Shown piece after piece: positions 1-50,354 of a DNA stretch of 50,354 bases. Location: positions 1 to 50,354 of the forward strand of contig CANROF010000011.1 in NCBI GenBank assembly GCA_947632155.1, in the 5' to 3' direction. Origin of the DNA: an uncultured Oscillospiraceae bacterium (lineage in GTDB: Bacteria > Bacillota > Clostridia > Oscillospirales > Oscillospiraceae). The notes under the pieces were generated by a model. The model was given only the letters and a program-made list of their open reading frames with translations. It made no database searches and was not told the origin of the DNA. Positions within the stretch are counted from its first letter, which is position 1. Each line of letters opens with the position of its first letter. A program made the translations under genes and the position numbers.

Positions 1-23
1 GCCCCCCAAACGCCCCAGAAAAC

Positions 24-228
24 CTGTCGGAAAAGCCCTGACGGGCTTTTCCGACAAGGGGAACGTGCGGGAAATTTACGCTGAATTTTGCGAAATTCAG
101 CGTAAACTTCCCTGCTGTTTTGCTCCGCGCACGGCCCGTAGGGCCGCACACTCCGCAAAACAAAAGGGATTTTTTCCAAGGCACATGTCCTTGGAAAAAA
201 TATAGAATTTGAGTTTTTTGACAACCTG
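24..228 (+). repeat. Four-hairpin interspersed element, copy A
   Basis: Structured repeat of about 205 bp. Stem I pairs 26-38 with 43-55. Stem II pairs 75-88 with 93-106, with an outer GGGAA/TTCCC clamp. Stem III pairs 116-123 with 155-162 and holds an inner CGGCCC/GGGCCG hairpin. Stem IV pairs 170-180 with 190-200. The ends are imperfect inverted repeats (TGTCGGAAAA and TTTTTTGACA). Homologous to copies at 9391-9588 (reverse) and 20460-20661 (same orientation), with compensatory changes in the stems. A short GC hairpin (229-246) follows at the side of the SLOG gene, which ends at 260 on the minus strand. Function unknown. Confidence 0.85.
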
Positions 229-259
229 CCCCGCCGAAAGGCGGGGGGAGACGGGGCGC

Positions 260-769
260 TTATTCCGGGATTTGAATCTCGATGATCTCGAGCCCCAAGC
301 TTCTGGCGTAGTTCACCGTCTGCATGGTGCCGCCGGGCTTGAAGTCGTAGACGGCGATGAGGATGGAGGCGGAGTCCACCATGTACCGGTTGCGGCGAAG
401 CATACACTCCGGGGTGTACTCCCGGGAAACCAGGGTCTGCCTGTCGCACTGGTGGAGGATATAGTAGTACCGCTCCCGCTCCTGCGGCGTCCAGGCGGCC
501 GACTGCGTCTCGCAGGGCACGGCGGCCTCCAGCTTCACGTCGGGCCACTCGTCCCGGAGGGCTATCACCGACTCGGCGAAGTACATGTCGCACCCCTTGG
601 CCATGCCGCATATGTAGTGGCGCACGCCGGCCTCATACACCGCGCGGACGGCGTCCTCGATGCGGCGCTTGAGCTCCACGCACCGGAGGTCCCGCTCGTC
701 ATATCTCCACGGCAGCTTCTCCGGCCGGTGGCCGGTGAAGGCGCACACCGCCCCCCGCGTAATATCCAT
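260..769 (-). CDS. YpsA-like SLOG family protein (DUF1273)
   Basis: A 169-residue cytoplasmic protein of the SLOG (Rossmann-like nucleotide-binding) superfamily, YpsA/DUF1273 branch. Visible signatures are an N-terminal FTGHRPEKLPW, a central CGMAKGCDMYFAE, the RRNRYMVD stretch and a late PGGTMQTVNYA loop. These are the usual ligand-binding positions of the fold. Length is normal for the family. The ATG at 769 is preceded by AAGGAGG. Family members are linked to nucleotide-derived ligand sensing and, in some Firmicutes, to cell division, but the ligand here is unknown. Monocistronic; divergent from the ABC exporter; repeat copy A lies at its 3' side. Confidence 0.85.
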   Translation of the reverse strand: MDITRGAVCAFTGHRPEKLPWRYDERDLRCVELKRRIEDAVRAVYEAGVRHYICGMAKGCDMYFAESVIALRDEWPDVKLEAAVPCETQSAAWTPQERERYYYILHQCDRQTLVSREYTPECMLRRNRYMVDSASILIAVYDFKPGGTMQTVNYARSLGLEIIEIQIPE

Positions 770-796
770 CCCGCCGCCTCCTTGAGCTTTTTCTAT

Positions 797-825
797 ACTA
801 TACTATATCCGCCCCGGTTTGTCAA
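797..825 (-). promoter_or_regulatory. Sigma-A promoter of the SLOG gene
   Basis: Read on the minus strand: -35 TTGACA (820-825), a 17-bp spacer and -10 TATAGT (797-802), ahead of the start at 769. Divergent from the exporter promoter. Confidence 0.65.
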
Positions 826-836
826 AAAAGTCTTGC

Positions 837-865
837 TTGCACGGTGGGTTTAACTGTGATACAAT
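837..865 (+). promoter_or_regulatory. Sigma-A promoter of the ABC exporter
   Basis: TTGCAC (837-842), 17-bp spacer, TACAAT (860-865), followed by the start codon at 899 with an AAAGGAG ribosome binding site. Confidence 0.6.
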
Positions 866-898
866 ATCCGGGCATCAAACTAAAGGAGCGGGCTCAAA

Positions 899-2647
899 AT
901 GAAACGGGATTTTAAAAACTGGGGACTTTTTCGTATTTTCATAAGCTACTTTAAGCCGCACATGGGGCTTTTCGCGCTGGACATGGCCTGCGCGCTGGCG
1001 ATCTCGCTGGTGGACCTGGCCTTTCCCTACGCCTCACGGCTGTGCCTCTATGAGCTCATCCCGGAAGATCTCTACGGGGCCTTCTTCGCCGTGGTGGGGA
1101 TCGTCGTGGCCTCCTACATCCTGCGGGCGCTTTTGCAGTACGTGGTCATCTACTGGGGCCACGGCTTCGGCGTGCTGGTGGAGGCGGACATAAGGGAGGA
1201 CCTGTTCACGCACCTCCAGACCCTCCCCATGAGCTTTTTTGATTCCAACCGCACGGGGCACCTGATGAGCCGCCTCACGGCGGAGCTTTTTGACATCACG
1301 GAGCTTGCCCACCACGGGCCGGAGGACGTCTTTATCTCCACCGTCACCGTGGCCGGGGCCATCGCCATCCTCTTCACCGTCCAGTGGCGGCTGGCGCTGG
1401 TGATGCTCATCCTCATACCGCTCTTTTTGACCGTGGCGACGCTGAACCGCAAGCGCCTGCGGGACACCTCCCGGAACGTAAAGCGCGTCACGGCCTCCAT
1501 AAACGCGGACATCGAGTCCAGCCTCTCCGGGATGCGTACCGCCAAGGCCTTCGCCAACGAGGGCTCCGAGCACAGCAAATTCGACGCCGCCAACGACCGC
1601 TTCCGAGTCTCCAAAAAGGACCAGTACAAGGCCATGGGCGTCTTTCAGAGCTCCCTGGAGCTGTTCACCTCCATCATGCCCGTGGCGGTCATCGCTTACG
1701 GAGGCTTACTCATCATGAGGGGCTACATGGACTACCGGGACCTCATCACTTTCACGCTCTACACCTCCACCTTCATAACGCCCATCCGGAAGCTGGCCAA
1801 TCTCTCCGAAATGCTGGTGAACGGCACGGCGGGGCTCTCGCGCTTCGTGGAGCTCATGCGGGTGGAGCCGGAGCTTGTGGACAAGCCCGACGCTGTGGAG
1901 CTCAAAAACGTCCGGGGGCGGATAGACGTCAACGACGTGAGCTTCTCCTACGGCCGGGACGACGCCGAGGTCCTGCGGCATGTGAGCCTCCACGTCTCCC
2001 CCGGGGAGACGGTGGCGGTGGTGGGGCCCTCCGGCGGGGGAAAGACCACGCTTTGCAGCCTCATCCCCCGGTTTTACGACGTGACGGGCGGCTCCATCAC
2101 CGTGGACGGCCTGGACGTCCGGGACGTGACGCAAAAGAGCCTCCGGCGGAACATCGGCGTGGTGCAGCAGGACGTGTTCCTGTTCGCCGACACCGTCATG
2201 AACAACATCCGCTACGGCCGCCCCGGCGCCACGGACGACGAGGTGGCCGAGGCCGCCCGCCGGGCCGAGATCTACGACGACATCATGGCCATGCCCCAGG
2301 GCTTCGATACATACGTGGGGGAGCGGGGGGCGCTTTTGTCCGGGGGACAGAAGCAGCGCATCTCCATCGCCCGCATATTCTTAAAAAATCCCCCGGTGCT
2401 CATCTTGGACGAGGCCACGTCGGCGCTGGATTCCGTGACGGAGGCGAAGATCCAGCGGGCCTTCGACGAGCTGGCCAGGGGCCGCACCACCCTCATCATC
2501 GCCCACCGCCTCTCCACCGTCCGCTCCGCCGGGAGAATCCTGGTGATAAGGGACGGCGTCATCACCGAGCAGGGCACCCACGCCGAGCTTCTGGCAAAAA
2601 ACGGGGATTACGCGAACCTGTACAATACGCAAAATCTGCATATGTGA
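899..2647 (+). CDS. ABC exporter, fused permease and ATPase
   Basis: A 582-residue half-transporter of the MsbA/LmrA type. An N-terminal six-helix type-1 exporter domain (about residues 15-310) is followed by one nucleotide-binding domain. The ATPase shows Walker A GPSGGGKTT (about 375-383), the signature LSGGQ (about 480), Walker B VLILDEATSALD (about 500) and the switch histidine in IIAHRLST. It should work as a homodimer in the membrane, exporting a lipid, drug or peptide. Nothing here indicates the substrate. Start at 899 is backed by AAAGGAG. It stands alone, with no partner half-transporter beside it, which favours a homodimer. Confidence 0.92.
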   Translation: MKRDFKNWGLFRIFISYFKPHMGLFALDMACALAISLVDLAFPYASRLCLYELIPEDLYGAFFAVVGIVVASYILRALLQYVVIYWGHGFGVLVEADIREDLFTHLQTLPMSFFDSNRTGHLMSRLTAELFDITELAHHGPEDVFISTVTVAGAIAILFTVQWRLALVMLILIPLFLTVATLNRKRLRDTSRNVKRVTASINADIESSLSGMRTAKAFANEGSEHSKFDAANDRFRVSKKDQYKAMGVFQSSLELFTSIMPVAVIAYGGLLIMRGYMDYRDLITFTLYTSTFITPIRKLANLSEMLVNGTAGLSRFVELMRVEPELVDKPDAVELKNVRGRIDVNDVSFSYGRDDAEVLRHVSLHVSPGETVAVVGPSGGGKTTLCSLIPRFYDVTGGSITVDGLDVRDVTQKSLRRNIGVVQQDVFLFADTVMNNIRYGRPGATDDEVAEAARRAEIYDDIMAMPQGFDTYVGERGALLSGGQKQRISIARIFLKNPPVLILDEATSALDSVTEAKIQRAFDELARGRTTLIIAHRLSTVRSAGRILVIRDGVITEQGTHAELLAKNGDYANLYNTQNLHM

Positions 2648-3110
2648 AGAAATGGGCCCGCCGGAAAGAGGAGCATTCCGGAACAATGGGCGGCCCCGAT
2701 GTCAATGTCATTAAGTTAAGCAAAATCTGAGCCTCAAATTTAACGCGATAACCGATAATCTCGCTGTACGGGCCGTGACCGCAGGGAATGCCCTTGGGCA
2801 CGCCCACAGCGGCCCATTCCGGTTTATTGCCGCGCACCGTTGAACGGAGGGCGGGAGCGCAACAAAAGCGCGGGCCGATGTGGTCATCGGCCCCTACATG
2901 GAAGATTTCGCGGCTATCGGAAATGTTCGAATTCCCTCGTAGGAGGTTTTTCGTTGTGCAGCATTATGGCCGCTAACTGAATGACATTGGCCCAGATGTG
3001 CCGCCCGCGCCCCGATAACGCAAATCGCCCAAATTGACGCGATAACCAATCCTATACGCCGTAAGGGCCGATGACCACATCGGCCCATCCCCGGTTTTTG
3101 CCATAATAAA
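2648..3110. repeat. Field of dispersed variable-arm hairpin repeats (left cluster)
   Basis: This gene-free stretch of about 500 bp is mostly copies of one repeat. Units lie near 2733-2825 (+), 2868-2902 (reverse) and 3019-3094 (+). Each has a conserved shoulder related to GCCCAAATCAACGCGAAAACC, then a GC hairpin opening with GTACGGGCC or GTAGGGGCC and closing with GGCCCATCCCCGG. The arms differ between units, yet each pairs with itself. The same family recurs at 49.8-50.3 kb. Short open frames across it look spurious. Confidence 0.7.
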
Positions 3111-3114
3111 CGAT

Positions 3115-3142
3115 CGCCGCGCGGTGCGCGGCGAATACTTTT
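3115..3142. terminator. Hairpin at the 3' side of the DUF6056-like gene
   Basis: A 7-bp GC stem (3115-3121 with 3127-3133). On the plus strand it is followed by a T-run (AATACTTTTT). On the minus strand, the direction of the neighbouring gene, it is followed by ATCGTTTATTA, so termination there is only moderately supported. Confidence 0.4.
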
Positions 3143-3156
3143 TGGTGTTATTTGAC

Positions 3157-4482
3157 TTATTTCCCAATCACGCTGTCGAGGCCGTGGTAGGAGGCGAACT
3201 GGGTGTTGGGCCAGGTGTCGGCGGTGTCGGTGGCCAGGTCCCGGAGGCCCCAGAAGGCACTGTAGGGGGTGGTGGGGTGGACCAGCGGGAGCTCCAGGTC
3301 GCGCTCACCGGCCGCCAGGGCGCTTTCGATGACGTCCTCCCGGTCCCTGTATTCCGCGTAGCTCCGCCAAATGCTGTAGGTCCCTTCGATCAGGGAGAAG
3401 GCAAAGACCACCGTCAGCGCCGCGACGGCGGAGCACCGCAGGGCCTCGCCGGCGCGGCACACGTCAAACCCCGCCAGCAGGAGGGCGCAGGCCAGGATGA
3501 GCAGCGTCACCGGGGCGCTGGCGCAGCGCTCCGGGTAGTACCCGGCGAATATGAGCATGTAGTTGCCGCCCACGGCCCCCACGGCCAGGACCGCGGAGAG
3601 CGCCACGCGCTTCCCCGGGACCTTCATGAAGAGCGCCAGCACCGCCAGCACCGCCCAGATAATGAGCAGCGTCCGGCCAAAGTCACGGAGCATCTGCGTG
3701 GCGGAGGAGATGTTGCCGATCAGCGTCCCCAGGGCCATACTGCTCTTTTTGGCCTTCATCTCCGCGGGCATGCTCATGAGGAGCATATAGCCCACGCCGC
3801 CGATGCCGATGGGGGCCAGGAGCCAGCTTTTGAGGCTCCTTTTGTCAAAAAGGAGGGACAGCGCCATCAGCGCCGCGGCGATAAAGAGGCCCACAAAGCT
3901 CATGACCTCGATGTACATCCCGAAGGGCAGGGCCAGGACGCAGAAGACCGCCCGCTGCCAGGACTTTTTTATGAGCTCTCCGCCGTGCATGAGCCGGTAG
4001 ACATAGGGGGAAATAAAGAGCATCCCGAAGCCCATGCCCCAGAGGTAGTTCACCGACCCCAACTGCCAGAGGGCCACCTGGCCGAAAACGGGCATCCAGT
4101 ACCAAAGGGCCATGAAAATGCCGGCGCCGATGAGGATGTTCCGCTTTGCACCCACCGAGGCGACGCGCCAGAGGACGTACCAGAGGAGCGTGAACATCCC
4201 GGCGTTTGCGAAGTTGAAGGGGGCCTTGGGCCAGATCATAAAGAGCTCCCCGAAAAAGTGGCTCACCACCCGGCCGTTCATGGCGTAGCTGTGGACGTAC
4301 ATGGACTTTACCACGTCCAGGACCGACTCCACGTGTTCGTGGTCGTGAAAGCCGTAGCGGTAGACGTAGTCGTCCGCCACATAGGGCGTCAGGAAATTCA
4401 AAAGCAGCATAAAGAGAAAGACCGCCAGGGCCAGACCCGCGGCGCACCATTTTGAATTCAAGGCCGAAGTGAGCCTTTTCAT
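3157..4482 (-). CDS. Polytopic membrane protein, DUF6056-like
   Basis: About 441 residues with roughly ten to twelve hydrophobic segments and short polar loops. It resembles the DUF6056 group, whose layout suggests GT-C-type membrane glycosyltransferases. An early acidic-aromatic loop (PYVADDYVYRYGF) after the first membrane helix sits where GT-C enzymes carry their acidic motif. The start is placed at 4482 (MKRLTSALNS) because a G-rich Shine-Dalgarno stretch precedes it. An upstream in-frame ATG at 4509 has no ribosome binding site. Substrate unknown; a cell-envelope polysaccharide role is an inference. Divergent from obgE. Confidence 0.7.
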   Translation of the reverse strand: MKRLTSALNSKWCAAGLALAVFLFMLLLNFLTPYVADDYVYRYGFHDHEHVESVLDVVKSMYVHSYAMNGRVVSHFFGELFMIWPKAPFNFANAGMFTLLWYVLWRVASVGAKRNILIGAGIFMALWYWMPVFGQVALWQLGSVNYLWGMGFGMLFISPYVYRLMHGGELIKKSWQRAVFCVLALPFGMYIEVMSFVGLFIAAALMALSLLFDKRSLKSWLLAPIGIGGVGYMLLMSMPAEMKAKKSSMALGTLIGNISSATQMLRDFGRTLLIIWAVLAVLALFMKVPGKRVALSAVLAVGAVGGNYMLIFAGYYPERCASAPVTLLILACALLLAGFDVCRAGEALRCSAVAALTVVFAFSLIEGTYSIWRSYAEYRDREDVIESALAAGERDLELPLVHPTTPYSAFWGLRDLATDTADTWPNTQFASYHGLDSVIGK

Positions 4483-4523
4483 ACCGGCAATTCCCCCCTG
4501 AAAAAACATCTGGGTACAGCAAT

Positions 4524-4552
4524 ACTATAATATCCCCCGGGGGAAATGTCAA
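4524..4552 (-). promoter_or_regulatory. Promoter of the DUF6056-like gene
   Basis: On the minus strand: TTGACA (4547-4552), 17-bp spacer, TATAGT (4524-4529). The spacer contains a perfect CCCCCGGGGG palindrome that could be an operator or simply a GC-rich spacer. Confidence 0.6.
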
Positions 4553-4558
4553 TAATTC

Positions 4559-4587
4559 TTGAAAATACCCTCCGCATCTGGTAGAAT
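4559..4587 (+). promoter_or_regulatory. Promoter of obgE
   Basis: TTGAAA (4559-4564), 17-bp spacer, TAGAAT (4582-4587). It is back-to-back with the divergent promoter; the two -35 boxes are 6 bp apart. Confidence 0.55.
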
Positions 4588-4631
4588 AACAGCAAATACC
4601 GAATACTTCATTTTTCAAAGGAAGAGACGAG

Positions 4632-5897
4632 ATGTTCGTAGACAAAGCGACGATCGAGATAAAGGCGGGGCGCGGCGGCAACGGCGCCGTGGCCTTCCAC
4701 CGGGAAAAATACGTGGCCTCCGGCGGGCCCGACGGCGGCGACGGAGGGGACGGCGGCGACGTGGTGCTGATCCCGGACGCCAACATGTCCACCCTTATGG
4801 ACTTTCGCTATAAGCGCAAGTACGCCGCCGGCAACGGCGCCGACGGCACGGGCAAGCGCTGCTCCGGCAAGCGGGGGGAGGACCTGGTCATCCGCGTCCC
4901 CCTGGGCACCGTGGTCCGGGACAGGGCCACCGGGGCGGTGATGGCGGATATGTCCGCCACGGAGCGCTTTGTGGCCGCCCGGGGCGGCTCCGGCGGCTGG
5001 GGCAACGCCCACTTCGCCACCCCCACCCGCCAGGCCCCCCGGTTTGCCAAGGCGGGCCTGCCGGGAGCGGAGCGGGAGATCGTCCTGGAGCTGAAGCTCC
5101 TGGCGGACGTGGGGCTGGTGGGCTTTCCCAATGTGGGCAAGTCCACGCTTTTGGCCGCCGTCACAAGGGCCCGGCCGAAGATCGCCAATTACCACTTCAC
5201 CACGCTCTTTCCGAATTTAGGCGTGGTCTACGCCGGGGAGAACCGGAGCTTCGTCCTGGCGGACATCCCCGGCATCATCGAGGGCGCCAGCGCGGGCGCC
5301 GGGCTGGGCCACGATTTTCTGCGGCACATCGACCGCTGCCGCCTGGTCTTGCACGTGGTGGACGTCTCCGGCAGCGAGGGCCGGGACCCCATCGAGGATT
5401 TTGAGACGATAAACCGGGAGCTTGCGGAGTATTCCCCGGCACTGGCCTCCCGGCCCATGGCGGTGGCCGCCAACAAGTGCGACATGGCCTCGCCGGAGCA
5501 GATAGAGCGCCTTAAAATGCGCGTCTGCGCCGCCGGGATGGATTTCTTCCCCATCTCCGCCGCGGCCCAGACCGGCACCCAGGAGCTTGTCCGGGCGGTG
5601 AGCTATAAGCTTGCGTCCCTCCCGCCCATCGCCACCTTTGAGCCGGAGTACGTGGAGCCGGAGGAGCCGGAGGAGCTGCCCGACCCCGAGATCGACCGGG
5701 AGGACGGCGTCTGGTATGTGGACGGCGGCTGGGTGGAGCGGCTGGTCCAGAACGTGAACTTCGGCGACTACGAGTCCCGGATGTACTTCGACCGGACCCT
5801 CCGGGACCGGGGGGTCTTCCAAAGGCTCGAGGACCTGGGCGTTGAGGAGGGCGACACCGTCTGCGTCAGCGGCATAGAGTTTGAGTATAAAAGATGA
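4632..5897 (+). CDS. obgE: GTPase ObgE/CgtA
   Basis: A 421-residue Obg-family GTPase, associated with the large ribosomal subunit, stress adaptation and, in spore formers, sporulation onset. Three domains are clear. The glycine-rich Obg fold (1-157) has the GGDGGDGGDV stretch. The G domain (about 158-330) has P-loop GFPNVGKST (164-172), DIPGIIEGA, NKCD and SAAA. The C-terminal OCT domain (about 350-421) has the WYVDGGWVERLV segment. Length is typical for Gram-positive Obg. The ATG at 4632 follows GGAAGAG. It stands alone here, without the rplU-rpmA genes that often precede it. Confidence 0.97.
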   Translation: MFVDKATIEIKAGRGGNGAVAFHREKYVASGGPDGGDGGDGGDVVLIPDANMSTLMDFRYKRKYAAGNGADGTGKRCSGKRGEDLVIRVPLGTVVRDRATGAVMADMSATERFVAARGGSGGWGNAHFATPTRQAPRFAKAGLPGAEREIVLELKLLADVGLVGFPNVGKSTLLAAVTRARPKIANYHFTTLFPNLGVVYAGENRSFVLADIPGIIEGASAGAGLGHDFLRHIDRCRLVLHVVDVSGSEGRDPIEDFETINRELAEYSPALASRPMAVAANKCDMASPEQIERLKMRVCAAGMDFFPISAAAQTGTQELVRAVSYKLASLPPIATFEPEYVEPEEPEELPDPEIDREDGVWYVDGGWVERLVQNVNFGDYESRMYFDRTLRDRGVFQRLEDLGVEEGDTVCVSGIEFEYKR

Positions 5898-5927
5898 GGC
5901 CGGGGCCCTGCGGGGCGGGCAAATCTC

Positions 5928-5956
5928 TTGACAATTTATGTGGGAAATAATACAAT
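5928..5956 (+). promoter_or_regulatory. Promoter of the xpaC-telA operon
   Basis: TTGACA (5928-5933), 17-bp spacer, TACAAT (5951-5956), about 40-50 bp before the first gene. Confidence 0.7.
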
Positions 5957-6006
5957 ATATACGTGTAGAAATTTCCTGAAGGGAGGCGCGGGACACGAAA
6001 AAGACC

Positions 6007-6642
6007 GTGATAAAGCGCTCGGCGGCGCCGTTTTACGCCGTGGCCACGCTGTGGCTGGTGTGGTGTGTGGTCCTGCCGCTTTATAAGCTGTGGCACCTGG
6101 CGCTGCTCATCGCCCTGTCGGCGGGGGTGTTCGCGCTCTTTTCAAAGCTCTTCCCCGGCAAAAAGGTGGAGGTGGAGGTCCCCGAGCCGGAGCCGGAGCC
6201 CGTCACCACGGGGGACGCGGAAACCGACGCCCTCCTGCGGGAGGGGGAGCAGGCCGTCCGGGAGCTCAAGCGCCTGGGCGCGTCCATCCGGGAGCCCTCC
6301 GTGAGGGCGCGGGTGGAGGAGCTGGCGGGGCTGACGGACAAAATTTTCCGGGACATCGTGGACGACCCCAAGGACGTGCCCCAGGTCCGGCGCTTCGCCG
6401 GGTATTACCTGCCCACCACCATGAAGCTCCTGAACGCCTACGACCGCATGAGCGGCGAGGCCGCGGGGGAGAACGTGTCCGGGACGCTTCGGCGCATCGA
6501 GGACATCCTGGACACCACCGTGGCGGCCTACCGCAAGCAGTACGACGCCCTCTTCGCCAACGAGGCGCTGGACATCGAGACGGACATAACGGTTTTGGAG
6601 TCCATGCTCAAGCGCGAAGGGCTCGCCGGGAAAGATTTTTAA
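6007..6642 (+). CDS. xpaC: XpaC-like membrane protein
   Basis: A 211-residue member of the XpaC family, named after 5-bromo-4-chloroindolyl phosphate hydrolysis, which commonly precedes telA. Two adjacent membrane helices (about residues 8-48) are followed by an acidic-proline linker and a mostly helical cytoplasmic domain. The annotated start is the GTG at 6007, but the strong GGGAGG box (5981-5986) is 20 nt away from it. The in-frame codon with ideal spacing is ACG at 5995, which would give the natural-looking N-terminus (M)KKTVIKR. A rare ACG start or a T-to-C change of an ATG is therefore plausible. First gene of a four-gene operon. Confidence 0.8.
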   Translation: MIKRSAAPFYAVATLWLVWCVVLPLYKLWHLALLIALSAGVFALFSKLFPGKKVEVEVPEPEPEPVTTGDAETDALLREGEQAVRELKRLGASIREPSVRARVEELAGLTDKIFRDIVDDPKDVPQVRRFAGYYLPTTMKLLNAYDRMSGEAAGENVSGTLRRIEDILDTTVAAYRKQYDALFANEALDIETDITVLESMLKREGLAGKDF

Positions 6643-6673
6643 AATCAAAAGCTATAAGAAAGGACGCGTTACC

Positions 6674-7849
6674 ATGACTGAACAAGAAGAATACATCCCC
6701 ACTCTCACCTTCAACGCCACACCCACTACGCCCGCGGACCAGCAGGCGGCGGCGCAGGCCGCGGCCGCGGCGGCCGCCGCGGAGCCCCAGGCCCCCGTCG
6801 TCACCGCCACCGAGCACGAGGAGAGTGTGCTCTCCGAAGCGGAGCTCCAGGCCGTGGAGGAATTTTCCAAGAAGATCGACATCACCGACGCCAACGCCGT
6901 CCTCCAGTACGGCGCCGCCAGCCAGAAGAACATCGCCGATTTCTCCGGCCAGACCCTCCAGAACGTCCGCACCAAGGACATGGGCGAGGTCGGCGGGATG
7001 CTCTCCGACCTTGTGGTGGAGCTCAAGGACTTCGACTACGACGGCGAGGAGAAGCGGGGCCTCTTCGGCTTCAAGCGGAAGGTCCAGAATCAGATAGCCT
7101 CCCTGAAGGCCCAGTTTGACAAGGCCGAGGTCAACGTGGACAAGATCGCCGGGATGCTGGAAAAGCACCAGATCACCCTTTTGAAGGACGTGGCCACCTT
7201 AGACAAGATGTACGAGCTCAATCAGGCGTATTATAAGGAGCTGACCATGTACATCCTGGCCGGCAAGAGGCGCCTCAAGGAGTGCGAGGAGACGGTCCTG
7301 CCCCAGCTCCAGGAGAAGGCCAAAAAGTCCGGCCTCCCCGAGGACGCCCAGGCCGTCAACGACTATCAGAACATGATCAGCCGCTTTGACAAAAAGCTCC
7401 ACGACCTGGAGCTCACCAGGATGATCTCCGTCCAGATGTCCCCCCAGATAAGGCTCATCCAGAATAACGACACCCTGATGGTGGAGAAGATCCAGACCTC
7501 CCTTGTGAACACCATACCCCTTTGGAAGAGCCAGATGGTCCTGGCCCTGGGCCAGCACCACTCCCAGCAGGCCATGGAGGCCCAGCGCGAGGTCACCAAC
7601 ATGACCAACGAGCTTCTGAAGAAGAACGCCGAAATGCTCAAGCAGGGCTCCGTGGAGATCGCCCGGGAGTCCGAGCGGGGCATCGTGGATATTGAGACGC
7701 TGAAGGCCACCAACCAGTCCCTCATCGAGACGCTGGAGGAGGTCCGCACCATCCAGGTGGAGGGCGCGGCCAAGCGCCGCCAGGCCGAGGTGGAGCTTGG
7801 CAAGATCGAGTCCGACCTCAAGAACAAGCTCCTGGAGATCAATAAATGA
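6674..7849 (+). CDS. telA: TelA family toxic-anion resistance protein
   Basis: A 391-residue cytoplasmic, largely coiled-coil protein of the TelA/KlaA family. An Ala/Gln-rich low-complexity N-terminus (about 20-45) precedes the TelA domain (about 75-385). The domain contains characteristic stretches such as LKRYFD-like spacer helices, SVQMSPQIRLIQNND and IPLWKSQMVLAL. Family members are linked to tellurite and cell-envelope stress, but the biochemical role is unknown. AAAGGA precedes the ATG. It overlaps the next gene by ATGA, indicating translational coupling. Confidence 0.92.
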   Translation: MTEQEEYIPTLTFNATPTTPADQQAAAQAAAAAAAAEPQAPVVTATEHEESVLSEAELQAVEEFSKKIDITDANAVLQYGAASQKNIADFSGQTLQNVRTKDMGEVGGMLSDLVVELKDFDYDGEEKRGLFGFKRKVQNQIASLKAQFDKAEVNVDKIAGMLEKHQITLLKDVATLDKMYELNQAYYKELTMYILAGKRRLKECEETVLPQLQEKAKKSGLPEDAQAVNDYQNMISRFDKKLHDLELTRMISVQMSPQIRLIQNNDTLMVEKIQTSLVNTIPLWKSQMVLALGQHHSQQAMEAQREVTNMTNELLKKNAEMLKQGSVEIARESERGIVDIETLKATNQSLIETLEEVRTIQVEGAAKRRQAEVELGKIESDLKNKLLEINK

Positions 7850-8442
7850 GCAGCGCCCAGGCCCAGGCCCGGGAGCCCAAGGGCGGCGCCGGCATCGCCG
7901 CCGACAGGCGCTTCGCCGCCGCGGTGATGGCGCTGGTGATACTCATATTCACGCCGATAGGGGCAAGGATGAGCCTCCGGCGGGCCGTGGACGGCGTGGA
8001 GGAGCTTTTCTTCACCGGCGTCCAGGGCCGTGGGGCCGTGGCGGACTTTCTTGAGGACGCCAAGGACGCCGCCCTGGGGCTCATCACCGTGGGCGCCAAG
8101 TACGACGCCGCCGCGGGGGAGACAGGCGAGCTCCGGGCGGACAGGGGGCTTCTCTTGGACGCCCTGAAGGACGGGGACATAGGCGAAATTGCCAATGCCA
8201 ACGCCCTGATGGCGGAGTCCTTCAACGCCCTGAGGGATAAGCTGGGGACGCTTGGGCTCTCCGGGGAGGACGCCGAGGCGCTTCGCTCCTACGGCGAGAG
8301 CTTTGACGGCGCCCAGGGCGCCGTGGCCCACTCCAATTATAACGAGGCCGCGGCGGAGTTCATCGCGGACACTTACCGGCGCTTCCCCGCCAATATCATC
8401 GGCTCGGCGCTGGGCGTAGACCCGCCCGCCCAATTTAAGTGA
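7846..8442 (+). CDS. LemA-related single-pass membrane protein
   Basis: A 198-residue protein with one membrane helix near residues 24-42 and a helical remainder. The C-terminal part (YNEAAAEFIADTYRRFPAN, then GSALGVDPPAQFK) matches the end of LemA-family proteins, where YN, FP.N and a terminal P..F are conserved. The rest is diverged, so the family call rests mainly on the tail and on context, since LemA and TPM-domain genes are commonly adjacent. It starts inside the telA stop (ATGA) and ends 10 bp before the TPM gene. Confidence 0.7.
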   Translation: MSSAQAQAREPKGGAGIAADRRFAAAVMALVILIFTPIGARMSLRRAVDGVEELFFTGVQGRGAVADFLEDAKDAALGLITVGAKYDAAAGETGELRADRGLLLDALKDGDIGEIANANALMAESFNALRDKLGTLGLSGEDAEALRSYGESFDGAQGAVAHSNYNEAAAEFIADTYRRFPANIIGSALGVDPPAQFK

Positions 8443-8452
8443 GGTGCGCGCC

Positions 8453-9349
8453 TTGAAAAAAGTCCTTTCCCTTATGATCGTCCTGGTCCTCGCCGTGACC
8501 GCGGCGGTCCCGGCCCTGGCCCTGCGCCAGAGCGAGGACTACTACGTCACCGACGAGACGGGCTCGCTGTCCCGGGAAACCATCGAGGAGGTCCTCAGCG
8601 TCAACTACGACCTGGAGGAGAACGTGGGCGGGGCGCAGATCGTCATCGCTTTCATCGACTACTTCGGCGACATCTACGCCGACGAGTACGCGGTGAGCCT
8701 CTTCAACGAATGGAGCCTCTCCGCCCGCGCCATGCTGCTGGTGGTGTCCCCCAAGGAGGGCCGCGGCGGGATGACGGTCAGCGAGGAGCTCAAGGACCGG
8801 TTCACCGAGGACGACATCAACGACTACCTGGACCGCTACTTCTGGGACGATTTTGACGCCGGGAAGTACGACAGGGCCGTGACCAGGCTCGTGGGCAAGT
8901 TAGCGGACTGGTTTTATGACGAGTACGGCGTGAAAAAGCCCTCCTCCGGCGGCCAGGGGCTGCTGGCGGGCGGCTCCCTCATCGGCGCCATATTCGGATT
9001 TCTCACCAGAAATATCGTCGTCATTCTTTTCTGCGTCTTCATTTTCATCGTCCTCATCGAGGCCGACAGACGCCGCTGGCGCGGCTACCACGTGTACATG
9101 GGCATGCCCATACCCCGGTATTACCCCTGGTACATGTTCTCCTCCCGCCCCTACCGGCGCTGGCGCGGGCCTCCGCCCCCTCCGGGCCCCGGCCCGGGTC
9201 CCGGCGGCTACGGAGGCTATCGAAGCCGCCCCCGCCCCTCCGGCGGCCCCAGGCCCTCCTCCCGTCCCTCGGGAGGCTCCCGCCCCTCCGGCGGTTTCCG
9301 TCCCTCCGGCGGCGGCCGCAGCGGCGGCAGCTTCGGCGGGAGAAGATAA
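8453..9349 (+). CDS. TPM-domain membrane protein (YgcG type)
   Basis: About 298 residues: a signal peptide (MKKVLSLMIVLVLAVTAAVP), an extracytoplasmic TPM domain (about 25-165), one membrane helix (about 178-200), and an extreme Arg/Pro/Gly/Ser-rich tail ending in SGGSFGGRR. TTG at 8453 is chosen as start because GAGGTG is correctly spaced before it and it yields a clean signal peptide; a GTG at 8444 lies within the ribosome binding site. Glycine-rich GGxFGG tails are typical of this family. Function is unclear; LemA-TPM pairs are usually linked to the envelope. Last gene of the operon, followed by a strong terminator. Confidence 0.85.
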   Translation: MKKVLSLMIVLVLAVTAAVPALALRQSEDYYVTDETGSLSRETIEEVLSVNYDLEENVGGAQIVIAFIDYFGDIYADEYAVSLFNEWSLSARAMLLVVSPKEGRGGMTVSEELKDRFTEDDINDYLDRYFWDDFDAGKYDRAVTRLVGKLADWFYDEYGVKKPSSGGQGLLAGGSLIGAIFGFLTRNIVVILFCVFIFIVLIEADRRRWRGYHVYMGMPIPRYYPWYMFSSRPYRRWRGPPPPPGPGPGPGGYGGYRSRPRPSGGPRPSSRPSGGSRPSGGFRPSGGGRSGGSFGGRR

Positions 9350-9357
9350 CAAAATAC

Positions 9358-9390
9358 GAAAAGAAAGAGCCCGCCGGGCTCTTTCTTTTC
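9358..9390. terminator. Terminator after the TPM gene
   Basis: A perfect 15-bp stem (9358-9372 with 9376-9390) with a 3-nt loop and a T-rich descending arm, 9 bp after the stop codon. It is symmetrical and immediately abuts repeat copy B. Confidence 0.75.
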
Positions 9391-9588
9391 AGGCTGTCGA
9401 AAAATTCAAATTCAATATTTTTTCCAAGGACATGTGCCTTGAAAAAAATCCCTTTTGTCGCACAAGTGCCGCCAACGGCGGCGCGCAGGGCGACAGCAGG
9501 AATATTTTCTCTGAATTTCGCAAAATTCAGAGAAAATATTCCGCATGTTCCCCTTGTCGGAAAAAGGCCAAAGGCCTTTTCCCGACAG
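9391..9588 (-). repeat. Four-hairpin interspersed element, copy B
   Basis: Reverse-oriented copy of the element at 24-228. Stem IV pairs 9418-9429 with 9437-9447. Stem III pairs 9456-9461 with 9488-9493, with an inner GCCGCC/GGCGGC. Stem II is a perfect 20-bp stem (9497-9516 with 9521-9540). Stem I pairs 9554-9567 with 9571-9584. Stem II differs outside the apex from copies A and C but stays fully paired. The element sits between two similar terminators in the convergent gap between the TPM gene and spoIIID. Confidence 0.85.
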
Positions 9589-9590
9589 TC

Positions 9591-9620
9591 TGAGAAAGAG
9601 CCGGCGGGCTCTTTCTTTTT
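9591..9620. terminator. Terminator after spoIIID, near-duplicate of the one at 9358
   Basis: A 10-bp stem (9591-9600 with 9605-9614) followed by TTTT. Its arms share AGAAAGAGCC and GGCTCTTTCT with the terminator on the other side of repeat copy B. Confidence 0.65.
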
Positions 9621-9633
9621 CAATTTCGCTGGG

Positions 9634-9882
9634 CTATTCGCCCTTGTACTTTCTCCTGGTGGCCAGGCCGCCTCTTATGTGGCGCTCGGACTTGTTGAAG
9701 TCCAGAACGCCCTTGACCTCTTCGTAAAGCGGCTCGTTCACCCGCCGCAGGCGGTCGGAAATATCCTTGTGTACCGTACTCTTTGATACTCCGAAGTGTT
9801 TGGCGGCGGCGCGGACGGTGGCGCGGTTCTCGACTATGTACCGGGCTAAGCTGACGGCCCGCTCCTCGATGCTGCTCCTCAA
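9634..9882 (-). CDS. spoIIID: Sporulation transcription factor SpoIIID
   Basis: About 82 residues, the size of SpoIIID, the mother-cell DNA-binding regulator that acts with sigma-E and prepares the switch to sigma-K. The helix-turn-helix VRAAAKHFGVSKSTVHKD and the basic C-terminal segment RHIRGGLATRRKYKGE are hallmark parts of the family. The start is taken as TTG at 9882: the AGGGAG box is 8 nt upstream and the product MRSSIEERAVSLARYIVE then aligns end-to-end with known SpoIIID N-termini. GTG codons at 9888 and 9891 are too close to the box. Direct evidence that the organism is, or recently was, a spore former. Confidence 0.95.
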   Translation of the reverse strand: MRSSIEERAVSLARYIVENRATVRAAAKHFGVSKSTVHKDISDRLRRVNEPLYEEVKGVLDFNKSERHIRGGLATRRKYKGE

Positions 9883-9906
9883 TATCACCACTCCCTTGGC
9901 ACTTAA

Positions 9907-9935
9907 AATCTATGTCGCGGGGCGGACGTTTATAC
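9907..9935 (-). promoter_or_regulatory. Candidate sigma-E-type promoter of spoIIID
   Basis: On the minus strand, GTATAAA (9929-9935) and CATAGATT (9907-9914) are separated by 14 bp. This resembles the sigma-E pattern (-35 with ATA, -10 CATAnnnT). spoIIID is sigma-E-dependent in Bacillus, so the match is biologically sensible but not proven. Confidence 0.4.
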
Positions 9936-9947
9936 CATCCGGGACGT

Positions 9948-9976
9948 TTGACAGGGGAGGATGGCGGTAGTATAAT
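9948..9976 (+). promoter_or_regulatory. Consensus sigma-A promoter of the helicase gene
   Basis: TTGACA (9948-9953), exact 17-bp spacer, TATAAT (9971-9976): a perfect housekeeping promoter 31 bp before the start codon. Confidence 0.8.
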
Positions 9977-10007
9977 TAAGTCATCTTGATTTTCGGGAGG
10001 CGGGGGT

Positions 10008-12161
10008 ATGAGCGGGATATTGGACGGGCTGAACGAGGCGCAGAGGCTGGCCGTCACCACCACGGAGGGGCCCGTGCGGGTCATCGCCGGGGCCGGCTCC
10101 GGGAAGACCCGGGCCCTGACCCACCGGTTTGCGTACCTTGTCAACGAGCTGGGCATCCTCCCGGGGAGCATCCTTTGCGTGACCTTCACCAACAAGGCCG
10201 CCGCGGAGATGCGCCAGCGCATCCACAGCCTCACCGGGGACGACGACACGGGGCATATCTGCACCTTTCACAGCTTCTGCGTCACCGTTTTGCAGGAGGA
10301 CATCAGCGCCGTCAGCTACCCCAAGAGCTTCCTGGTCCTCGATAACTCCGACATCAACGAGATGCTGCGCATCATCTACGAGGAGCGGGGCCTGACCCTC
10401 CGGGACATGACCTTCGCCGCCGCGAGGGATATGATCGAGATCCAAAAGCTCTTTCGCCGGCCGGACTACTACCTCGACATGGTGGACATGTCCCTGGACC
10501 AGCTCCGGGAGAAGTATGAGAAAGCATCATCGGCTCAGGACATCATCTTTTACGGCTATCTCTATCAGGAGAAGAAGTGCTTCGCCCTGGACTACAACGA
10601 CCTCATCAAGTTCACCCTCCACATCTTCAACACCAACGCGGACATCCGCCGCAAGTGGCAGGAGCGGCTTGAGTACATCATGATCGACGAGTTCCAGGAC
10701 ATCGACTTCATCCAGTACGAGCTCATGGAGGCGCTGGTGGGGTACCACAACAACCTATTCGTGGTGGGGGACCCGGACCAGACCATTTACACCTGGCGCG
10801 GGGCCAACATCAAATACCTCCGGGACTTCGACCGGCGCTTTCCGGGAACGAAGACCATCATGATGACGGAAAATTACCGCTCCACGCCGGAAATTCTAAA
10901 GGCCGCCAACTCCCTCATCGCCAAAAACACCGACCGCATCAAAAAGGACCTCGTCCCCATGCTGCCCTCCGGCGAGAGCGTTCTTGTCCACAACGCCAAG
11001 ACCTCCGGGGACGAGGCCGCCTGGATGGCGGGGGAGATGGCGCGACTCCACGATAGCGGCGTGCCCTACCGGGATATGGCTGTGCTCTACCGCTCCCACT
11101 ACGTCACCCGCGTTATCGAGGAGGTCCTCCAAAAGGCCAAAATACCGTATACCATCTACAGCGGCGTGCAGTTTTTCGACCGGCGGGAGATCAAGGACGC
11201 CCTGAGCTACCTGCGCATGGCGGCGTTTCAGGACGACCTCTCCTTTATGCGGGTGGCAAACGTGCCAAAGCGCAACCTGGGCCGGCGGAGGATGGAGCTC
11301 CTGCGGGAGTACGCCGTCCGGAACGGCTGCTCGCTGTACGAGGCGCTGCGGCAAAACACCGACAGCGAGCTCATACGCCCCACAAAGGCCCGGGAGTTTG
11401 TGTCGCTCATCGACACCTTTTCTGCCTCCTACGAGGGGCGGCCCATCTCCGAGGTCCTGTCCGCCATGCTGAACGAATCCGGCTACGAGCGGATGCTCCG
11501 CACCGAGGGCAGCCAGGAGCGGCTGGACAATTTGGCGGAGCTGAAGCAGTCCGTTTACGATTTTGAGGTGTCCTGCGGGGAGGAGAGCACGCTTCCAAGC
11601 TACCTGGCCCATGTGGCCCTTTTTACCAATCAGGACGCCGGGGACGCCGGCGACAGGGTGAAGCTCATGACGGTCCACGCCGCCAAGGGCCTGGAGTTCC
11701 CCTACGTGTTCCTCACCGCCATGAACGAGGGGGTGTTCCCCTCCAAGCGCACCGCCACCCGCCCGGCCATGGAGGAGGAGCGCAGGCTCGCCTTCGTGGC
11801 CGTGACCCGGGCGCAAAAGCGCCTCTACCTCACCGAGGCGGAGGGCCGGAATTTGGACGGCTCGCCCCGCTACCCGTCCCGCTTCGTCCTGGATATAGAC
11901 CGGGAGCTTTTGGAGTTCACCTCCCCGCCCCGGGAGGGGCTTATCCGGGAGGCCCGGGAGTACATCGGCTTAAGCTGGGCGCGCCTGCCCTCCGGGGAGC
12001 CGGAGCGGCGCCTGGCCCCGGGGACTCGCGTCCGCCACGCCATCTTCGGCGCCGGAACGGTAATGGAAATATCTAACAATAAGGGCGCTTACGTTATCCA
12101 ATTTGACGGATTACCCACCCCAAGAGCCATTGCCTTTCGTGCGAATCTGGAAATATTGTAA
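10008..12161 (+). CDS. pcrA: UvrD/PcrA-type superfamily 1 DNA helicase
   Basis: A 717-residue ATP-dependent 3'-5' helicase for repair and replication-fork maintenance. Visible motifs are Walker A GAGSGKT (28-34), TFTNKAAAEM, the Walker B variant IDEFQDID (about 224-231; DEYQDTN is usual), VVGDPDQTIYTWRGA, TENYRS and, late in the protein, VKLMTVHAAKGLEFPYVF and VTRAQKRLYL. The C-terminus has the small basic domain of PcrA (GTRVRHAIFGAGTVMEI). GGGAGGCGG precedes the ATG. Slightly shorter than PcrA, and GDPDQ replaces GDDDQ, so it may be a PcrA paralogue rather than the essential copy. Confidence 0.9.
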   Translation: MSGILDGLNEAQRLAVTTTEGPVRVIAGAGSGKTRALTHRFAYLVNELGILPGSILCVTFTNKAAAEMRQRIHSLTGDDDTGHICTFHSFCVTVLQEDISAVSYPKSFLVLDNSDINEMLRIIYEERGLTLRDMTFAAARDMIEIQKLFRRPDYYLDMVDMSLDQLREKYEKASSAQDIIFYGYLYQEKKCFALDYNDLIKFTLHIFNTNADIRRKWQERLEYIMIDEFQDIDFIQYELMEALVGYHNNLFVVGDPDQTIYTWRGANIKYLRDFDRRFPGTKTIMMTENYRSTPEILKAANSLIAKNTDRIKKDLVPMLPSGESVLVHNAKTSGDEAAWMAGEMARLHDSGVPYRDMAVLYRSHYVTRVIEEVLQKAKIPYTIYSGVQFFDRREIKDALSYLRMAAFQDDLSFMRVANVPKRNLGRRRMELLREYAVRNGCSLYEALRQNTDSELIRPTKAREFVSLIDTFSASYEGRPISEVLSAMLNESGYERMLRTEGSQERLDNLAELKQSVYDFEVSCGEESTLPSYLAHVALFTNQDAGDAGDRVKLMTVHAAKGLEFPYVFLTAMNEGVFPSKRTATRPAMEEERRLAFVAVTRAQKRLYLTEAEGRNLDGSPRYPSRFVLDIDRELLEFTSPPREGLIREAREYIGLSWARLPSGEPERRLAPGTRVRHAIFGAGTVMEISNNKGAYVIQFDGLPTPRAIAFRANLEIL

Positions 12162-12271
12162 AATACCAGAAAAACCCTGGAATTCCGTTCAGAAATGTAG
12201 TACAATTATGGATAATATAACCCGGAGCCGGACTATCGACGGCACGAACCGGGTGACAGGGGTGCGTTTTC

Positions 12272-13300
12272 ATGATAACATCTGATATTTACGGAAGGCT
12301 CCGGGACGGGCGTGAGGTGCGCCGCTTTACCCTGGCCAACAAAAAGGGCGAGTATGTCCAGATCCTGGAGTACGGCGCCATTATCCACTCCGTGGTGGTG
12401 CTGGACAGGCACGGCGGCCTGGGCGACGTGGTCCTCGGTTGTGAGAGCGGCGAGAGGATCGAGGATTTCGGCCGCTCCGGCCGGGTGGTGGGCCGCTGCG
12501 CCAACCGGATAAAGGAGGGGCGCTTCTCCATCGGCGACCGCCAGTTCCAGCTCCAGTGCAACGAGGGGAAAAACTTCCTCCACGGCGCCGCCGACGACTA
12601 CGGCAAGAAGCTCTGGTCCGGCTGCATCGAGGGGGAGAGCGTGGTCCTGAGGCTGGACGACACGGACACCGTGGGCTTTGGCTGCGACGTCTCCGCCAAG
12701 GTCCGTTACACCTTCGACGACATGTCCCGCCTTGCCATCGACTACGAGCTGACGGCCCTGGGCGACACGGTCTTAAATCCCACCAACCACGCGTATTTTG
12801 ACCTGTCCGGCACCGGCGACATCCGGGACCACGACCTTTGGATAGGCGCCCACAACCGCGTCAGCCGCGACGAGGACGGCATCCCCGACGGCGGCATGAT
12901 CCCCGTTGCCGGCACCGCGGCGGACTTTACGTATCTGCGCTGTGTCCGCGAGGCCATGAAGTACGGCGGGGACTACTTCAACGGCGGCGACGTATCCTAC
13001 GACGAGTTTTACATACTGGACAAGCAGGAGAGCGGCAAGCCCGTGGCGGACCTCTACTCCTACAACGTGGGCCGTGGCATGAGGACCTACACCGACATGC
13101 CCGCCATGGTCCTCTATACCGACCCCGGCCGCAAGAAGGAGACTGGCAAGAACGGCCGGGAGCTGGGCCCCTACTGCGGCATATGCCTGGAGACGGGCTT
13201 CGTCCCCAACGCCGTCAACTGCCCCTCCTTCCAATCCCCGGTATTCATGGAGGGCATGACGCTGAAATCCACCACGGTGTACGAGTTTTATACAAGGTAA
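12272..13300 (+). CDS. galM: Aldose 1-epimerase (mutarotase)
   Basis: A 342-residue galactose mutarotase-like enzyme that interconverts the alpha and beta anomers of free hexoses. Family marks are GRCANRIKEGRF, NEGKNFLHGA, the catalytic-histidine segment NPTNHAYFDLSG and the catalytic-glutamate segment GICLETGFVPNAVN. Length is typical and there is no signal peptide. AGGGGTGCG precedes the ATG. No sugar transporter or Leloir-pathway gene is next to it. A weak promoter (TGGAAT-17-TACAAT, 12178-12206) may drive it apart from the helicase. A Rho-independent terminator follows. Confidence 0.9.
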   Translation: MITSDIYGRLRDGREVRRFTLANKKGEYVQILEYGAIIHSVVVLDRHGGLGDVVLGCESGERIEDFGRSGRVVGRCANRIKEGRFSIGDRQFQLQCNEGKNFLHGAADDYGKKLWSGCIEGESVVLRLDDTDTVGFGCDVSAKVRYTFDDMSRLAIDYELTALGDTVLNPTNHAYFDLSGTGDIRDHDLWIGAHNRVSRDEDGIPDGGMIPVAGTAADFTYLRCVREAMKYGGDYFNGGDVSYDEFYILDKQESGKPVADLYSYNVGRGMRTYTDMPAMVLYTDPGRKKETGKNGRELGPYCGICLETGFVPNAVNCPSFQSPVFMEGMTLKSTTVYEFYTR

Positions 13301-13306
13301 CCCACC

Positions 13307-13340
13307 CTCCCCGAGGCCCCGGCCCCGGGGAGCTTTTTTG
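13307..13340 (+). terminator. Terminator after galM
   Basis: Stem CTCCCCG (13307-13313) with CGGGGAG (13326-13332), a GC-rich loop, then CTTTTTT. It starts 7 bp after the stop codon. Confidence 0.8.
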
Positions 13341-13389
13341 CCGGAGAAACGGAAGGGCGCGAGTACAATGGCCCGCCCGCGGCGAGCTG

Positions 13390-13402
13390 GGGATTAGTAT
13401 GA
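13390..13402 (+). repeat. End remnant of the MITE-like element
   Basis: GGGATTAGTATGA matches the right terminus of the element at 16620-16877, including the following TGA. A GAGCT just upstream suggests a decayed right end with an internal deletion. Confidence 0.45.
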
Positions 13403-13406
13403 GGCG

Positions 13407-13739
13407 CTATGCGATGAGCAGGCCCGTTCCGAAGCTCAGGGCGTTGAGGAGCAGCGAGAGGCCCGCGGATTTGGGCCAGGGGAGGGGGAGGAGGGCGTGG
13501 TAGGCCCAGGCCTCCGCGGCTGCGGCGGCCAGCTCCAGCGTGGCCGTCACCGGGGCGTAGGGGAGGGAGAGCAGCCCGCACAGGCCGATCACCAGCACGT
13601 TGAGGATGGGATTCGTCATGACATTCACGACGGCGCTGTAGAGGATCGCCTCCCGCCGGCGGAAAATGAGGGCCACGGCGGCGCCCTCAATGGCCACCGT
13701 CAGCAGGAGGTTGCGCAAGAGCAAAAGTGCCAGCTCCAT
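13407..13739 (-). CDS. Small four-helix membrane protein, unknown function
   Basis: A 110-residue, very hydrophobic protein with about four membrane helices and a short basic loop (FRRREAIL). It does not match a family I can name. It lies 3 bp after a 70-residue single-span protein on the same strand, and both follow an MFS permease and another single-span protein, suggesting one functional unit. A MITE end remnant lies just past its stop codon. Confidence 0.6.
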   Translation of the reverse strand: MELALLLLRNLLLTVAIEGAAVALIFRRREAILYSAVVNVMTNPILNVLVIGLCGLLSLPYAPVTATLELAAAAAEAWAYHALLPLPWPKSAGLSLLLNALSFGTGLLIA

Positions 13740-13742
13740 AGG

Positions 13743-13955
13743 TCACTTTTTCCACCATTCTTTGCGGTGGCGGAGCTTTCGGATGATGAACACCACGGCG
13801 AACACCACCAGCGCCGCGGCGATAACGCCCAGGATGACGTACAGCGTCACCCAGCCGGCGGTGTCCTCCGTGGGCCGGAACAGGCCCGGCTCCGGGGCGA
13901 TGTCCAGGGGCATGAGGCCAAGGGCGGCCAGGAAATTAAAGAATACAGCGTTCAT
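13743..13955 (-). CDS. Small single-span membrane protein, unknown function
   Basis: 70 residues: a short outside-type N-terminus, one membrane helix (about 34-58) and a basic end (RKLRHRKEWWKK). The ribosome binding site GAGGAGG precedes the ATG. The helix segment VFAVVFIIR also occurs in the 50-residue protein encoded at 14086-14238, so the two are probably paralogues. An 11-bp inverted repeat (13971-13995) lies directly upstream of the ribosome binding site. Confidence 0.6.
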   Translation of the reverse strand: MNAVFFNFLAALGLMPLDIAPEPGLFRPTEDTAGWVTLYVILGVIAAALVVFAVVFIIRKLRHRKEWWKK

Positions 13956-14085
13956 TTTTTCCTCCTCTTATACTTTTTCTTGAAAGAAAAAGTATCAAAA
14001 AGAACTTTATAACGCACCTAAATGGTTGCTATACCTACATTATCGCCCGGTAACGAAAGATGCTTCTAATTGGAGAATAGTATTA

Positions 14086-14238
14086 TTATTTCATTTTGCG
14101 GATGATGACGCGGATGATGAAGACCACGGCGAAGACCGCCAGCGCGATGGCCGCGAGACTCACCACCGCGAAGACGATGAAGCGGGGATTCTGAAAATCA
14201 ATAGTGGGAGCGAAATCAAGGGGTATTGGACTGAACAT
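14086..14238 (-). CDS. 50-residue single-span membrane protein
   Basis: A very short gene whose ATG lies inside the end of the MFS permease gene (overlap 14216-14238). The product has a polar N-terminus (MFSPIPLDFAPTIDFQ), one membrane helix and a basic tail ending RVIIRKMK, so the tail is probably cytoplasmic. It shares VFAVVFIIR with the 70-residue protein downstream. The overlap, the classic single-span layout and the paralogue make it a likely real small protein, perhaps an accessory subunit of the permease. Confidence 0.6.
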   Translation of the reverse strand: MFSPIPLDFAPTIDFQNPRFIVFAVVSLAAIALAVFAVVFIIRVIIRKMK

Positions 14239-15295
14239 TTTCCGGTTCCTCCTTTTTTATGAATATGGCCGCCAGGGCCGAAAGGGCCGTCAGAGCCCCC
14301 GCCACTGGGCCCCGGGCATTCTCGGAGAGGGGAATGAAGAAGGGGACCGCCGACCCTAAGGCGATGGCCAGCTTCGAAAGTCCGAAGGCGAAGCCCGGAT
14401 ACTCCGGCATGGCCCCGGCCAGGGCGGCCTGGGTCACCGGCACGGACATGTTCATGAGGAATATGGCCGGTATCGCCAGCGCCGGGGCCATGCCCGTCAG
14501 GGCGAAGAGGCCGCCGGAGATGAGAAGCGGCGCAAGGACGGTATCCCGCCCGCCCAGCTTGTCCGCCGCGGCGCCGCCGGCGAGCTTCCCGAGGCAGATC
14601 ATCACCGCGGGCAGCATGGCGAGCGCCCCCGGCAGGGCCGGTCCCGTGGGCGCAAGACCGCAGGCGCAGGTGTGGACGGCGACAGAGGCAAAGAGCGCCG
14701 CCGCCAGCGCGGCCAGATCCAGCTTTCGCGGCAGCCGGGCCAGCTCCGGACAGCCGCCGGCGCCCTCCGGCGAGGGCGCCAGGAACATGCTGAGGCCCGA
14801 GGCCCCGGTTATCGCCGCCAGCGCCAGCGGGAAGGCCACGGCGGGGTTTGCCCCGCCAAGATATGTACCCAGTCCCACGCCCAGGGCCCCGGCGCAGTTA
14901 AATAGCCCCACGGGCGTGAGCTTTCCGCCGCAGTCACGCAGCACCGACGACCCCGCGCCCACGTGGAAGCCCGCGTTGCCGAGGATGGTCACCGCCATGG
15001 CCGCTATCCCCAGGCCCGCGGGGAGGGCGAAGGCCCGGACGAGATACCCCCCGGCCAGCCCCAGGGCCGTCACCGCCGCGCCCAGGGAGGCGAAGCTCTC
15101 CCGTGAGATCTTCTTCACATCAATAAGCGCCCCCAGCGGCGCCTGGAGGCCGAAGGCCAGGAGGTTGTAGGCGAGAAAGCTCAGCGCCAGCCCCTGCCCC
15201 ATGCCCAGGGCGGGCCGCAGAAGTCCAAAAAGCACCGTGAAGCAGGCCAGGTCCACCGTGAAGTGCGAAAAGGCGAGGACGGCCGTCTTTTTCAT
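14216..15295 (-). CDS. MFS-type permease
   Basis: 359 residues with about twelve membrane helices. The early AFSHFTVDLACFTVLFG resembles fosmidomycin-resistance-like members of the major facilitator superfamily, which carry a similar H..VD motif. The start is the ATG at 15295 (MKKTAVLAF), preceded by AAGGGG. Longer readings upstream lack a ribosome binding site and add a non-family extension. Substrate unknown. It heads a minus-strand group with three small membrane proteins and is divergent from the sirtuin gene. Confidence 0.8.
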   Translation of the reverse strand: MKKTAVLAFSHFTVDLACFTVLFGLLRPALGMGQGLALSFLAYNLLAFGLQAPLGALIDVKKISRESFASLGAAVTALGLAGGYLVRAFALPAGLGIAAMAVTILGNAGFHVGAGSSVLRDCGGKLTPVGLFNCAGALGVGLGTYLGGANPAVAFPLALAAITGASGLSMFLAPSPEGAGGCPELARLPRKLDLAALAAALFASVAVHTCACGLAPTGPALPGALAMLPAVMICLGKLAGGAAADKLGGRDTVLAPLLISGGLFALTGMAPALAIPAIFLMNMSVPVTQAALAGAMPEYPGFAFGLSKLAIALGSAVPFFIPLSENARGPVAGALTALSALAAIFIKKEEPENVQSNTP

Positions 15296-15314
15296 GGAAG
15301 CATCCCCTTTTTTC

Positions 15315-15343
15315 TTGATAATCCCATTATAAAATGATACAAT
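15315..15343 (+). promoter_or_regulatory. Promoter of the sirtuin gene
   Basis: TTGATA (15315-15320), 17-bp spacer, TACAAT (15338-15343). It overlaps the divergent permease promoter, so the two could interfere. Confidence 0.6.
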
Positions 15344-15354
15344 CAAAATATCAA
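15326..15354 (-). promoter_or_regulatory. Promoter of the MFS permease
   Basis: On the minus strand: TTGATA (15349-15354), 17-bp spacer, TATAAT (15326-15331), interleaved with the sirtuin promoter. Confidence 0.6.
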
Positions 15355-15377
15355 CAACAAATCGGGAGGATCGGGCC

Positions 15378-16097
15378 ATGAACGATAAAATTGAAGCGCT
15401 CCAAAGGCTCATCGACGAGTCAAGCTATATCGTCTTTTTCGGCGGCGCCGGGGTGTCCACCGAGAGCGGTATCCCGGATTTTCGCAGCGTGGACGGACTC
15501 TACAACCAGAAATACGCCTACCCGCCGGAGGAGATACTGAGCCGCACGTTCTTTGATCGGAACCCGGAGGAATTTTACCGCTTCTACCGGGACAAGCTCA
15601 TCGTGGGGGAGGCCAGGCCCAACGCGGCGCACCTCTACCTTGCGGAGCTGGAGAAGCGGGGAAAGCTCCGGGCCGTGGTGACCCAGAACATCGACGGGCT
15701 CCATCAGGCCGCCGGGAGCCGCAACGTCTTAGAGCTCCACGGCACGCTTTTGGAGAATTACTGCGTCCGCTGCGGCAGACGCTATGACGCCGGCTACTGC
15801 CAGAAGGCCCAGGGCGTGCCCCGGTGCTCCTGCGGCGGCATCGTGCGCCCGGACATCGTTTTATACGAGGAGGGACTTGACCAGGACGTTCTGACCCGGG
15901 CCGTGACGCACATCTCCCGGGCGGACCTGCTCATCATCGGCGGCACGTCCCTGGCCGTGTACCCCGCCGCTGGGCTCATCCACTATTTCCGCGGCAAGCA
16001 CCTGGTCCTCATCAACAAGTCCCCCACCCCCATGGACGGCCTGGCGGAGCTGGTCATACCGGAGAAGATCGGGGAGGTCTTCTCCCAGCTTCACTGA
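15378..16097 (+). CDS. cobB: NAD-dependent protein deacylase (sirtuin)
   Basis: A 239-residue Sir2-family enzyme removing acyl groups from lysines with NAD. Seen in order: FGGAGVSTESGIPDFRS (NAD site), TQNIDGLHQAAGS, LELHGT with the catalytic histidine, four zinc-type cysteines (CVRC and CSC with a nearby Cys), and GTSLAVYPAAG. Length and order are standard. ATG at 15378 follows GGGAGGA. Its 3' end overlaps the convergent amidase gene by 7 bp. Confidence 0.95.
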   Translation: MNDKIEALQRLIDESSYIVFFGGAGVSTESGIPDFRSVDGLYNQKYAYPPEEILSRTFFDRNPEEFYRFYRDKLIVGEARPNAAHLYLAELEKRGKLRAVVTQNIDGLHQAAGSRNVLELHGTLLENYCVRCGRRYDAGYCQKAQGVPRCSCGGIVRPDIVLYEEGLDQDVLTRAVTHISRADLLIIGGTSLAVYPAAGLIHYFRGKHLVLINKSPTPMDGLAELVIPEKIGEVFSQLH

Positions 16098-16582
16098 GCC
16101 TCTTTCCGGACGCCTGAGATGTGCAAAAAGCGCGCCCGGGCGAAAACGTAGGTGTCCAGGGGCCGGTCCAGGGCGTCCAGCGTGTGGGCGCAGACGAGTA
16201 TCCGCGGCGACGTCTCCACGATCACCGGCGAGTGGTAAAAATGCCCGTCGGTGGCGCCGAGCTGCACGATGTCGCCGGGCCGGGCCTCCCCCCGCCGGAC
16301 CTCCCGCGCCCAGGGGCCGGGGCCCCGGTTGCCGACCAGGAAATCGTACAGGAACTCCACCCCCGTCCAGGAGGCGGTGCGCTCACTTGAGTTTACATAA
16401 TACCACCCAGTGACGGGCGTCCAATTCATGACCCCCGCTCCGGCGTAGATGCACTGGGACGCGAAATTCGTGCAGTCGCCGCCGATGCCCTCAAAGTCGT
16501 AGTACGCGGGATTGCGCCCCAGCGCCCAGCGCCGGGCGTACTCCACGGCGGAGGCGGCGTTGTAAGGGATAACGAGAAGCAT
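16091..16582 (-). CDS. Amidase_6-domain protein
   Basis: A 163-residue protein made entirely of the putative amidase domain PF12671 (Amidase_6), an NlpC/P60-like cysteine-peptidase fold. GGDCTNFASQC supplies the probable catalytic cysteine (C37), and the HSPVIV segment the histidine. AVEYARRWALGRNPAYYDF is the usual start of this domain. There is no signal peptide, so it may act inside the cell or in the spore compartment. A GAGGTGAGGT box precedes the ATG. Convergent with, and overlapping, the sirtuin gene. Confidence 0.85.
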   Translation of the reverse strand: MLLVIPYNAASAVEYARRWALGRNPAYYDFEGIGGDCTNFASQCIYAGAGVMNWTPVTGWYYVNSSERTASWTGVEFLYDFLVGNRGPGPWAREVRRGEARPGDIVQLGATDGHFYHSPVIVETSPRILVCAHTLDALDRPLDTYVFARARFLHISGVRKEAQ

Positions 16583-16619
16583 ACCTCACCTCATAAGTCG
16601 CAATTTATCCGGGAATGTG

Positions 16620-16877
16620 ATACTAATCCCTAATCAAAAACTCCAATTCGCGACGGCCTTTTTTGCCTCGTCGTCGCTCGAGCCGCTTAACCTCGGGCTC
16701 CCTTTGGTCGCCCTCAGGCGCAGGCTCGGCTCCTCCTCTCCCCACACGGCGGGCCGTGTGGGAGCCCCGATGCGTCAGACGGCTTGACAATACATACAGT
16801 ATTCTCTACGCCGTCTTCCTCGCCTGACGCAAAAAATCCTCGCCGCTCGGTTTGAGCTTTTAATCAGGGATTAGTAT
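16620..16877. mobile_element. MITE-like element with 24-bp terminal inverted repeats
   Basis: A 258-bp non-coding element. The left end (16620-16643) begins ATACTAATCCCT and the right end (16854-16877) is its imperfect inverse, ending AGGGATTAGTAT. TGA on both flanks may be a 3-bp target duplication. Inside is another long inverted repeat (TGCGTCAG with CTGACGCA, about 16769-16832). The last 37 bp (16841-16877) recur exactly at 25487-25523. No transposase is present, so movement in trans is inferred. It fills most of the gap between the amidase and LysM/GH18 genes. Confidence 0.7.
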
Positions 16878-16973
16878 GACGCCCTGAGGCGGAAATTCCC
16901 GGCCGCCCATTCTATGCTTATTCCCCGCACTTTTCCCCTCCCGCTCCATATAATGGGCCGAGGAGGGATTTTT

Positions 16974-18254
16974 ATGCTTATTCACGTGGTCCGGCGGGGA
17001 GATACGCTGTGGTCCATCGCCCGGCGGTACGGGGTGTCGGTGGCGCGCCTGCGGTCCGACAACGGCCTTACGGAAAACCAGATTCTGGTGGTGGGCCAGG
17101 CGCTCATCGTGACGCTGCCGTCGGAGGTCTACACCGTCCGGGCCGGGGACACGCTCTATTCCATCGCCCAGAGCTACGGCGTCACGGTGTTGGAGCTTAT
17201 TCAGAATAACCCGGAGCTTATTGAAAACGGCGTCCTCCGCCCCGGGCAGCAGCTCACGGTGGCCTTTCAGGGCGGCAAGCGGCGGAGCATCGCCGTCAAG
17301 GGCTACGCCTACCCCACGATAAGGCGGGAGGTGCTCCGCAGGGCCCTGCCGTATCTCACGTATCTTTCGGTGTTCTCCTACGGCTTCACCGAGTCCGGAG
17401 AGCTCATCCCGGCGGACGACAGGCGGCTCATCGCCGCGGCCTGGGAGTTTGGCGCCGCGCCGATACTGGTGTTCACGAGCCTCGACGAATCCGGCGGCTT
17501 CTCCACGGCCAGGGCCTCGCGGCTCTTTTCCGACGCGGCGCTTCAGGAGACGGTGCTCAATAATCTCCTGTCCGCCATGCGGGAGAGGGGATACATGGGC
17601 CTGGAGATGGACTTTGAGTACATCGCCCCGGACGACGCCCAGGGGTATCAGGCCTTCCTGCGCCGGGCCGTGGAGGTCATGGGCCCCAACGGGTATACCG
17701 TCAGCGCGGACCTGGCGCCCAAGACCCGCGCCGACCAGCCGGGGCTCCTCTACGAAGCCCACGACTACCCCGCCATCGGCTCCATCGTGGACCGTGTGCT
17801 CCTTATGACGTACGAGTGGGGCTACACTTATGGGCCGCCTATGGCGGTGGCGCCGGTGGACCAGGTGGAAAAGGTGGTGCGCTACGCCGTCAGCGCCATA
17901 GACCCCGGGAAGATCCTGATGGGCGTGCCCAACTACGGCTACGACTGGGCGCTGCCGTATGAACAGGGCATCTCCCGGGCGGAGAACATCGGCAATCAGG
18001 GGGCCGTGCTCCGGGCCGCCCGGTACGGCGCGGAGATCGAATTCGACGAGACGGCCCAGTCGCCCTTTTACTATTACTACTCCGGCGGGACGCGGCACGT
18101 GGTGTGGTTTGAGGACGTGCGCAGCATCGACGCCAAGCTCCGGCTCGCCGACAGGTACGGCGTTCTCGGCGTGGGGTACTGGAATATCATGCGGGCCTTT
18201 GCTCAAAACTGGGCCCTGCTGGCGGCCAGGTACTCGATCGCGAAAGTGATATAG
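16974..18254 (+). CDS. LysM-LysM-GH18 spore cortex-type hydrolase
   Basis: 426 residues: two N-terminal LysM domains (about 2-46 and 50-96; HVVRRGDTLWSIARRYGVS and YTVRAGDTLYSIAQSYGVT) and a GH18 TIM-barrel (about 105-426). The layout is that of YaaH/SleL, the N-acetylglucosaminidase of spore cortex remodelling. The catalytic strand reads GLEMDFEYI, with the acid E in the DxE position. There is no signal peptide, as in YaaH/SleL. ATG 16974 follows GGAGGG; an upstream ATG at 16914 lacks a ribosome binding site. CATATAAT about 25 bp upstream resembles a sporulation-type -10, but no clear -35 was found. Confidence 0.9.
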   Translation: MLIHVVRRGDTLWSIARRYGVSVARLRSDNGLTENQILVVGQALIVTLPSEVYTVRAGDTLYSIAQSYGVTVLELIQNNPELIENGVLRPGQQLTVAFQGGKRRSIAVKGYAYPTIRREVLRRALPYLTYLSVFSYGFTESGELIPADDRRLIAAAWEFGAAPILVFTSLDESGGFSTARASRLFSDAALQETVLNNLLSAMRERGYMGLEMDFEYIAPDDAQGYQAFLRRAVEVMGPNGYTVSADLAPKTRADQPGLLYEAHDYPAIGSIVDRVLLMTYEWGYTYGPPMAVAPVDQVEKVVRYAVSAIDPGKILMGVPNYGYDWALPYEQGISRAENIGNQGAVLRAARYGAEIEFDETAQSPFYYYYSGGTRHVVWFEDVRSIDAKLRLADRYGVLGVGYWNIMRAFAQNWALLAARYSIAKVI

Positions 18255-18350
18255 CCCCAGGATTGCAAAAACGGCGGTTTTGCGCCATGAGGCTTGCATT
18301 TTCCCCAAAAAGTGATAGCATAGAATTAATTATGCTACTGGAGAAGTAAA

Positions 18351-19871
18351 ATGTCTGAAATACACGAGCACAGGGGAAAAACCGTCATAACCGCCCTGGA
18401 CCGGCTGCCCTACGGGCAGGAGGGCGACCCCGGGGAGACTGGGAGAGTCGGCAAGGCCGCCGCCCCGGAGGGCGTCACAAGGCGCGAGCTCTATCGGGAC
18501 GTCATCCTCATCGCCATGCCGAGCCTCATCGAGCTGGTGCTGACGCAGCTCACCTCCATCGCCGACCAGATGATGGTGGGAAATCTTCCGGGGTACGAGG
18601 GAATCGTGGCCCTCACCGCCGTGGGGCTGGCCTCCCAGCCGAAGTTCCTGCTGATGACCATGGTCCAGGCCATGAACGTGGGCGCCACGGCCGTCATAGC
18701 GCGCTTCCGGGGACAGCAAAAGCGCGAAAAGTGCAACGACGTATTCAAGCACGCCATGATTTTAAACCTCCTGATGAGCGTCTTTTTCATGGCGGTGGGG
18801 CTTATGACCTCCGAGTGGCTCATCCGCTTCATGGGCGGCACCGGCATCTCCGAGGAGGCCATCATGCTGGGCAAGGAGTACCTGGACATCCAGCTCTACG
18901 GCTTCATCCCGCTGTGCATGACCATCACGGTGACGGCGGCGCTGCGGGGAATCGGCGACACAAAGACGCCGATGATCTACAACACCGTGGCAAACGTCAT
19001 AAACCTGGGCTTCAACTACGTCATGATCTACGGCCACTTCGGCGTGCCAAAAATGGGCGTGGCCGGGGCCTCCTGGGCCACCAACATCGGCCAGACCGTG
19101 GCCTTTTTCATCGCTATGTGGGTGAGCCTTGGGAAAAAGAAGTACGTCTACCTGGACCTCCGGGAGAAATTCGTCTTCAACCGCGGGCTCATGGGGGATG
19201 TTATAAACATCGGCGTGCCCTCCATGGTGGAGCAGCTTCTCATGCGCCTGGGGCTCATCATCTACACCCGCCAGGTCACGGGCCTGGGGGACACGGTCTA
19301 CGCCACCCACAACGTCTTGATGTCCATCCAGTCCATGAGCTTCATGGTGGGCCAGGCCTTCGCCGCCGCGGCCACGACGCTGATGGGCCAGTCCATCGGC
19401 AAGCGCCGCTACGATATGTCCGCGGTGTACATGCGCCGGACGCGGGACCTGGGGGTGGTGTTCTCCCTCTTTATGGCGGCGGTTTTGGCGTTCCTCAACC
19501 GGCCTATCATCGCCATGTTCAAAAATGACCCGGCGGTCATCGACATGGGCGCGCCGATTCTCTATCTGCTGGCGGCCTCCCAGCCGCTGCAGGCCGACCA
19601 GTTCATCGTCTCCGGCGGCCTTCGGGGCGCGGGGGACACGCGGTTTACCGCCGTGGTCATGGCCGTGACGGTCCTGGGCCTTCGGAGCGGCCTTGCCATC
19701 ATCACCATCAACTACATGAATCTGGGCCTCTGGGGCGCGTGGATCGCGCTGGTCATCGACCAGTGCTCCCGGACCTTCATCATGGCCCTGCGCTATCACT
19801 CCGGCAGGTGGAAGGAGATCAGCCGCTCCTTCAAGCACGCCCACCCCAGGGAACACGAGGCCGAAAAATAA
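18351..19871 (+). CDS. MATE family multidrug/metabolite exporter
   Basis: 506 residues with twelve predicted membrane helices in two halves, preceded by an unusual polar N-terminal extension of about 45 residues rich in charged and Gly/Pro residues. IAMPSLIELVLTQLTSIADQMMVG and ALRGIGDTKTPM (repeated as GGLRGAGDTRFT in the second half) are typical MatE positions. It should exchange Na+ or H+ for cationic compounds. GGAGAAG precedes the ATG. A strong bidirectional terminator follows. Confidence 0.93.
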   Translation: MSEIHEHRGKTVITALDRLPYGQEGDPGETGRVGKAAAPEGVTRRELYRDVILIAMPSLIELVLTQLTSIADQMMVGNLPGYEGIVALTAVGLASQPKFLLMTMVQAMNVGATAVIARFRGQQKREKCNDVFKHAMILNLLMSVFFMAVGLMTSEWLIRFMGGTGISEEAIMLGKEYLDIQLYGFIPLCMTITVTAALRGIGDTKTPMIYNTVANVINLGFNYVMIYGHFGVPKMGVAGASWATNIGQTVAFFIAMWVSLGKKKYVYLDLREKFVFNRGLMGDVINIGVPSMVEQLLMRLGLIIYTRQVTGLGDTVYATHNVLMSIQSMSFMVGQAFAAAATTLMGQSIGKRRYDMSAVYMRRTRDLGVVFSLFMAAVLAFLNRPIIAMFKNDPAVIDMGAPILYLLAASQPLQADQFIVSGGLRGAGDTRFTAVVMAVTVLGLRSGLAIITINYMNLGLWGAWIALVIDQCSRTFIMALRYHSGRWKEISRSFKHAHPREHEAEK

Positions 19872-19876
19872 AGCAC

Positions 19877-19930
19877 AAAAAAACCGCCGCCCCGGCCCTT
19901 TTCTGAGCCGGAGCGGCGGATATTTTTATT
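19877..19930. terminator. Bidirectional terminator between the MATE and phosphatase genes
   Basis: A 13-bp GC stem with one mismatch (19884-19896 with 19907-19919), flanked by an A-run on the left and TATTTTTATT on the right, serving both converging genes. Confidence 0.85.
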
Positions 19931-20369
19931 GAAGCGTGTCCAAAAGGGCCGCGCAGCCGCGGGTTATGTCCTCCCAGGTCTTTTCAAAATCCCCGGTGTA
20001 CCAGGGGTCCGCCACGTCCCGGGGGGTGGAGGTGTAGTCCAGCAGGAGGCGCAGCTTCCCCAGCCTGTCGCCGCCGAAAAGGCGCTGCATAGAGCGCATA
20101 TTGGCCCGGTCCATGCCGATGATGAGGTCGAATTTGCCGTAGTCCTTGGCCGTGAGCTGCCGCGCCCGCTTCCCGGACGGGTCCAGGCCGTGGGCCACGA
20201 GCACCCGCCGCGCCGGGGGATAGACGGGGTTGCCCAGCTCCTCCGCGCTGGTGGCGGCGGACTCCACGCAGACCTCCACCCCCCGCCGCGCCGCCATGTC
20301 CCGCAGCACAAGCTCCGCCATAGGGCTCCGGCAGATATTCCCGTGACACACAAAAAGCACCTTTGTCAT
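19926..20369 (-). CDS. Low-molecular-weight protein-tyrosine phosphatase
   Basis: 147 residues, the standard family size. The P-loop CHGNICRS (C8, R14) sits at the N-terminus, and the general-acid aspartate lies in DPWYTGDF near residue 120. Such enzymes act on bacterial tyrosine kinases or phospho-arginine proteins; the partner is not encoded here. AAGGAG precedes the ATG. It has a perfect consensus promoter at 20430-20458. Confidence 0.95.
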   Translation of the reverse strand: MTKVLFVCHGNICRSPMAELVLRDMAARRGVEVCVESAATSAEELGNPVYPPARRVLVAHGLDPSGKRARQLTAKDYGKFDLIIGMDRANMRSMQRLFGGDRLGKLRLLLDYTSTPRDVADPWYTGDFEKTWEDITRGCAALLDTLQ

Positions 20370-20429
20370 TTTTTCTCCTTATAAATAGGCCGCGAGTAGA
20401 ATCGGGCCGGGAGGCCCACACACCCGGTC

Positions 20430-20458
20430 ATTATATATTGCCGAAAAGCTCCTGTCAA
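20430..20458 (-). promoter_or_regulatory. Consensus promoter of the phosphatase gene
   Basis: On the minus strand: TTGACA (20453-20458), 17-bp spacer, TATAAT (20430-20435). The -35 box directly abuts the edge of repeat copy C. Confidence 0.75.
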
Positions 20459-20459
20459 C

Positions 20460-20661
20460 CTGTCGAAAAAGCCCTGACGGGCTTTTCCGACAAGGGGAAC
20501 GTGCGGGAAATTTTCGCTGAATTTTGCGAAATTCAGCGAAAACTTCCCTGCTGTCGCCCTGCGCGCACGCCCAAAGGGCGCACGCTTGTGCGACAAAAGG
20601 GATTTTTTCCGACGCGCATGTCGCCGGAAAAAATATTGAAATTGAGTTTTTTGACAAACTG
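20460..20661 (+). repeat. Four-hairpin interspersed element, copy C
   Basis: Same orientation as copy A. Stem I: 20462-20474 with 20479-20491. Stem II: 20511-20524 with 20529-20542. Stem III: 20552-20557 with 20590-20595, with an inner CGCCC/GGGCG. Stem IV: 20603-20611 with 20625-20633. Differences from copy A in stems II and III are matched by complementary changes in the partner strand. It lies between two minus-strand genes. Confidence 0.85.
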
Positions 20662-20703
20662 AGCGGCGGACAGCTCGCTTTTGCTTGCTGTCCGCCGCTC
20701 TTT
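20661..20703. terminator. Terminator hairpin after the TlpA lipoprotein gene
   Basis: A perfect 14-bp GC stem (20661-20674 with 20687-20700), between the lipoprotein stop codon (20728) and repeat copy C. Confidence 0.65.
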
Positions 20704-20727
20704 GAAAGATAGCTGGTATGGATTCCT

Positions 20728-22749
20728 TTAATTCTTGGTCAGGGTGAAGGACAGGACGCCGCCGTTGGCCTCGGTGTAGTACTCGGCCTCGGTGTCAAAG
20801 GCGTAGCCGTCGGGGGCCTTGATGACCTGGATGTGATAGGCAAGGGCCGGGAAGACGAAGCCGATGACGCCGTTATCGTCGCTTGTCATGGGCAGGCAGG
20901 AGTCGTCGTCGCAGACGTTGGCGATGACGCCGGGGACCGGGTCGCCGTTCTGGTCGGCAAAGACCAGGGTGTACATGGCGCTGCCCTCGGGGATGGCGTC
21001 GTTGCCCTCCAGAATGGCGGTGGTGCCGGGGGCGGAGCCGTCGGCGTACTTCCAGGAGGCGGCCAGGGTGCCGTCCTCATTGGAGAGGTTGCGCACCATG
21101 AAGGTGTTCAGGGCCTCCTCGCTGGTGAAGTAGAGCACCATGGGTCCGGCGGTGTTGGGGTCGGTGTAGAGCTGGACGTAGCTGTAGGTGGAGGTGGTGC
21201 TGGCGGGGACCTGGACGGTGTAGACGTCGCCGTTAAGGCGGTCGGCAAGGGTCACGGCGCCCTGGCCGCCGTCGGCGAAGTAGAGGACGGTGGCGGTGTC
21301 GGGGTCGTGGGTGAGGGTCACGTTGAAGGAGGGATTCCCGCCGGGAACCACGTAGCAGCGGGCTCCGCCGAAGTTGGCGTCCACAAGTCCGGTGGGATCG
21401 TAGATCACGACCTCCCGGGCGGCGGTGTCAGCGGGGGAAATGGTATCGGCGTCGGCGTGGGGATAGTGGGGCAGCGCGGCCAGGTAAGGCGCGGCCTCCT
21501 CGGCGGAGACAAGGCGCACCTCATCGACGCAGGCCAGGTCGCTGCCCTCCTCGGTGGCGGCGTCCTTGACATAGGCAAAGGTGACCTCGTAGGTCCCGTC
21601 CTCAGTAAACTCGTAAGCCCAGGTGCTCCACTCGATCTCGCCGGAGAGGCTCTTCACGGTGTCGCCGTTGACGGCGAAATTCAAAAAGTCGTAGCCGGCT
21701 TCGGAGGAGACGCGGTAGTCGAAGAGCAGGACCTGACCGGCCTTGGCCTCCACGGTGACGCTGACAAGGGAGCTCGTGTTGGCGATTCCCTTGTTGGTGG
21801 ACACAAGGTAGGTGCGGTCGTTCTTGTTCATGACCTTCATGGGCCAGTCATACTCGCTGACGGGGTTGGAAACGGCCAGAGCGCCGCCCTCGGTGTTCAG
21901 CGCGGCGGAGAGCGCCTGGACGTCCGGGGCATCAACGGTGGGCTTGGGACCGGGAATGCCGCTCAAGAGCACGGACTCGGTGTAGTCGTCGCCGGTGAAC
22001 ACGTCGAAGAGGCGCTGGAAAGTATCTGAGGAATCCTGGGAGCCGACCTCCACAAGGCATACAACGCCGAAGCGGTCCACCACGATGGAGATGGGTATGT
22101 AGCCGGTGGAGAAGTCGCCGTACACGTCGGTGACGTCACGGCCCACGGGGAAAGTCATGCCCATGGCGGAGACATAATCCTTGAGCACGTCGTCGGTGTC
22201 CTCGGGCTCGCAGGAGATGGCAAAGACCTCAACGTTGTCCTTGTTGGCCTCGTAGGCGGCCTCCATGTAGGGGAACTCCTGCTGGCAGGGGCCGCACCAG
22301 GTGGCCCAGCAGTTGATGAGCACCATCTTCTTGGTCTTGAGCGTGTCATAAAGGTTGTGCTCCACGCCGTCATAGGTGGTGAAGGTGAAGTCCTTGATGC
22401 GGTCGCCAAGGCCGGTGCCCTCGGGGATGCTCATGTCGATGAGGCTCACGCCCTCGTCAGGCTGATCGCCGGTGTCGCCGGGCTGATCGCCGGTATCGCC
22501 GGGCTGGTCGCCGGTGTCGCCGGGCTGGTCGCCGGTGTCGCCGGGCTGGTCGCCGGTATCGCCGGGCTGGTCGCCGGTGTCGCCGGGCTGGTCGCCGGTG
22601 TCGCCGGGCTGGTCGCCGGTATCACCGGGCTGGTCGCCCGTCTCACCGGGCTCCTTGCCGGCGTCTCCGCTGCCGCCGCAGGCGGCCAGGCCCAGGCAGA
22701 GGCTCAGGGCCAGGAGGAGAGCCAGCAGCGATTTTACGCTGATTTTCAT
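20728..22749 (-). CDS. TlpA-type thioredoxin lipoprotein with repeat linker and extra domains
   Basis: A 673-residue exported lipoprotein. The signal peptide ends in the lipobox LAAC (C24). A spacer of nine 7-residue repeats (one PGETGDQ and eight PGDTGDQ, about residues 35-97) lifts the catalytic part off the membrane. A TlpA/AhpC-like thioredoxin domain (about 110-255) carries WATWCGPCQQEFPYM with the CXXC pair. The remaining 400 residues look like beta-sandwich modules, ending in a prealbumin-like repeat (GVIANVCDDD to LTKN). It is about four times longer than ordinary TlpA. It probably reduces or oxidises protein thiols outside the cell with the redox operon opposite. Two start-side promoters are divergent. 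Confidence 0.88.
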   Translation of the reverse strand: MKISVKSLLALLLALSLCLGLAACGGSGDAGKEPGETGDQPGDTGDQPGDTGDQPGDTGDQPGDTGDQPGDTGDQPGDTGDQPGDTGDQPGDTGDQPDEGVSLIDMSIPEGTGLGDRIKDFTFTTYDGVEHNLYDTLKTKKMVLINCWATWCGPCQQEFPYMEAAYEANKDNVEVFAISCEPEDTDDVLKDYVSAMGMTFPVGRDVTDVYGDFSTGYIPISIVVDRFGVVCLVEVGSQDSSDTFQRLFDVFTGDDYTESVLLSGIPGPKPTVDAPDVQALSAALNTEGGALAVSNPVSEYDWPMKVMNKNDRTYLVSTNKGIANTSSLVSVTVEAKAGQVLLFDYRVSSEAGYDFLNFAVNGDTVKSLSGEIEWSTWAYEFTEDGTYEVTFAYVKDAATEEGSDLACVDEVRLVSAEEAAPYLAALPHYPHADADTISPADTAAREVVIYDPTGLVDANFGGARCYVVPGGNPSFNVTLTHDPDTATVLYFADGGQGAVTLADRLNGDVYTVQVPASTTSTYSYVQLYTDPNTAGPMVLYFTSEEALNTFMVRNLSNEDGTLAASWKYADGSAPGTTAILEGNDAIPEGSAMYTLVFADQNGDPVPGVIANVCDDDSCLPMTSDDNGVIGFVFPALAYHIQVIKAPDGYAFDTEAEYYTEANGGVLSFTLTKN
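22460..22648. repeat. Nine 21-bp in-frame tandem repeats
   Basis: Nine consecutive 21-bp units within the lipoprotein gene, nearly identical at the DNA level and coding PG(D/E)TGDQ. High identity implies recent expansion and length instability. Confidence 0.95.
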
Positions 22750-22822
22750 TTTCGTTCCTCCGAATGATCAAATTTACCCGCATTTTTACCGAATTAAAGT
22801 AATAAAATTACGGATATACAAC

Positions 22823-22851
22823 ATTCTAATAAAAAACCGTTCACAAGTCAA
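22823..22851 (-). promoter_or_regulatory. Promoter of the TlpA lipoprotein gene
   Basis: On the minus strand: TTGACT (22846-22851), 17-bp spacer, TAGAAT (22823-22828). Confidence 0.6.
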
Positions 22852-22927
22852 TGGCACTTATGACGAAGCTCATTGGCAACGGCGCGGATTTTTATGCACT
22901 TTTTTGTCAAAAATGCGCCATTGGCCT

Positions 22928-22956
22928 TTGCAATCCGCCGGGAAACGGATTATAAT
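22928..22956 (+). promoter_or_regulatory. Promoter of the membrane redox operon
   Basis: TTGCAA (22928-22933), 17-bp spacer, TATAAT (22951-22956). It is divergent from the lipoprotein promoter, so one intergenic region controls both arms of the locus. Confidence 0.65.
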
Positions 22957-23002
22957 ATACATACTTGTGAAAGAATCAATTTTTTGAAAAGGAGGCGACC
23001 GG

Positions 23003-23770
23003 ATGGAAAAGGCGCGTAAAATCATGAAGCTCGCGGCGGCACTGGCCGCGGCGGCTGTCTGCGTACTGCTCATCTGGCAGGCGGTGGACATCTATCTGAC
23101 CGGCAACGCGCCGGAAAACTTCAGCGCCCCGGGGGTGCGGATAGAGCCCGTCTACTCCCGGGCCGACGCCGCCAGGCGCCTGGGGAGCATCGCCCCGGCG
23201 CTGTGGGCGCTGCTGGCGGTCATCGCCGCGGACCTCATCCTGGATGCGGCGGCGGGGGAGCGGGGGCGGACCGGGGCCCTCCTCTTCCCGGAGGACCGGG
23301 TCCGGGAGCTGTCCGCCCGGGTGTCGGAGCTTCCCCAGGGGTGCCGGAGGCTCCGGAAAAAGCGCCGGTGGGCGTATCTGGCCGCGGCGCTGGTCTGCGC
23401 CGTCAGCGCCGGGGCCGCCGGGGCGTATCTTCTTGACCCGGCCAGCTTTTCGAGCCTTGAGCTGGAGAGCGTCATGGGCGCGATGCTCCTGCACACCGTC
23501 CCCTGGGCCGCGCTGGCGCTGGGGAGCGTCCTGGCCGCGTCCTGCATCTCCGGCGGCTGCGCCAAAAAGGAGCTGGAGCTATTGAGATCCGCGCCCAAAA
23601 AGCCCGGAGGGGCCGCCCCGGCGGCCAAAAAGCGCCCCCTCTGGCCCCTGCGGTGCGGGCTCTGCGCCGCCGCCGTGGCGCTGTTGGCTCTGGGAATCAT
23701 GAACGGCGGGCTCTGGGACGTGCTGGTGAAAGCCATCAATATCTGTACGGAGTGTATCGGCCTTGGATAA
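23003..23770 (+). CDS. Membrane protein with CD1871A-like CXXC tail
   Basis: 255 residues with about four membrane helices (near 10-28, 62-80, 122-142 and 165-185), a basic loop, a final helix and the C-terminus VKAINICTECIGLG. This ending matches the small CD1871A-family CXXC proteins of Clostridia, which usually are about 45 residues and lie beside TlpA and 4Fe-4S membrane-protein genes. Here the tail is fused to a larger membrane body I do not recognise. AAGGAGG precedes the ATG. Its stop overlaps the next gene by 8 bp, so they are translationally coupled. Confidence 0.7.
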   Translation: MEKARKIMKLAAALAAAAVCVLLIWQAVDIYLTGNAPENFSAPGVRIEPVYSRADAARRLGSIAPALWALLAVIAADLILDAAAGERGRTGALLFPEDRVRELSARVSELPQGCRRLRKKRRWAYLAAALVCAVSAGAAGAYLLDPASFSSLELESVMGAMLLHTVPWAALALGSVLAASCISGGCAKKELELLRSAPKKPGGAAPAAKKRPLWPLRCGLCAAAVALLALGIMNGGLWDVLVKAINICTECIGLG

Positions 23771-25352
23771 GACGAAAAATTGGCTTGCGCGCCATATGCC
23801 CACAAAAAGGCGCCTCATACAGCTCTACGCGGCGCTTCTCTACAACGCCAACCTGAAGGGCTACATAAGCGGCGATATTTACACCGGCAAGACGAAGGCC
23901 GTCTGCGTTCCGGGCCTCAACTGCTACTCCTGCCCCGGCGCGGTGGGGGCGTGCCCTCTGGGGGCGCTGCAAAACGCCCTGGCGTCCTCGGGGAACCGCG
24001 CGCCGTACTACGTGCTGGGCATCCTCCTGCTCTTCGGCATCACATTGGGCAGGACGATCTGCGGGTATCTGTGCCCCATGGGGCTCATCCAGGAGCTTTT
24101 GCACAAGATCCCCACCCCGAAGCTGAAAAAAAGCCGGGTGACCCGGGCGCTTTCCTGGCTCAAATACATCATTCTGGCCGTTTTCGTGGTGATCATACCG
24201 CTGCAGTACGTCTCAAAGCACCTCCCGCTGCCGGCCTTCTGCAAGTATATCTGCCCCGCCGGGACTTTCGAGGGCGCCGTGGGGCTCCTGGCAAACCCGG
24301 CGAATTCCGACAAATTTTCCATGCTGAATATCCTTTTCACCAGGAAATTTGTGATCCTGGTGCTGATCTTCGGCGCGTGCGTGTTTATTTACCGCGCCTT
24401 CTGCCGCTTCCTCTGCCCCCTGGGGGCCATCTACGGGCTCTTCAACAAGATGAGCCTCGTGGGCGTCCGGGTGGAGGAGCAAAAGTGCGTCCATTGCGGC
24501 CTTTGTACCGGCCATTGCCAGATGGACATCCGGCGCGTGGGGGACCACGAGTGCATCAACTGCGCCGGGTGCGTCTCCGTCTGTCCCACCGGGGCCATAT
24601 CCCTGAGGGCCGGGAGCGTGCCCCTGGTTTCCAAGGAGAGCGCATCCGAGCCGGAGCGGGCGGGGAAGCTCCGCCGGAACCGGGCCATAGCCTGGGCGGC
24701 GGCGCTGGCGGTGCTGGCGGGAGCGCTTTTGTACTTCAACCTACCCCGCGGGACCGACGAAGCCGAAAAGACGCCGGATGTGACGGGCCCCGCCTCCGGC
24801 GGGGAGACGGATGCGCCGGACCCCGGCGACGCCGCCCCTGGGACGCTTCCCGGCGATGTGGCGGGGGAGGAGCCCGGCGAAGCGCCCGGGGAGGACCCGC
24901 CCGGCGAACCCGCCCAGCCCGCGCCCCCGGTGGGCAGCGAGGTTGGCATGACGGGCCCGGATTTCACCGTGCCCCTCTACGGCGGCGGGAGCTTCGCCTT
25001 GGCGGATACCCGGGGCAGCGTCACCGTCATCAACTTCTGGGCCACCTGGTGCGGGCCCTGCGTCAACGAGCTGCCGCACTTCCAAAGGCTCCATGAGACT
25101 TTCGGCGACGAGGTGCGCATCGTGGCGGTCCACTCCGACCTTGTCACCGACGACGTGGACGCGTTTTTGGCAAATTATGATTACACCATCCCCTTTGCCC
25201 TGGACGACAGCGGCGTCATCGCCGCCTACGGCGGCTCCGTGATGCTGCCCCAGACCATCGTACTGGACAAAAACGGCGTCATTGTCTACAATACAGTGGG
25301 CTCCGTTACGTATGAACTCTTGGAGTCCCTGGTGGAGCCGCTTTTGGATTGA
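23763..25352 (+). CDS. NapH-type 4Fe-4S membrane protein fused to TlpA
   Basis: 529 residues in three parts. Residues 1-240 are a NapH/CcoG-like membrane domain with repeated cysteine motifs (NCYSCPGAVGACPLG, CGYLCPMGL, CKYICPAG, CRFLCPLG). Residues about 242-280 hold two ferredoxin-type clusters (CVHCGLCTGHC and CINCAGCVSVCP). A membrane helix (about 312-332) and a Gly/Pro/Glu-rich linker lead to a TlpA-like thioredoxin domain (about 395-529) with WATWCGPC (about 426-433). The topology places the thioredoxin outside and the ferredoxin clusters inside, so one chain could carry electrons across the membrane. The start is TTG 23763 with GGAGTG upstream. A terminator follows. Confidence 0.88.
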   Translation: MDKTKNWLARHMPTKRRLIQLYAALLYNANLKGYISGDIYTGKTKAVCVPGLNCYSCPGAVGACPLGALQNALASSGNRAPYYVLGILLLFGITLGRTICGYLCPMGLIQELLHKIPTPKLKKSRVTRALSWLKYIILAVFVVIIPLQYVSKHLPLPAFCKYICPAGTFEGAVGLLANPANSDKFSMLNILFTRKFVILVLIFGACVFIYRAFCRFLCPLGAIYGLFNKMSLVGVRVEEQKCVHCGLCTGHCQMDIRRVGDHECINCAGCVSVCPTGAISLRAGSVPLVSKESASEPERAGKLRRNRAIAWAAALAVLAGALLYFNLPRGTDEAEKTPDVTGPASGGETDAPDPGDAAPGTLPGDVAGEEPGEAPGEDPPGEPAQPAPPVGSEVGMTGPDFTVPLYGGGSFALADTRGSVTVINFWATWCGPCVNELPHFQRLHETFGDEVRIVAVHSDLVTDDVDAFLANYDYTIPFALDDSGVIAAYGGSVMLPQTIVLDKNGVIVYNTVGSVTYELLESLVEPLLD

Positions 25353-25371
25353 CCCTTAAATCCGTGTATTC

Positions 25372-25412
25372 CTGGCTCGAGGGCCCGTCAGGGCTTTCGA
25401 GCCAGATTTGTC
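25372..25412 (+). terminator. Terminator after the redox operon
   Basis: Stem CTGGCTCGA (25372-25380) with TCGAGCCAG (25397-25405), an inner GCCC-GTCA-GGGC hairpin, then ATTTGTC. It starts 20 bp after the stop codon. Confidence 0.7.
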
Positions 25413-25486
25413 ATAAAAACGCCAACCGGCTGTCCCGTGGGACAGGGAAACAAAGTGGACCGAGGGGCAAGACGATACCATTTGCC

Positions 25487-25523
25487 CGCCGCTCGGTTTG
25501 AGCTTTTAATCAGGGATTAGTAT
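25487..25523 (+). repeat. Solo right end of the MITE-like element
   Basis: 37 bp identical to the right end (16841-16877) of the 258-bp element. No left end is visible upstream; the preceding 70 bp do not match the element interior. It marks the upstream edge of the two-component/pilus cluster. Confidence 0.75.
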
Positions 25524-25539
25524 TATAGAACGATAGCTT

Positions 25540-25584
25540 TGCCGGACAAATTTCCGAAAGGGAATGTCCGGCATTGTTTTTTTC
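25540..25584 (+). terminator. Terminator-like hairpin upstream of the two-component genes
   Basis: Stem TGCCGGACA (25540-25548) with TGTCCGGCA (25565-25573), a partly paired loop, then TTGTTTTTTT. No gene reads directly into it, so it may belong to a lost gene or insulate the pilus cluster from upstream read-through. Confidence 0.65.
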
Positions 25585-25626
25585 TGCGCTCCTCACAGTC
25601 GGGTTATCATAAGGCGGCATTACAGA

Positions 25627-25656
25627 AAAGTCAGGTTTGATTCCGTAAACGTCAGG
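25627..25656 (+). promoter_or_regulatory. Candidate LytTR binding site (tandem direct repeat)
   Basis: GTCAGG occurs at 25630-25635 and 25651-25656 in similar A-rich contexts (AAAGTCAGG and AACGTCAGG). The 21-bp period is the spacing of LytTR-regulator sites, and the pair ends 9 bp before the -35 box. Inferred from pattern and position only. Confidence 0.4.
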
Positions 25657-25665
25657 GGCGGCGCG

Positions 25666-25694
25666 TTGAAGACGCGGGGGAAAAGAAGTAAAAT
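25666..25694 (+). promoter_or_regulatory. Candidate promoter of the two-component/pilus operon
   Basis: TTGAAG (25666-25671), 17-bp spacer, TAAAAT (25689-25694). The weak -35 fits activator dependence. Confidence 0.45.
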
Positions 25695-25714
25695 TATAAG
25701 GAACCATCGTGGGC

Positions 25715-25777
25715 ATGATGATCATCATAGGTATGATAATAGGTGTCCGGCTGTGTAGGAGAGATATATGCGCATAG
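25715..25777 (+). CDS. Possible 20-residue hydrophobic leader peptide
   Basis: A short frame, MMIIIGMIIG followed by a basic Cys-containing end, that stops 10 bp inside the response-regulator gene. AAGGAA lies 11 nt before its ATG, but the predicted transcript starts almost at that box. It could be a coupling leader, a tiny membrane peptide or chance. Confidence 0.2.
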   Translation: MMIIIGMIIGVRLCRRDICA

Positions 25778-26496
25778 CGATTTGTGACGACGATCAGAGA
25801 GAGCAGGAGCAACTGGAACAGGCGCTGCGGGGCTGGGACCCGACACGGAGCGAGGAGAAATATTATGACGGAGCCGCTCTGCTGGAGGCGGCGGCCAGAC
25901 AGCCCTGCTTTGACATCGTATTCCTGGACATCTATATGCCCGGCGAGAACGGTATCGACATCGCCAAGTCCCTGCGAGAGATCTCGCCGGAGACGGGGAT
26001 CGCGTTCGTCACCACCAGCAGGGAACATGCGGTGGACGCTTTTTCTCTGTATGCGCTGCATTATCTGGTCAAGCCGGTGACCACCGAGGGCGTGGTGGAG
26101 ACGTTCCGGCGCCTGACAGAGCTTCGGGCTAAACAGAGGAAGAAGATCTCCTTTGCGGTGGGATCGGACAGACACACGGTATATCTCGATCAGGTCTGTA
26201 TGCTTGAGAATGACGATCACGGGGTGAATGTCTCTCTGGCTGATGGGCGAAGGCTGAAGGTGTGGACGTCCTTTACAGAGATGGAACAGAAGCTGGATGG
26301 GAGCTTTTTGAAGATCAACCGGGGAATCATCGTCAATATGGACTACATCGTGCATATGGGAACAAGCACATGCAGCCTCAGGGACGGAAGCCGGCTGCCC
26401 ATCGCCGTGCGGCGGAGCGCAGCTATCCGCGCCGCCTACGATGATTATGTGTTTGATCAGCTTTCCCGGAGAAAGGACATGGGAGGCAGGCCGTGA
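25768..26496 (+). CDS. LytTR-family response regulator
   Basis: 242 residues: a receiver domain (1-120) with acidic pocket CDDD (7-9), phospho-acceptor D54 in VFLDIYMPGENG and the conserved lysine in YLVKPV, followed by a LytTR DNA-binding domain (about 140-240; LKINRGIIVNMDYI, typical of AgrA/VirR). It should bind tandem direct repeats upstream of target promoters. TAGGAGAG precedes the ATG. Its stop overlaps the kinase start (GTGA). The pilus genes follow the kinase after 56 bp, so they are the obvious targets. Confidence 0.93.
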   Translation: MRIAICDDDQREQEQLEQALRGWDPTRSEEKYYDGAALLEAAARQPCFDIVFLDIYMPGENGIDIAKSLREISPETGIAFVTTSREHAVDAFSLYALHYLVKPVTTEGVVETFRRLTELRAKQRKKISFAVGSDRHTVYLDQVCMLENDDHGVNVSLADGRRLKVWTSFTEMEQKLDGSFLKINRGIIVNMDYIVHMGTSTCSLRDGSRLPIAVRRSAAIRAAYDDYVFDQLSRRKDMGGRP

Positions 26497-27875
26497 CCGT
26501 GTTTCTGCGTAACGCAGCCGGCTTTTTTGTCCAGGTCTTCCCATGTATACTGATGGTTTTTCTGCCCTTTCCCCGGGAAGCGTATCGGTTTTGGCGCAAG
26601 TATGTCCTTATCGGCATAACGGCTACGGCGCTGGCGCTGGCGGCACTGTTTCCGGCGGTGATGTACGCCGCGGCAAATTGGAATCTGGCGCTCTCCGCCA
26701 ATCTTTTTATGCTCACCACCATTTCGCTTACCCTGGCCGCCGAGATCTGGCTCGTGCGGGAGGCCGGGGTCAAGAAGATCATGACAGTTCTTGCGGTACT
26801 GTTTTACGGGGCGTCCCAGTACTGGCTGGTGAATGTGCTCATTGGCATCCTGGCGGGGCGCCTGCCGTTCTCGCTGGAACGGGAGAGCTGGGCCGTGTAT
26901 TCCCCCTGCGGACTGGCGATGTACGCGGCCACGGCCGCCGCGCTGCTGCCGCTGATGGTCCTCTTTGTGATCCGGCCCATGGGAGGGTATCTCCGGGAAG
27001 TGGAGACGAAGGAGACGCGGAAGGAGTTCCTCGTTCTGCTTGTGTCCACAGCCACTTTCCTCGCCATGATCGTGAGTGCGGACATGGATTACTATACTGG
27101 GGCCGGGGCCCGGGTGTACCTGCAGAAGCTGCCGCTGTTTCTGACTGTGCTGCTGGATCAGATGCTGATCTACTGGCTGATCTGCCGGGAGTCGGAGCGG
27201 CGCAAGCGGGATAATGAGCACCGGCGGGCCATGGAGATACAGCAGATACAATATGAAAAGATCGTCGGAGATATGGAAAATACCCGCCGGATGCGCCATG
27301 ACCTCCGCCACCATTACAGCGCCCTGAACGAGATGCTCTGCAAGGGCCAGATAGAGCAGATGAAGGACTATCTTGCCCAAGTGCTTGAGGCCGCCTCAAG
27401 CCGGATGAACGAGGTCTATTGCGGGGACATGGTGGTAAACGGACTCTTGCAGTACTACGCGGGTCTGGCCAGGGACCAGGGCATACGGTGTGATATCCAG
27501 GCCGAGTGCGATGCGGTGGCGGTCGATGCCGCGGATCTGACGGTGCTGTTTGGAAACGCCATGGAGAACGCCATCAACGCCTGTAGGAAGAGCACGGGTG
27601 AGAGATGGATCAGCGTGCGTGTGGGCACGGTACAGGGCTCCCTGGCCATTGAAATATCCAACGCCTGCAGGGGCGTGCGTCTCAACCGCGGTATCCCGAC
27701 AGAGGACGGCTTCCTGCCGGCGGAGGCATTTTTGAGCGACAGGGCCGACGGCGGATACGGACTGCGGAGCATCGCGCAGACCACGCAAAAATACGACGGC
27801 AGCGCTAAGTTCCGCTATAACGCCGAGAGACAGATCTTCACGGCGCGCATCCGGATGAATATGCGTTCGCAATAG
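26493..27875 (+). CDS. GHKL-domain sensor histidine kinase
   Basis: 460 residues. The N-terminal half has about six membrane helices, as in AgrC-like sensors. A coiled segment leads to the phospho-histidine region RMRHDLRHHYSALNEML (about 265-281) and a HATPase_c_5 (GHKL) domain with N-box NAMENAINAC (about 355) and GGYGLRSI. GTG start at 26493 with GGGAGG upstream; it overlaps the response-regulator stop. The signal is unknown; no autoinducer-peptide gene is recognisable apart from a doubtful 20-residue frame upstream. Confidence 0.9.
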   Translation: MTVFLRNAAGFFVQVFPCILMVFLPFPREAYRFWRKYVLIGITATALALAALFPAVMYAAANWNLALSANLFMLTTISLTLAAEIWLVREAGVKKIMTVLAVLFYGASQYWLVNVLIGILAGRLPFSLERESWAVYSPCGLAMYAATAAALLPLMVLFVIRPMGGYLREVETKETRKEFLVLLVSTATFLAMIVSADMDYYTGAGARVYLQKLPLFLTVLLDQMLIYWLICRESERRKRDNEHRRAMEIQQIQYEKIVGDMENTRRMRHDLRHHYSALNEMLCKGQIEQMKDYLAQVLEAASSRMNEVYCGDMVVNGLLQYYAGLARDQGIRCDIQAECDAVAVDAADLTVLFGNAMENAINACRKSTGERWISVRVGTVQGSLAIEISNACRGVRLNRGIPTEDGFLPAEAFLSDRADGGYGLRSIAQTTQKYDGSAKFRYNAERQIFTARIRMNMRSQ

Positions 27876-27931
27876 GCAGACCGTATATCGGCCGGGAGGA
27901 GCGGTCCTTTCAAGGGGAGGAGGGAATCGGC

Positions 27932-30900
27932 ATGATCCGGAAGAACAGAAGAGCGCAGGGCGGCTTTACGCTGATCGAGGCCATCCTCTCGATAGCGATC
28001 CTAATCGTGCTGATGGCGGTATCGGTGACGGGCGCCATTCTGTACCGCAGCTACCTGAAGATCACGGAGCTGGACAACGCCGCCCGGGAGATCTATCTGG
28101 CAGCCCAGAACCGGGCCGTTCTGCTCAGCAACCGCAGCGCCCTCCGGCCGCTGCTGGTCAGGGCCGACAATCAATTGCCGCCCGAGACGGCGAACGAGCC
28201 GGCATACTATTATATCAGCGACGAGGACGCCCGGTTGTCCCAACTGCTCCCCAGCGGGACCGTGGATCCCGCGCTGCTGGACGGATCGTTCTATATCGTC
28301 TATGAACCGGAGAGCGGCAGCGTCACAGACGTATTTTTCCAGCAGGGCGCCGAATTCACGCTTCCCAACGGATCGAATTTCAATACATATTATTCCGGCC
28401 GGTCTTACCGGGAGAAAAACGCCCGCCGGCAGGCCGAGCCCATGACCGGATGGTACAGCGGAGATCCCGGCGAGGACGGTGACGCCGTCACCTTGCAGCC
28501 GCCGGATATCATCATCTACAACGAGGATACCCTCCGGGCGGAGATCAGGTGGTGGGTCCCCAGGGTCCTCAGCGACCGGGAAAATGACATCACCCTGAAG
28601 GTGTCCGTCACTTACGGCGAGGAGGGCAGCGAAACCACCGTCACCCTGGGCGAGGCGAGGCGCGTCAGCCAGGACAAGAGAATCGACGGTACCTCCGTCA
28701 CCCACACGGACGTTTATCTGCTGGACAGCCTTTTTGAGCACTATCAGTTCAAGGATCTGTTCACATCTCCGGGCGAAGAGCTGGGAGGTCCGTTTACCCT
28801 GACGGCGGAGGTATCCTACACCGGCAGCGAGGACCTGCAGATCAACCCCGGCCGGGACTCTGAGACGGACAACAGCCTTTTTGCAAAGGATAGCACCGAT
28901 ACTACCGCCAACATCGCCTATATGCGCCACCTGCAGAATCTGCACCGGGACTTCTCTGGAGTTAGCAGTACGATCACTTACGCTGTGCAGACCAGGGCCA
29001 TCGAGAACCCCTCGCTGCCGGAGAGTTATGATGGGACGGGCGTGCCGGAGGGGACGGCGCCGTATCACTTTATCCCCATCCGGAACGACCACCTGACGGC
29101 CTATGACGGCGACCGGTGGGAGATTCGCCGCCTTCTCATCAAGACAGAGGGCAACGCCGGACTTTTTGACAACTGCGTCAACACTCTAACAGACGTGCGG
29201 CTGATGAATCCGACGGTCCAGGGAGAAGGATGCGTTGGGACGCTCTGCGCCCGGGCGAAGACGGGGACGGTAATCACCGGCTGTCAGAGCTACTGGATGG
29301 TGGACGACGCCAGCCAGATGGATCTGCGCTACCTGCTGGGTACGGCGGAGAAGAATACATATGATCTCGATGATCACGCGGTCGAAGGCAAAATCGCCGG
29401 CGGCATTGTTGGAGCGGGTGAAGACCTCACCATCATCTCCAGCTCCGCCTCTGCCACTGTCAGCGGGACTACTGCCGCCGGCGGCCTTGTGGGGCAGGCC
29501 GGTAGCCTCACCCTCCGAAACTCCTATGCCGACTGCTACCTGACCGGCGGCAGCGGGGCCGGGCTTGTAGGCGAGCTGAGTGGCGGCGATAACACCTTCA
29601 CCAACGTATACGCCGTCGGATTCATCTCCAACAAAGGCTCCGCCGCGGGGCTGTACCTGGGTCAAGGGACCGCGGAAGTCCACAACAGCTATGCCGCCAT
29701 GGGCTACAACGACAGGGGCCAGGAGGACAATAGGAGCATCCTGCCGCTGGCCAGCGGCGGCTCCTTTGACGTTGACGATCACGTATACTATCTCAAGCTG
29801 AATTTCATGTCGGACAGCAACGCCGGCGGCACGGGTCTGGACAGTGCCGGGCTGACGAAGCTGATCGATGAGGGGGCTATCCCGGACTTTGTCAAAAAGG
29901 GCGCGTCCTCCAACCGGGCCTACAATCTGCGGGCGGAGATGGCCCTCACCAGCTATCCCTATCCAGGTCTGGAGGGGATGACCCATTACGGCGACTGGCC
30001 GGACATCCTGCAGATCAACAGCCTGGTCTACTGGGAGAACTATGAAAAGAACGGGGATTACACCGGCATCTACGGCGGCAACGCCAATTTGCTGCGCGAT
30101 GATCTCGGCGTCGTCATTGACGACGGCTACGCCGTGGTGCTGGACCAGGCCCGCGTGGAAGCTCTTGACGGCGCCGTCACCGTCGTGTACGAGCCGGATT
30201 CCGCTCCGAAGTCCGAGGTGAAATACAGCGCCGATGGAAGCAATGGCGCCGAGAAGCTGGTCCTCATCCATGCCAGCATCGGCGGTGTAGACGGGAGCTA
30301 TTATCTGGCGAAGCTTCCCACGGCGCTGGTGAACACGGATACCGGCGTACCCGGGTTTTACCAGAAGATCGTCATCACACCCACCCCCGGCGGGGATAGC
30401 AGCGGTACCCAGTCCGTATCGGATACATATTACTACTGCCCCCACTTCGCCAACACCGCCCTGGCGGCGGAGGCGGACCGGGCGCCCGATCCCCCCGCCT
30501 CCGTGGCTGTGCGCTCGGCCCGGCACCTGTATCATCTCAGCCACCTGGGCGTCTATTCCAACAACACCGCCGCCAACTGCAGCTACACCTTCGTGCAGCA
30601 GATGGACATCGACTACAGCAAGTATGAGGGCAGCTTTGACGCGGCCGGGACACGGTATGACGGTCTTCATCAGCGCCCCATCGGGGATTCGGAAAAGGAC
30701 TATGTCTTTTCGGAGGTATACGACGGCGGCGGCCATACCGTCAGCAACGTACCGCTGGAACCGGGGACCGGGGCTTACACGGGGCTGTTCGGCTCCAACA
30801 GCGGCTCCATCCTGAATACCGTCTTTTTGGGCAGCGGTGAGGACAATCCCCCTCTGGAGCTGACCGTCAGCGCCTCCTCCATCAGTGAAACCAAATACGT

Positions 30901-33900
30901 GGGCAGCCTGGCCGGCCGAAACAGCGGCGTGATTCGCAACTGCGCCGCGGCCTATGTGAAGCTGACCCTGAACGCTTATGGCTATTCCACCATTGTGGCC
31001 GGCGGCCTGGTGGGCGTCAACAGCGGCCAGATATCCCGGTGTTCCGCCGCCACCGACGGTATCACCCTGAAATCCACGAACTCCAACGGCTATGTGGGCG
31101 GCTTCACGGGGCAAAACGCCTCCGGCGGCTCTATCGACAGATGCTACGCCCTGGCCGCTATAGCGGCGGACGGCGGCACCGGCATCGGCACCACGGATCG
31201 CGTCAAGGTGGTCGCCGCGGGGTTTGCCGCGGAGAACCGGGGCAACCTGTCCGACTCCTACGCCGCGGCGGACCTGTCCGTGAGCCGGGGGGCCGTGTCC
31301 CACGCCTTCTGCCCGGGTCTGTCCGTGAACTGCTGTTATCTCAACAGCGGCAACTTCGTCTATGTGGACAACAAGCTGTTCAGTATCCAGAACGACCCGG
31401 CCCAGGACATTGCCACGGCCCTCGTCTGGGATAAGCTGAAGACGCCGGGTGGGCCGGAAAACCCGCTGCAGGGCTTCACCGCCGGCAGCGGCGGCGCCAG
31501 TGAGAGCGGCCATGTCCTGCCCTGCATCGTCACTGACAGCAGCGGCCGGCCGCGTCATTACGGCAACACCATCACCGCCCTAAAGCTGGGAGCGGTGGGG
31601 ATGTACTACTGGGAGCACGAGGACGGCGGCAACGGCGGTTATCACTTCAGCGTCGTCACCATCAACACCGTCACCAGGACCGTCAGCGAGTACTCCACCC
31701 TCTGCACCAACCACGCCGACGGCGGCGTGATCGACGAGTACGGTTATGGGTATTTCTGGGCCGGCGAGGAAAATTTGACGTTTACTAATCACAGTATAGT
31801 GCTGCCGGGCGCCCAGAACGCAGAGGCCGCTTCGGCGCTGCGAAAGCTGATGAACAACGACCGGTACCATTTCGCCGCCTACACCACCGTCAAAGCTCCC
31901 TACGATAAAAGCACCCCCAGCACCTATATCAACGGTACCGACGTATCCGGCACCTGGTCCTTTGCGGTGGGCGGAAACACCTTTACCTTTACGGTGAATC
32001 CCTTCTTTGCCGACGCCTTCGCCCTGATGAGCGGTGTTTCCGGCTATGAGAACGAGTTGAAGACCCACATTGAAATGCCGGGGACAGAGAATCATCCCTT
32101 CGGCGTGCGCGCCGTGGCCCAGTTGCAGTTGATCAACTGGAACGATACCACTAAGAATTGCTCGACCGCGTTTTATGCCGCAACACAGGGCAGCAACGAT
32201 GCGTTTCCCTATTTGCAAAAAAAAGGTTCTTCCAGCGCGTCGTTTGTCTGGAAACAGAGTCACGATCTGGATGGGCGCGGCGTGACCTTCCAGCCTATCG
32301 CCGCCTTTATTGACAATTGCAAGGGTCAAAATGATGTTGCACCCTTGAGCGGTTGGTTTGGAGGGACGTATAATGGCTCCGACTATACCATCAAGAATCT
32401 CCAAATCGTATGCTCCGCCCAGCAGGAGAACACGGTGGGCCTGTTCGGCGTCACGCTGGATGCCCAACTGGAACACATCGTCCTTTTCTCGGACAGAGGA
32501 AACTCTGTCGTTTTGGAAAACAGCAAACGTCTTAATGAAGACAATAGTATAGCTCCCAAAAAGAGTTCCTGGTACGCCGTGGGTAGCATAGTGGGGCTGG
32601 CGATTCAGTCCGGCAACGGGCGTACTATCTCCAACTGTTCTGCGGCGGGATACACAGTGGACGTCCAGGCCCGTTATATCGGCTATGGCGGCGGCGGTGT
32701 GGGCGGTCTGGTGGGCATCTGCAACATGCAGCTCTCCCATTGCACGGCTTACACTACCGTCAAAATCACCAATCCCGGCGAGAATACTTTTAAGGGGACC
32801 AGAACTGTCCGTGTGGGCGGCCTGGCCGGCACGGCCCGGTACGCAAACAGCATCCAATACTGCTATGCCGGGGGTACTATTGACCTTGGTTCGCGTGACC
32901 TTGGTTCGCGGGACGACATACGGATCAGTGCGGGTGGCCTGTTCGGCGGCGTATTCGTTAAGAACATAAGCTGGGATGATGATTCTGAATCGGATATCCC
33001 TCCCGAAGCCAACAGTGTTACCGTTTCTAACAGCTACTCCTATGTTGATCTCCCAGCCAAGGACAAGGCATGGAAAATCTATGGTTTGGGTGGCCCCGCA
33101 GATTTGGACAATAATACCGCAAATACCGCACAAGTTTTTTTCAACAACTGTTATTATCTCAAGGACCTGGCCCCCGAGAAGCCTGAAGACGACCCCGACG
33201 GCGTGACTGGCCTGCAATTCAGCGAGATGGACGTCAGCGACCCGGAAAGACAGAGTTTCCTTACCAAGCTCAACAGCGGCGGGGCCGGATTCGGCGCCGT
33301 CACCACCACGGCGGACGGGCAGAACATCGACGGCAAGTACAGCTACAGCACCGCCCCCGAGCTCCAGGGCCTGAACTATCCCTTCCCCACCATCCTGTCC
33401 ATGAACGACGGCGGCCGCACGGTCAACGTCCACTACGGCGACTGGCCTTTGGGCGGCATAGAGCGGGCGGACGGCAGCGGCCCGGTGCGGGTAGACCTGT
33501 TCGCGGATTACCGGCCGGTCCGGGAGTCCGGCGCTCTCCCCGAGGAGGAGTACGCCGCCTATCAGGATGTGGACCTGTGGCTCTCCGAGCTGCTGACGAA
33601 GGCGTATCCCCACGGAAAGCTTGAACTGGCGGAGCTGGATGAGGAGAGCGCAAAGGTCTGCGGGGCAGAACTGCTGAATCCGTCGGCGGACCCGTCGGTC
33701 CAGGAGCCGGGCGAAATGATCCTGCGTATCACCGGCTTGGCCCGCGGCTCGGCTAAGGTCACCGTAAAGTATATGGACGGAGATAAAGAGCTGGCGTCCA
33801 TCGACATCCCCGTAGATGTGGCGGCGGAGCTTCAACTGGCGCCCCGGGTGCTCACGTCCATAGAGGGCGCTGACCCGCCGGAGACGAAGGCCGTTCTCGC

Positions 33901-35086
33901 GTCCGACGAGGCGGTGATCCTGATGGGGGCGGAGTATTCCATGCTGGACCTGTATCCCTTCGATGTCAACGGCGACCCCATCGCCGAGAAGCTGATGGAG
34001 AAGGTGACTCTGACCACCGGCGAGGACCCGTTCCAGTTCGACAAACGGTACATCTCCTCCGTGACGGCCGCGGCCACCCATGAGGGCGCCTGCCTCACCG
34101 CGAAGCTGGAGGGTGCCGCTCCCACCGCCACGCCCACCACCCTGACGGTGGATTATACCTATGCCTATCAGGGACAGGACTACACAGGCTCCAACACGAT
34201 CATCTGCCAGGTCCGCACCCTCGCCGCCGGCGGCAAGCCCATGCTCTTCTTTGGGACGGGCGAAGACTACGGCGAGGCGAAGCTCTACGAGGCCGGTATG
34301 CTGATCTTCGAGACAGAGAAGGGGCCCTTTGAGCCGGAGAACGTGACCTTTACCAGCGCCATAGGCAGCGCTGTCAATGACAGCGCGGTGGTGCGGGTGG
34401 AGTACTCTCCCTCCCACAAGACCGTGACGGTGCGGCCCAAGGGTCCTGGTCAGGAAAAGATGTACATCGGCGTGAGCTTCAGCTACGGTCTGTGCCGCCA
34501 CAAGACCACGGTCTATCCCATCGCCGTTGTATATGACACAGAACAAGCGCTGCGTCTACAGAGCGATAACATCCGGGGCGAGGAGCTCGTCATCCATACT
34601 GCCCCGGCGGACAGCGGCGCGAGCGCCGCATCGGAGGGCGCCCCGGCCGCGGCCGCTGTTGTCTCCATCCAGGAGTACATGGCGGACGGATGGACCGTCC
34701 AGTGGAAGCTGGATGAGGCCCTGGACCCGTATCTGACAGTGGCAGACCCGGGTGCCCGGACAGCCGAACTGACCTTGTCGGGCGGGGAGCTCAGTGAGGA
34801 AATGACCGGTGTTCTCACCGTGACCGTCACCACAGACGTACCTGATGCCGCCGGCGCTCCCTATGTTTTGGAGGGGAATGTGAGCGTGCGTATCATCCCC
34901 GGTTCGCCGACGGGGCCCACGGAGACACCTGGCGAGCCCTCCGGCGAGCCCACGGAGCCCCCGGGGCCCGGCGACGCCCCTGTCGGGCCCTCGGAAACCC
35001 CTCGCCCACAGATGCTCCCGCGCCGGAGACGGTCCGGGACAGTTGAGAAAAAGGAGCCAGTATGGAGAGCGCCGCAAAAAAACTGA
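27932..35086 (+). CDS. Giant type IV pilin-like adhesin with GLUG repeats
   Basis: 2384 residues with a prepilin N-terminus (RRAQGGFTLIEAILSIAIL): PilD cleavage is expected after G11, with E at +5, and the helix continues to about residue 35. The ectodomain contains clusters of GLUG-like repeats (about 488-556, 988-1110 and 1548-1686; AAGGLVGQ and VGGLVGI cores followed by S/C-Y-A strands), then Ig-like sandwiches and a Pro/Glu/Gly-rich end. Ordinary pilins are 120-200 residues. The likely role is a tip adhesin or large minor pilin. RBS AGGGGAGGAGG. The annotated end overlaps the next gene by 25 bp and looks frameshifted (see findings). An A8 tract lies at 32217-32224. Confidence 0.88.
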   Translation: MIRKNRRAQGGFTLIEAILSIAILIVLMAVSVTGAILYRSYLKITELDNAAREIYLAAQNRAVLLSNRSALRPLLVRADNQLPPETANEPAYYYISDEDARLSQLLPSGTVDPALLDGSFYIVYEPESGSVTDVFFQQGAEFTLPNGSNFNTYYSGRSYREKNARRQAEPMTGWYSGDPGEDGDAVTLQPPDIIIYNEDTLRAEIRWWVPRVLSDRENDITLKVSVTYGEEGSETTVTLGEARRVSQDKRIDGTSVTHTDVYLLDSLFEHYQFKDLFTSPGEELGGPFTLTAEVSYTGSEDLQINPGRDSETDNSLFAKDSTDTTANIAYMRHLQNLHRDFSGVSSTITYAVQTRAIENPSLPESYDGTGVPEGTAPYHFIPIRNDHLTAYDGDRWEIRRLLIKTEGNAGLFDNCVNTLTDVRLMNPTVQGEGCVGTLCARAKTGTVITGCQSYWMVDDASQMDLRYLLGTAEKNTYDLDDHAVEGKIAGGIVGAGEDLTIISSSASATVSGTTAAGGLVGQAGSLTLRNSYADCYLTGGSGAGLVGELSGGDNTFTNVYAVGFISNKGSAAGLYLGQGTAEVHNSYAAMGYNDRGQEDNRSILPLASGGSFDVDDHVYYLKLNFMSDSNAGGTGLDSAGLTKLIDEGAIPDFVKKGASSNRAYNLRAEMALTSYPYPGLEGMTHYGDWPDILQINSLVYWENYEKNGDYTGIYGGNANLLRDDLGVVIDDGYAVVLDQARVEALDGAVTVVYEPDSAPKSEVKYSADGSNGAEKLVLIHASIGGVDGSYYLAKLPTALVNTDTGVPGFYQKIVITPTPGGDSSGTQSVSDTYYYCPHFANTALAAEADRAPDPPASVAVRSARHLYHLSHLGVYSNNTAANCSYTFVQQMDIDYSKYEGSFDAAGTRYDGLHQRPIGDSEKDYVFSEVYDGGGHTVSNVPLEPGTGAYTGLFGSNSGSILNTVFLGSGEDNPPLELTVSASSISETKYVGSLAGRNSGVIRNCAAAYVKLTLNAYGYSTIVAGGLVGVNSGQISRCSAATDGITLKSTNSNGYVGGFTGQNASGGSIDRCYALAAIAADGGTGIGTTDRVKVVAAGFAAENRGNLSDSYAAADLSVSRGAVSHAFCPGLSVNCCYLNSGNFVYVDNKLFSIQNDPAQDIATALVWDKLKTPGGPENPLQGFTAGSGGASESGHVLPCIVTDSSGRPRHYGNTITALKLGAVGMYYWEHEDGGNGGYHFSVVTINTVTRTVSEYSTLCTNHADGGVIDEYGYGYFWAGEENLTFTNHSIVLPGAQNAEAASALRKLMNNDRYHFAAYTTVKAPYDKSTPSTYINGTDVSGTWSFAVGGNTFTFTVNPFFADAFALMSGVSGYENELKTHIEMPGTENHPFGVRAVAQLQLINWNDTTKNCSTAFYAATQGSNDAFPYLQKKGSSSASFVWKQSHDLDGRGVTFQPIAAFIDNCKGQNDVAPLSGWFGGTYNGSDYTIKNLQIVCSAQQENTVGLFGVTLDAQLEHIVLFSDRGNSVVLENSKRLNEDNSIAPKKSSWYAVGSIVGLAIQSGNGRTISNCSAAGYTVDVQARYIGYGGGGVGGLVGICNMQLSHCTAYTTVKITNPGENTFKGTRTVRVGGLAGTARYANSIQYCYAGGTIDLGSRDLGSRDDIRISAGGLFGGVFVKNISWDDDSESDIPPEANSVTVSNSYSYVDLPAKDKAWKIYGLGGPADLDNNTANTAQVFFNNCYYLKDLAPEKPEDDPDGVTGLQFSEMDVSDPERQSFLTKLNSGGAGFGAVTTTADGQNIDGKYSYSTAPELQGLNYPFPTILSMNDGGRTVNVHYGDWPLGGIERADGSGPVRVDLFADYRPVRESGALPEEEYAAYQDVDLWLSELLTKAYPHGKLELAELDEESAKVCGAELLNPSADPSVQEPGEMILRITGLARGSAKVTVKYMDGDKELASIDIPVDVAAELQLAPRVLTSIEGADPPETKAVLASDEAVILMGAEYSMLDLYPFDVNGDPIAEKLMEKVTLTTGEDPFQFDKRYISSVTAAATHEGACLTAKLEGAAPTATPTTLTVDYTYAYQGQDYTGSNTIICQVRTLAAGGKPMLFFGTGEDYGEAKLYEAGMLIFETEKGPFEPENVTFTSAIGSAVNDSAVVRVEYSPSHKTVTVRPKGPGQEKMYIGVSFSYGLCRHKTTVYPIAVVYDTEQALRLQSDNIRGEELVIHTAPADSGASAASEGAPAAAAVVSIQEYMADGWTVQWKLDEALDPYLTVADPGARTAELTLSGGELSEEMTGVLTVTVTTDVPDAAGAPYVLEGNVSVRIIPGSPTGPTETPGEPSGEPTEPPGPGDAPVGPSETPRPQMLPRRRRSGTVEKKEPVWRAPQKN

Positions 35087-35868
35087 AGAACGACCGCGGC
35101 GCTTCCATCATACTGGCGCTGGTTTTCCTGCTGGTGTGCGTGATGGTCGGCTCCTCCGTGCTGATGGCCGCCTCGTCTAACGCGGGCCGGTCCCGGAGCA
35201 ACCGCCAGGAGCAGCAGATGTATCTGTTCCTGTCCTCCGCCCTGCAGCTTGTGGCGGACGACCTGACCGGGGCGAAGTATACCTGCCAGGTGGATTATTC
35301 GCGTGTAACAATGCCTCAATATTCTGTTCCTGGTGCCCTCTGTGTCGAACACTTCTTTTACCCTGTGAACGGCAAGATGACAAGGTCGGACGGGAGCGCA
35401 CCTCTCTTTGCCGGCTTTTTCCGCCCCGCTTTGGACAGCATTTCCGCTGGGGATATAAAAGACATATTGGCGGAGCAGGACCCCGATAAGGGATCGCCCG
35501 ACTATGAAGCGCCCGGAGATCACTATTATTATGAGCCTTATAACGACGCAGAAACGCCCCAGAGCTTCACTCTCACCGTTGCGCCGGACGGTCCCTTAGC
35601 CGGATACGAGGCCCAGGTGGATGTGATCATCGACACCAATTACCGCATCACCCTGACCGCCCGGATGACCGGCGCGCCGGATACGAAGGCATTGGAGCTG
35701 TATCAAAACTACTCTCTGACCACCACGCTGACCCGCAGCGGCACGGTTTCCCTGACCATACCGGAAATGGCGGAAGACGGGGAAACGACCATCCCCGCCG
35801 GCGCCATCACGTGGAAAGCCGGCAAGGTCGTCCCGGAGTACCGGGACACGCTGGAGGCGGAATCATGA
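35062..35868 (+). CDS. PilX-like pilus assembly protein
   Basis: 268 residues. The N-terminus (KKLKNDRGASIILALVFLLVCVMVGSSVLMAAS) has the PilX/type IV pilus accessory pattern: charged start, RGA, then one long hydrophobic helix without the +5 glutamate of true pilins. The remainder is a beta-rich exported domain. Such proteins usually join the minor-pilin tip complex. AAAGGAGCC precedes the ATG. The following minor pilin starts at its stop codon (ATGA). Confidence 0.75.
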   Translation: MESAAKKLKNDRGASIILALVFLLVCVMVGSSVLMAASSNAGRSRSNRQEQQMYLFLSSALQLVADDLTGAKYTCQVDYSRVTMPQYSVPGALCVEHFFYPVNGKMTRSDGSAPLFAGFFRPALDSISAGDIKDILAEQDPDKGSPDYEAPGDHYYYEPYNDAETPQSFTLTVAPDGPLAGYEAQVDVIIDTNYRITLTARMTGAPDTKALELYQNYSLTTTLTRSGTVSLTIPEMAEDGETTIPAGAITWKAGKVVPEYRDTLEAES

Positions 35869-36206
35869 GAACGCTTGCCCGAAAACTGCGCAGCCGGCGG
35901 GGAGAATCGCTGGTGGAGGTCCTGGCCGCGGTGTTGATCTGCGCGCTGTCGGTGCTGCTGCTGGCCTCCGCCGCCGTGGCCGTCGGAAACATCAACCGCG
36001 CCGCTTCCGACAACGACGAGGCCTACTACGAGGCGCTCAACCGCGCGGAGGCCCGGGACACCCTCGCGGGCAGCGCCGAGCTGACCGTCAGCGCGGCGGG
36101 CGGCGACAGCGTGTCCGTGGACGTCTACCTCTACGGGAAAGAGGGGATATACTCCTTTGCCGCCGAGGCCCCCGCTCCGGGGCCCGGGGGAGGAGGCGGA
36201 CCGTGA
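35865..36206 (+). CDS. Minor prepilin (GspI/PilV-like)
   Basis: 113 residues with prepilin motif RRGESLVEVLAAVLICAL: cleavage after G13 and E18 at +5. The short C-terminal domain ends in a Pro/Gly-rich tail. The start is the ATG overlapping the previous stop; an upstream in-frame ATG at 35811 lies inside the previous gene and would hide the signal. Inferred to be part of the pilus tip complex. Confidence 0.82.
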   Translation: MRTLARKLRSRRGESLVEVLAAVLICALSVLLLASAAVAVGNINRAASDNDEAYYEALNRAEARDTLAGSAELTVSAAGGDSVSVDVYLYGKEGIYSFAAEAPAPGPGGGGGP

Positions 36207-36736
36207 GGAACGTGAAAAAACTCCGGTCCCGGCGGGGCCTGTCCGTCGTAGAGATGCTGGCGGCAGTACTGGCACTGACGCTGCTGTGTCTGGCGCTGGG
36301 GTCCGGGCTGCACTTGGCGGTGCACTCCTACCGGGTAATGATCGCCGAGGCGGAAACCGAGCTTCTGCTCAGCACGGCGGCAGACGCGCTCATGGATGAG
36401 CTGCGCTTTGCGGACCCATGGGCGGAGCTGGGCACGGACGGGAAGCTGGTCACCTACGAGAGCCGGCGCTACGGTCCCTACGCCAGTATCGCCATCGACG
36501 ACGACGGGCGTCTGGTGGTGAAAAATCCAACCGCCCCGGAGCTGGGCCACCAGCTTCTGGCGTCGGGCGTCTACGGGAAAAACGGCGTTTACAAGCTGTC
36601 GCTGCTGTCAAATGGCATCGTATATAACAAGGATACCTGTTTATTCACCTTCACCCTGCGGGCGGAGCGGACCGGTCTGGCCAGCGTGGAGCAGGAATTT
36701 ACCGTCCGCTGCCTGAACGGGAGGTATGAGTCATGA
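36203..36736 (+). CDS. Minor prepilin (GspJ/PilW-like)
   Basis: 177 residues. Prepilin motif SRRGLSVVEMLAAVLALTLL: cleavage after G12 and E17 at +5. A globular domain with YGPYASIAIDDDGRLVVKN follows. GTG start overlaps the previous stop codon; its own stop overlaps pilB (ATGA). Four consecutive overlaps argue for tight co-translation of the minor pilins. Confidence 0.82.
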   Translation: MRNVKKLRSRRGLSVVEMLAAVLALTLLCLALGSGLHLAVHSYRVMIAEAETELLLSTAADALMDELRFADPWAELGTDGKLVTYESRRYGPYASIAIDDDGRLVVKNPTAPELGHQLLASGVYGKNGVYKLSLLSNGIVYNKDTCLFTFTLRAERTGLASVEQEFTVRCLNGRYES

Positions 36737-38430
36737 CAAAAAAATACATACGGTTGGGCGACTTGTTGGTCAAGTACGGCGCCATCACTCAGGACCAGCT
36801 TGAACAGGCCCTGGCCATGCAGAAGGGTACGGGGCGGCGGCTGGGCGCGCTTCTCATTGAGGAGGGCATTATCCATGAGAATCAGCTCATCGACGCGCTG
36901 ACGACCCAACTGGGCGTGGAGTATGTCGATTTGAGCAAGGTGGAGATCCCGGCGGAAATGGCCCGCATCCTACCTAAGAACATAGCGAAAAAGTACATGG
37001 TAGTTCCGGTGAACGCCACCAGGTCGGAGCTCTTCCTGGCCATGACCGATCCGCTGAACTTTGTGGCCGTGGAGGAGGTCACCGCCGTCACCAGGCGGCG
37101 GGTCGTGCCCATGATCACCACGGAGGCCGCCGCCCAGCACGCCATCCAGGAGCTTTACGGCAGCCAGGGCGCCAACCGCGCCATTGAGGAGATGCGCTTT
37201 GAGCTCAGCGGCCAGACCGAGCCCTTGGTCCCGGCGGCCGCGGAAAATCTGGTGGTGGACGAGGAGGAGAAGGGGACGGCCCCTGCCATCCGGCTGGTCA
37301 ACTCCATCATCGAGCGGGGCTACGCCGAGCGTGCCAGCGACATCCACCTGGAGCCCGGCGAGGACCACATGAGCATCCGCATACGGGTGGATGGCCTGCT
37401 GCGCGAGGTCATGGCCGTGCCCAAGGAGCTGGAGGGCTCCGTAGTATCCCGGCTGAAGATCATGGCCCGGATGGACATCTCTCAGCGCAACCTGCCCCAG
37501 GACGGCCACGTGAACGTCACCATCCGGCGGGAGACGCTGGACCTGCGTATCTCCACACTTCCGACGGTCTACGGGGAGAAGGTGGTCATCCGCCTGCTGC
37601 GGAAGAATCCGGAGCTTATCAGCATGGAGGGCATCGGCCTGCAGGGGGAGAATATGCGCCGGTTCCGTGAACTGATCAATGACACCCGGGAGGGCGCGAT
37701 CCTCATGGTGGGTCCCACCGGCTCCGGCAAGACCTCCACCATGTACACCATTATCGAGATGCTGAAGGACGAAACCGTCAACCTTGTTTCTCTGGAGGAC
37801 CCGGTGGAGTTTTACATGGATCAGGTCTGCCAGGTCCAGATCAATGAGCGGACTGGGCTCACCTTTGCCGGTGCTCTGCGCTCCGTACTGCGCCAGGACC
37901 CGGACATCATCGCCGTGGGCGAGATACGCGACGGCGAGACAGCGGACATCGCCATGCGGGCGGCCATCACCGGCCACCTGGTGCTGTCCACCATCCACAC
38001 CAACTCCGCTCTGTCCTCCATGGGCCGGCTGCTGGACATCGGCGTGGAGCCCTATGTTCTGGCGGGCGCGCTCCGGGGCATCATCTCCCAGCGGCTGCTG
38101 CGGCGCATCTGCCCCCAGTGCCGGGAGAGCCGCACGCCCACGGCCCAGGAGCGGGAATATCTGGGCCTGCCGGCGGAGGGGGACGAGGTATTCTACCGGG
38201 GCGCGGGCTGCGACGCCTGCTTCCACTCCGGCTACCGCGGGCGCGTGGGCGCCTTTGAGATACTGAGGGTCACCCCCGCCTTCCGCCAGGCCGTCTATGC
38301 CGGGGACCGGTCCGGCATAGCAGACGCCCTGGCGGAGACGGAATTCACGCCGCTGATGGATAACTGTCGGGACCTGGTCCTGCAGGGCATCACCACCGTG
38401 GACGAGGTGCAGCGGGCCGTGGGAAGATGA
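36733..38430 (+). CDS. pilB: Type IV pilus assembly ATPase PilB
   Basis: 565 residues of the GspE/PilB family, powering pilus extension. N-terminal MshEN-type domain (about 1-150), which in relatives can bind cyclic-di-GMP. The ATPase core has Walker A GPTGSGKTS (about 328), the Asp box LEDPVEFYMDQVCQVQIN, Walker B DPDIIAVGEIRD (about 389) and the His box GHLVLSTIHTNSA. The zinc-binding pairs CPQC (about 460) and CDAC confirm PilB rather than PilT. Confidence 0.95.
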   Translation: MTKKYIRLGDLLVKYGAITQDQLEQALAMQKGTGRRLGALLIEEGIIHENQLIDALTTQLGVEYVDLSKVEIPAEMARILPKNIAKKYMVVPVNATRSELFLAMTDPLNFVAVEEVTAVTRRRVVPMITTEAAAQHAIQELYGSQGANRAIEEMRFELSGQTEPLVPAAAENLVVDEEEKGTAPAIRLVNSIIERGYAERASDIHLEPGEDHMSIRIRVDGLLREVMAVPKELEGSVVSRLKIMARMDISQRNLPQDGHVNVTIRRETLDLRISTLPTVYGEKVVIRLLRKNPELISMEGIGLQGENMRRFRELINDTREGAILMVGPTGSGKTSTMYTIIEMLKDETVNLVSLEDPVEFYMDQVCQVQINERTGLTFAGALRSVLRQDPDIIAVGEIRDGETADIAMRAAITGHLVLSTIHTNSALSSMGRLLDIGVEPYVLAGALRGIISQRLLRRICPQCRESRTPTAQEREYLGLPAEGDEVFYRGAGCDACFHSGYRGRVGAFEILRVTPAFRQAVYAGDRSGIADALAETEFTPLMDNCRDLVLQGITTVDEVQRAVGR

Positions 38431-39554
38431 CAAAGGAGAATCGAAACGTGCTGACAATAGAAGAACTTGTGCGCCGGGCCTACGAACAGCGGGCCTCGGA
38501 CATCCATCTGGTGTACTCCCTGCCGCCCCGCTTCCGGGTGGACGGCGCGCTGCGGGACGCGTCCGGGGCGCGGCTCACCGACGAGCAATGCGCCCAGTAC
38601 GCCAAGGCGCTGTGCGGCAGCCAGTACGACGAGCTGCTGCGGGTGGGCGAGCTGGACTTTGCCCAGACCATCGGCGGCATACGCTGCCGTCTGAACGTAT
38701 TTTTGCAACAGGGGCATTGCTCCGTGGCGCTGCGGCTTTTGAACGACTGCGTCCCGAAGATGAGCGAGCTTGGCCTGCCGGCTGTGGTGGAGGAATTTCC
38801 CGGCTACAGCCAGGGCATCGTGCTCATCACGGGCGAAACCGGCTCCGGCAAATCCACCACCCTGGCGGCTATCCTGGACCACATCAACCACACCCGCTGC
38901 GACCACATCCTCACGCTGGAGGACCCGGTGGAGTATGTCTACGTCCCCGACAAGTGCGTCATCAACCAGCGGGAGATCGGCCGGGACACCCAGAGCTTCG
39001 CCGCCGGACTGCGGGCGGCGCTGCGGGAGGACCCGGACGTGATCCTGGTGGGCGAGATGCGGGACCTGGACACCATCGAGACGGCTCTTACTGCCGCCGA
39101 GACAGGACACCTGGTCTTCGGCACGGTGCATACCAACTCCGCCGCCGACTCCATCGACCGTATCGTGGACGTGTTCCCCGCCGAGCGGCAGCAGCAGATT
39201 CGCCTGCAGTTGTCCATGACCCTCAAAGCGGTGCTCAGCCAGCAGCTTCTCCCCCGGAGAACAGGGGGCGGCCGCGTGCTGGCCTGCGAGGTGATGAAGA
39301 CCGACGGCGCCATCCGCAACCTGATCCGGGAGGGCAAGACCCCCCAGATCAACAACATCATCCAGACCACCGGAGGCGCGGGCAACATCCTGATGGACAA
39401 GGTCCTGCAGAACCTCTATGCCCGGGGCGACATCAGCCGGGAAACCTACGAGGGCGCCCTGCGCGATCCGGCCTCAGCCAAGGGACAGCCGGCCGCGGGG
39501 CAGACGGCCGAGCCCGCCGCGTCCGGCCCGAACAACAGCCGGTATAAATTCTGA
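38427..39554 (+). CDS. pilT: Pilus retraction ATPase PilT
   Basis: 375 residues. N-terminal RASDIHLVYSLPPRFRVDG, Walker A GETGSGKST (about 136), LTLEDPVEYVY, Walker B DVILVGEMRD and GHLVFGTVHTNSA are all present. It lacks the zinc cysteines of PilB. The C-terminus has a Pro/Ala-rich extension of about 30 residues. Its presence implies retractable pili, hence twitching or DNA uptake. Overlaps pilB by ATGA. Confidence 0.95.
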   Translation: MTKENRNVLTIEELVRRAYEQRASDIHLVYSLPPRFRVDGALRDASGARLTDEQCAQYAKALCGSQYDELLRVGELDFAQTIGGIRCRLNVFLQQGHCSVALRLLNDCVPKMSELGLPAVVEEFPGYSQGIVLITGETGSGKSTTLAAILDHINHTRCDHILTLEDPVEYVYVPDKCVINQREIGRDTQSFAAGLRAALREDPDVILVGEMRDLDTIETALTAAETGHLVFGTVHTNSAADSIDRIVDVFPAERQQQIRLQLSMTLKAVLSQQLLPRRTGGGRVLACEVMKTDGAIRNLIREGKTPQINNIIQTTGGAGNILMDKVLQNLYARGDISRETYEGALRDPASAKGQPAAGQTAEPAASGPNNSRYKF

Positions 39555-39579
39555 GCCCCAGCGAAAGGAGTGACCGCCT

Positions 39580-40788
39580 TTGCCTGCCTATTATTACCAG
39601 GGCAAGTATTCCAACGGAGAGAAAGTCTCCGGTACGGTGGAGGCCCCCACCCAGGCGGATGCCGTCGTGCTCATTCGGCAAAACTGCGATATCGTCCTGT
39701 CCATCCGGGAGGTGCGCCGTCACCAGAAGGCGAAGGAATTCACCCTCTTCCAGAAGGTGGACGTCAAGGCCCTCAGTCTGGTGTGCCGGCAGTTTTCCAT
39801 TATCCTGAAGGCGGGGCTGCCCCTGGTCCAGGCGGTGGACCTGGCCGCCGGGCAGAGCCAGGATAAGCTGCTTGCCAAGATACTGCACCAGGTATCGGAG
39901 GACGTGTCCAACGGCTGGAGCCTGTCCTACAGCCTCCGCCAGCGGGGCAAACGCCTGCCCACGACCTTCATCGAGACTATCCGGGCCGGGGAGGAAACCG
40001 GCGACCTGACCGGCGCGTTCTCCCGCATGAGCGACTACTACGCCCGCATGGCCAAGACCAAGTCCTCCGCCGCCAGCGCCATGATCTACCCCGCGTTCGT
40101 CATGGCCGCGGCGGTGGTGGTCATCGGCGTCATCATGGTGGTGGCGGTGCCCACCCTCACCTCCACCTTCGCGGGGATGGGCGTGGAGCTGCCTCTGCCC
40201 ACGCGGATACTCATCGGCGCGTCCAACTTCATGCGCCGGTACATCCTGTGGATATGCCTGCTGCTGGCCTTTCTGGTCTTCAGCCTGTACGCCTGGGGCC
40301 GGACGGACCGGGGCCGGGAGGCCCTGTCCCGGCTGCGGCTGCGGCTGCCGGTGCTGGGGCGCATCGCTTCCATGAGCGCCTCCAGCCAGTTCGCCCACAC
40401 CATGAGCGCCATGATGGCCGCCGGCACCCCCATCCTCCAGGCGCTGGACGTGGCGGGCCGGTCCATGACCAACTACTGTATGTCCCGGGAGGTGCTGGAC
40501 GCCATCCCCGGCGTGGAGGCGGGCAGGCGGCTGGGGGACTGCATGGGCCGGGCCAGGCACTTGCCCGACCTGCTGGTGCAGATGGTCGCCGTGGGCGAGA
40601 GCACCGGTTCCATCGAGAAGACGCTGGACGTCCTGGCGGAGTACTATGACAACGAGGTGGACACCGCCACCGCCCGGGCCCTGAGCCTGCTGGAGCCCAT
40701 GATCATCGTGCTGCTGTCCGTGGTGGTGGTGATCATCCTGCTGGCGGTGTATCTGCCGCTGTTCACCATGGAAAATTCCATCATGTGA
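39580..40788 (+). CDS. pilC: Inner-membrane platform protein PilC
   Basis: 402 residues with two GspF domains (about 65-190 and 270-395) and three main membrane helices. Typical stretches are FCRQFSIILKAGLPL-like LVCRQFSIILKAGLPLVQAV and its second-domain equivalent FAHTMSAMMAAGTPILQALD. TTG start at 39580 with AAAGGAG upstream. It couples the motors PilB/PilT to pilin polymerisation. Confidence 0.94.
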   Translation: MPAYYYQGKYSNGEKVSGTVEAPTQADAVVLIRQNCDIVLSIREVRRHQKAKEFTLFQKVDVKALSLVCRQFSIILKAGLPLVQAVDLAAGQSQDKLLAKILHQVSEDVSNGWSLSYSLRQRGKRLPTTFIETIRAGEETGDLTGAFSRMSDYYARMAKTKSSAASAMIYPAFVMAAAVVVIGVIMVVAVPTLTSTFAGMGVELPLPTRILIGASNFMRRYILWICLLLAFLVFSLYAWGRTDRGREALSRLRLRLPVLGRIASMSASSQFAHTMSAMMAAGTPILQALDVAGRSMTNYCMSREVLDAIPGVEAGRRLGDCMGRARHLPDLLVQMVAVGESTGSIEKTLDVLAEYYDNEVDTATARALSLLEPMIIVLLSVVVVIILLAVYLPLFTMENSIM

Positions 40789-40889
40789 CCGCCCGGCGGC
40801 CAAAACAGAGTAGAAAAACTCGCTGAGCCCGCGGCGGACCCGGCCGCGCTCATATATAAACACTTCCAAAAATGAAGGAGGAAGAACAA

Positions 40890-41267
40890 ATGCGCAAAAA
40901 CAACAAAGGCTTCACCCTGATCGAGATGCTGATCGTGGTGGCTATCATCGCCATCCTGGTGGCGGTATCCATACCCCTGGTGAACAACTCCCTGGAGCGG
41001 ACCCGTGAGGCCACCGACGCCGCCAATGAGCGCGCCGCCAAGGCCGAGGCAATCATTCTGTATCTGAACGACAAGTGGGATGATAACAAAAACATATATG
41101 ACGCTGCCACCGGATCGTTCAAGGAAAGTGCAGAAGGCTACGGCAAATGCAAGAATCATAAAGGTGACTATATTACAGTTAAAGTTGATAATGATACTGG
41201 TGTTGCCACTGTTGCGTGGAGTAACGGCAAAGATGCTCACAACGGTTCTGTTGACGATACCAACTGA
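40890..41267 (+). CDS. pilA: Major type IV pilin
   Basis: 125 residues, a compact Gram-positive type IV pilin. KGFTLIEMLIVVAIIAILVA gives cleavage after G7, F at +1 and E at +5. The start is the ATG at 40890, preceded by AAGGAGG. The mature head (about 60-125) is small, Asp/Asn/Lys-rich and coded by clearly AT-richer DNA than the gene's first half, as expected for a variable surface domain. A GC hairpin upstream (about 40825-40852) may stabilise or separate this segment of mRNA for higher expression. Confidence 0.92.
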   Translation: MRKNNKGFTLIEMLIVVAIIAILVAVSIPLVNNSLERTREATDAANERAAKAEAIILYLNDKWDDNKNIYDAATGSFKESAEGYGKCKNHKGDYITVKVDNDTGVATVAWSNGKDAHNGSVDDTN

Positions 41268-41436
41268 TTTTATCTGACACCCAAATCCACCCGGGGCGCG
41301 GACGGGTCGAAGCGTTCCGGAACGTGACACGCCCCGGGGGGACGGCGGCCCCGGCCGCTGTCCCCGGGGAGGGGTCTTCGCGCCCGGAGAACGGCCAGCC
41401 TCTGGCCGCTGTCCGGACCCGAAGGAGAGAGGACCT

Positions 41437-42258
41437 ATGGAACACACACACCAACACACCCTGTGGCGGACCCTGGCGGAGGTATTCACCGCGGAGGAGC
41501 TTACGCCCCTCTTCGCCCTGTGGCTGGGGGTGCTGGGGGCGGTGGCCGGCAGCTTCCTCTGCTGCGCCGCCTCCCGGCGGGGCACGGGCCGGTCCGTCTG
41601 GCGGGGCCGGTCGGTGTGCGACTGCTGCGGGCGGACCCTGGCCGCCTGGGAGATGATCCCCATTTTCAGTTGCCTAGTCTTCCGGGGCCGGTGCCGCACC
41701 TGCGGCGGGCGCATTCCCCCGGAGGCGTGGCTTTCGGAGCTGCTGGGGGCGGCGGCCTTCGCCGGGCTCACCCTGCGGCTGGGCCTGACGGTGGAGCTCC
41801 CCGCCTGGCTCATTTTCTCATCGCTGCTGCTTTTGCTGGGGCTCATCGACGCCCGGGAGCAGATACTGCCGGACGGGCTGCTGCTGGCCGGGGCGGCGCT
41901 GCGGCTGACCTTCTGGGCGCTGGCGGGCTTTTCCCTGCCGGCCCTGGGCCGGATGGCCCTGGGGGCGGTGAGCGTGAGCGTGCCGCTGCTGGTCCTGTCC
42001 CTGGTCATGGACCGGGTCCTGGGCCGGGAGAGCATGGGCGGCGGCGACATCAAGCTGCTGGCGGTGCTGGGGCTCTGGTTTCCCTGGCAGCAGATGCTCC
42101 TGCTGCTGATGGCCGCCTGCGTGCTGGGCATCCTGGGGGCGCTGATCACCCGGGCCCGGGGACGGGCGTTCCCCTTTGGACCGTATATCGCCCTGGCCGC
42201 CCTCATCACACGCTTGGCGGGAGAGAATGTAGTGGCGTGGTACGCGGGGCTGTTTTAG
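41437..42258 (+). CDS. pilD: Prepilin peptidase PilD
   Basis: A 273-residue polytopic A24 aspartic peptidase and N-methylase that cleaves and methylates the prepilins of this cluster. Both zinc-type cysteine pairs are present (CDCC and CRTCGG), followed by the two catalytic aspartates in LIDAREQILPDG and GGGDIKLL. AAGGAGAG precedes the ATG. The 169-bp gap from the pilin gene is GC-rich with several inverted repeats that may act as a partial terminator, reducing downstream expression. Confidence 0.94.
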   Translation: MEHTHQHTLWRTLAEVFTAEELTPLFALWLGVLGAVAGSFLCCAASRRGTGRSVWRGRSVCDCCGRTLAAWEMIPIFSCLVFRGRCRTCGGRIPPEAWLSELLGAAAFAGLTLRLGLTVELPAWLIFSSLLLLLGLIDAREQILPDGLLLAGAALRLTFWALAGFSLPALGRMALGAVSVSVPLLVLSLVMDRVLGRESMGGGDIKLLAVLGLWFPWQQMLLLLMAACVLGILGALITRARGRAFPFGPYIALAALITRLAGENVVAWYAGLF

Positions 42259-42287
42259 ACTTGTTCCCTGTGAACGGAGGCTGACGT

Positions 42288-43268
42288 ATGGCTTGTAAGC
42301 TTGGCTTTGATATTGGAAACAACAGCGTGAAGATCGCTGAGGTGAACGGCGAACACAGCGCCGTCCACGAGATACGGATGCCGGAAAACATGATGGACGA
42401 CGGCGAGATCGCCATGCCCAACAGCTTTTCGGCGTTTCTCCGGCAGGAGATGCGGACCCGGAAGATCAGGGGCCGGGAGTGCGCCCTGGTGCTGCCGGCG
42501 CGGCAGGTCATCTGCCGGCTCGTCACCCTGCCGAGGATGAACGTGGAGCAGCTTGCGCTGAATCTGCCCTATGAGTTCAACGAGTTCGTGCAGAACGATC
42601 CGGAGCGTTTCTTTTTCGACTACGCCATGTGCGAAAAGGCGCCGGAGGATGACCCGGAGCAGATGTATATGATGGCCGCCGCCGCGTCCAAGGACCGCAT
42701 TACCCAGTATATCCGCATCTTCTCCGGAGCCGGGCTGAAGCTGAAGACCCTGCTGCCCCCGGAGATGGCGCTGATGCGCCTGACGGAGCGCCACCGCGCC
42801 CAGGGGGAGTCGGAGTACTGCTTCGTGAACCTGGGGCAGGACACGGTGAACATCACCATCATCAAAAACGACCGGGTCCGGGCCATGCGCCAGATAGAGA
42901 TCGGCTGCTCCGCCATCGACGCCGCCATCGCTGACAAGATGAATATTGACCCGTTCCTGGCCGGGACCTATAAATTCAACAACTTCCAGAGCGTGCTGGA
43001 CACGTTCGAGGTAGAGGAGGTATATCAGCGCATCGCCATCGAGATACTGCGGGTGGTGAACTTCTACCGCTTCAACTTCCACCAGGACAGCGAGCTGCAC
43101 GGGCTGTACCTGCTGGGCGGCGGCGCCGCTATCAGCCAACTGACCGGCGCCATCTGTGAAATGCTGGAGATGCCCGCGCTGCCGCTGAGCGGCCTGATAC
43201 AGGCGCAGGACCTGGAAGCTGAGGCCGCCGCTAAAGGCGCGCTGGCCATCGGCGTGGCAATGGGATAA
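42288..43268 (+). CDS. pilM: Pilus alignment protein PilM
   Basis: 326-residue actin-fold cytoplasmic ATPase of the PilM family. GFDIGNNSVKIAEV is the phosphate-1 loop and GLYLLGGGAAIS the adenosine loop. It should bind the N-terminal tail of PilN to form the inner-membrane alignment complex. GGAGG precedes the ATG. Confidence 0.9.
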   Translation: MACKLGFDIGNNSVKIAEVNGEHSAVHEIRMPENMMDDGEIAMPNSFSAFLRQEMRTRKIRGRECALVLPARQVICRLVTLPRMNVEQLALNLPYEFNEFVQNDPERFFFDYAMCEKAPEDDPEQMYMMAAAASKDRITQYIRIFSGAGLKLKTLLPPEMALMRLTERHRAQGESEYCFVNLGQDTVNITIIKNDRVRAMRQIEIGCSAIDAAIADKMNIDPFLAGTYKFNNFQSVLDTFEVEEVYQRIAIEILRVVNFYRFNFHQDSELHGLYLLGGGAAISQLTGAICEMLEMPALPLSGLIQAQDLEAEAAAKGALAIGVAMG

Positions 43269-43281
43269 GGGGGACTGCGAT

Positions 43282-43857
43282 ATGGCAAAACGTTCCAGGG
43301 CCGGCGCGATGCCGTCCAAGCGGACCATGAATCTGTATTATAAGCCGGACCGCACCACCGGCCCCGCCACGGCGGCGCTGTATATCCTGTTCGCGCTGAC
43401 GGTGCTGCTGGCCGCCGCCAAGATCGGGATATACGATATACTCTATGAGCTGGGACAGGCGCGGGAGCAGTTAGGCCGGGTCCAGGCGGAGGAGCGGCAG
43501 TACGCCGGGAGGCTCAGCGATTATAACGAGGTGCTGCACCGGTATCACCTGTACGCGGCTACGGAAGATGAGCGCGCCACCACTGACCGGCTGGAGATTC
43601 TGGACCTGCTGGACGACCATATCCGCACCGCGGCGGAGGTGAACTACGTCTCCATCGCGGGAGACAGCGTGTCTGTACGCATGAGCGGCGTGACGCTTGC
43701 GGAAACGGCCGAGATTCTGCGCTCGCTGAGGGCTGAGCCCATCGTGTCTGACGCCACGGTCAGTACCGCCTCCACCAACGGCGGTGGGCAAGCCGACGAT
43801 CCGTCTATGCCCGTCACCGCCAATATCACCATCACCCTGGCAAAGGAGGGCAAATGA
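43282..43857 (+). CDS. pilN: Pilus alignment protein PilN
   Basis: 191 residues: a cytoplasmic N-terminal tail, one membrane helix (about 31-52), a coiled coil and a ferredoxin-like domain. The N-tail MNLYYKPDRT-like segment is the PilM-binding position. It sits 13 bp after pilM and overlaps pilO by 4 bp. Confidence 0.82.
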   Translation: MAKRSRAGAMPSKRTMNLYYKPDRTTGPATAALYILFALTVLLAAAKIGIYDILYELGQAREQLGRVQAEERQYAGRLSDYNEVLHRYHLYAATEDERATTDRLEILDLLDDHIRTAAEVNYVSIAGDSVSVRMSGVTLAETAEILRSLRAEPIVSDATVSTASTNGGGQADDPSMPVTANITITLAKEGK

Positions 43858-44498
43858 CCATGAGACGACGCCTGACCGCCCGCGAGGTGACATTGCTCAT
43901 CATCCTGCTGGTGCTGCTGCTGTTCGCGGCGTACTATCTGCTGTTTTACGTCCCGACCCAGCAGAAGATGGATGATCTGCAGGGGCAGATCGCCGAAACC
44001 GAGAGCATCATTGAGGCCGAACAGGCCCGGCTGGCCCGCAAACAGGCGATGGAAAAGGAACTGGAGGAGGTCTTTGCCGGGGACCCGGACCCGGTGTCCA
44101 TGGCGCCCTTCGACAATAGCCGCAATGTGATGCATCAGCTCAACAGCATCCTCTCCGCCGCCAGCGATTACTCGCTGAACTTTTCAAATGCGTCCCCTGG
44201 CGAGGGCGGCGATTTTGTCCGGCGAGACATCTCCATGAACTTCACGTGCCCCAATTATGCCGCCGCCCGCTCCATCCTTCAACAGTTGCACGACAGCCAG
44301 TATCGGTGTATGCTGGACAGTGTGAGCGTTACCGAGCGGGAATCTGGCGGCGGCACTACCGGTCCGTCTTGGCTGTATGATGACGATCAGGAGGAAAATG
44401 CTAAAACGCCGGAAGATGACATTGAAGTGGATGTGACCGCCACCATCGTGTTTTTCGAGTACGTGGACCCCAGCGACGCCCCGTCCGCGGATGAGTGA
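43854..44498 (+). CDS. pilO: Pilus alignment protein PilO
   Basis: 214 residues: a short basic start, one membrane helix (about 11-31), a coiled coil rich in Gln/Glu and a ferredoxin-like domain. It completes PilM-PilN-PilO. Start at 43854 or the second ATG at 43860; the GGAGG box suits the second slightly better. No secretin or PilP follows, as expected for a single-membrane cell. Last gene of the pilus cluster. Confidence 0.82.
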   Translation: MTMRRRLTAREVTLLIILLVLLLFAAYYLLFYVPTQQKMDDLQGQIAETESIIEAEQARLARKQAMEKELEEVFAGDPDPVSMAPFDNSRNVMHQLNSILSAASDYSLNFSNASPGEGGDFVRRDISMNFTCPNYAAARSILQQLHDSQYRCMLDSVSVTERESGGGTTGPSWLYDDDQEENAKTPEDDIEVDVTATIVFFEYVDPSDAPSADE

Positions 44499-44523
44499 AC
44501 ACGCAGCGAAAATAATTGAATTT

Positions 44524-44540
44524 ATTAGTATTATACTAAT
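44524..44540. repeat. Head-to-head MITE ends / island boundary 12-mer
   Basis: ATTAGTATTATACTAAT is a palindrome of two outward-facing element termini (ATTAGTA and TACTAAT) separated by TTA. Its first 12 bases equal 25516-25527 at the other side of the pilus cluster. Confidence 0.5.
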
Positions 44541-44542
44541 CG

Positions 44543-44620
44543 TACCACAAAGGCGGAGGACCCCCCTGGCTGAATTTCGCAAAATTCAGCCAGGGGGGTC
44601 CTCGCACGTATCCTGTGGTA
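44543..44620. terminator. Long bidirectional hairpin between pilO and lysC
   Basis: A perfect 22-bp stem (44556-44577 with 44582-44603) with loop CGCA, nested in an outer TACCACA/TGTGGTA pairing (44543-44549 with 44614-44620). It probably terminates both converging transcripts. Its upper 20 bp (44570-44589) equal the apex of stem II in the four-hairpin repeat family. Confidence 0.7.
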
Positions 44621-44637
44621 TTTGAAAGCCAGGTATT

Positions 44638-45846
44638 TTAATCCCCGAAGAACTTATCGTGGACTGCCTGGACGGCTTTGTCGGCGTCTTCCTCGTCCAC
44701 TAAGACGCTGACCTTGATCTCGCTGGTGGAGATCATCTTTATGTTGATCTTTTTCCGGGCCAGGGCGTCGAACATCTTGACGGCCACGCCGGAGGTCATC
44801 AGCATCCCCGCGCCCACGATGCTGACCTTTGCCACGTGGGTGTCTACGTCCAGCTTCTGGTAGCCTAAGTAGTCGGAGCTCTTCTCCAGGGCCTCCCGGG
44901 CGGCGTCGGCGTCGGCGCGGGTGACGGTGAAGGTCACGTCCTGGGAATTTTCGCGGCCCAGGGACTGGATGATGATGTCCACGTTGATCTTTTCGTTGGC
45001 CAGGACCCGGAAAATCTTAAAGGCTATGCCCGGCTCGTCCTTGATGCCCACCAAAGTGAAGCGCGCCACGTTGACGTCCTTGGCGACGCCGCTGACCTCT
45101 ACCTGTTCCAATTTCTTTACCTCCCTGACTTTTGTACCGGGTTTTCTCTCGTAGCTGGAAAGGACCTCTAAGTCCACGTTGTATCTCTTCGCCATCTCCA
45201 CCGAGCGGTTGTGGAGGACCTTGGCGCCCATGCTGGCCAGCTCCAGCATCTCGTCAAAGGTGATCTCGTCCAGCTTCTTGGCGCCGCGGACCTTGTTGGG
45301 GTCGGCGGTGTAGACGCCGTCCACGTCGGTGTAGATCTGGCAGAGGTCCGCGTGCATGGCCGCCGCTATGGCAACGGCGGAGGTGTCGGAGCCGCCGCGG
45401 CCCAGGGTGGTGATGTCGTCGTACTTGTTGATGCCCTGAAACCCCGTGATCAGCACCACTCTGCGGCCGTCCAGCTCCTTGCGGATGCGCTCCGAGCCCA
45501 CGGACTTGATGGCGGCGTTGGAATAGTTGGTGTTGGTCTTGAAGCCCACCTGCCATCCTGTGAGGCTGACGGCGGGGATGCCCATGGCGTTGAGCATCAT
45601 GGCGCACAGCGCCACGGACTGCTGCTCGCCGGTAGAGAGGAGCATATCCATCTCCCGCTTGGAGGGCTTGGGGTTATATTCCAGGGCCTTCGCGATGAGT
45701 CCGTCGGTGGTCTTGCCCTGGGCGGAGAGGACCACGATGACGTCGTTCCCCCCGTTGTAGGCCTCCGCGATGATTCCGGCGACCCTCCGGACCTTCTCCA
45801 CGTCGGCCACGGAGCTCCCGCCGAATTTTTGAACAATGAGTGCCAT
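44638..45846 (-). CDS. lysC: Aspartate kinase
   Basis: 402 residues: phosphorylates aspartate, the first step to lysine, threonine, methionine and diaminopimelate. N-terminal kinase domain with [24 protein letters not shown] and [16 protein letters not shown]; then two ACT domains (about 265-335 and 345-400) for feedback control. GGAGGAGG precedes the ATG. Directly downstream of hom on the same strand, with 84 bp between; that gap holds a short GGGCGT/ACGCCC hairpin. Confidence 0.96.
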
Positions 45847-45930
45847 AATTGGCCTCCTCCAAAATAGAATCGACTTATACTACTATCCGGGCGTTACGGA
45901 CGCCCGTGCCATTTTATGCTGAAGGCGCCG

Positions 45931-47121
45931 TCAGAGTATCCTGAATTTGGCGCGGACATCGGCCGGGCCGAGGGCCGCGTCCAGCTCCCGGGCGGTGAGG
46001 CTCCCGGTGAGGTACACCCGCTCCCCGCCGCGCTCCAGGGTCCTGCGGGGGTTGAGGGCGCGCACATCGGGGCTCCCGGCGCAGCGAACGTACCAGAAGG
46101 TCGCCATGTCCCGGGCATCCGCCAGGGCGTTCCCGTCCGCGGGCTCCCAGCCGATGGTCCGGCGGCGCTGGCGGTGCTTCACGGCGTCGATGACGTCCGC
46201 CACCACCGCGCTGGCGGTGGGGCGCTTTCCCGCGCCGGCGCCGTAGAAAAGGCACTCGCCCAGGGCGTTGCCGTGGACCACGATGCCGTTCATAACGCCG
46301 TCCACCCGTGAAATAAGGTATTTATCGCTGATCAGGTGGGGCGCCACGTAGGCCGTCACCCGCCCGTCGGGCAGGCGGTAGGCCCGGCCCAGGAGCTTTA
46401 TCTTATACCCCAGGCCCCCGGCGCAGTCCACGTCCGTCAGGCTTATGCCGGAGATGCCCTCCACGCGGATGGCCTCCGGGTCCACGTTTTTTCCGAAGCA
46501 CAGGTCCGCTAAGATACATATTTTTCTGGCGGCGTCATATCCTTCTACATCGGCTGTGGGGTCGGCCTCGGCGTAGCCCAGGCGCTGGGCCTCCCGCAGG
46601 ACCTCGTCAAAGGGGCAGCCCTCGGCAATCATGCGGGTGAGGATGTAGTTTGTGGTGCCGTTCAGGATGCCGTAGACCTCGTCGATCTCGTTGGCGGTGA
46701 GGCACTGGGTGATGGGGCTGATGATGGGGATGCCCCCGCCCACGCTGGCCTCAAAGAGGTAATTCACATTCTTTTCCTTCGCGATGGCCAGGAGCTCCAG
46801 CCCGTGGGCGGCCACCAGCTCCTTGTTGGAGGTGACCACGCTCTTGCCCGCTGAAAGGGCGCGGCGGGTGAATTCCAGCGCCGCCCGGGTGCCGCCGATA
46901 GTCTCCACCACAACGCTTACCTCCGGGTCGCTCTCAACCACGGAAAAATCCCGGATGAGCCTGGAAGCGAAGGGGCTGTCGGGCATGTCGCGGATATCCA
47001 CGATGTATTTTACGCAGATCTCCTCGCCGGCGGAGCCGGCTATGCGCTCCCGATTCTCCTCAATGACCTCCGCGACGCCGGAGCCCACGGTCCCAAAGCC
47101 CAGTATGGCGATATTTACCAT
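45931..47121 (-). CDS. hom: Homoserine dehydrogenase
   Basis: 396 residues reducing aspartate semialdehyde to homoserine. NAD(P) site ILGFGTVGSGV, substrate segment GGGIPIISPITQCL, GILNGTTNYILTRM and catalytic-site region EADPTADVEGYDAARK. The start is ATG 47121 with GAGGAA upstream; the frame stays open far upstream, but that part is unrelated. About 30-40 residues shorter than enzymes with a full C-terminal ACT domain, so feedback control may be reduced. Forms hom-lysC. Confidence 0.95.
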   Translation of the reverse strand: MVNIAILGFGTVGSGVAEVIEENRERIAGSAGEEICVKYIVDIRDMPDSPFASRLIRDFSVVESDPEVSVVVETIGGTRAALEFTRRALSAGKSVVTSNKELVAAHGLELLAIAKEKNVNYLFEASVGGGIPIISPITQCLTANEIDEVYGILNGTTNYILTRMIAEGCPFDEVLREAQRLGYAEADPTADVEGYDAARKICILADLCFGKNVDPEAIRVEGISGISLTDVDCAGGLGYKIKLLGRAYRLPDGRVTAYVAPHLISDKYLISRVDGVMNGIVVHGNALGECLFYGAGAGKRPTASAVVADVIDAVKHRQRRRTIGWEPADGNALADARDMATFWYVRCAGSPDVRALNPRRTLERGGERVYLTGSLTARELDAALGPADVRAKFRIL

Positions 47122-47201
47122 GACGGTTCCTCTTTCCGCGGTGAATATATTCCCCGCCGCCATGGAGAAAATAGGCGCGGCAGGGCAAACCACGCCTCTA
47201 T

Positions 47202-47230
47202 ATATTATCACAGTCCATGCCGCAACGCAA
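47202..47230 (-). promoter_or_regulatory. Candidate promoter of hom-lysC
   Basis: On the minus strand: TTGCGT (47225-47230), 17-bp spacer, TAATAT (47202-47207), about 80 bp before hom. I saw no T-box or lysine riboswitch in this leader. Confidence 0.4.
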
Positions 47231-47328
47231 CACACTTTTTTCCTCGCGGGACCGAAAAAAAGGCCCCCGGGAGGCAAAAATAAGGTCATTTTAACAATAA
47301 AACGCCGGAACGCACGGGAGGGGAGACG

Positions 47329-48414
47329 ATGTTGAGCGATGGCAGGCCCGCTCTGCGCGGGCTTTTCCGGGTCCTGGGGGCGGTCCTGGCGGGATACGTC
47401 CTTTTGAAATTCCTGCTTCCGTGTCTCATACCGTTTATCCTGGCCTTCGCCACCGCCGCGATATGCGAGCCGGTGGTGTGCTTTCTGACGGACCGGGCGC
47501 ACCTGCGGCGGGGGATCGCCTCGGCGGTGTGCGTGCTGGTGATTCTGGCCTCCGTCGCCGGATTTTTCCTCCTGGTGGTGGTGAGGCTTGCGGACGAGGC
47601 CGTGGGGCTGGTGACGAGCCTCCCGCGGCTGGCCTCCGGGCTTCCGGACATCATTGAGCGGGTGGAGCTGACGGTAAAGCGCGTGACGGAGTCCGTCCCG
47701 GAGGGCCTGCGCTCCTACGCCGACGCCGCCGTGGACGCCGTGGCCGCCCGGGCCGCGCAGATACCCGCCGAGCTCTCCGCCTGGGCGCTGGGGCGCTTGA
47801 GCTCCGCCGCCGCCCGGGCGCCGGGGACGCTGCTGACGCTGGCGACCTGGGTCATCGGTTCCTTTTTCATAAGCGCCGGATTTGGGGAGATCCGCGCTTT
47901 CCTCATCCGCCAGATCCCCGCCCACGCCCGGGACACCGCCCGGGGGCTGAAGCGGGAGCTGCTGACGGGCCTGGGCCGGTGGCTCCGGGCGGAGGCGGCG
48001 CTGCTGGGCGTCACCTTCGCCGAGCTCACCGCCGCCTTCACGCTGATGGGCGTGGAGTACGGCGTGGTCATCGCGCTCTTGACCGCCGTCATCGACGCGC
48101 TGCCGGTATTCGGCTGCGGAACGGTCCTGCTGCCCTGGGCCGCCGCGTCTCTCATCGAGGGCCGCGCCGGCCGCGCCGCCGCCCTGGCGGCAACGTACCT
48201 GGCGGTGACGTTGGTCCACTCCTGCCTGGAGCCCAAGCTCATCGGAAACGAATTCGGCGTGGCGCCGGCGGCGGCCTTACTTGCGATGTACGCGGGCTTT
48301 AAGCTCACGGGGGTGGCCGGGATGGTGCTCTTCCCCTTTGGGCTCATGATCTTAAACCAACTCAACACAAAAGGATACGTGAAGCTATGGAAACAGGCGG
48401 AAAGGAAAAGCTGA
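47329..48414 (+). CDS. AI-2E family permease, YtvI-like
   Basis: 361 residues with about eight membrane helices and the central amphipathic region of the AI-2E/UPF0118 family. The late segment VIDALPVFGCGTVLLPWA and PKLIGNEFGVAPAAALLAMYAGF-type ending are characteristic of the YtvI subgroup, annotated as a sporulation integral membrane protein. GGGAGG precedes the ATG. The gene overlaps the next by 28 bp. Confidence 0.82.
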   Translation: MLSDGRPALRGLFRVLGAVLAGYVLLKFLLPCLIPFILAFATAAICEPVVCFLTDRAHLRRGIASAVCVLVILASVAGFFLLVVVRLADEAVGLVTSLPRLASGLPDIIERVELTVKRVTESVPEGLRSYADAAVDAVAARAAQIPAELSAWALGRLSSAAARAPGTLLTLATWVIGSFFISAGFGEIRAFLIRQIPAHARDTARGLKRELLTGLGRWLRAEAALLGVTFAELTAAFTLMGVEYGVVIALLTAVIDALPVFGCGTVLLPWAAASLIEGRAGRAAALAATYLAVTLVHSCLEPKLIGNEFGVAPAAALLAMYAGFKLTGVAGMVLFPFGLMILNQLNTKGYVKLWKQAERKS

Positions 48415-48755
48415 AGCTGGCCGTCACCGGGGCGCTGGCCGGGGCCGTCAACGGATTTTTCGGCGGCGGAGGGGGCATGGTGCTGGTACCGCTGCTGCGG
48501 GGGTGGATAGGTCTTGAGGACCGGCGCGCCTTCGCCACCAGCGTGGCCGTGATGCTCCCCATGTGCGCCGTATCCGCGGCGGCGTATTTCCTCCGGGGCG
48601 GGGCGGAGCTCTCCGCGGCGTGGCCCTATTTATTGGGCGGCCTTGCGGGGGGCATAATTTCCGGCATCAGCTACCGGCGGGTGCCGCCGAGGCTGCTGGT
48701 CCGGCTCTTTGCCGCCCTCATCATCTTCGGCGGCGTCAGGAGCGCGCTGGGATGA
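48387..48755 (+). CDS. TSUP family permease, N-terminal half
   Basis: 122 residues with about four membrane helices. GALAGAVNGFFGGGGGMVLVPLL is the TauE/SafE (TSUP) signature of the first repeat. It ends exactly where the second half begins (ATGA overlap). Full TSUP proteins have about 240-260 residues, so this is one half of a two-gene permease for sulfur-containing or other anions. Confidence 0.85.
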   Translation: METGGKEKLKLAVTGALAGAVNGFFGGGGGMVLVPLLRGWIGLEDRRAFATSVAVMLPMCAVSAAAYFLRGGAELSAAWPYLLGGLAGGIISGISYRRVPPRLLVRLFAALIIFGGVRSALG

Positions 48756-49102
48756 CCGTACTGAACACGATGGCGGGGCTTGCCTGCGGGGTGCTCTCGG
48801 GGTACGGCATCGGCGGGGGCTCGCTGCTGCTCCTGTACATGACGCAGCTCGCCGGTGTGGAGCAGGCCGCCGCCCAGGGGATAAACCTCATCTACTTTCT
48901 GCCAACCTCCGCCGCGGCCCTCATTTCCCACGTGAAAAACGGCCTCGTGGAGCGGACCGCGGTGCTCCGGGCGGCGATCCCCGGAATGGTCACGGCGGCC
49001 GTGTCCGCCTTCGCCGCGGCAAATATTGATTCCAACGCCCTCCGGCGCCTTTTCGGCATATTCTGCGTGGCCGTTGGTGTTAAAATGTTTTTTGGGAAAT
49101 AG
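48752..49102 (+). CDS. TSUP family permease, C-terminal half
   Basis: 116 residues with about four membrane helices. GLACGVLSGYGIGGGSLLLLY is the second TSUP repeat. AGGAG is 8 nt before its own ATG, arguing for a genuine second gene rather than a frameshifted single one. The two halves should pair as a heterodimer. Confidence 0.83.
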   Translation: MTVLNTMAGLACGVLSGYGIGGGSLLLLYMTQLAGVEQAAAQGINLIYFLPTSAAALISHVKNGLVERTAVLRAAIPGMVTAAVSAFAAANIDSNALRRLFGIFCVAVGVKMFFGK

Positions 49103-49103
49103 C

Positions 49104-49132
49104 TTGACTTTTCATGTAAAAGTTATTACAAT
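49104..49132 (+). promoter_or_regulatory. Promoter of the TetR gene
   Basis: TTGACT (49104-49109), 17-bp spacer, TACAAT (49127-49132). Confidence 0.6.
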
Positions 49133-49137
49133 TGTAA
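49126..49137. promoter_or_regulatory. Candidate TetR operator palindrome
   Basis: The perfect 12-bp palindrome TTACAATTGTAA covers the -10 box; an imperfect CTTTT/AAAAG inverted repeat lies just upstream. This is a natural place for autorepression, but binding is inferred. Confidence 0.4.
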
Positions 49138-49182
49138 AAGATTTAGGCACTTTTTCCCAGAAACTTGCAGGAGGCGGGCTCG

Positions 49183-49743
49183 ATGCTCACACAAAAGCGG
49201 GAAAATCCCATGTCCGTCCGCTCGAAGAACGCCCTGGCGGAGATGCTTCTGAAGCTGATGATGTACAAGCCCTTTGGGGAGATCTCCATCTCCGACATCA
49301 CGGGCCGGGCGGGGCTGTCGCGGCAGACGTTTTACACGAACTTCCAGAAAAAGGAGGACATCTTAGTGTACCTCCTCCACGGCCTCTTTCAGCGCTACCT
49401 GGACCGGCTCCTGGCCGCCCGCCCGGCGGCGGAGGAGCTGCTCATCGACTACTTCATCTTCTGGGGCGACAGCCGGGATTTCCTGTCGCTGCTCTTCCGG
49501 CAGAACATGGGGTACATCTTCCAGGACTGCAACCGGGCCTTTTTCATCGAGGACACCGACGGACTCAACGCCATCTTCACCTGCGAGGACTGGCAGCTCC
49601 CGTACATAAAAGCCAGCATCGCCGGCGTGACCTACGAGCTCCTATACATGTGGATCACCCGCGACCGCGGCCTCACCGTAGACGTCCTCACGGGTTTAGC
49701 GAGAAATTTGTTGGCGGGGAAGATGTTTGAAAAAGTAAGCTGA
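49183..49743 (+). CDS. TetR/AcrR family transcription regulator
   Basis: 186 residues. The helix-turn-helix is in the first 60 residues (ISISDITGRAGLSRQTFYTNFQKKEDILVYLL), with a C-terminal helical ligand-binding domain. The start is ATG 49183, with GGAGG at the right distance; an in-frame TTG at 49165 lies upstream of that box. Possible targets are itself and the neighbouring permease genes. Confidence 0.88.
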   Translation: MLTQKRENPMSVRSKNALAEMLLKLMMYKPFGEISISDITGRAGLSRQTFYTNFQKKEDILVYLLHGLFQRYLDRLLAARPAAEELLIDYFIFWGDSRDFLSLLFRQNMGYIFQDCNRAFFIEDTDGLNAIFTCEDWQLPYIKASIAGVTYELLYMWITRDRGLTVDVLTGLARNLLAGKMFEKVS

Positions 49744-49779
49744 CGCAAAAAACGCCGACTTCAAACTCCCCAAACCCCG

Positions 49780-50290
49780 CTGTAGGTGCCGGCCCGTCCC
49801 CTCCAATTTCCGCATACCGCCCAAATCAACGTGAAAACCAACCCGATACATTGTAGGGGTCGCCGTCTCGGCGACCCGTCCCCCGATTACCTCTCACCTC
49901 TGATATATCCCGTAAGGTCCGGACACCGTGCCGGCCCGTCCCCCCGACACGCAAACACCGCCCAAATCAACGCGAAAACCCATCCAATATGCCGTACGGG
50001 CCGCCGCCCACGGCGGCCCATCCCCCGTATTTCGCCGTTTTCCGTTTGAACGGAGGCCAAGCGCGATTTGGGAGGAAAGGGCCGCCGTGGGCGTGCCCAA
50101 AGGGCATTCCCGTTGGTCACGGCCCGTATGGCGATTTGGAAGGTTTTCACGTTTGTATTGTGGTTATCCGTAATCGAACCACGGGCCGGCACGGTGCGCC
50201 AGAGGCATTCCCTTCGGTCATCCGGCCCCTACGGGGACGTGGCGCGTTTGAATGTAAACGGGCGGTGAATCGAAAAATGGGGCTGTGAAA
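49780..50290. repeat. Field of dispersed variable-arm hairpin repeats (right cluster)
   Basis: No gene is seen in the last 600 bp. Units of the 2.7-3.1 kb family lie near 49817-49886 (+), 49957-50028 (+) and 50079-50155 (reverse), with a partial at about 50190-50245. Shoulder CGCCCAAATCAACGCGAAAACC and tail GGCCCATCCCCCG are conserved; arms vary (GGGTCGCC/GGCGACCC and GGGCCGCCG/CGGCGGCCC) but remain paired. Confidence 0.7.
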
Positions 50291-50306
50291 AAAGTCCCCA
50301 CATAGC

Positions 50307-50343
50307 AAAAGAGAGTCGCCAGGGGTGGCGGCTCTCTTTTGTT
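50307..50343. terminator. Strong terminator at the window end
   Basis: A 15-bp stem with one G-T pair (50307-50321 with 50326-50340), A-run on one side and T-run on the other. It may end a transcript from beyond the window. A TATAAT at 50349-50354 could be a -10 box, cut by the window edge. Confidence 0.7.
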
Positions 50344-50354
50344 TGTGGTATAAT

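Follow-up and report, generated by a model that had tools for sequence, protein, structure and literature searches.

The window analysed here, a stretch of 50,354 nucleotides from an uncultured Oscillospiraceae bacterium, holds three copies of an element of ~205 bp with four hairpins apiece, as well as one isolated hairpin II. Copy A (21..228, + strand) has the left terminal repeat AAAACCTGTCGG, in which the CAG motif is degraded, and the right end TTTTTTGACAACCTG; its left target copy is not fully readable, because the contig begins at base 1. Copy B (9390..9592, − strand), with the ends CAGACTGTCGGG...TTTTTCGACAGCCTG, is flanked by a target duplication that scores 21.5 against a null 99th percentile of 10.2. 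According to Pfam and a terminator scan, the left target copy (9593..9620, − strand) is a terminator-like hairpin next to the end of a spoIIID-like gene (SpoIIID by Pfam), and the right one (9362..9389, − strand) is the same hairpin adjoining the end of a TPM-domain gene; the middle of the right hairpin differs from that of the left, being flipped, as judged by eye, and one base longer. Copy C (20456..20661, + strand; ends CAACCTGTCGAAAA...TTTTTTGACAAACTG) comprises hairpin I (20461..20492), which holds the left terminal repeat, hairpin II (20505..20548), which ends in the tip TGAATTTTGCGAAATTCA and whose lower stem is variable and covarying, hairpin III (20552..20595), with a covarying basal stem of 8 bp, and hairpin IV (20602..20634), a module common to other genera and families. 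A palindromic hairpin (20662..20699, + strand) abuts the right end of copy C; no matching hairpin was found on the left, and the target-duplication score of 5.0 is under the threshold. The isolated hairpin II module (44543..44620, − strand) lies directly 3′ of the stop codon of an AA_kinase/ACT gene and has the linker ACGTGCG and the same tip, and its GC-rich stem is quite unlike that of the other copies in sequence, yet paired.

The first-pass annotation had placed the three four-hairpin copies correctly, and the changes that it quoted for stems II and III were borne out. A covariance model (R1), whose alignment includes the window copies themselves, matches each of A, B, and C at an E value of 2e-69 or better. 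Folded as RNA, the copies have z-scores of −9.2 (A, + strand), −9.3 (B, in the orientation of the element), and −5.8 and −11.1 (C, + and − strands, respectively). A promoter scan of the window found no promoter common to copies B and C. Searches against Rfam gave no gathering matches in the window, one chance-level match (E 0.29), and three sub-threshold matches in 20 loci; a further scan of 20 loci gave three gathering matches (6S, ssnA, and fluoride), all of which lie in DNA beside elements. A known RNA family was therefore ruled out, in agreement with the earlier impression that no described family is involved.

At least 40 near-full-length copies are present in the host genome, a draft of 89 contigs (40 of 40 scored, out of 200 candidates), and its 2.5 Mb contain 108 exact hairpin-II tips, compared to 0 for a reversed-pattern control. 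Projection onto the model gives an element length of 188–218 bp (126 copies, including partial ones), with no transposase gene inside. Partial or interrupted copies (<185 model positions) were left out before counting, reducing the aligned set from 126 to 100 copies. Of these, 39 come from loci recruited by BLAST with copy C, which is itself row L001 of the set (30 from the host, nine from other genomes), one (L047) from a search for IS1182, two from the window (copies A and B), and the other 58 from 80 stretches picked either by the exact hairpin-II tip (35, of which 14 were used) or by BLAST (45, of which 44 were used). The rows are related, and the counts and p-values given below thus overstate their independence.

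The ends of the element are CAG..TGTCRAAAA inverted repeats (CAGCCTGTCGAAAAA / CAGTTTGTCAAAAAA). A duplicated target scoring above the null 99th percentile flanks 68 of 99 copies (median score 18.5 versus 6.0), and the remaining 31 have no clear target duplication; nor is one clear in 36 of the 48 relatives outside the genus. Among the 68 duplicated pairs, 36 are identical and 60 are hairpin-forming (≥55% self-paired). Five pairs align better when one member is reverse-complemented, indicating loop flips outside the element, as also seen by eye at locus L339, and flips are visible by eye within the element as well. With such flips present in the duplicated targets too, a hairpin-templated mutational process is the probable source of some of the exchange of arms and loops. 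Short, devoid of a transposase gene, bounded by terminal inverted repeats, flanked by target duplications, and present in high copy number, the element is, on these sequence features, a palindrome-targeting MITE, and the initial lean away from a transposon does not hold, given also that it has an autonomous relative of the IS1182 family.

Such relatives are found in sister species as 1.5 kb IS1182-family elements that have the same ends and duplicate whole palindromes. Both ends could be read in nine IS1182-family elements; seven of them (L041–L045, L061, and L068) have CAG..TGTC ends and are all flanked by duplicated palindromes, whereas the other two, L046 and L056 (GGGGCTGTGAAAA), have different ends and no duplicated palindrome. 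The autonomous elements with matching ends from the same genus are L042–L045 and L061. The family model NF033551 is found in 16 of 34 genomes, above its cut-off in six, and scores 371–385 bits for L042–L044 and 339.5 bits for L045 (cut-off 270); the Pfam domains DDE_Tnp_1_6 and DUF772 are present in the transposases of L041–L043. No member of the cognate transposase group (87–100% identical) was detected in the 89-contig draft of the host genome at E ≤ 1e-20, although this genome has the most hairpin-II tips among those counted. The host does have other IS1182-family genes, which score under the NF033551 cut-off. Cognate transposase and tips occur together in genomes G001, G031, G011, G012 (fragments), G013, and G015. 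In the 100 copies, both ends are of the sublineage-1 type in 75 cases and of the sublineage-2 type in two, two are mixed, and 21 have at least one unclassified end; the 5′ and 3′ end types may thus be coupled to two IS1182 sublineages, a pattern that is suggestive only. The autonomous elements gave no convincing match to the hairpin structure, the one weak match (L043, 25 bits) overlapping the right end and flank.

The copies are concentrated at gene ends: for 25 of 28 measurable copies, the predicted 3′ end of a gene is no more than 138 nt away. Orientation to the neighboring gene is unbiased (about 13 copies the same way and 12 the opposite way, by eye), and isolated hairpin II modules also sit at gene ends. 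A search of 15 genomes for the gene next to copy C gave matches in 12, with usable orthologues only in G032 and G028, both of which end in one hairpin with no element (by eye). At 29 loci matching spoIIID, several of them partial matches, a full copy occurs only at the host's own and diverged copies at three; synteny past spoIIID is not kept among the loci compared.

Pairing is maintained as the sequences change. In the 100 full copies, standard pairs occupy 91.3% of 5468 pair cells, compared to 83.4% after shuffling and 38.5–61.3% when partners are slid by 1–3 columns. Two-sided changes occur at 34 of 55 pairs (20.3 when shuffled), and there are 367 double-change cells versus 92.1 in shuffled alignments; none of 500 shuffles reached such values. 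The retention of pairing through sequence change, noticed at first in three copies, is therefore strong on the full set, and covariation lies far beyond chance. Indeed, the stems of different subfamilies are wholly different in sequence and still paired, which rules out that these are recent copies with a structure by descent alone. Changes per site on terminal branches amount to 3.0–3.1 in linkers 1 and 3, 2.1–2.4 in stems I, III, and IV, and 5.2 in lower stem II. Linker conservation was considered as evidence of selection and dropped, because on recount stems I, III, and IV turned out to change less per site than the linkers do. The parts that are near-constant while the lower stem varies are loop 2 (1.25 changes per site) and the hairpin-II tip (0.4, with 14 of the 100 rows having been picked by this tip).

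The two strands are not equivalent. On the reader's strand, non-Watson-Crick cells of the 100 copies are A.C in 315 cases and G.T in 23, and are therefore mostly G.U on the opposite strand. Counted as events, the ratio is 47 to 16 over hairpins II, III, and IV; hairpin III alone (12 versus 4) and hairpin IV alone (8 versus 3) are not significant, and G-C pairs alone (19 versus 10) are close to the expectation from unpaired sites. The opposite strand is the better folder in 98 of the 100 copies; among 48 relatives outside the genus, it is so in 39 (control 48 of 94). Copy B is an exception in that the reader's strand has a small advantage (−97.6 versus −92.9), and copy A is split, with a z-score favoring the reader's strand (−12.4 versus −11.3) and a lower energy on the opposite one. 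The structure thus goes beyond inverted-repeat ancestry: the asymmetry is better explained by a folded single strand, be it RNA or ssDNA, than by a cruciform or by templated mutation on its own. The first-pass suggestion of selection on structure thus stands in spirit, pointing to one folded single strand, whereas its alternative of extruded DNA, if taken to mean a cruciform, is disfavored.

Relatives of hairpin IV were found in 11 of 168 genera of the order, across families and often with relatives of hairpin III. They covary to a degree that beats both shuffles and slid partners, with a number of pair types that is not above shuffles. Copies outside the genus were picked by the hairpin IV pattern (≤2 mismatches; a few by BLAST), and the conservation of hairpin IV there is therefore partly by choice; the alignment (A3) takes in 97 of 123 distinct sequences. 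Over the class, a second model (R2) matched four of 391 genomes under strict filters, every one in the order of the window. A 251-base stretch of one relative, L313, matched one of 72,556 plasmid records, Vescimonas fastidiosa pMM35_01, in 18 places, the best match covering 45% of the query, and also matched three unannotated human faecal phage records. Among the listed titles and beginnings of abstracts from the open-licence PMC literature on IS1182 targets, MITEs, and Oscillospiraceae repeats, no account of the element was found.

Our main reading, to which we assign a probability of roughly three in four, is that of a high-copy MITE that is moved by IS1182-type transposition, duplicates gene-end palindromes, and has one strand kept folded by selection. 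IS1182-family DDE transposases would move the element in trans, presumably by acting on its ends. Insertion would take place beside palindromes, mostly gene-end hairpins, with duplication of the whole palindrome, so that the element ends up with a copy on either side and the hairpin next to the gene is left whole. We infer selection for the folding of one single-stranded form, which would probably be an opposite-strand RNA, or else ssDNA, and hairpin-templated mutation may supply many of the paired changes. More tentatively, and with somewhat less than even odds, the elements could represent a so far unrecognised, mobile structured RNA superfamily of Oscillospirales, consisting of modular hairpin arrays with a recurrent III–IV core and an opposite-strand fold. 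IS1182-type transposition would carry them into gene-end palindromes, each of which is copied so that a terminator may flank the element on either side.

The selective part of the main reading competes with the view that this is an ordinary MITE whose stems are paired only through template switching during replication, arm being copied onto arm, with no selection on structure. The mutational mechanism itself has been described (parts of PMC8794818), and it would fit the loop flips seen inside the element and in the duplicated targets, the 62 paired-to-paired doubles against 63 pair-breaking singles on terminal branches, the four private doubles where 0.03 are expected under independence, and linkers at least as variable as stems I, III, and IV. 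However, template switching is strand-symmetric, yet A.C exceeds G.T and one strand is better folded, also in other genera, and the hairpin-II tip and loop 2 are near-constant beside a changing lower stem; as a full account, we find it rather unlikely. Strand bias bears equally on the proposal that the hairpins are double-stranded DNA cruciforms that serve transposition or act as preferred landing sites, because a cruciform uses both strands and would prefer neither, so that A.C and G.T should balance. The left terminal repeat within hairpin I and the targeting of palindromes by the IS1182 group, as reported for IS1272 in the relevant passages of PMC5678879, speak for a cruciform, and the absence of a convincing structure match in the autonomous elements against it, leaving it improbable.

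A different possibility is that the conserved core is a non-coding RNA useful to the host, for instance an sRNA or 3′ regulatory element, which transposition spreads and the cell retains to its own benefit. The occurrence of a covarying hairpin IV across families, often with hairpin III relatives, the isolated hairpin II modules at gene ends, and the strand-specific fold would all suit such a role, but the site downstream of spoIIID is not conserved over the 29 loci and orientation to the adjacent gene is unbiased, and we regard it as unlikely. Isolated occurrences of hairpin II, in which tip and flanks are constant, and the presence of Y1 proteins in the genus could suggest a REP/REPIN-like element mobilized at hairpin II by a Y1 (RAYT) transposase. 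The tip is absent from the flanks covered at all 30 Y1 loci (≤2 mismatches), and full copies display DDE-type target duplications; this candidate was accordingly rejected and retains very little probability.

Three features come together here: whole palindromes are duplicated by an IS1182-type group, where IS1272 reportedly replaces them; insertion at the terminator side spares the host gene; and the structure of a mobile repeat evolves with strand-specific compensation. The many copies with paired target hairpins also form a natural data set for separating folded-strand selection from template-switch mutation, a question raised for RNA genes in parts of PMC8794818. Should a transcript exist, it would represent an RNA family abundant in these bacteria and missing from Rfam 15.

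The element can be compared to several known systems. REP/REPIN sequences with their RAYTs are high-copy extragenic hairpins, from which it differs in having no hairpin-II tip by the Y1 genes examined and in its DDE-type ends and target duplications. Like bacterial MITEs, as characterized in parts of PMC10969869, it is ~200 bp long, high-copy, and intergenic, with terminal inverted repeats, a duplicated target, and no transposase gene; unlike MITEs in general, its targets are mostly whole gene-end palindromes and its interior is a covarying modular hairpin array with relatives in other families. The pneumococcal BOX, RUP, and SPRITE repeats are likewise high-copy and intergenic with stable secondary structure, BOX is modular, and the ends of BOX and RUP resemble host IS elements, but by their description in PMC3049150 they are set apart by other ends and hosts; the passages concerned do not name palindrome duplication, and the word 'compensatory' is absent from the text. 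The transposase family (NF033551, DDE_Tnp_1_6, and DUF772) and the use of stem-loop targets of varying sequence are shared with IS1182-family insertion sequences, in particular IS1272. For IS1272, passages of PMC5678879 report that the target palindrome is replaced and no duplication is left, unlike the whole palindromes duplicated on both sides of the present element, which do not show IS1272-type replacement; pathway b of the model in Fig 13 of that paper does foresee palindrome duplication.

The three copies of the four-hairpin repeat that the first-pass annotation had described in the window (A, 21–228, forward strand; B, 9390–9592, reverse strand; C, 20456–20661, forward strand) are present where it had placed them, and rank as the top matches when a covariance model of the family is searched. 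The repeat is a mobile element. BLAST of the host genome (2.5 Mb, 89 contigs) yielded at least 40 near-full-length copies (40 of 200 first-look candidates were scored, and all 40 were near-full-length), and the exact tip of hairpin II, its constant end, occurs there 108 times (49 and 59 by strand), with 0 occurrences of the reversed-pattern control. BLAST matches were obtained in 25 of the 34 genomes of the genus, host counted, and the exact tip in 22; the family model R1 has matches in 33 of 60 relatives, and these fall in 3 of 27 genera. Among the 80 loci listed from 90 stretches found in a named-collection scan, 73 belong to MAGs named ‘uncultured Oscillospiraceae’ with ‘Lapin’ in the title, which we infer to mean rabbit, and the other 7 are scattered single matches of the kind that an 18-mer may give by chance. 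We take the order to be Oscillospirales on the strength of these titles.

The ends of the element carry the inverted repeats CAGCCTGTCGAAAAA and CAGTTTGTCAAAAAA. For 99 full copies, the flank on the left was aligned with that on the right, with shuffled partners as the null, and 68 copies displayed a target duplication above the 99th percentile of the null (median 18.5 versus 6.0). The two target copies are identical in 36 of these duplications, and self-pairing reaches at least 55% in 60; they are often perfect hairpins of 25–36 bases, and a few, for example at L005 and L028, are short and non-palindromic. A predicted gene 3′ end lies at most 138 nt away in 25 of the 28 host and nearest copies with a measurable neighbor, a rough, ORF-based distance, with 10 of 39 copies scored inside an ORF, several of which are small frames spanning the element. 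The target copies on both sides of copy B are terminator-like. For the gene next to copy C, two usable orthologues were found (in genomes G032 and G028, 73–74% identity), each of which terminates in a single hairpin and, by eye, lacks the element. At 20430–20458 on the reverse strand, a perfect σ70-like promoter (TTGACA-17-TATAAT), predicted to be directed toward the LMW phosphatase gene, which begins at 20369, has its −35 box straddling the left junction of copy C, whose insertion may have supplied part of it.

A candidate mobilizer is found among IS1182-family elements. The transposase profile NF033551 matched in 16 of the 34 genomes, in 6 of them above the cut-off, and the IS1182-family proteins contain the domains DDE_Tnp_1_6 and DUF772. 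Four of these transposases (L042–L045) sit in 1.5 kb elements with the same ends as the repeat, CAGTYTGTCAAAAAA...TTTTTTGACARNCTG, each between duplicated whole palindromes, and the IS1182-family locus L061 shares these ends. Palindromes are likewise duplicated in a second sublineage (L041 and L068; CAGTCTGTCGACAAACC); duplication was not found for two other IS1182-family elements with different ends (L046 and L056). By the features tested, the repeat groups with the MITEs of IS1182-type elements and works as they do. Counting against this, the cognate transposase was not found in the host genome at E ≤ 1e-20, and has therefore been lost, is unassembled, or is replaced there by the action of another IS1182 member. 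One host copy (L047, 1127–1344), with a sublineage-2-like right end (GGTTTGTCAACAGTCTG), adjoins a fragment of an IS1182-family gene of a different type. RAYT-linked REPs were ruled out on the test made.

Across 100 full copies, the four-hairpin structure stands far above shuffles and slid partners, bearing out the earlier claim that pairing is kept despite sequence change; in line with that annotation, which had not recognized the repeat as a described RNA family, no Rfam family matched in the searches made. The tip of hairpin II is almost constant (0.4 terminal-branch changes per site), and its lower stem is nearly free in sequence (5.2) yet paired. Stems I, III, and IV show 2.1–2.4 changes per site, linkers 1 and 3 show 3.1 and 3.0, and the tail 6.4, giving the linkers no greater constancy than most stems. 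Hairpin II also stands alone as an isolated module at L097, L104, and L121, and in the window at 44543–44620 (reverse strand), directly after an AA_kinase/ACT gene, where the GC-rich paired stem is quite unlike the others and the tip and linker are the same. Six longer members (L093, L100, L106, L107, L115, and L116) have ~100–200 extra, hairpin-rich bases within hairpin III, some with the common motif CTCGTCGTC...CTCCTCTCCCC.

Paired changes could also result from template switching that builds and mends hairpin arms, a described route for their origin and repair (PMC8794818), although we regard this as rather unlikely to be the whole explanation here. Loops are flipped between the two target copies in 5 of 68 pairs and, by eye, at L339, so some process of this kind operates outside the element. 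These flipped loops, detected by script at L039, L095, L154, and L159 and by eye at L023 and L339, indicate that the genomes undergo inversion associated with hairpins. On terminal branches, moreover, double changes are as common as pair-breaking single ones (62 versus 63). However, template switching should be strand-symmetric, whereas the observed departures from pairing are asymmetric: on the strand on which the first-pass annotation read the element, non-Watson–Crick cells comprise 315 A·C, 23 G·T, and 160 others. Hairpin I adds gap artefacts to these counts; without it and three A·C-rich pairs, A·C still exceeds G·T by 61 to 20 cells and 37 to 16 events (p 0.005, not to be taken literally as copies share ancestry, with the bias seen in most lineages). 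Hairpin II alone gives 27 versus 9 events, and hairpins III and IV alone 12 versus 4 and 8 versus 3, neither significant. Where sites are unpaired, A>G is more frequent than T>C, a bias that would favor G·T, and the 6 G·T versus 28 A·C events at A–T pairs run opposite to this expectation. The strand signal rests mainly on A–T pairs, because the excess at G–C pairs (19 A·C versus 10 G·T) is little different from what the preference for G>A over C>T at unpaired sites predicts.

The opposite strand folds more stably in 98 of the 100 copies (median −104.1 versus −92.9 kcal/mol) and has the lower fold z-score in 89; among the window copies, B is an exception on energy and A on z-score. In other genera it is more stable in 39 of 48 copies, compared with 48 of 94 flanking control windows. 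Together, these sequence patterns point to the folding of one single strand, as RNA or ssDNA, and our best guess is that it would be an RNA of the opposite strand. The lack of extra constancy in the linkers and the dependence on A–T pairs lowered our estimate for the main explanation, a MITE moved by IS1182-family transposases with selection probably keeping one strand folded, marginally from 0.78 to roughly 0.77, and slightly raised that for template switching.

The hairpin IV pattern (≤2 mismatches) occurs in 21 of the 394 genomes of the order, representing 11 of its 168 genera, with one match in all for the reversed pattern, and a class-wide search with the wider-family model R2 matched 4 of 391 genomes, none outside this order. 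Many of the contexts inspected have hairpin III relatives before and a further hairpin V after, and are often bounded by CAGCGTGTCGAA...TTTTTCGACAGNCTG. Target duplication exceeds the 99th percentile of the null in 12 of 48 wider-family copies, each at least 53% self-paired, and not in the other 36. Hairpin IV covaries across genera, with 7 of 12 pairs changed on both sides and 43 double cells versus 8.6 in shuffles, but pair types are no more numerous than under shuffling. In its 7-base loop (columns 27–33 of alignment A3), positions 1 and 7 mostly co-switch as C..T or T..C, a non-Watson–Crick coupling with L329 as an exception. Some elements of genus g10 (family f7) have other ends, CTCGCAG...CTGCGAG; these ends, together with the shared hairpin IV, are seen in the multi-hairpin repeats L263–L267 of G042, a genome from another family. 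Modules may have been exchanged between element families.

Among known systems, the repeat fits the MITEs of IS1182-type elements on the tested features, with palindrome duplication as a variant. The IS1182 member IS1272 is reported to replace its target palindrome with no duplication (PMC5678879), whereas the whole palindrome is duplicated around the repeat and L042–L045, an outcome akin to a branch, also foreseen by the model in that paper, in which the stem-loop is duplicated.
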